Both the position numbers and the translations under genes were made by a program. A stretch of DNA of 64,000 bases from positions 711,388 through 775,387 of the forward strand of contig RPFO01000231.1 of assembly GCA_009746045.1 (NCBI GenBank). The letters are read 5' to 3'. The first letter of the stretch is position 1; each line of letters opens with the position of its first letter. The DNA is from Mesostigma viride (taxonomy: Eukaryota > Streptophyta > Mesostigmatophyceae > Mesostigmatales > Mesostigmataceae). Under the pieces are notes generated by a model, which was given only the letters and a program-made list of their open reading frames with translations, did not search any database and was not told where the DNA came from. This document shows positions 1 to 64,000 of this stretch, piece by piece.

Positions 1-194
1 ACCCTCGCACACTTGTGTGCATGAGCCGTCGCTCACAACACACAGGCAGCGCACCTACAGCCCTGCTGGGCCCTTTTCAACGATGCTTAACTACTCTTTT
101 GCTCAGCTACTCTATTTCTGAACTATTCTACTTCTCAACTTTTCTAGATCTATTGCTTAACTGCTCTATTGCGCTACCTACTACTATGTAGGCG

Positions 195-268
195 CACATC
201 ATTGCCCCGCTTTGCATGCATGCTGCGTACCTCGATTCCCACTCGGCTGCCCCTTGATCACTCTCTAA
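195..268 (+). repeat. Diverged copy of the 5' edge of the next exon
   Basis: This stretch aligns with 293-365, which is the 3' splice site and first coding bases of the exon starting at 319. Both carry cattgcc or tattgcc, then gcatgcatgc, then a coding-like run (gcgtacctcgattcc against gcatacctcaagtcc). The offset is about 98 bp. The copy has lost the AG and has small indels, so it is probably not spliced. The rest of 1-318 is pyrimidine-rich intron-like sequence with loose ctcaactattct-type repeats. Confidence 0.6.
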
Positions 269-318
269 CTTTTCCGTAATCGTGTGCCCACACTATTGCC
301 GGCAATGCATGCATGCAG

Positions 319-2693
319 GCCGCATACCTCAAGTCCCGCACGGCCCTCTTCGACATCCTGCCCAGCCTCACGAGTGCAATCTACTGCCTCTGGAATGTTC
401 TCGAGCCCCAGCTGGGGGCGAGCGGGAACGCCGCCTGCAGGGACAAGGTCGGCAGCGCCCTCAAGCGGCTGCGCACAAACCCGCTCCACTACGGATATTA
501 TGGCGCGTTCTTTGGGCTGGGCGGGGCGGGGCGGTCATCAGAGGACGGGGGGGAGGACAGGGGGGAGGAAGGAGGGGGAGGCGCCGAGGAGGGGGATGGC
601 AAGGCGCCGGCACAGTGGACGGCCGCACAGCTGCCCCCTGGGGTGTTATCGCGGGTTTCTAATCAGATGGAGACGAGCTTGCGGGCGGTGGAGGAGGCGA
701 TGGAAAGCGTGACGGAGGCGCCTAAGGTTGGTTCCTGGTCTTCACTGGTCATTACACATCACTGTGTCAGTTGAATCCGTTGGTACTTGAATACTCCGTC
801 CCTCTCTGACTATTTATTTACTTGAATACTCCGTCCCTCTCTGACTATTTATTTACTTGAATACTCCGCCCCTCTCTGACTATTTATTTACTTGAATACT
901 CCGTCCCTCTCTGACTATTTATTTACTTGAATACTCCGTCCCTCTCTGACTATTTATTTACTTGAATACTCCGTCCCTCTCTGACTATTTATTTACTTGA
1001 ATACTCCGTCCCTCTCTGACTATTTATTTACTTGAATACTCCGTCCCTCTCTGACTATTTATTTACTTGAATACTCCGTCCCTCTCTGACCAAGCTGATT
1101 TCACGCGCTTCCAAGCATGCCGGGGACGCCCAAGTTTGAATTACTAGTTGATTACGTAGCGTGGTTACTTTTTTTGCCGTCAACTATTTTGTTTGCTAGT
1201 AGATAATACTTGTGGTGTTTGAAAATGTGCCAGTGGAAGGTACGGTGGGCCGGCGCTGGGTTTTTCGCTGACCGGTTTTTAACTACGCGGTTTGTGTCTT
1301 ACATCTTACATAATGAACCGTGGATGCGGGGCAGATCTACCATCCCGCTCAATGCTCGCGCGGGGCGTTATCAATCCCACCTTGTCGTGGCTTGTGTCGG
1401 ACATAATCCCGTGCTGGACACTCGTACCATCCCGCTAGGTAGTCCGGCTTGTGACAAGCATTGGTAACCACGTCCTCTTGCACCTGGTATTACGCATGAT
1501 AACCTGCTGGGTACTCGCATCATGTCGCGGCTTTTGTTGGACATGGCTGCGTGTCATACAGCACTGCCATCCATCACAGTACCGCGGCTTGTGATGGGCA
1601 CTACCAACCGCACCTTGTTGCGCCGTGCATCAGACACTCACATGAACTTACCTGCATCATGACCTGTGTTGGACGTATAATTACCAGTATTTAGTTCAGC
1701 AACTAATGAATGGCCTGTGTGGGGCTGGATTACCCGCATCCTACTGGTGTGCGCCAGGTGTCCACGGAGAGCCTCAAGGGCTTCATCTCGCTGGTGTCCG
1801 CGATCCAGCAGGGCTACTCCACCTGGCTGTTGGAGACCAAGTGCCACCTGTCCCAGCGGTTTGAGGACGTGACGGACGCCTGCTTGGACGTGTGCAAGTG
1901 CCTGCAGTGGCTCGATCGCCGGATGCATGTAAGGCATATCTTCTCTACTGCAGTTAAGAATCCACTAACTAGTACTAGTGTAACGCATATCTTCTCTACT
2001 GCAGTTAAGAATCCACTAACTAGTACTAGTGTAACGCATATCTTCTCTACTGCAGTTAAGAATCCACTAACTAGTACTAGTGTAAAGCGGAAAACGATTG
2101 CAAGTTCCTGCACTGGCTCGTCCGCTTGCTGCACAAAATTGGGGAAATGTGCTTGTTTCTGTACAATCAAGCACGTGGGAGGGTGGGGCCTTGAGAATGT
2201 CACACTCACTACAGCCATTGTTGCGCTCGCGCTTCTTCGGTTCCCCTAAACCCATAACCCCCAAACCTAAACCCCCATCGTCGTAAGCGATGTCCACGTA
2301 TCCAGTGAATGGACAAGTGATGCTCACATGTCTATTAATTAGTTGATTAGTTAATCCACCCTAATAATTAATGTATACAGTGAATGGACAGCATAAGGCA
2401 TGTTGGCTGCATGTCGCAGTAGCGCTTGCTTGCTTGCCTAAAGATAGGCTTGATTCCGTCAACTCGGGGCCTCACGTTGTGACTAACACCGCTCCCCCTC
2501 ACCGGCTGTACACTCGTGGTTATTCTTGGCCCCACAGGAGCTGGACCCAAAGCTCAAGGGCATCACCATGCTGTACACACGGTCCATGCGCGAGGTGCAC
2601 CTGCGAAGGCACCAGCTGTTGAAGGCCGCGGTTGACCCGGTCCACAAGGTCTGCCTCGAACAGCCATTGACACCCATCGGGGTGCGCCCTTGA
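319..2693 (+). CDS. Unrecognised helical protein, 3' part (three exons)
   Basis: Exons are 319-726, 1758-1928 and 2538-2693, all phase 0, giving 227 codons and a TGA at 2691-2693. Acceptors are gcatgcag, gtgcgccag and ccccacag; donors are AAG/GTTGGT and CAT/GTAAGG. The first exon starts at an acceptor, so the 5' end lies outside the window. Exon 1 opens with AAYLKSRTALFDILPSL, followed by an acidic Gly/Glu-rich insert and an amphipathic helix. Exons 2 and 3 are almost wholly helical and Leu/Lys/Arg-rich (VSTESLKGFISLVSAIQ; LYTRSMREVHLRRHQLLKA), like a helical-bundle scaffold. I do not recognise the family. Exon 3 could instead splice at 2648 (AAG/GTCTGC), but reading on to the nearby stop is simpler. 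The calls rest on phase agreement, splice signals and the sharp contrast with the repeat-filled introns. Confidence 0.6.
785..1090 (+). repeat. 35-bp minisatellite, about 8.7 copies
   Basis: The unit cttgaatactccgtccctct plus ctgactatttattta repeats almost without change (one T to C). It lies in the first intron, about 58 bp after the donor at 727. The rest of this intron (1091-1757) holds only loosely periodic sequence with recurring gttggacat and ccatcccgct motifs. Confidence 0.95.
1929..2082 (+). repeat. 51-bp tandem repeat starting at a 5' splice site
   Basis: Three near-identical 51-bp units begin at 1929, 1980 and 2031. The first base of the first unit is the G of the GT donor that ends the exon at 1928. 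Units start GTAAGG or GTAACG, so each carries a donor-like site, and each also holds cttctctactgcag, a good acceptor-like string. The unit is a multiple of three and stays open in the exon frame. Confidence 0.95.
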
Positions 2694-4321
2694 GGAACGA
2701 GCCAACAGTGCTCTTGTTGGTATATATAACTGGCTGGCATTGGCTGAGCTTGCCAAGAGCTAGTGTCCATTGTCATGGACGTATATTACTTGCCCAGATT
2801 GAGAAGTCTCGCATCATGCATTTTTGGCACTTTGTCCCTAGTGCCTGTTTTGTGCTTGGACTCCTTTGCAAGGGTACCCTTCTACCCCAATACTATGGGG
2901 TCTGTAAAATACCAGGGTGCAGGTCTGAGAAAAAAAATGGTACCAGCATTTTTTTTTCTCAAACAGGCTGCGGCCTTTTTTTTGACATTTTCAGCAGAGA
3001 GTGCTGTAATTTATTCATGGGTTGCCCTGTTGTGTTTTTGGCTGGTGCAGCCAAGCCAGAAAGAGGAGGTTGATCAACCCATACACACTCCTGGGGAAAG
3101 CCCAATGAAGCTAACCCGTACACGCTCCTGGGGAAAGCCCAGTGAAGCTAATTTCGACTAGCGAGTTTTGTGTGATGATATGCGTATCATCAAAATGTTC
3201 ATGGCTCTTGAAGGTCTAGCAACGGCATTAAATTAAATTAAATTATAACACAACTCCGTTGGGAGATCATTAATTAATTAAACTCATCGCGATACAACGC
3301 CGTGGAATCAATAGGAGGGGGGACATCCAGTCAAAACAGCACACTCACTCGTGTGTCCGGCACGGCACCTCCGGACGTGGAGCGGACTCCAAAAACGGGA
3401 AAAAATGTGTCCGGCGGCAGAATTTTTGCGACGGAGTGTACTCCAGTCGAAATTTTTAGGTCGGCGCGAAGAAAAATTTTGTGGAGCTAACTCCTCCCGC
3501 CGGCCGGTCCGGCGCCTGAAAGGAGTGCGCTCTGGTGATCCCGCTAGCTAGCTCGGTCAGGCGTTTGATTTTAAGCGCAGGAGTCCGCTTTGGCCCTGCT
3601 GTACTTACAAGTTACGCTGAGAACTTACCAAGGACTGGTTGATTCTAGGAAGACGTATCAACTTTCAGGCAGGCGTCAGGTTGTTGTTGTTGATTCTGAC
3701 ACCGGACCTGGCGTCAGGCAATAGGCATCGAATTTCCGCCGGCTTGACGTCATTCTTGAGTCGCAGACCACCGTTGCACCGGCCAACAACCAGCCTGAAG
3801 CCGGAGCACTGCAGTACAAAATCATTAATATTCTTCTACTTGGAGAATATGCTAATACTATCGCTTACTAAGAGCTTCTACTAAGAGATTCTACAAAAAG
3901 TGCCACGTGTCGTACAAGCCACGTAGCACGTAGCAAACTCCCAAGTCGATCCGGCGCAGCCTTTTGGCTGACAGAGTGCACTCAGCCATTTTTCACTTTG
4001 GCTGGCGCCGGGCGGCGCGGTAGGCCAAACTCTGGAGTACGCTCCTGTACGATTTTAGGGGGGGATGTCCCCCCTCCTGAATCAATCAATTACTTAATTA
4101 ATCTAGTTGCTGGTTACAGGGTTGCGGGCGCCGCGGCTCGGATCGCTATGGTTGCAAACGTGATCATGCGCGGTGCCCACACTGACTTGGGGTTGGTATC
4201 CTTCACAACTACCTGCCACATATCTTTACACACCATCTGTTGTTTGTCTGTTATATGGAGGCAAAGGACTCGTTTTCTACACTACTAGGGGCCTGCACCA
4301 TGATGCAGGAGGGGGGGGGGG
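2694..4321. other. Intergenic, no gene seen
   Basis: Low-GC sequence downstream of the first gene. At 3226-3290 there is an inverted copy of the retroelement 3' end seen at 25050-25110 (ctccgttgggagatcat beside an attaa-type tail). A second short copy is at 6015-6055. Short open frames here look like chance. Confidence 0.6.
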
Positions 4322-4866
<545 letters not shown>

Positions 4867-6910
4867 TCACATGTGGCCTGCCAACTTAATCATTGATTAT
4901 TAACGGGTTAATGCCAACCAAGTATCTTCAGTGTGAAAAACAATCCTGGACACATTGACTGGATTGAGGGAAGGTAATGTATCGTGTCGGACTGACGTAT
5001 GTACACACTGAGCTATGCAATACATAATGACCCTGGAAAACAGTGCTGAAGTATGATGATGTCTACGTCGTTCTACAATCTACTTCTTTGGTTACCATTT
5101 GATGTTTACTGACCAAGCGGCTAGCTCAACTGGAGATAAGTGGGCGCCCATGCAGATGCTTATGAGAATATCCCATGCAACCCAGAATGTAGAAAAGACA
5201 GTGCTACCGCCTCCGCCCCCCTCTGCTCGACTTTTTTGAACTAGCCGATCCACCTGCTGGCGTCTGCAAGGAACAGTGAAGGGTGATGGTGGGTGGAGGT
5301 TCTATATAGACCACTTGTTAGAAGGTATGGTAGTAATAAGGATAGAAATACATGGTATTCCATGTACTGCTACGCTCACCCTGCAGGGATACATGGCCAT
5401 TTACGGTGCAAAATTGCTGAGGCAGCCAACCAAAAGGACTCATCGGATTGGCCAGAAAGGACATGGTGTTTATTGCTGCCCTTATGGCACCAAACAGGGA
5501 CAGGCCACCCAGTCGGTGAATTTGCCCCCAGCAACTGTCGCTCAACCGTGGCTGTAATGTCAGCACCACGGAGCGCAGCTTGAAAAATAGCCTGAGTGTG
5601 CCAGACAGCGTTGAAAATGGCTCAGGAGGCGCCCAGCGACGCAGTCAAGTGCCCACGTGCGAGAGGCAATGCACCCCGTGACTTGTCTCTTCTGCCAACC
5701 CCGGCTAAAGTTCCGAACCCAGCTCGCCCAAAACCCACCCCAGCTCTCCCTAACAAGCCAGACGCGTGACCTTGTTTCCTGAGCCTGGCGGACAGATCCT
5801 CGGGCTCCCAATAGTTCCATGTCGCACATGGTCACTGTAACCATGGTGCGCATGGTCACTGTCGCCATAAGGCACAGGAGAACACGAGCGGACCTGCCAC
5901 CGGAACTTTTCCCAGCCCCGACAACGTCAGGTCAGCCCACAGAAGAGCCTGTGCATCTCTAGCAAGCCGTTGGAGCAACTCAAGTCCACCACATCCCCAT
6001 ATATATCCCCATTAGAAACATAACTCCGTTGGGAGTATCTGTAGCACATATCCCTGAGAAGGGGCATATGGCCTATAATACATTCTAAGCTACTTCCTGC
6101 AAGGGTGGGAATGTAAACGACATCCCCATATAGCTGTGATAGTCACTCTCGGAATGATGATGATACAAACCTGGTACCAGCACGACCTCATACAAACTAG
6201 AGCTGTCAAGTTGAGCTCATACCTCTGTACAAACTAGAGCTGTAAAGTTGAGCGCATACCGCTGTGAAGTCAAGCGTAGTCCTCGTGGCCTCCGCCACAG
6301 TACGAAGCAGACAAATAAATAAGATTGATGCGATGCCAAATCCACCGCCACTACTAACAAACTGCCTTCATGGGCACCAAAAGCCGCCAGCCCAATAGCT
6401 TGTAACTGCCATGTATCTCACGGGCCTTCCCCTTCCCCGCGAAATGAATCAGCTTATGTACACCCTTGGCGATCCCACGGCAACACACTACGGCTTCGCA
6501 AGGCAACCGCCCAAGCGTTGTAGTGACCAGTATAGTGACCAATGGGTCGAGTACAGTATACTACGGCTTCGCAAGGCAACTTCTTTATGTTGCATCACCC
6601 GGCCCGACTTGCCTGAGGGGTTGCAGCACCGCCAAAGCCAAACAAATTGGTGGCAACTGACGGCGTCGATGTCCCTGAAACACCGGCCAGGCGCGCATCC
6701 ACCATGGATTTCATGCCACCCAACGGTGAACCACATCCACATCCACAGCCACAGCCACAGATGGCAGGCAGACAGATACGGATGGGTTAGATTGCGTGTG
6801 CACAGGGATATCTCTCCTGACCTGCCCACTAGCCCAACTGTGGCTAGCGATTTACCACCCGCTTGGCCCCTCCTCCCACCCCCATACCCCCTCACAGGCC
6901 CAGCATCCTC
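4867..6910. other. Intergenic or NUP58 3' region, no gene seen
   Basis: No open frame here looks coding. cactacggcttcgcaaggca occurs twice near 6484 and 6560 in slightly different forms. A retroelement 3' end fragment lies at 6015-6055 (aacataactccgttgggag). If the NUP58 gene continues past exon 7, its last exon could lie here, but I could not find it. Confidence 0.4.
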
Positions 6911-7088
6911 ACATGCCCCCATGCCCCCATGCCCCCATGCCCCCATGCCCCCATGCCCCCATGCCCCCATGCCCCCATGCCCCCATGCCCCCATGCCCCC
7001 ATGCCCCCATGCCCCCATGCCCCCATGCCCCCATGCCCCCATGCCCCCATGCCCCCATGCCCCCATGCCCCCATGCCCCCATGCCCCC
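6911..7088 (+). repeat. 8-bp repeat (atgccccc), about 22 copies
   Basis: A near-perfect array of atgccccc, followed to 7160 by decayed variants (ccccaccccatg). It reads as Pro-His-Ala on one strand and Gly-Met-Gly on the other only because of the repeat. Confidence 0.97.
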
Positions 7089-7459
7089 ACCCCACCCCAT
7101 GCCCCCACCCCACCCCATGCCTCCATGCCACCCCATGCCCCCATGCCACTCCATGCCCCTTTTCCTTACCTGCCTGCCTGCCGGGCTCTCCCCTGCCCTC
7201 TCCCGTTCCCCGTTCTTCCTGACCCCTCTCTCCCCCCCCTGTTCCCCTCTGGCCCCCCATGTTCCCCCGACGCCGTGTGTACGCATGCGTCAGTGCGACG
7301 GCGACGCTACCAGGCGACAGCCAGCGCATTGGCTTACAATCCAGTATAAGGATGGCCATATACCAGGATGTTGTGGCGTGTTACTTGTACTACTACGTGG
7401 CGTCCTACATTCATGCATGCAAAGAAGCGTCCTATTGTTTGATACGCATACCCTACATC

Positions 7460-7510
7460 TATTGAGGGATTCTCCAGATTTCTGGCTTGCGCTGGATGTC
7501 TCATTGATCA
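7460..7510 (+). repeat. Dispersed repeat core (SINE- or MITE-like)
   Basis: gattctccagatttctggct followed by tgcgctgg and a tgtctcattga tail. Related copies are at 22365-22412, 26985-27030, 33005-33095 (inverted), 56400-56460 (inverted) and 58545-58660. Several carry a flanking ggtcactatagta or actatagtgacc motif. Confidence 0.7.
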
Positions 7511-8046
7511 GGGGCGCTAGAAACACAGCAAGTGCTACCGAGAGTGCTACGTTCATGTACTCCGCCACGCCTTCACTAAAGACACAATGAAGACTCCAGA
7601 AAGACGTTGGCACAAAAAGTTATAACACAGCCGTGCAGTACGATAGCATCATCATGTCTCGTCGTGGTTGCAACCCCCAAGCCGCCGAGGCCGCACGATA
7701 ACCCCATACAATAATAAAAGGACGCACGCCACCGCCAGCCACCTTAATTAAACACGTCCCAGCACGGGAAGTCGAGGCCCCCGAGGGGTCAACAGCCACA
7801 TGTTGGCCAAGCACAGGTAGCACAGGTGCGACGCGGTGTACTGGCGGTAAATTGGACGAGGTAAATGGGCGAGGTGAACTGGGCGAGGTAAACTACCCAG
7901 CGATGAAAAGCTACCAAACAAAAAGGAGAATTCTCGATCCCAGTACTGTCATGGAGAGGCAGGACATTCTGCCTGGTGGAACCGCAGGAAAGTGCAGCTG
8001 GACGCCGGATATTTGGAATCATGACCGTGGTGGGACTTGGGGGTAG

Positions 8047-8092
8047 ATACCGAAACCTAAACCCTAAACCCTAAACCCTAAACCCTAAACCG
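8047..8092 (+). repeat. Interstitial telomere-type repeat (CCCTAAA)n
   Basis: Four to five tandem CCCTAAA units, with one CCTAAA at the left edge. This is the plant-type TTTAGGG telomere repeat. It is internal, about 50 bp beyond the last assigned NUP58 stop. A decayed relative (ccctaaacccataaccccca) lies near 2247. Confidence 0.9.
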
Positions 8093-8140
8093 GTACTCCA
8101 CAGCGGGATACCTGGGTCCGTGCCGATGAGGCAAACCCAA

Positions 8141-11100
8141 CTAAATAACTGCACGTGTATAGAAACCAGCACGCGCACCGAGCGGTGACCACCGGGTCAT
8201 GGTGCAACAAGGAGAGCCACGCACTAACGGGGGGTGGGTGGAAAAATGGCCATTAGCGACGGGTTGCGACACGAAATGCCACGCACCAAATGCGGGGGTT
8301 GGCGTCGCCGCGCCACCAAACAGGCTGGGCGATGCGGGTGTGGCGGAACCAAAGGCCGACGAGGAGCCTGCGGGGGCCAAGCGGGGAAGATGGGGGGCAG
8401 ACAGGCCAGCGGATGGGGGGCAGATGGGCCAGTGGGGTGGGGGTCAGACAGGCCAGCGGGTGGGGGGCAGACAGGCCAGCGGGTGGGGGGCAGACGGGCC
8501 AGCGGGGCTGGAGAGGGCCCCATGTTTTCCACACCAGCAGGTAGGAGGTAGATCAATAGCAATCAGAGCGTTACCCTGGAGACGATGCTAGGCGAAGACA
8601 GTGAAACCGCCAATCAATAACAGATGGGCCCAAGCGAAACTGCGCAAGGATGCTACTGTAGCGATCGAATGAAGATGAAAGTCCACAGCACGAGAACCTT
8701 GCATGGCCATCTGATCATGCAGTACATGGCTGGTAGAAAATCCCGATATGGCTAGGTGTAGAAAGTCCCGATATGGACGCATATCGAGTGGTTACGGGGC
8801 TTGACAAGGTTTTGAGCCTCGGGCAGGGTCAGTAAGCCTATATAGAAAAACAGAGGTAACCGCAAGAATCACATGATGCTCTCAGGTAGTCACCATGACA
8901 GTCACGCATGCTGTCTCTTTTAGTTCTCTTTATTCCCACGAGATAGACCCGTAAACCCACACAGCAGCATTGTCGTAGTAATTCCGGAACAGGGGCATTG
9001 TCATAGTACTTCAGTGTTAGGTATGACTATGGGTTCAGCGATTAGTACAGGTATGAGTAAATGCATGGGCGTGGGCATGGGCGTGGCGTCCGCGTGGACA
9101 TGGCTTGCAAGAGAATACATTATTAAGGATGATCGAATAGATACAGAGGGACATTCTCACAGGCTTGTCAGAGGGTTGGGGCCGCCTTACCAAATGCTGG
9201 GACATTAACATCGAATAGTCATTAAAAGGAGTATTCAATGAGATACAGAGGGACAACGTCATAGGCATGCGGGCTGGGGGCAGACTTACCAAATGCTGGG
9301 ACGGACGAGCCAGGGAACACGGGCGTGGATGGTGTGGCCGCGCCTGCACCGGTAAACACCAGTTAAAAAAAAAAAAGAGTATTACTTAAGTGGGAAAGTA
9401 AGTGCACAGGTGCACGCTGGGATGGTGTGGCCACGCCGGGGCCGGTAAACACAGAACAAGGCTACGTTACTCAATACAAAGCTGAAGCTCAGTGCGAAGG
9501 GAAATGCACAGGAAGGGAAATGGGCAAGCCGGCGAGTGAAGAGCCAAGCAGGGATGGCATCGTCGTGCCTGCACCGGGGATGTAAAATGATTACCCAGTT
9601 TAGTAAACAAGTCAGCCCGTGCACAGATAGAGACGCCAGCGGGGTAGGAGGCAAGCCAAGAAGCCGGGAGCGCGCCAGTGAACTCCACAGGTGGTTGTGA
9701 GAGGACAACTAGGTCTAATTGCTCGGGTACAGCAAGAAGAGCAGTAGGAAAGGAAGTTCAATAGGAAAGGTCAGTCAGCGCACAGGTGGATGGGGCGGGG
9801 TAAGGGTTGGGAGGGTGGGGGTGGGGCGGGAATCCCTCTCGTTTTGACTGGAAATGAGCCAAAAACAAAATTCATGCCACCAGACCCGCAACTAGCAGAG
9901 ACAAGTGCCGATCCCCCCCCCCAACCCAACCCAACCCAACCCAACCCACGTGGTCACGTGAGTCACGTGACGTGAGCAAAACTTTGGGAGTAACAAGCGC
10001 CCGCGCTCATGCACTGACGCAAACCACAAAAACACACACTGGTTTCCACTGGATGCAAGCCATATAAACAGCAAACGCAAACCACAAAAACACACACTGG
10101 TTTCCTCTGGTTGCAAGCCATATAAACAGCAAACGCAAACCACAAAAACACGAAAGTCGTTGGAAACCAACCAATTGGAAGCACACGGGGGCATTGATAC
10201 TTTGCAAACAAACGCAGTGCACAACAGACCGCCACGCATCTCTCAAAGACACCCTTGAGCGGGTCCAAACAGGTGGAACGCCAACCCCCAACCCATACAT
10301 AGATACCAGTAGATAAATAACCCAACGTACCCATACATATATAGATACCAGTAGATAAATAACCCAACGTACCCATACATAGATAGATACCAGTAGATAA
10401 ATAACCCAACGTACCCATACATAGATAGATACCAGTAGATGAATAACCCAACGTACCAAATGCCGGAGTGGTGGATGATCCAAAGAGGCTTGGTGTGGAC
10501 GCTGGCGCGGACGCAGCGCCCACTGAGGCCATGGGAAAGGAACGGGAAAACGGCAGGGAAAAAGAACGTGGAAATATTGTCATGATTCTTTATTGAAAAT
10601 GGAAAGAAGGGGAAGAGCGGGCCAACCCACGGTGGCCATGGGAAGGAACCGGAGCAAGGCAGGGGACAAGGAACCAAGGGATAGGGAAACAACAACAAGG
10701 AAAAGAAAATAGGGGAAACAACAGCCAAAACAACAACCAAAAAGTGAGTCATCACGTACTTCCCCCCCCCTCCCCCACCCCCCCAAAGCTACTTGTCCCT
10801 CTTATGGATCGCACATTTGCTACAACACCTGCGGCTTCAACACTTGCATTCCCCGCCCCCCCCCTCCCCCCTGACTAAGGGGGGTTGACTTGCAGAGCCG
10901 TAGCACTTGTCCCTGTTACTCACCGCCCATGTACATCACGGTCCCAGTCAACTGCGGCCTCATCACTCCCATCATGGCCCATACCGCCCAACGCTACGCT
11001 ACCTTCCTCATCACACGCCTCCCTTGAATAGCCCACACAACCTGTGGTTCCATCCCCCCCCAGCCCCCCTCCCCCCCAAAAGAAAATGCTAAAATCTCCC

Positions 11101-14100
11101 TAAGCGTTCATCACTCACATCCCCCAAACAACGACCCGCCGCCCGCCGGCGCACTCCCAAAGAGCGGCGCGCTCGTCGCCGCGCCAAACAACGACGAACC
11201 CGTCGCCCCTGCCCCCGATGCCGCCCCCGATGCCGCCCCTCCCAGCGAGAATCCGCCCATCGACCCCGTGGCCCCCGTCGTGCTGGCGCCGCCACCAAAC
11301 AACGAGCTCCCCGACCCCGCCCCAAAGAGCGAGCCCCCTGTCGTGGCCCCCCCGAATAGGGATGGGGTGGGTGCGGCCGCACTGGTCGTGCTCCCGAACA
11401 GGGACGTGTTGGGCGCAGGCGTCGACGCCGCCGTCCCAAACAACGACGGCGTCGAACTGCTCGAAGTTGTTGATAAACCAAACCCAGGGTTGGCCCCCGG
11501 CATCCCTGGGGTGGCCAAGCCCCCCAGCTTGACCACGTGGCTGGTCACTGAGGCACCGGAGGTGGCGGATGCCAGCTCGGATTGCGCGGCCTCGCGACGG
11601 TCGGCCTCGGCGAAGGGGTCCCTGGTGTCCCCCTGGACGCGGCGAGCGGCCAGGAACCGGTCCTGCAGGCGTGTGACCGCCGAGTGAACCGCCTCCACCT
11701 GAGGAGAGGGAAAAGGGGGAGAAGGGGGGAGAGGGGGGGGAGGGGAAGGGGGGGAAGCGAGGGGGAAAAGGGGGACAGTGGGGGGAAGAGGGGGGAGAGG
11801 GGGGAGAGGGGGAAGAGGGGGAAGAGGGGGAAGAGGGGGGAAGAGGGGGAAGAGGGGGAGGGGGGAAGAGGGGGAAGAGGGGGGAGAGGGGGGAGAGGGG
11901 GGAGAGGGGGGGAGAGGGGGGAGAGGGGGGAGAGGGGGGAGAGGGGGGAGAGGGGGCGAGAGGGGGGAGAGGGGGGAGAAGGGGGAGAGGGGGGGAGAGG
12001 GGGGAAGAGGGGGAAAAAAGGGGAAGACGGGGGCCAGGCACAACGATGAATGATGTAGTCATATTAGTCGCAGAGTGAACCGCCTCCACCTGGAAAAAAG
12101 TGGGGAGGCAGTAGGGGGGGCGGACAGAGGTGTGACAGTGTACCACTCATGTGACAGTGTACCGATGAGTGACAGAGGTGTGACAGTGTACTGATGCCCT
12201 GAGATGTGACATCGGTGGATCCATCCCCTGTCTAGAGAGTGAGGACTAATAAACCGCCGGGGTGAAAAGGAATGGACCGCCAAAGTGAAGCGTAATGGAC
12301 CGCCAAAGTGAAGCGTAATGGACCGCCGGAGTGGACAGGAATGGACCGCCAAAGTGAAGCGTAATGGACCGCCGGAGTGGACAGGAATGGACCGCCAAAG
12401 TGAAGCGTAATGGACCGCCAAAGTGAGGACTAATGGACCGCCAAAGTGAAGCGTAATGGACCGCCGGAGTGGACAGGAATGGACTGCCAAAGTGAAGCGT
12501 AATGGATCGCCAAAGTGAAAAGGAATGGACCGCCAAAGTGAAGCGTAATGGACCGCCAAAGTGAAGCGTAATGGACCGCCAAAGTGAAAAGGAATGGACC
12601 GCCAAAGTGAAGCGTAATGGACCGCCGGAGGGAAGCGTAATGACCGCCCCCACCGGAGAGAGACCGGGGGAGCCCAGCATAGGAGGACTAAGGCGGCGTG
12701 GGGGTAGTGCCGGTGTAACTTGGACGTGGCGTACACCGCATTTCCAACGCGGTGCTACCATGGGCAGTGGCCAGAACTGTGTGCCATGTAGCAGCACATG
12801 GGGCAGCCTCAAGTGCCAGTGTGAGCGGGTCCTCTACCTCATCATGCTGTGTTTGCGCCTGTGTAGCAGCGAAGGGGGCGCCCTTCGTCTTTTCCTGGAC
12901 AAAGGGAGTGGGGTGGGGTTGGGGGTGGGGAGTGGCTAATACCATCCTGCATATGCATACTTTAATCAAGGAGGGGCTGGTATAGGTATAGCCCGTGACG
13001 ATGCCTTCATCCATCCTCCACACGCCGCAGAAGTGTACGGTCCTAGGGGGGAGCCCCCCGAAACCGAGAAATTGAGGGGACACGATGGCAAACAATCCGC
13101 CCCGAACACACTAAATTGCACGCGAAAATGCACCGCACCTCCCTTTGCTTCGGTGGTACGTATTAATGTAGACCAGAACAGCATTTTCACAATACAAGGC
13201 TAGCTCCGGGAAAGAGGTGGGAAGCGAGGAGGAAAGGAGATATGGGAGGAAAGCAGGGCGGGGACCAGCGAAATACCCAGCGGAAAGCGGGGCAGTAAAC
13301 GGAGGGAGGGAAAGGGTAAATGGAGCGAAATGGGGTGGTAAACAAAGGGAAGGAAAGGGGGAAAGAGGCGGGGACATGAACAAGGAAATGAAGAAAGGGC
13401 CTCACCCGTGCCGCTACATGCAGGAAGTAGTCGTACACGTTGCTGAAGATCTCCGGCAACACCTCCGCCATCGCCATCGGACCACCGCCACCCCGCCCAC
13501 TCCCGCCGTACACGTTCCCTCCCCCCCTCCCCCGCCCCCGGTCGCCCCCCTCGCCCGCCCCCCCCGCCAGGGACGCCCCCATCAGTGCCTCCAGCTCCTC
13601 CACGCACTTCCTCGTCTGCCTGAGCCGGTCGGTCAGCTCGGCGACCGTCCTCGTGAGCACCGGGGACGGGAGCACCGGGGGCCCTGCCAGATAATCCCGG
13701 GGGATCATCGTCCCTGCGGTAGCTCCGGCAGCACCCCCCGATGATGCTGGCGTCTGCGCCCCCGGCAGACCTGGGCTGGGCAAGTGGAACTGGGTGGGGG
13801 TGGCACTGGAGGTGGTCGATGAGCTTGCGAGGCCGGCATTGGGGACGTGGAACCGCTGGCACACGCGCGCAAATGTGAAGACGGTCGACTCGGTGTCTCG
13901 GAGGAGCGCGATGACGTCGCGGCGGAGGGACTTGACGGATTCGAGCTCGGTGCCCAGCAGGTTGCTCAGGCCTTGCACTTTCTGGGGTGGGGGGTGGGGG
14001 GTGGGGGGAAGGGTGGCGAGTCAGAGGGGGCATGCATGTTATGTGCGTGTGGTTGTGCGTTAGTCCATGTGTGTAAAAGTGGAAAGCCCTTCCACTCCTG

Positions 14101-16405
14101 GGGGGCACGAGGGCTGGGGAGGGGGGGAGGGGGGGGGGGGGGGAGGGGGAATGGAGCCAACTGTCCAGTGGGCAAACTTTGAAAAACTCAGCATGAGCAC
14201 GAGGGCACAGTTGAAAAGCAATGACGGGAAGGGTGGGTGGGTGGGGGGGGTTAGGGTTTGGGGTGCAGATTGCATGGGCGTGCACGGTGAGGTGCAGGCC
14301 ATCTGCCGGGTCAACGGTGACTCTAGGGTTGGCGCCGGTGACCTGTGTCAGCCTGAGGCATCAGAATTGGGAAGGCCAGCAAGGGCAGCAAGGGCAGCAA
14401 GGGCAGCAAGGGCAGCAAGGGCAGCAAGGGCAGCAAGGGCAGCAAGGGCAGCAAGGGCAGCAAGGGCAGCAAGGGCAGCAAGGGCAGCAAGGGCAGCAAG
14501 GGCAGCAAGGGCAGCAAGGGCAGCAAGGGCAGCAAGGGCAGCAAGGGCAGCAAGGGCAGCAAGGGCAGCAAGGGCAGCAAGGGCAGAGAGGGCAGAGAGG
14601 GCAGCAAGGGCAGCAAGGGCAGCAAGGGCAGCAAGGGCAGCAAGGGCAGAACGGGAAGAACGGGCAGAACGGGCAGAACGGGCAGAAAGGGCAGAAAGGG
14701 CAGAAAGGGCAGAAAGGGCAGACAGGGCAGACAGGGCAGACAGGGCAGAAAGGGCAGACAGGGCAGAAAGGGCAGCAAGGGCAGCAAGGGCAGCAAGGGC
14801 AGCAAGGGCAGAAGGGGCAGAGAGGGCAGACAGGGCAGGAAGGGCAGAAAGGGCAGAAAGGGCAGACAGGGCAGGCAGGGCAGAAAGGGCAGAAAGGGCA
14901 GAAAGGGCAGGAAGGGCAGAACGGGCAGAACGGGCAGAACGGGCAGAAAGGGCAGAAAGGGCAGAAAGGGCAGAAAGGGCAGAAAGGGCAGAAAGGGCAG
15001 AAAGGGCAGAAAGGGCAGAAAGGGCAGAAAGGGCAGAAAGGGCAGAAAGGGCAGAAAGGGCAGCAAGGGCAGCAAGGGCAGCAAGGGCAGCAAGGGCAGC
15101 AAGGGCAGCAAGGGCAGCAAGGGCAGCAAGGGCAGCAAGGGCAGCAAGGGCAGCAAGGGCAGCAAGGGCAGCAAGGGCAGCAAGGGCAGCAAGGGCAGCA
15201 AGGGCAGCAAGGGCAGCAAGGGCAGCAAGGGCAGCAAGGGCAGCAAGGGCAGCAAGGGCAGCAAGGGCAGCAAGGGCAGCAAGGGCAGCAAGGGCAGAAA
15301 GGGCAGAGAGGGCAGGAAGGGCAGAAAGGGCAGAAAGGGCAGACAGGGCAGGCAGGGCAGAAAGGGCAGAAAGGGCAGAAAGGGCAGGAAGGGCAGAAAG
15401 GCCGGAGACGACATGAGCGGGGAAAGTCGTCGCCTTGCAAAGCCGCAGGGGGGAGGGGGAGGACATGCGGAAATGGGATGTGGGATGTCGGGTGTAGACA
15501 TGGGGTGTGGGACGTCCGGTGTGGGATGTGGGGTGTAGGCATGCAGGAGTATTGGGGAGCAGGGGCTAGGGATGCAATAGCAGAAGGGGAGTAGATAAGT
15601 AGCGGAAGAAAGGGGAGAAGCACCCGGCCAAGCTAGTGGTTTGGGGCATACATAGGGTAGCAGTATCCAGGTCCCAACGATAAAAAAATACAGTGAACCC
15701 TCCTGACTTTGCTGGGAAAAAAATCAAACCTCTTGGCTTCACTGACCGTCTGACTTGGTTTTAGGGCTTACACACAGGCATTAGAAAACGAACCCATCTT
15801 GAAGGAAAAGTAACGGACTCAACCCGCCCGAATCTCTTGACCATGTCACTTGCCGCCTACACGGCGGTGCCATCAAAAGTCCCACCAACCTGGGTCAGGT
15901 TCTGAACGTCCTCTTCTGATGACCGCTGCAGCAGCGCGGAGTTGGACAGACGGGGATTGGCGTCCAGCTGGCGACACTCGTCCCTGTACTCGCGAATCTT
16001 CTCCCTGCCAGGTTGGAGCATGCAGAGGAGAAGCGACAGGGACAGAGTGCTAAGTAAATAGACAACGAGATCAGACGCAAAGATGCGAGACATCCAATTA
16101 CCTAAGACTCGGTCCGCAGTCATGACCGATAGATAAACAGCCAGGGCTCAGTGTGGCAATGCAGTGCAACAAAATGACATCTTCAGAAAAAGCGACCGCC
16201 GGGAAGAAAAATGTATTACGTACTCAATTTTCAGCAGGTCCTTCTGACTCTGCTCCGACAGGTCCTCCCATTTCGTCGAGTGCAGGGCAGGCCCTCCGGG
16301 AGCTCCACCTACTCCCTTGGTTGTGAGCCTGATTAATCCAGGGGGCTGCGCAGGCTGCGCCTGGGGCTGCGGAAAGCCGAAGGGCGTTGTCGGCGTGCCG
16401 AACAT
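8141..16405 (-). CDS. NUP58: NUP58/p45-like FG nucleoporin (central channel)
   Basis: Exons in transcript order: 16405-16224, 16004-15890, 13981-13406, 11698-11119, 10522-10457, 9343-9290, 8367-8287 or on to 8141; phases agree at every junction. The ATG at 16405 opens MFGTPTTPFGF. Residues 40-150 are coiled-coil (WEDLSEQSQKDLLKIE; KIREYRDECRQLD; LLGTELESVKSLRRD), and residues 255-320 give the conserved block VLPEIFSNVYDYFLHVAARV joined to EAVHSAVTRLQDRFLAARR. Residues from about 370 onward are FG/SLFG repeats. In the NUP62-NUP54-NUP58 complex the coiled coils assemble the inner ring and the FG tails form the transport barrier. The 3' end is uncertain: reading through the exon 7 donor gives a stop at 8141 (599 aa), while splicing at 8286 (AFG/GTGCGT) would need an exon I did not find. 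The gene is divergent from TMEM50. Confidence 0.82.
8391..8505 (-). repeat. 23-bp minisatellite next to NUP58 exon 7 acceptor
   Basis: About five copies of tggggggcagacaggccagc plus ggg. It starts roughly 25 bp from the acceptor of the exon that begins at 8367, so it lies in the branch-point and pyrimidine-tract part of the intron. Confidence 0.9.
9139..9236 (-). repeat. Echo of NUP58 exon 6 donor edge
   Basis: cttaccaaatgctgggac at 9186-9203 is identical to the exon 6 end and donor at 9285-9302 (PAF-G/GTAAG in sense). Flanks also align (gatacagagggaca at 9139 and 9243), so this is a tandem duplicate of about 100 bp. The donor is intact in the copy. Confidence 0.85.
9418..9585 (-). repeat. 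Two echoes of NUP58 exon 6 acceptor edge
   Basis: The exon start at 9327-9360 (ggatggtgtggccgcgcctg then caccggtaaacacc) is repeated at 9420-9453 with the AG lost, and at 9551-9583 with ccggtgcag kept. Offsets are about 93 and 225 bp. The sequence between the copies is also loosely periodic. Confidence 0.8.
10287..10457 (-). repeat. 42-bp tandem array containing the exon 5 donor
   Basis: cccaacgtac recurs at 10321, 10363, 10405 and 10447, exactly 42 bp apart. The copy at 10447 is the genuine donor of the exon ending at 10457 (G/GTACGTTGGG in sense). Every other unit repeats that donor-like GGTACGTTGGG. Confidence 0.95.
11701..12028 (-). repeat. Expanded homopyrimidine tract at NUP58 exon 4 acceptor
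   Basis: About 330 bp of (G)nA(G)n purine sequence on the plus strand, so C/T-only in the transcript. It runs directly into the acceptor ctcctcag before the exon starting at 11698. It is a greatly lengthened version of the normal polypyrimidine tract and can form triplex or H-DNA. Confidence 0.95.
12073..12091 (-). repeat. Exact echo of NUP58 exon 4 acceptor edge
   Basis: gagtgaaccgcctccacct here is identical to 11682-11700, the 3' splice site and first bases of exon 4. Both are followed upstream by a pyrimidine run (cttttttccag here). The two copies flank the 330-bp homopyrimidine tract. The copy has an intact acceptor, but the exon frame does not lead into NUP58 protein from it. Confidence 0.9.
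12255..12640 (+). repeat. 23-bp minisatellite, about 17 copies
   Basis: The unit aatggaccgccaaagtgaag plus cgt, with variants (cggagtggacagg, aaagtgaaaagg) ordered in blocks. It lies in the NUP58 intron between 13406 and 11698. Confidence 0.95.
14374..15398 (+). repeat. 9-bp minisatellite (gggcagcaa/gggcagaaa), about 114 copies
   Basis: More than 1 kb of 9-bp units in the NUP58 intron between 15890 and 13981. Variants (gcaa, gaaa, gaac, gaca, gagag) form runs, and the section 14820-14930 recurs near 15295-15395, which suggests larger block duplications on top of 9-bp slippage. The long Gly-Gln-Gln, Arg-Ala-Ala and Leu-Leu-Pro frames are repeat artefacts. Confidence 0.97.
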
Positions 16406-17620
16406 GCCGACGTATCACTCCGGACGCTATCAAAATCCTCGTTTCCGCATGAAAATGCCGCAGCGCCGCAGTCACTATGTAAATGATAGCGTGCCTAGGG
16501 AGCCGGGGAAATGCCCATCTACAGAAGAAAACAATGGTTGCTCAAGGTCGCCAGCCGTCTAATCCCACAACCTTCGCTGGATCTTCTTCAACCGTCATGG
16601 CACGCCAAAGAGGACCGACAACGTTTCAAACGGCTCGACGCACCGTCTACCTGTTGGACTGCCATTTTCTGCAATGTTTCATCGCGGCCCAGGCGATATA
16701 ACCTTATGCCTTTTGTGCCTGCCCAGAGCTGAAGCTTGTGAAAATTCTGAAGAATTGACAGCGGCGCGCTCTGGCAGTCATGATCGCCATGGGTAAATTG
16801 CGTGTGTGCTTCTCCCTCCTTTTTGTCCGAGCTGGGTGTCGGGATTGTGGAAATCGGCGTTGGCATTATTTTGGCGCACATTGCTGCAAGAGCGCAACTC
16901 AAACATGCGTTAGTTTATGCTGCCGCATAGCACGTATCCGGCCTCCGGTAACTGTTCCCGTATTAATGTTCCTTAAAAAAAAGTATTCAATTTGCAAGTA
17001 CTATTTTTCTTTGGTCTTTGACGTAAATTTAGTACAGAACCCTTGCAAGACCTGCCAATCCGGCCTGTGGAAGTTGCTGGCCACGCAAGTTACTGTACGG
17101 GCGACAAGAGCGGCAGTCCCTGCAGCTGAGCATGCTCACTTTGCCCGGCCGTTGTACGGCCGCTGTACAGTACGAACGTACGAACTGAGAAGAGAGAACT
17201 GAGAAGTCAGCAGTCAGCGAGCGACAGATGGCAGCAAAATAATGAGGGTGCTAGACTGGCATAAATGAGAGCAAGGCCCGTCAGCTTTTACGTCTCATCA
17301 GGGCAAAGATTTCGGATTCGCTCGGTGAAATACCCGAGAAGCCACTGTAATTACTGTAGTCATTGGGGTGTGCCATGGATTCCATTAATTGAGGCTTTTG
17401 CTACAAACTTTGCATGGCCTTTATGGTGGGAGGAATCGCATGTTGAGTTTTCCCCCTCATATACTACGTCATCTGAGGTCGACAAGGCGCCCTTGAAGGT
17501 CTCCGAGCCTCCTGACGTTTCAACAGCGACTTGTCTAGGCTCGTGCAACAGGCCTTGTCGCGTAGGAGTTCAATCTCGTCATACTGCGAACGATTGCATC
17601 CCTCTAGGCCATTGTCGCGC
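16406..17620. promoter_or_regulatory. Shared divergent 5' region of NUP58 and TMEM50
   Basis: The start codons of the two head-to-head genes are 1215 bp apart. No coding exon is visible between them. There is a run of short direct repeats just upstream of TMEM50 (cagtacgaacgtacgaactg, gagaactgagaagtcagcag near 17168-17220) and a purine/pyrimidine-balanced GC content. No TATA box can be called with confidence; 5' UTR exons may lie here. Confidence 0.4.
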
Positions 17621-20600
17621 ATGATGGAGTTCGGTCTAAGTAGCGTTGACTGGTTTAGCGTTTACAAGGAATACGGCCCTGGTTTGGCTGGCGCGGTTTT
17701 CGGTGCGGGCTGGTGGTTCTGGGTGGACGCCTGTGTCCTTAGTGCGATGGCGGGAACCAAGGTTCCATTCGTGCATTTCCTCCCTGGCATCGTTGCCGTG
17801 ATTGCGATCATCATGATCAATCTCGTGGACAAACGGGATCTAAACGAAAATTCGGTGTATGACGAAGGCGCGGGTTGCAGGTAAGGAACGGCATCGGTGA
17901 ACGTTGCTCATGATGATCAAGCGCTAAATGTAGGAATCTCGTCGAATTTTCAACGCTGCCGATGCTGGTTGAGTTGCTAGACAAACAAACGACACGTATT
18001 AAGGGTTTGGTAATGAGGACCTTCGCCAGCGGTGGAGTATTCTTGACCTTTTGCCATCCTTCGTTTCCCTACTTGCGTGCTGCGCTTCGTATTTACGATT
18101 ACTATAAGCACGCTGCAGTATATGCGCAACACATATACGGAATATATGCGCTCAATTCTTGGTTTTCCTCTCCTGACCTTCCAGGTAGCGGCGGGTAGAA
18201 TAATTTGGGGTTGGCCTCCTGTGGCATGGAACCCGGTCACCTTCCTATCGCAGTGTCCCGGTACAGTGTCCTGCTGTTGTATACCTGCTGCTGATGACGG
18301 GTCAGCTCTCTATGGCGTAGAACCTCTTTTAGCATATGGCATCAGCTGCAGTGTGGCATCTCTTTATTGCATCAGCACCTGAAGTGCATCAGCATCTGCA
18401 GTGCATTAGCGCCTGCAGTGGCATCACCTGCATCGCTTCTCCCCGGGCTTTTGATAGTTCAATTTGGGGCCCGATAGTCCAATTTGTCACAATCCAGACG
18501 CTCATACCTTACTCTATTTCCCGCCCCCTGGCTCACCTGCACACGCCTCCGTCGTAATGACATTCTATTACACTCAATTACATTTTATTCTTCCGCCCGC
18601 CACGTGCCCTGCTCGCGTCTGCTGCCATTCATTTCCTGCGTCACGTACATGTACCTTTGTACACCGTAAGTTCATCTTTGTATCCTACATGCTAGCCCTA
18701 TTATAGTATTCTAAGTATCCTACATGCTAGCCCTATTATAGTATTCTAAGTATCCTACATGCTAGCCCTTTCCACCCAAGTCTCTGCGCCAGGTCGCACC
18801 CACACTTTGATGATGAACCCTGTTACACAACCCTGGCAGAACCACCAGGGTGCTGGTGATTGCTGTACACTCCTTTTTTTCCTTCTCGCCCATCTCGTCC
18901 TGTTGGTGGTGTGCCTCCTCCCGCCAGCACACAACCTGGTTGGTTTTCCTACATAACTCATTTTTGTACACTGTAATCTCGCCCTGATGGTGACGTGCCT
19001 CCTACTCCTTGTACCGCATGCTTCCTCAATCCTCCCTGTACTGTCCCTGGGTGAAGCCCGTGTTGCCTTTCATCCTACCCCACACCCACTTGCAGTGTGG
19101 TATACTGCACTGCTGGTTACCACACATGACGCGTCTGTACTCCATGTCTAGTTTCCTTGGATTTGTTTTCATTATCCAGAAAGTTTACAACGCCTCTGTT
19201 GTCCCTGTCTTTTCGTTTGCCCGCCGATGGCCTCCCTCTTCCAGTCATCAGGTCACGCACCGCCCTATTTCTTCTTCTTTTTCAACATGTCATACATTTC
19301 TAATAATAAAATAATAATAATAATAATAATGATGATAATGATAATGATAGTAATAATACTAGTAATTAGTCCCCCATGTGGCCTTGGCCCCCTCTTGTCT
19401 CCTCGCAACATTTCGGTTCCCCTTCCTCTCCTACCTCGTCTTTGTTGATGCTGACCAACCGGGCTGTGCCCGCTTGCGCAGGACCATTTCTGGCACCCCC
19501 TTCCTTGCCCTCGCGCCAGGTGTCGCGCTTTCTATCGCACGTCGTCTCATTGGGTGGCCAATATTAGTATACAATAATATACATTAATATGACCATATTG
19601 CTATAGTGCAGTAATAATAATAATAGTAATAATAATACTCACCACACTAGTAACAGTACTGCAGTGACGAAACGATAATATTTACTGATATTCTAATGCC
19701 CCCCCTTCACACACATACACCAACTTGTGCTCTTGCCAGCCCGCGCGCCTCCCTCTCCCTCTCCTGCCTCAGCCCTGCTGCTCATCCATCATGCCACATC
19801 TTCCATCTCTACTCAACTTTATTCCTGTCGCCTTGCCAGTCTAATGTCTTCACGTCCCATGCATCCCTCTTCCTCTCCTACCTCAGCCCATTTGGTGCGC
19901 TGATAATGATCTTAGACTTCATAATTATATTAAGACTATATAATTAGATTTATAAGATAGTATGGTGCACTCATAATTGTAATTATAAACCCTCCTTCAC
20001 TCACGCACGCACACGCATGCTTGTCCGTCCTATTTCCAGGCCACACGCGTTCCACTTCCTCTCCTGCCTCATCGCATTGGGTGCCCCACTGAAACTTGTC
20101 GTACCCCCCCTGCTTGTATACGCCCGCTCGTCCCATGGCCAGGTCGCGCACCTTCCTCTTCCTCTCCTACCTGATCTCCTTTGGCGCGCTGGGCGGCGCA
20201 ACCTGGGTGCTGGTCGCAGGCTACGCGTCCAAGGCAGGGGTGGACACCTGGCCGGGCGTCGCCAGCATCATCCAGTGCATACTCATCATCACCAGGTGGG
20301 GGCTGCAGCCCATGCGGTGCTTGTAATACTTGAAACGTGTCATGGTCTTTGAGAGCATTCATCGTCACCAGGTGGGGGCCGCAGCAGATCTTGTTCGCCC
20401 CCCCCCCCTTCCCAGGTGCTGCCAGCACTGTACCCAGGGGGCATACTTCTCCTCAGCAGGTGGAGGCCGCAGTGCGCGCGCGTGATGGTCATGAAGAGTG
20501 TTACCATGTCATGATCCTTTACGGCAGGCATCATCTCCAGGTGGGGGACCTGAGCTGATTCAAGTCCGGACAGCAGCATCTCATGCTTCCGCTGTCTCCC

Positions 20601-21103
20601 CTTCTCGGCTTCACAAGTCCTACCCCTGCGCTTCACCTTTCTTTTTATCCCCGTGGCAAATATCAGCTCGGCGTGTCGCACTGAACGTCATTCCATGTAT
20701 GCTCTGCATTTCTGATGTTGTTGCTTATCGATCGGATATGAACCAATTTTTTAAACTAGGAAAACAGATTGTTTGAGTCTACCACATCTACCACTCCACC
20801 AAAAACGAGTTGGATTCACATGGGGTGCTCTCGTCCCTTCCCTCCCTTCCGCAACGGTATCGTCTATTGGACATGTTGCATATCTTTTTATAAGAATATC
20901 CATGAAAGTCATTGCCTGCACCCGACCTCAATCCGTTGCTCTCCACCGGCAGGATCTGCTACACATGTCACGTACGTCATCATGTGGGTTCTGCCCTTTG
21001 CTGATGTTGTGGCCCGCCCGTGGCCTCCGTCTCCCCACCCTGGCTGCCCGTCTGCAGCGGCATCATCTACTGGACCTCTCGCCAGCTGGAAGCGTTCATC
21101 TAG
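17621..21103 (+). CDS. TMEM50/UPF0220 (Vps68-like) four-helix membrane protein
   Basis: Exons are 17621-17880, 20143-20295 and 21058-21103; both introns are phase 2, and the joined frame is 152 aa plus TAG, close to the roughly 155-aa family length. Start is MMEF; the frame is open further upstream, but the family begins about 20 residues before the first helix. Helices: about 21-41 (AVFGAGWWFWVDAC), 51-69 (VHFLPGIVAVIAIIMI), 91-114 (FLFLSYLISFGALGG) and 125-143 (VASIIQCILIITSGIIYW). GAGWWFWVDA, HFLPG, YDEG, WPGVA and SGIIYWTS resemble land-plant members as I recall them. Relatives sit in endosomal/ER membranes; yeast Vps68 has been linked to ESCRT-dependent sorting, but the molecular role is unsettled. 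Both introns contain decayed copies of the flanking exon edges. Confidence 0.93.
18681..18771 (+). repeat. 35-bp tandem repeat, 2.6 copies
   Basis: tatcctacatgctagcccta plus ttatagtattctaag repeats at 18681, 18716 and 18751 inside the first TMEM50 intron. Confidence 0.93.
19230..20100 (+). repeat. Series of decayed echoes of TMEM50 exon 2
   Basis: At least five stretches resemble the start of exon 2 (ccaggtcgcgcaccttcctc then ttcctctcctacct). The best are 19838-19903 (ccctcttcctctcctacctc, then tttggtgcgctg) and 20031-20090 (ccacttcctctcctgcctca, then ttgggtgcc). Weaker ones are near 19240-19285, 19405-19450, 19508-19560 and 19733-19775. Reading frames are broken. They lie at irregular steps of about 100-200 bp upstream of the real exon at 20143, and the closest copies are the best preserved. 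Confidence 0.75.
20287..20550 (+). repeat. Four serial copies of TMEM50 exon 2 donor
   Basis: The exon end and donor catcaccag/gtgggggc (GT at 20296) recur as cgtcaccag/gtgggggc (20372), ctcagcag/gtggaggc (20460) and catctccag/gtgggggac (20541). Steps are 76, 88 and 81 bp. Three of the four are followed by an imperfect gcag. All keep a usable GT. Confidence 0.85.
20846..20882 (+). repeat. Decayed echo of TMEM50 last exon
   Basis: gcaacggtatcgtctattgg at 20851 matches gcagcggcatcatctactgg at 21054; over 29 bp I count 22 matches. Most differences are silent or conservative, so the copy still reads NGIVYWTC against SGIIYWTS. The acceptor AG has become AA. Offset is 203 bp. Confidence 0.75.
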
Positions 21104-22088
21104 CGCCCGCACTAACTGGTGGTGGCGGCAAAGCCTGGTCATTAAATAGCACCGGATGTGGCTGGCAGCCGGTCACTATAGCCACGCAAGGCTTGCAGCA
21201 CAAACAACAGCGCTGCTCTTCGAGGAGCATGGCCACTGTGGCCTACCACTTTGATCCCTCCTCCTGTGCTTGGAGGCGGTTGCAGGAGGACACCATAGCC
21301 GGTCACTACAGCCGTATGTCATGCTATCTGTCTCAAGCGAGCACGTGAGGGATGCCATGAGTAGCGTCACACTTCCTATCATGCCAGCGACAAGCAAGCA
21401 TCGGTGGCTGGTCACCTGATGGCCAGTCACCTGCCTTGGGGTAGCATCCGCCGACATTTTAACACACCATCCAACCCCCTCTGTAGGACTATCTGTGCTT
21501 AAAGGCTTGTACCAGTCACCGGCCTTGAGTAGTACCAACCTATCTGTGCACCTTCCCGACGCTGGGGATCTGAATCTTTTCTCGGAAAAGCACAGGTCAT
21601 CCAACACGGGTATGCGCAGGTGTCTCGGCGCATGACCTGTCCTGCCAGAACATGGTGTGATCGGGAATATCTTCACGGTGTCTGAAAGCCTCTTGTTGGC
21701 TTCCATGCAGCCTGTTGCCTTTGGATGGGGACTATTGTTAGCACAGTGACCCCAAACCCATCGCACAAGGGTTGGGCTATGCGCCGATAAATCTACTCAG
21801 AATGGTGGCTTTGGGGGCCAGCAAGAAAAGTGCTTGTCGTCTATGGGCAAGCAAGCATCGTCTCATTGATGATGCCGGCCTCGCAGATGCCAGCATCACG
21901 CATGCCGTATTGCGTCTGTGAGCCCTTCCAAGGCTGCCAGGGCCCGCCAGCCGCATGCGACCGACCTTCTCCGGGCAGAAGCAGATGTCCTCTGGATTTT
22001 CGCTGTTTGCACCGTGTGCAGTGCTTGGACGTTTGGAAACATGGCATGGCTAACGTAATGACTGGCTAGCTAGACCCTTTCAGTGGTT
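21104..22088 (+). other. Intergenic, no gene seen
   Basis: Downstream of TMEM50. Phrases such as gccggtcactatagcc and ggctggtcacctgatggcca recur loosely (21165, 21297, 21403, 21420), suggesting an old tandem array. No supported coding sequence. Confidence 0.5.
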
Positions 22089-22089
22089 T

Positions 22090-22420
22090 TCCATTTGCGG
22101 GTATTTCCTCATAAATGGTGGGAGAGCGATCGCAGCAATGGTGCTGACCACTAGACAATCGCGGCCAGTTAGGCTCGAGACACGCGCCCGGCCCACATGA
22201 TCAACCAAGCTGTTTCCAGCCCCACCGTCTAGGTCATGTAGTACGTCGCTCTACACGTAAGCCAGCCATCGTTTCAATGCACAAGGCTATGCATTTCCAT
22301 CTCCATTCATATTCATCATCCTGCACGACTCGAAAACGCGGAAAAGATAACGGCAGGCTCGAGCTACCATGGTCCGGATTCTCCCGATTTCAGGCCTGCG
22401 CTGGTTGTTTACTTGGTAAA
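22090..22420 (-). repeat. Retroelement-associated block, copy 1
   Basis: About 320 bp, closely similar to 26714-27030 (tttgcgggtatttcctc, agcgatcgcagcaatggtgc, gtaagccagccat, then aaaacgcggaaaagataacg). At the second site the block abuts an inverted ATTTA-type tail, so it appears to be the 3' part of an element on the minus strand. Confidence 0.8.
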
Positions 22421-22601
22421 ACACCTGATGAGAACATCATCATTTGCATGAGGCAATGCGATTCTTTACTGAATGCAAGCTCATAAGTGAATAGATATAG
22501 GTTCGCAAGGAGCCCGTCTGCAACTGGATCCGGCCTGCTTGCCGACGCGCCGCCGATTCCTGAGTGGCATGCAGCACAGCTACCATATTATGCTGTACAA
22601 A

Positions 22602-23935
22602 TTAACAATGGTTCCCCTGACGACCCCGCCAACTACCGAGGAGTCTGCATCCAGCTAGAGCGCCACACTCAAGTTGTTCATGCGCATGATCCTCAACCGC
22701 CTTCGTTCTGCACTCGACCGTCACCTTAGAGGGGAAAGTCAAATAGGCTTTCATCCTGGGTGCAACACCGTCATGGCCATCTTCGTCGCGCGTCGCCTCT
22801 TCGAGGAAATCGCTCTCCTGCAACCTGGTGAGTTTCCCGCCATCCTGATCTTCATCGACTTCATCAAGGCTTTTGATTCTGTCCTCTGGGACGCTCTATG
22901 GGCTGTCCTTGCTCGCGCTCGCGTCCCCACTCCCCTGATTACTGTCATCCGCACGCTGTATGAGGGGTCGACCACTTCGGTGCGCACTCAACACGGCTTT
23001 ACCCCGCCATGTCCACTGCAGACCGGCGTCTGGCAGGGTTGCGTCCTGTTGCCGTACCTGTTTATTATTGTAGTGGATTATGTTATGCGCCAGGCACGTG
23101 CTCGCTTTGCTAGCATTGCAGGCCGTGCCCCTGCATGGCCCAGAGATCACGAACGAGCTTGGGGAAGGGGGCCGACTAACAAGCAGAATTTACTAGCTGA
23201 CCTCATTTACGCCGACGACATCACGCTCATCGAGATGCCGGAGTCTGCCCAACTTTGGCTGGACTGCCTGGCGCTCGAGGCTCGGGCGGTTGGTCTAGAA
23301 ATCAGCCCCATGCAAAACGGAGGCCCTGGCCCTCGGCATGGCAGGGCCCCCACCCACACAGTCCGCCTCTTAGACGACACCAAGTCAACTACCCTACTTC
23401 AGGCCGCTTCAAGCTGTTCGGCAGTTAGAGTTCCCGGCTGCGAGAACGACCTGACGACACGGATCCGGGCATGGCGTGGGCGCAACTCCATGACCACCGC
23501 CGCTGGTGGAGCAACCCCGCCCTACCCCGGATCGTCAAGCGTGACCTCTTCAAGGTCGTCATTCTGACGATCCTGACCTATGGCGCCGTGACCTGGACAC
23601 TGACGCAGGAGCTGAAGCAAAGACTCGACGGCAACGTCACCAAGATGCTGTGCAAGGCCCTTAACATCCCCTTTGGTTTGCACATTAGTAATGCGGATTT
23701 GTACGCTGATTTGCCGTATGTTTCCCACATTATTAGACACAGGCGCCTGGGCCTAGCCGGGCACCTGGCTCGCACAGATCAGGTAGACACATCAGATAGA
23801 TCGACTAGCTGGCACCAAGCCCGCCCAGCCTGGGCGATATGTCCGGCCTCACCTGGCGTGCCCCAGGCCGTGCGCGGCAGGGCCGCCACCCGTGGACTTT
23901 TTGTGATAGACTCGGCATAGACATGCACGTGCTAC
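22602..23935 (+). pseudogene. Non-LTR retrotransposon reverse transcriptase, broken
   Basis: One frame (22674-23300) carries RT motifs in order: GFHPGCNTVMAIFVARRLFEE-type block 2, FIDFIKAFDSVLWDALW (motif A aspartate), TGVWQGCVLLPYLF (motif B QG) and LADLIYADDITLIE (motif C YADD, near 23208-23219). The frame then shifts between about 23300 and 23480. The C-terminal part resumes at 23471 (DLFKVVILTILTYGAVTWTL, then GHLARTDQVDT) to a stop near 23920. The same order is seen intact in the minus-strand copy at 27180-27836. The 5' end (endonuclease part) is missing. It is a dead 5'-truncated LINE-like copy. Confidence 0.85.
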
Positions 23936-24214
23936 CCTAGACGTGACGGGCTCACACCCTGGCAGCCTCCTGGCCGGTTTGTCTGTAATCTGTCGAGGCA
24001 GATGGTACGCAAGGATAGATGGCAAGTAGTGATGAAGGAGACCACCCCGGGCAAGTCTGTGGGGGCTCCGCGTGTGACCGCGTACGTATGGCATTCATAG
24101 CGATTCGGGCCGTGGTGCCCACAACCCTGTAACTAGGACCTAGATAGCTTACACAATCCATTCCATCCCATGTTCCCCTCCCACTGAGGACTTATGCTCA
24201 CGTGACGCAGTCAC

Positions 24215-24270
24215 GTGCATGTCAATTAATTAATTAATTAATTAATTAATTATTTAATTAGTTAATTAAG
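24215..24270 (+). repeat. (TTAA)-rich AT tract
   Basis: A run of attaatta/ttaattaa about 50 bp long, between two retroelement fragments; probably an old element tail or an insertion target. Confidence 0.7.
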
Positions 24271-24409
24271 GAGCCCGGCACAGTTAGTGCCCATAGGGAT
24301 GCCAATAACTTGTTGGTATACGTCGCCCGCATTACAAATGAAGGTGTAATCAACAAGATAAGAGATCCAATGAACAAGGTCAGCCTTCGTGATGTCAGAT
24401 CAAATGATA

Positions 24410-25112
24410 AGGCATAAGAAAATATATGTCCTCGTCCTCACGGTGCTCACGTATGGCGCCGAGGCGTGGACACTCACACCCACACTGGCAGCTAAGCTCG
24501 ACGGCACGGTTTACAGGATGCTCCGACAGGTCCTGAACGTAGGGTTCTCCAAGCGCCCGTCATTAGAGTCTTTGTATCAGGGTATGCCTCGTATTTCGGA
24601 CGAGATTAGGCAGCGTAGGATAGCATTTGTAGGACACCTTGCTCGCACCAGCCAGGTCGACACCGCCCTTGGTCTGGCAGGCCCCCAGCGGCTTGGCCAG
24701 GCTGCCAGGGCGGCATATTCTGACCTGGCCTGGCCCCAAGGGCATTCCCCAAAGGGTAGGGAAACATGTCACGAACTAGTAACGTCCAGATGTTGCTGGA
24801 CAACCTAGTGGTCCCAGCCCAGTTTCAATACCGCATCCACTCTCTCTCCCTTCTTTGGACTGCCATGCAGAACAAGACGCGGTGGCAGAAGATTGTCAAG
24901 GCTCACACGCCCGACCCTGTGGGCAAGCCACCTCCCCCCAAGAGGAGGAGGCGTTTTGATGAGCAGTGTAGTTAGGATTTTTCTAGACTAGATAGATTAG
25001 CGTTAGGTTAATCCGATTACGCGGCTCTCTCCACTCCACCACCCATCAAGGAATATGTGCTACATGATCTCCCAACGGAGGCATGTTATAATTTAATTTA
25101 ATTTTAATTCAT
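24410..25112 (+). pseudogene. LINE-like 3' end copy with tail
   Basis: Starts abruptly in the RT C-terminal region (VLVLTVLTYGAEAWTLTPTL), continues through RISDEIRQRR and FVGHLARTSQVDTALG, then shifts frame near 24770 and ends with a basic tail (KPPPPKRRRRFDEQ) and a TAG near 24975. After it comes an untranslated 3' end, ggaatatgtgctacatgatc then tcccaacggaggcatgtt, closing in an ATTTA-type tail. The same 3' terminus, inverted, occurs at 3226-3290, 6015-6055 and 27023-27070, so the family is multi-copy. Confidence 0.85.
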
Positions 25113-25119
25113 TTAATTT

Positions 25120-25880
25120 GATTTGGCTAGGGCAATGACGCCATACCTGTTCATTATTGTGGTCGAATACGTAATAATGATTCAGGCGCGCAATCGGTTT
25201 GCTCGCATTGTGGGCCGGTAGGGAACCAGGGGTGCATGAAGGTCGCCAACAAATTCTGGCATGGCAGGACGAAAAGGGAGATTCGGCTAGCGGAAATCAT
25301 CTACTAGCTATATGCAGACCACCCTCTTCGAGGACACTGAGCACGTGCAGACGTGGCTTGACTGCCTCGCAATCGAGGCCCGAGCTAGTGGTGGGTCTCG
25401 AGGTCAGCAAGCTAGAAGACAGAGGCCCTGGCGGTTGGGCTCACTCAGCCACGTACTGCCCGGCCTCTTTCTCCTTGATGGCTCTCATGTCCAATATAGG
25501 GACCGCGTCAAGTAGCTGCATGGGTAGCTTGCTCCCCAGCTGCGAGGCCGATGGGACCATTGTATCTCCCTCGCCCGGCACGCTTTACGTCAATACAACA
25601 GGGCCCTGTGGCGCAAGCCCTTGGGCAAGCTAGAGAAACAGGACCTGTTTAAGGTACTGGTCTTCCCTGTTCTCACGTACGGGGCTGAGACGTGAACCCT
25701 CACCGCCGACCTTGCCAGAAGCTAGACGGCGCGCGGTCCGACCAACATGCCGCGGTCAATTTTCCGTGTGGGGTACATATGCTGCTCACGTCCGCAGTGA
25801 AGTGAGGACCTGTACCTCGGCATGCCACACATCACCAGCACCAGCAGCGGCGCATGGCCGAAACTCACGTCCCTTGACGT
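25120..25880 (+). pseudogene. Heavily decayed LINE-like RT fragment
   Basis: Begins ccatacctgttcattattgt, matching the motif B end of the copy at 23050, and later has gacctgtttaaggtactggt, then ctcacgtacggggctgag (the VLTYGAE segment). Frames are broken by several stops and shifts. Confidence 0.7.
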
Positions 25881-25904
25881 GACGGGCTCGCACTGCATGA
25901 CCAC

Positions 25905-26240
25905 TTGAGGAGGCGGTTGCGGCGATCAGTAGGTACTAGCTGCACGCAGCTGCGCGTGTTGCGGGCGGGGGAGACCAACCTCGCGGATGATGACGTGTCA
26001 GAACTTATTGTGAAGAGGGGGCACGAGTTGCGTGCGCTGGTTCTCTCACGGACGAGGATCAGGGACCAAACGGTCGCGCTGGTGGCACGCCATTGTTGCG
26101 GCCCCCGGTTACGCAAGCTGAGGGTGGCGGATTGTCGCGTCATGGACGAAAGCATACGTGTGCTGGCGAGACTGCATGCAGGTGCCTGCGGTACCTCAAC
26201 CTGGGCGGGTGTGAGGTGACGTCTCGGCCAGCCTGGTTTT
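25905..26240 (+). pseudogene. Leucine-rich-repeat (F-box/AMN1-type) gene relic
   Basis: Frame 25905-26175 reads as successive about 26-residue LRRs of the cysteine-containing type: LRVLRAGETNLADDDVSELI, LRALVLSRTRIRDQTVALVA, LRKLRVADCRVMDESIRVLA. The next repeat (CLRYLNLGGCEVTS) is in another frame starting near 26180, so there is either a frameshift or an intron at atgcag/gtgcc. No start, F-box or longer LRR array is visible. It is flanked by dead retroelements, so it is probably a captured or truncated fragment. Confidence 0.65.
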
Positions 26241-26399
26241 GCTGGGGAGTGACGTGGACACTAATGCGCAGTGGTACTGGTGGTGAGATGGGACTTGACA
26301 TCATCAGATCAGACGTTACGTGCCGGCAGGGACACGATGAGGTGGCACACGGGCTGCCAGATGTCTACGATGGATCATGATGATCATGATATTGGAGGC

Positions 26400-26690
26400 A
26401 ATGGAATTGCCCACTATATTTAGTGCAACGTTGAGTCTCGCGGCATAATTAATGCGGCATAGATCATCATTATATGGATGATGATGGTGATGGGGCGGGC
26501 CGGGTTGAAGTACAATGCAAAAAGAAACAAAATTTCACCGACTCACCGACTCCCACACTACCAAAGTTCAAAGTTCACCTATACAATATTCATCAGTCAT
26601 CATCTCGTTGGAACCGCGTGGACTGAGATTAAATAAGAGGGATCCCCAAAAGGTTAAAAAAGCTCCACGCGGAATCGAACCTGGATTAAA
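26400..26690. other. Short intergenic stretch with a tRNA T-arm-like string
   Basis: On the minus strand, ggttcgattccgcgtggagc followed by TTTTTT (about 26650-26690) looks like a Pol III B box, a tRNA 3' end and a terminator. No A box or 5' half is present because an AT tail replaces it, so at most this is a tRNA-derived SINE end or tRNA fragment. Confidence 0.3.
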
Positions 26691-27035
26691 AATTAAATTA
26701 AATCAAATTATAACATTTGCGGGTATTTCCTCGTAAATGGTGGGAGAGCGATCGCAGCAATGGTGCTCACCACTAGACACTCCCGGCCAGTTAGGCTAGA
26801 AACACACGCCCTGATCAAGCATGCTGTTTCCGGCCCCACCGTCTAGGTCATCTAGTCGCTCCACACGTAAGCCAGCCATAATTTCAATGCACAAGGATAC
26901 ACATTTCCATCACCATTCATCTTCATCATCCTGAACGACTCGAAAACGCGGAAAAGATAACGGCAGGCTCGAGCTACCATGGTCCGGATTCTCCCGATTT
27001 CTGGCCTGCGCTGGTTGTCTCTTTGATAACATGCC
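26690..27035 (-). repeat. Retroelement-associated block, copy 2, with tail
   Basis: Same block as 22090-22420. Here it abuts aaattaaattaaatcaaatt at 26690-26710, an inverted ATTTA-type tail, so the element's 3' end points left. Confidence 0.8.
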
Positions 27036-27860
27036 TCCGTTGGGAGATCATGTAGCACATATTCCTTGATAGGCCAGGTCAGAATGTGCCGCCCTGGCTG
27101 GCCAAGCCGCTGGGGGCCTGCCAGACCAAGGGCGGTGTCGACCTGGCTGGTGCGAGCAAGGTGTCCTACAAATGCTATCCTACGTACGCTGTCTAATCTC
27201 GTCTGAAATACGAGGCATGCCCTGATACAAAGACTTTAAAGACCTATGCGTGGAAAACCCTACATTCAAGGCCTGACGGAGCATCCTGGTTACCGTGCCG
27301 TTGAGCCTGGCTGCCAGTGTGGGTGTGAGTGTCCACGCCTCGGCGCCATACGTGAGCACCGTGAGGACGAGGACCTTGAAGAGCATGCGCTTGCGGTGCT
27401 CGCCCAGGCCCTTGGAGCGCCAGTAGGTGTTGAGCGAACGTAGCCTAGCCCAGGCCAGGCCGATGCGGGTGTCCACATCGTCGGTGGTGTCAGGGAGCCC
27501 GCTCCCTAACAGTTTGAAGCGATCTCGGAACAGGACCGTCGTCAAGTCGAGCAGGCGCGGCAGCGGCGGTGTACTGGAGGCCCCAATCACCATCGCCTCA
27601 GTTTTGACACTAATCTCCAACCCCACCGCCCGCGCCTCCAGGCCCAGACAGTCCAGCCAGGTCTGAATGTGCTCGGGGCTCGCGATGAGGGTGGTGTCAT
27701 CCGCATAAATCAGGTCGGCCAGGCAGTAGCCAGGTTTAACCCCGCCGCGCGCGCTCTCGTTAAGGATGTCCAAGCCTGGCTCGAACCCCTTAAGAGCAGT
27801 AAAGCGCGCACATGCCCGACGCATGACGTGATCCACGACAATAATGAACAGGTATGGCCA
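27023..27860 (-). pseudogene. LINE-like RT C-terminal copy, least decayed
   Basis: An uninterrupted 218-codon frame (27836-27180) covers MDHVMRRACARF, LADLIYADDTTLI (YADD near 27700), EARAVGLEISVKTEAMVIGA (motif D-like lysine), LTVLTYGAEAWTL and LYQGMPRISDEIRQR. Beyond 27180 the frame shifts, and the element reaches its 3' end at 27023-27070, inverted relative to 25050-25100. It is 5'-truncated before motif B. The most recent insertion of this family here, judged by its open frame. Confidence 0.85.
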
Positions 27861-28291
27861 TGGGGACAGGACACAACCGGATGCGAACCTGGATCTTTAT
27901 ATATAACTCTCCTGATCCCAATCTATGGCCGGCCAACTGCCAAAAAACTAGCACTGGTCAATATTGCGGAAATTGCGCTGGATATTCTATATGCGAGCTA
28001 ATGGTGCATAGGAGTACTACACCAGTGGACATCCCCCGTCCGTGAGATGCAAGATCCGCCTCCCTGACCGGGCCTGACGTACGGGACTTCCGCCGGCAAC
28101 ACCGCCGATCATCTTAAGTACTACCAATGCACAACCATTCCAAGCACAGATATCGCTGGACGTATACCTCTTATTAAATCTAAGCATGCCTCTTTCCAAA
28201 TCCAACTCCAAGCTCGAAGCCATTTTTTCACCGACTTGTCCAGTAAGTTGAATACCCGGCGTGCCCCATAGTGTCCATCTTCCCAGTAAAA

Positions 28292-30696
28292 GTCCTAAAT
28301 TTAGGACCAAGTGGAATTAAAATATATACATGCAAACATTAAAATTTGACCCTGGCATTCGTGCCCATGACAGATAACACACTTTTTTAGTTTCTATCAA
28401 AAACCTGGGGTCAAATAATTACATTTAGTGCATGAATGGGCCCTGCCACCTGCCAGACCTCAAAGCGCGAATTTGGCCAAAATGTGGGTTTTAGGACCAT
28501 TAGGACCAATTAGTGTCAACGCATGACCATGCTATCCACACGGTCCCTTGAGCATCTTACAAGCGCTAGGGGACCCTACGAGGCCTTGGGATGGCGGGGC
28601 AGCGTATAACAAGGCCATACCCTGCTGTGGCTGCCTCTATATATACACGTGCTTAACGGTGTCACAGATGGTGCAGGTAATGCAATATACGGTTGCATGG
28701 TTGCTGAGGTTGCCCGGCTTGAACATGGCCCACCCCTTGCGGTAAACTTTCTCTAAGCATATGCCAAACCTTCTTTGACATCACGGACATGCTGGCCACC
28801 ACCCAGCGATGAAAAAACAATGCATTTGCATTGCAACTAACACATGAATGCAGCCAAATCAAGTTACAAAACAACGGTGTGCTAACATGCAACGCTTTGT
28901 GAGCGAATTCAGGGTGCATGTAACACGTAAACCATACTGTATATACTGTCTGAGAACACCCTGAACGACTGCAGGCCACAGGACCATGGTTTATAACTAA
29001 CACATGAGTAAAACTGCTCTTACGCATGTGTGTTTTAGCTGCAGCGGACGACGAAGATAGAGACGTAAAAAATTGTATGACGTAAACCAACTATGTGTGA
29101 CAGTTATGTGCACAGAGAACGTCCCCTCTTTTTAGGCATAGCTGGCTGACTCAAAACACCACGACAGCGTTGCCAGTTACACTCATGATCTAGGACACCC
29201 GGCACGTACCTGCTACTTACGTCGCCTCATTCCAGATGGTTGCAAAAAAGTCGCTGAAATCCGCAGCGAGGTCAGCTTTCCGAGAGCTGAGCGCACCAAA
29301 GCTGGCCAACCGGTTCGAAAATGATATAAACCACGCTTGTGCTGCGTTCTAGGTCCAAGAAATACCGAAAGTGAAGACCTATAAGGTGCGCTCGCTGCCC
29401 AGCCTGAACGTCCCTAAAACATGGTCGACAATGGAAATCGGGCAAGAATATCACGGCCCAGGCGCTCCCATGTCAAATACTCCGTTTCTAAACTCCAGAC
29501 TATAATAAAAATCGTCCACAAAAATTTCCTGGCTTGATTCGCACCACCATTGCTAATACACTAACATGTTTGTGCCAAAATCGACCCTCCGCGAGCAGGC
29601 GATCTGCGACCCATTTGTGTTGTGCCGCTGTGCTACAGCGCTACACATAAAAAGTTGCGCAGAAAATATTCACAGCCTTTAAGCATAACTAACAACCTTT
29701 CGTTTTTGCTACTGGGCGCCCGAAATGATAAACGCACGTGAAAACGCCGGCCACGATTGTCAGGTCGCCATATCCACCTCACTTCATTCCCGCACCCACT
29801 TTTTCGCTCCAAAATCCAGGGGGGGTGTCCAAAAACAAGAAAATTTACACGACGCTGGATTCGAGTAGATCTCGCGAAAACAAGCATGTTTGCCACTGGT
29901 CGCAACCCCAGGGGGTCTCTAGGTTAGAAGTTACAGAGCCTCAAAAACCGTTAACTTAAAGGGTAGGTAGGTAGGGTGCCAGGCCGATATGGGTTTTTTA
30001 CAACAAAACACTTGGATTTCTGCTAGCTCCCTGTATGGTCGGAATTTTGAAACGGCTTGACGGACAAACTGATAGCACTTGGCGAGCTGAACCCAAATCT
30101 GCAGTCAAAATTTTGGCAGGTACCATAGAGGGGGGGGGGTTGCCCGCAAGATGGTGCTGCCCCTTGGCACGGAAGTATGCTGCCGTCTGCCACCACTACA
30201 AGGCTTCCGCTGTCCAGCGCCGTGCCGTGCCAGTATCGCGTCGCGCCGGCCAATGACCCATTTTAGAAAACCGGAATTTTCCCATACACCAATATGCTCA
30301 AACGGTAGAGCTCGCGGAGCTGATCATTTTGCTCCCTAGGTCGACCCCTATAACCCTTGGGACCTCAGTGTTTTGCTAGGTATAGCGCCTACGTGCTAGG
30401 TAGGTAGGGTCCAAGGGCCAACTTTTGGAAAATTTCAGCGTATGTGTCTGATATTTTTGTTTCGGACACCCCCCCTGCCAAAATCGGTTATATTTTTGGT
30501 CGAGGTACCTACTTTCCCGCCATTATACCCGGTACCCGGGTACGGAATCCGGGTACCATGTGCCGGTACCACGGGTCGGGTACATCATGCCGGGTACGGT
30601 GGACATGGGGTACGGTCCATATAGTGACCCCCCCCCCCGGTACCTCGGTTTTAGTGACCACTAGGACGATTTAGGACAAAGTCCTAAATTTAGGAC
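28292..30696. mobile_element. Possible 2.4-kb element bounded by a 16-bp palindrome
   Basis: gtcctaaatttaggac is present at 28292-28307 and again at 30681-30696, and related ttaggacc strings lie just inside both ends (28485-28510; 30655-30675). The interior has no convincing gene. It holds two ggtaggtaggt runs (29962, 30398). Because the motif is itself a palindrome, true inverted repeats cannot be told from two copies of one site. Confidence 0.35.
30515..30610. repeat. Cluster of GGTACC/GGGTAC palindromic motifs
   Basis: About eight ggtac-containing words in 95 bp (acccggtacccgggtacgg, ccgggtaccatgtgccggta, cgggtacatcatgccgggta). It may fold or bind a dimeric factor; no gene is adjacent. 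Confidence 0.6.
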
Positions 30697-31203
30697 CGTG
30701 GGAGGATTAACATTAGAGTTAGATTGGCACTCCGAGCGCTGCCTCCATCCCATGACCCACTCGATTGAGGCTTCATGAGTCGACGCGATGCAGTCGCGTG
30801 CTCCATTAAAGGTAGCATCCGTGCCAGTGTCTCATGCACCTAGAACATGGAACTGAGCTGCAATCAATGCCCAACCACCCGGCACTCAGAGGCTAGCCAA
30901 AGTTGCTACTTTCGTTCAGTGAACGACTTGCCCTTTTCCTAGCCAGGCTAAATCTGGGCGAGCGCCTTTTTCCCCTCAACACGTACTCTAGGGAAACTTT
31001 GAGCCGGGGACAATTCAGGAAGTCTACAAAGTAAGATTAGCCAATAAATACATAAATAAATACATAAATAATGATATTTCTGTGCCCCAAAGCCTCCTGC
31101 AAATAGAAAGGGGTGTTCGATAGAGCACTTTTGGTGCATGAATGAACAACCAGTCGGATAACGTCTTCCATGGGTACTTCAAGAAGGCGACTTGGCAGTA
31201 GAA

Positions 31204-63027
<31,824 letters not shown>

Positions 63028-64000
63028 CTGGGCAGACGAGTCAACAAGCAAAATTCGTGTGTACTTGTCACTTGCCACATGCGTAGTCATGATAATGGAC
63101 TGGCAAACAAAACAAAAAAAATTCATGCCCCTTTGATGACAGAGATGAACACATCGTTACTGAGCCAGAACGAAAGAGAAGAGGAGATTCGTTAATAAGA
63201 CAAAACTGCAAATGTCAATAAGATAACCATGTATTCGACCGTCTTCTCGTAGATGGCCACTGATAAAGGCTTATGTAAGAAATACTTCTTTACTTACTAC
63301 AACAACTATGGTGCACATTCACTCCCCTAGTCTTTCCCTACTACTCTGAACGTCAGCCCATGAGAAAGCCGTAGGAAGCGGTAGAGTGCGTACCAGCATC
63401 CTAAAATCAGCCGGAGTCCCTTTTGCACTTACCATACACGCATCATACAAAATAGAAAGGGGGGGGTGGAGTGGTCCAGTGCTTAAAGACAGTTCTTGAG
63501 GGATGTGGACTTTGGGTCGACTGGACCCTACAGTGCTGCTTGACATAGGTATCCATGCAACAGACTCCAACAGCAATGAACGGGAATCCAACAAGCAGGA
63601 TTGAAAATAACTATGTGAGAGAGACTATTGAAAGAGACTACAAAGATAACAAGTAGTATGAGACTGAGAGAGACTATTGAAAGAGACTACAAAGATTACT
63701 AGTATGAGACTGAGAGAGACTATGTGAGAGAGACTATTGAAAGAGACTACAAAGATTACAAGTAGTATGAGACTGAGAGAGACTATGTGAGAGAGACTAT
63801 TGAAAGAGACTACGTATACTATACTATATGAGACTGTGAGAGACTATGTGAGAGAAACTATTGAAAGAGACTACGTATACTATACTATATGAGACTGAGA
63901 GAGACTATGTGAGAGAGACTATTGAAAGACTACGTATACAATACTATATGAGATTGAGAGGGACCATGTGTTACATCAGTACGTCACGGTGCATTTGATC
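63028..64000. repeat. Rotatin intron with ~60-bp repeat at the right edge
   Basis: No coding exon is visible. From about 63600 to 63960 a repeat built from gagagagactattgaaaga, gactacaaagatta and tatgagactgagagagacta runs in about six imperfect copies. Confidence 0.8.

Follow-up and report, generated by a model that had tools for sequence, protein, structure and literature searches.

The window, that is the whole 64,000-nucleotide stretch of Mesostigma viride DNA analysed here, is eukaryotic; its GT-AG introns are long and tandem arrays are numerous. Frame-preserving gene models comprise 28 introns, of 219-2768 bases (median 914), and 56 junctions in this one window. The genes are the following.

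319-2648, plus strand: first gene (unnamed), three exons inside this interval
16405 to 8287, minus strand: NUP58, seven exons in frame
17621-17880, 20143-20295 and 21058-21103, plus strand: TMEM50, three exons
63027 to 31204, minus strand: rotatin, rebuilt as 19 exons with 4285 codons and a sole, terminal stop

The remaining two frames of the joined rotatin exons contain 94 and 119 stops. We take the gene to be rotatin from the name given in the initial annotation and from the C-terminal region of the protein; an NCBIfam search with the rotatin pieces gave no match. A search of PDB sequences matched NUP58 with the solved NUP58 chain 9sob_I (E = 7e-31), and Pfam assigned TMEM50 to UPF0220. No Pfam family scored above the curated cut-off with the pieces of NUP58, rotatin or the first gene, and an Rfam search of the window gave no match at the gathering threshold.

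A single rotatin exon, 52182-44767, spans 7416 bases, is GC-rich and is far longer than the remaining exons. Arrays within rotatin exon stretches at 46932-46983, 49673-49720 and 55835-55878 have periods of 21, 24 and 12, respectively, all multiples of three, the pattern to be expected if exonic duplications that break the frame are eliminated. Three NUP58 exons in succession, N6-N8 (10522-8287), have the identical end CATTTG before GT, which suggests duplicated FG-repeat exons and means that echo counts there could be affected. An interstitial telomere-like array (CCTAAAC x5) lies at 8056-8091. Inspection by eye revealed a dispersed repeat of ~50 bases (CTACCATGGTCCGGA plus GGCCTG..CTGG) in at least five copies and both orientations, at 22360-22408, 26968-27018, 33043-33090, 56412-56460 and 58545-58592, three of them inside rotatin introns. 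Open frames with a YADD motif lie between TMEM50 and rotatin (22659-23920, 24374-24808 and ~27160-27880); they resemble what we take to be non-LTR reverse transcriptase, apparently in several decayed copies.

The initial annotation had reported that exon edges are echoed in the adjoining introns of all four genes, an echo being a diverged copy of an exon edge with its splice site. In a rank test, the 40 exonic bases at each junction, excluding the splice site, were compared with the nearest 500 bases of their own intron and with the same ends of the 27 others. In a first round, 18/50 junctions matched their own intron best, as did 19/56 (2 expected) once three NUP58 exons, in which echoes had already been seen, were added; the reported echoing in the four genes is thus upheld. 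Donors ranked first in 11/28 cases and acceptors in 8/28 (1 expected for each), distributed between rotatin (donors 8/18, acceptors 4/18), NUP58 (1/6 and 2/6), TMEM50 (1/2 and 2/2) and the first gene (1/2 and 0/2). Permutation of the exon-intron pairing gave z = 14.6. At a fixed score, local matches were found for 19/56 real edges, 10/130 exon-interior pseudo-junctions and 19/1512 mismatched edge-intron pairs. The own intron did not rank first at 37/56 junctions, and the gene-end edges at rotatin acceptor 63027, first-gene donor 2648 and NUP58 donor 8287 have no echo.

Control runs used a set of 25 introns and 30-base queries. Reverse-complement targets ranked first for 0/25 donors and 1/25 acceptors, and reversed, non-complemented targets for 3/25 and 1/25. 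The own intron's far 500 bases, searched in long introns with the 30 exonic bases next to the donor, ranked first in 0/10 cases, the intron across the same exon (the wrong side) in 0/21 and 0/21, and the own intron, when the query was shifted 40 bases into the exon, in 0/24 and 1/22. Chance, low complexity or likeness to the splice consensus could account for matches such as the G-rich, low-complexity ones at rotatin donor E, and for the 3/25 first ranks of reversed donor introns. As an explanation of the echoes it is nevertheless hardly credible, given that the splice site was kept out of the query, the 19/56 first ranks, the permutation z of 14.6 and the first rank of reverse-complement targets in only 0/25 donors and 1/25 acceptors. 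The echoed junctions are listed below, with offsets in bases.

32397..32894, minus strand: rotatin exon Q, donor 32863; copies at 117, 234 and 351, forming a contiguous 117-base array (98%), 32 exonic bases included, followed by two decayed copies, at 465 and 571
37892..38164, minus strand: rotatin exon N, donor 38119; copies at 102 (including 46 exonic bases), 144, 186 and 228, and a further one at 1322
59871..60218, minus strand: rotatin exon C, donor 60183; copies at 104, 200 and 307, with GTAAG in all three
40940..41093, minus strand: rotatin exon K, donor 41075; single young copy at 96 (97% over 58 bases), with a 38-base gap of unrelated sequence between the copies
34110..34248, minus strand: rotatin exon P, donor 34226; copy at 109
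55147..55306, minus strand: rotatin exon F, donor 55289; copy at 137
60660..60764, minus strand: rotatin exon B, donor 60751; weak copy at 86, GT lost
39490..39660, minus strand: rotatin exon M, donor 39615; copy with indels at ~116-119
39703..40295, minus strand: rotatin exon M, acceptor 39725; copies at 124, 213 and 552, more partial ones by eye
55981..56114, minus strand: rotatin exon F, acceptor 56008; copy at 103, AG retained
60835..61410, minus strand: rotatin exon B, acceptor 60869; copies at 404 and 535, pyrimidine-rich array before the copies
31930..32070, minus strand: rotatin exon R, acceptor 31957; copy at 111, AG lost
58019..58190, minus strand: rotatin exon E, donor 58190; intron side only, 58185-58137 against 58066-58019, offset 119
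11678..12092, minus strand: NUP58 N5, acceptor 11698; copy at 391, long array between
10519..10670, minus strand: NUP58 N6, acceptor 10522; intron-weighted copy at 107, outside the 19 first-ranked junctions
9113..9302, minus strand: NUP58 N7, donor 9290; near-contiguous duplication of ~100 bases with a 94-base tract at 75%, offset 99
9327..9590, minus strand: NUP58 N7, acceptor 9343; copies at 93 and 225
19727..20191, plus strand: TMEM50 exon 2, acceptor 20143; copies at 103, 289 and 403 and, more distantly, at 736 and 1994
20277..20385, plus strand: TMEM50 exon 2, donor 20295; copy at 76
20850..21085, plus strand: TMEM50 exon 3, acceptor 21058; copy at 203
1893..2140, plus strand: first-gene exon G2, donor 1928; copy at 206, GT lost, array of 51-base units between
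222..359, plus strand: first-gene exon G1, acceptor 319; borderline copy at 97

Ten rotatin echoes named in the initial annotation, at 60869, 60751, 60183, 56008, 55289, 41075, 39725, 39615, 34226 and 32863, all rank first, and those of TMEM50 exons 2 and 3 were confirmed. The echo claimed at rotatin 58190 was not recovered: its own intron is third of 25, the exon-side matches are of low complexity and the intron side alone is duplicated. The echoes ascribed to NUP58 exons 4-6, if these correspond to N5, N6 and N7, hold for N5 and N7, but N6 displays only the intron-weighted acceptor copy and a donor array. The copy claimed at the first-gene acceptor 319 exists at offset 97 with a score of 22, but this score is equalled in 1/28 control introns; the junction lies outside the set of 56 because its intron runs beyond the window. 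Clear echoes at donor 38119, acceptor 31957 and donor 1928 extend the earlier list. Two intronic minisatellites start at a donor, 1928-2085 (51-base units, G2) and 10294-10457 (42-base units, N6), as if array growth had been stopped by the exon.

The copies share a characteristic geometry. The first copy lies at an offset of 76-137 bases at 15/19 junctions, with a median of 109, in hand-entered values that leave uncounted the nearer partial copies seen by eye (donor N ~42, acceptor M ~56); the clustering of offsets noted originally is therefore borne out. First offsets are larger at four junctions, three of which (G2, NUP58 N5 and rotatin B) have a tandem array before the copy. At the 15 junctions with offsets of 76-137, the duplicated unit would contain 55-115 intronic bases. 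The 34 tabulated copies extend 11-49 bases into the exon, with the query limited to 60, and 18-46 exonic bases are carried in a 25-copy set. Alignment falls within 4 bases of the junction in 19/20 donor copies (donor E excluded) and within 2 bases in 11/15 acceptor copies. Homology extends across the unit in two cases, Q (117 bases, 98%) and N7 (94 of ~100 bases, 75%); gapped alignment of the intron side gives significant homology in 8/18 donor and 1/13 acceptor copies. This weak intron-side homology fits faster loss where both copies change, although it could alternatively mean that little intron was copied. Donor echoes are found on short exons, of 171 bases or fewer in 10/11 cases with an echo against 4/17 without (p = 0.001, post hoc); such a link was looked for at acceptors and is absent there.

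Exon-side identity is 0.79 between real edge and echo and 0.68 between echoes, with a background of 0.31, while the intron-side values are 0.40, 0.37 and 0.30, respectively. Independent decay would give ~0.64 between echoes, so that the observed 0.68 leaves little room for constraint. When each copy of a series is counted, changes run from GC to AT in 55 cases and in the reverse direction in 23, and CpG sites differ at 34/153 against 63/680 for other sites. Differences between exon and copy fall at third codon positions 45 times and at the others 29 and 23 times, an excess that we ascribe to probable change in the exon itself. GT is retained in 15/21 copies (neutral expectation 0.69) and AG in 7/15 (0.58), and the first copied donor, if used, would meet an in-frame stop in 9/11 cases. 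The copies look neutrally decayed, and their splice sites display no sign of selection. An alternative in which the copies are functional, as decoy sites or alternative exons under selection, would accommodate the GTAAG retained in all three donor C copies, the third-position excess and the echo-echo identity slightly above that of independent decay. It is improbable in view of the near-neutral retention of GT and AG, the stops met by the copied donors and the nature of the copies, each of them a fragment of an exon edge with a single splice site. The proposal that copies nearer the exon are better preserved describes series Q (in identity) and N (in tract length), but not C, M or TMEM50 exon 2.

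The two flanking copies at exon K, separated by unrelated sequence, are what insertion of a transposon or introner at AG|GT would leave if the copies were long target-site duplications. Comparison of 16 spacers (120 comparisons) gave a mean score of 13.77 against 13.73 for shuffled sequences, and a highest score of 21 against 23; an origin by such elements was therefore rejected, as no shared element emerged. The 18-46 exonic bases carried in the 25-copy set also exceed the 3-9 bp duplications described for some introner families (PMC9860276), leaving this explanation very unlikely. Terminal inverted repeats, a further introner trait, were likewise not evident, as spacer self-complementarity reached p < 0.05 in 2/16 cases, uncorrected.

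Duplication is not restricted to junctions. Direct local copies in the same intron were found for 20.3% of intron-interior 40-mers with arrays of period >30 left in, for 11.1% after array masking, and for 9.5% when echo windows were also removed; against distant targets, ~1% of intron 40-mers match. Under differing maskings, 16/50, 15/49 and 19/56 edges (31-34%) have a local copy, giving an observed edge:interior ratio of 1.6-3.2. Random intron pieces, which the initial annotation had named as the comparison that could refute it, are thus themselves partly positive, at 9.5-20% against 31-34% for edges. Interior duplications occur at a substantial rate with offsets of mostly 20-140 bases, and most multi-copy arrays lie away from junctions. 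Strong duplications across the whole window, with arrays masked, look nearly all junction-linked, but lower thresholds reveal interior ones. One interior duplication, at 56145-56290 and away from junctions, comprises 46 bases at 93%; its 54-base AT-rich spacer resembles an imperfect hairpin when inspected by eye.

In a forward simulation with deletions and duplication sizes of our choosing, uniform placement yielded an edge:interior ratio of 1.3-1.6 from exon conservation alone, together with an exonic reach of more than 50 bases in 45-58% of copies, against 0/34 observed. General tandem duplication plus exon conservation alone was rejected because such long pieces are absent. Requiring at least 55 intronic bases, as a splicing constraint, improved the fit in length and offset, with 17-28% of copies having a reach of more than 50 and a median offset of 120-126, but lowered the edge:interior ratio to 0.4-0.5; capping exonic reach at 45 gave a ratio of 0.4-0.8. 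The splicing-constrained model yields too few echoes, and part of the junction excess is consequently unexplained by it. On this modelling, either the mutation process would favour duplications at junctions or the simulation would lack a protective effect near intron ends.

The narrow offset and the short exonic reach are the features in which junctions look special. First offsets lie within 93-119 at 11/19 junctions against 2/22 interior pairs (p = 0.002, both lists hand-made), and interior duplicate pairs have shorter offsets, with a median of 77 in a hand-deduplicated list. Together with an exonic reach of at most 49 bases in all 34 copies, and an edge:interior ratio of 1.6-3.2 where the neutral model with the splicing constraint gives 0.4-0.5, these values could point to breaks or nicks, associated with transcription or splicing, that gather near exon-intron borders and recopy the border in ~100-base steps. 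The substantial rate of interior duplication and the location of most multi-copy arrays away from junctions argue against this explanation, and its support comes from simulation settings that we chose and from 56 junctions in one window; we regard it as a minority possibility, though a real one. It is similarly doubtful that borders are duplication hot spots in this lineage, with fewer than 50 exonic bases copied per step and introns growing from their ends. If true, decayed former junctions would constitute a record that could be read and approximately dated. Of the border copying put forward in the initial annotation, direct local duplications straddling junctions in four genes stand, but a copying habit peculiar to junctions is not established. 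The further statement that introns were built by edge copying is overstated, since 37/56 junctions do not rank first.

The explanation that we favour, with a probability of roughly 0.6, is that introns lengthen through frequent small local duplications, and that those straddling a junction are tolerated, the exon-side site staying in use. Small local duplications would arise throughout introns and lengthen them. At a donor, the product would read exon, first site, ~55-115 bases of intron, a repeat of the exon's final 13-46 bases and second site; the acceptor product would be its mirror image. The splice site beside the intact exon would stay in use, leaving the protein as it was, while the second copy turns intronic and decays, and repeated events would generate series of copies. 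Copies of exon would be recognisable for longer than copies of intron because the exon stays conserved. The DNA event may be a tandem duplication produced when a break is repaired. The ~100-base step may mark the minimum size at which sufficient intron end remains for splicing, with larger duplications occurring less often.

What tolerates the duplication would be exon-centred choice of splice sites. In human minigenes whose two 5' sites are identical and lie 52 bases from each other, the exon-proximal site wins under exon definition, as reported in PMC9225289. By analogy, exon definition in genes with long introns would select the donor nearer the exon when two are equal; the original site would then win and the copy would be harmless. 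The occurrence of donor echoes mainly on short exons is as an exon-definition view would suggest. Several observations tell against the favoured explanation. The simulations leave part of the junction excess unaccounted for, intron-side homology reaches significance in a minority of copies, differences between exon and copy are enriched at third codon positions, and acceptors lack the short-exon link. In addition, the young copy of exon K, with its 38-base unrelated gap, does not fit a clean tandem origin, and exon interiors also match locally (10/130 pseudo-junctions against 19/1512 mismatched pairs).

Intron lengthening is poorly explained. Chlamydomonas and its relatives have conspicuously long introns of unknown advantage, for which an ancient length-driving mechanism has been supposed (account in PMC8226300). 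Duplication straddling a junction would be a simple route to longer introns without a mobile element, and it would leave a fossil record countable in any genome. Exon-centred splice-site choice predicts an accumulation of copies where introns are long and exons short, and their loss where introns are short.

Among the open-access matches listed, no description of junction copying into the same intron was found, and several known systems resemble the echoes in part. As in intronic minisatellites, arrays at Q (117 bases), G2 (51) and N6 (42) touch or include junctions; the difference is that most echoes are diverged partial copies rather than head-to-tail arrays, contiguous copies of high similarity being present at Q and roughly at N7. 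Duplication of a whole exon with both splice sites was not found among 34 copies with a reach of 11-49 bases, the query being limited to 60. Introners have been proposed as a cause of large-scale intron change and are common in aquatic organisms (PMC9860276). As portrayed in that account they differ from the echoes in making introns and in having sequence common to several loci; all-against-all comparison of the 16 spacers of this window, equal to shuffles, revealed no element common to several introns, and introners are accordingly not supported.

Rogers & Bendich 2025 (PMC11782384) describe direct repeats of 4-30 bp (mean 11.4) near intron splice sites. These share with the echoes their nature as direct repeats at intron borders; in the relevant part of that description, however, the 5' border is paired with the 3' border, whereas here the copy lies near the same border, inside the intron. 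A border-to-border repeat was found in 0/10 cases when a 30-base query was compared with the far 500 bases, a search for copies longer than the 4-15-base repeats of PMC11782384. Breaks with protruding ends give rise to tandem duplications, as observed after induced breaks in mouse stem cells (PMC5730883); these would yield the right kind of direct local copies, although the pertinent sections of that study make no link with splice junctions.

The closest parallel is intron gain by tandem genomic duplication, the established AGGT model reviewed in PMC3443670, which cites Gao & Lynch 2009 and Hellsten 2011 on this subject. As outlined in that review, the model likewise involves a short direct intragenic duplication over sequence resembling a splice site, the additional copy being concealed by splicing, and the echoes do represent direct local duplications containing splice-site sequence. 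In the reviewed model, an exon segment is duplicated and the new intron arises between the AGGT copies. No new intron lies between the copies described here, which sit inside longer introns and are omitted in frame by the joined exons. Here the duplication instead straddles the junction of an existing intron, and the outcome is a lengthened intron rather than a new one.
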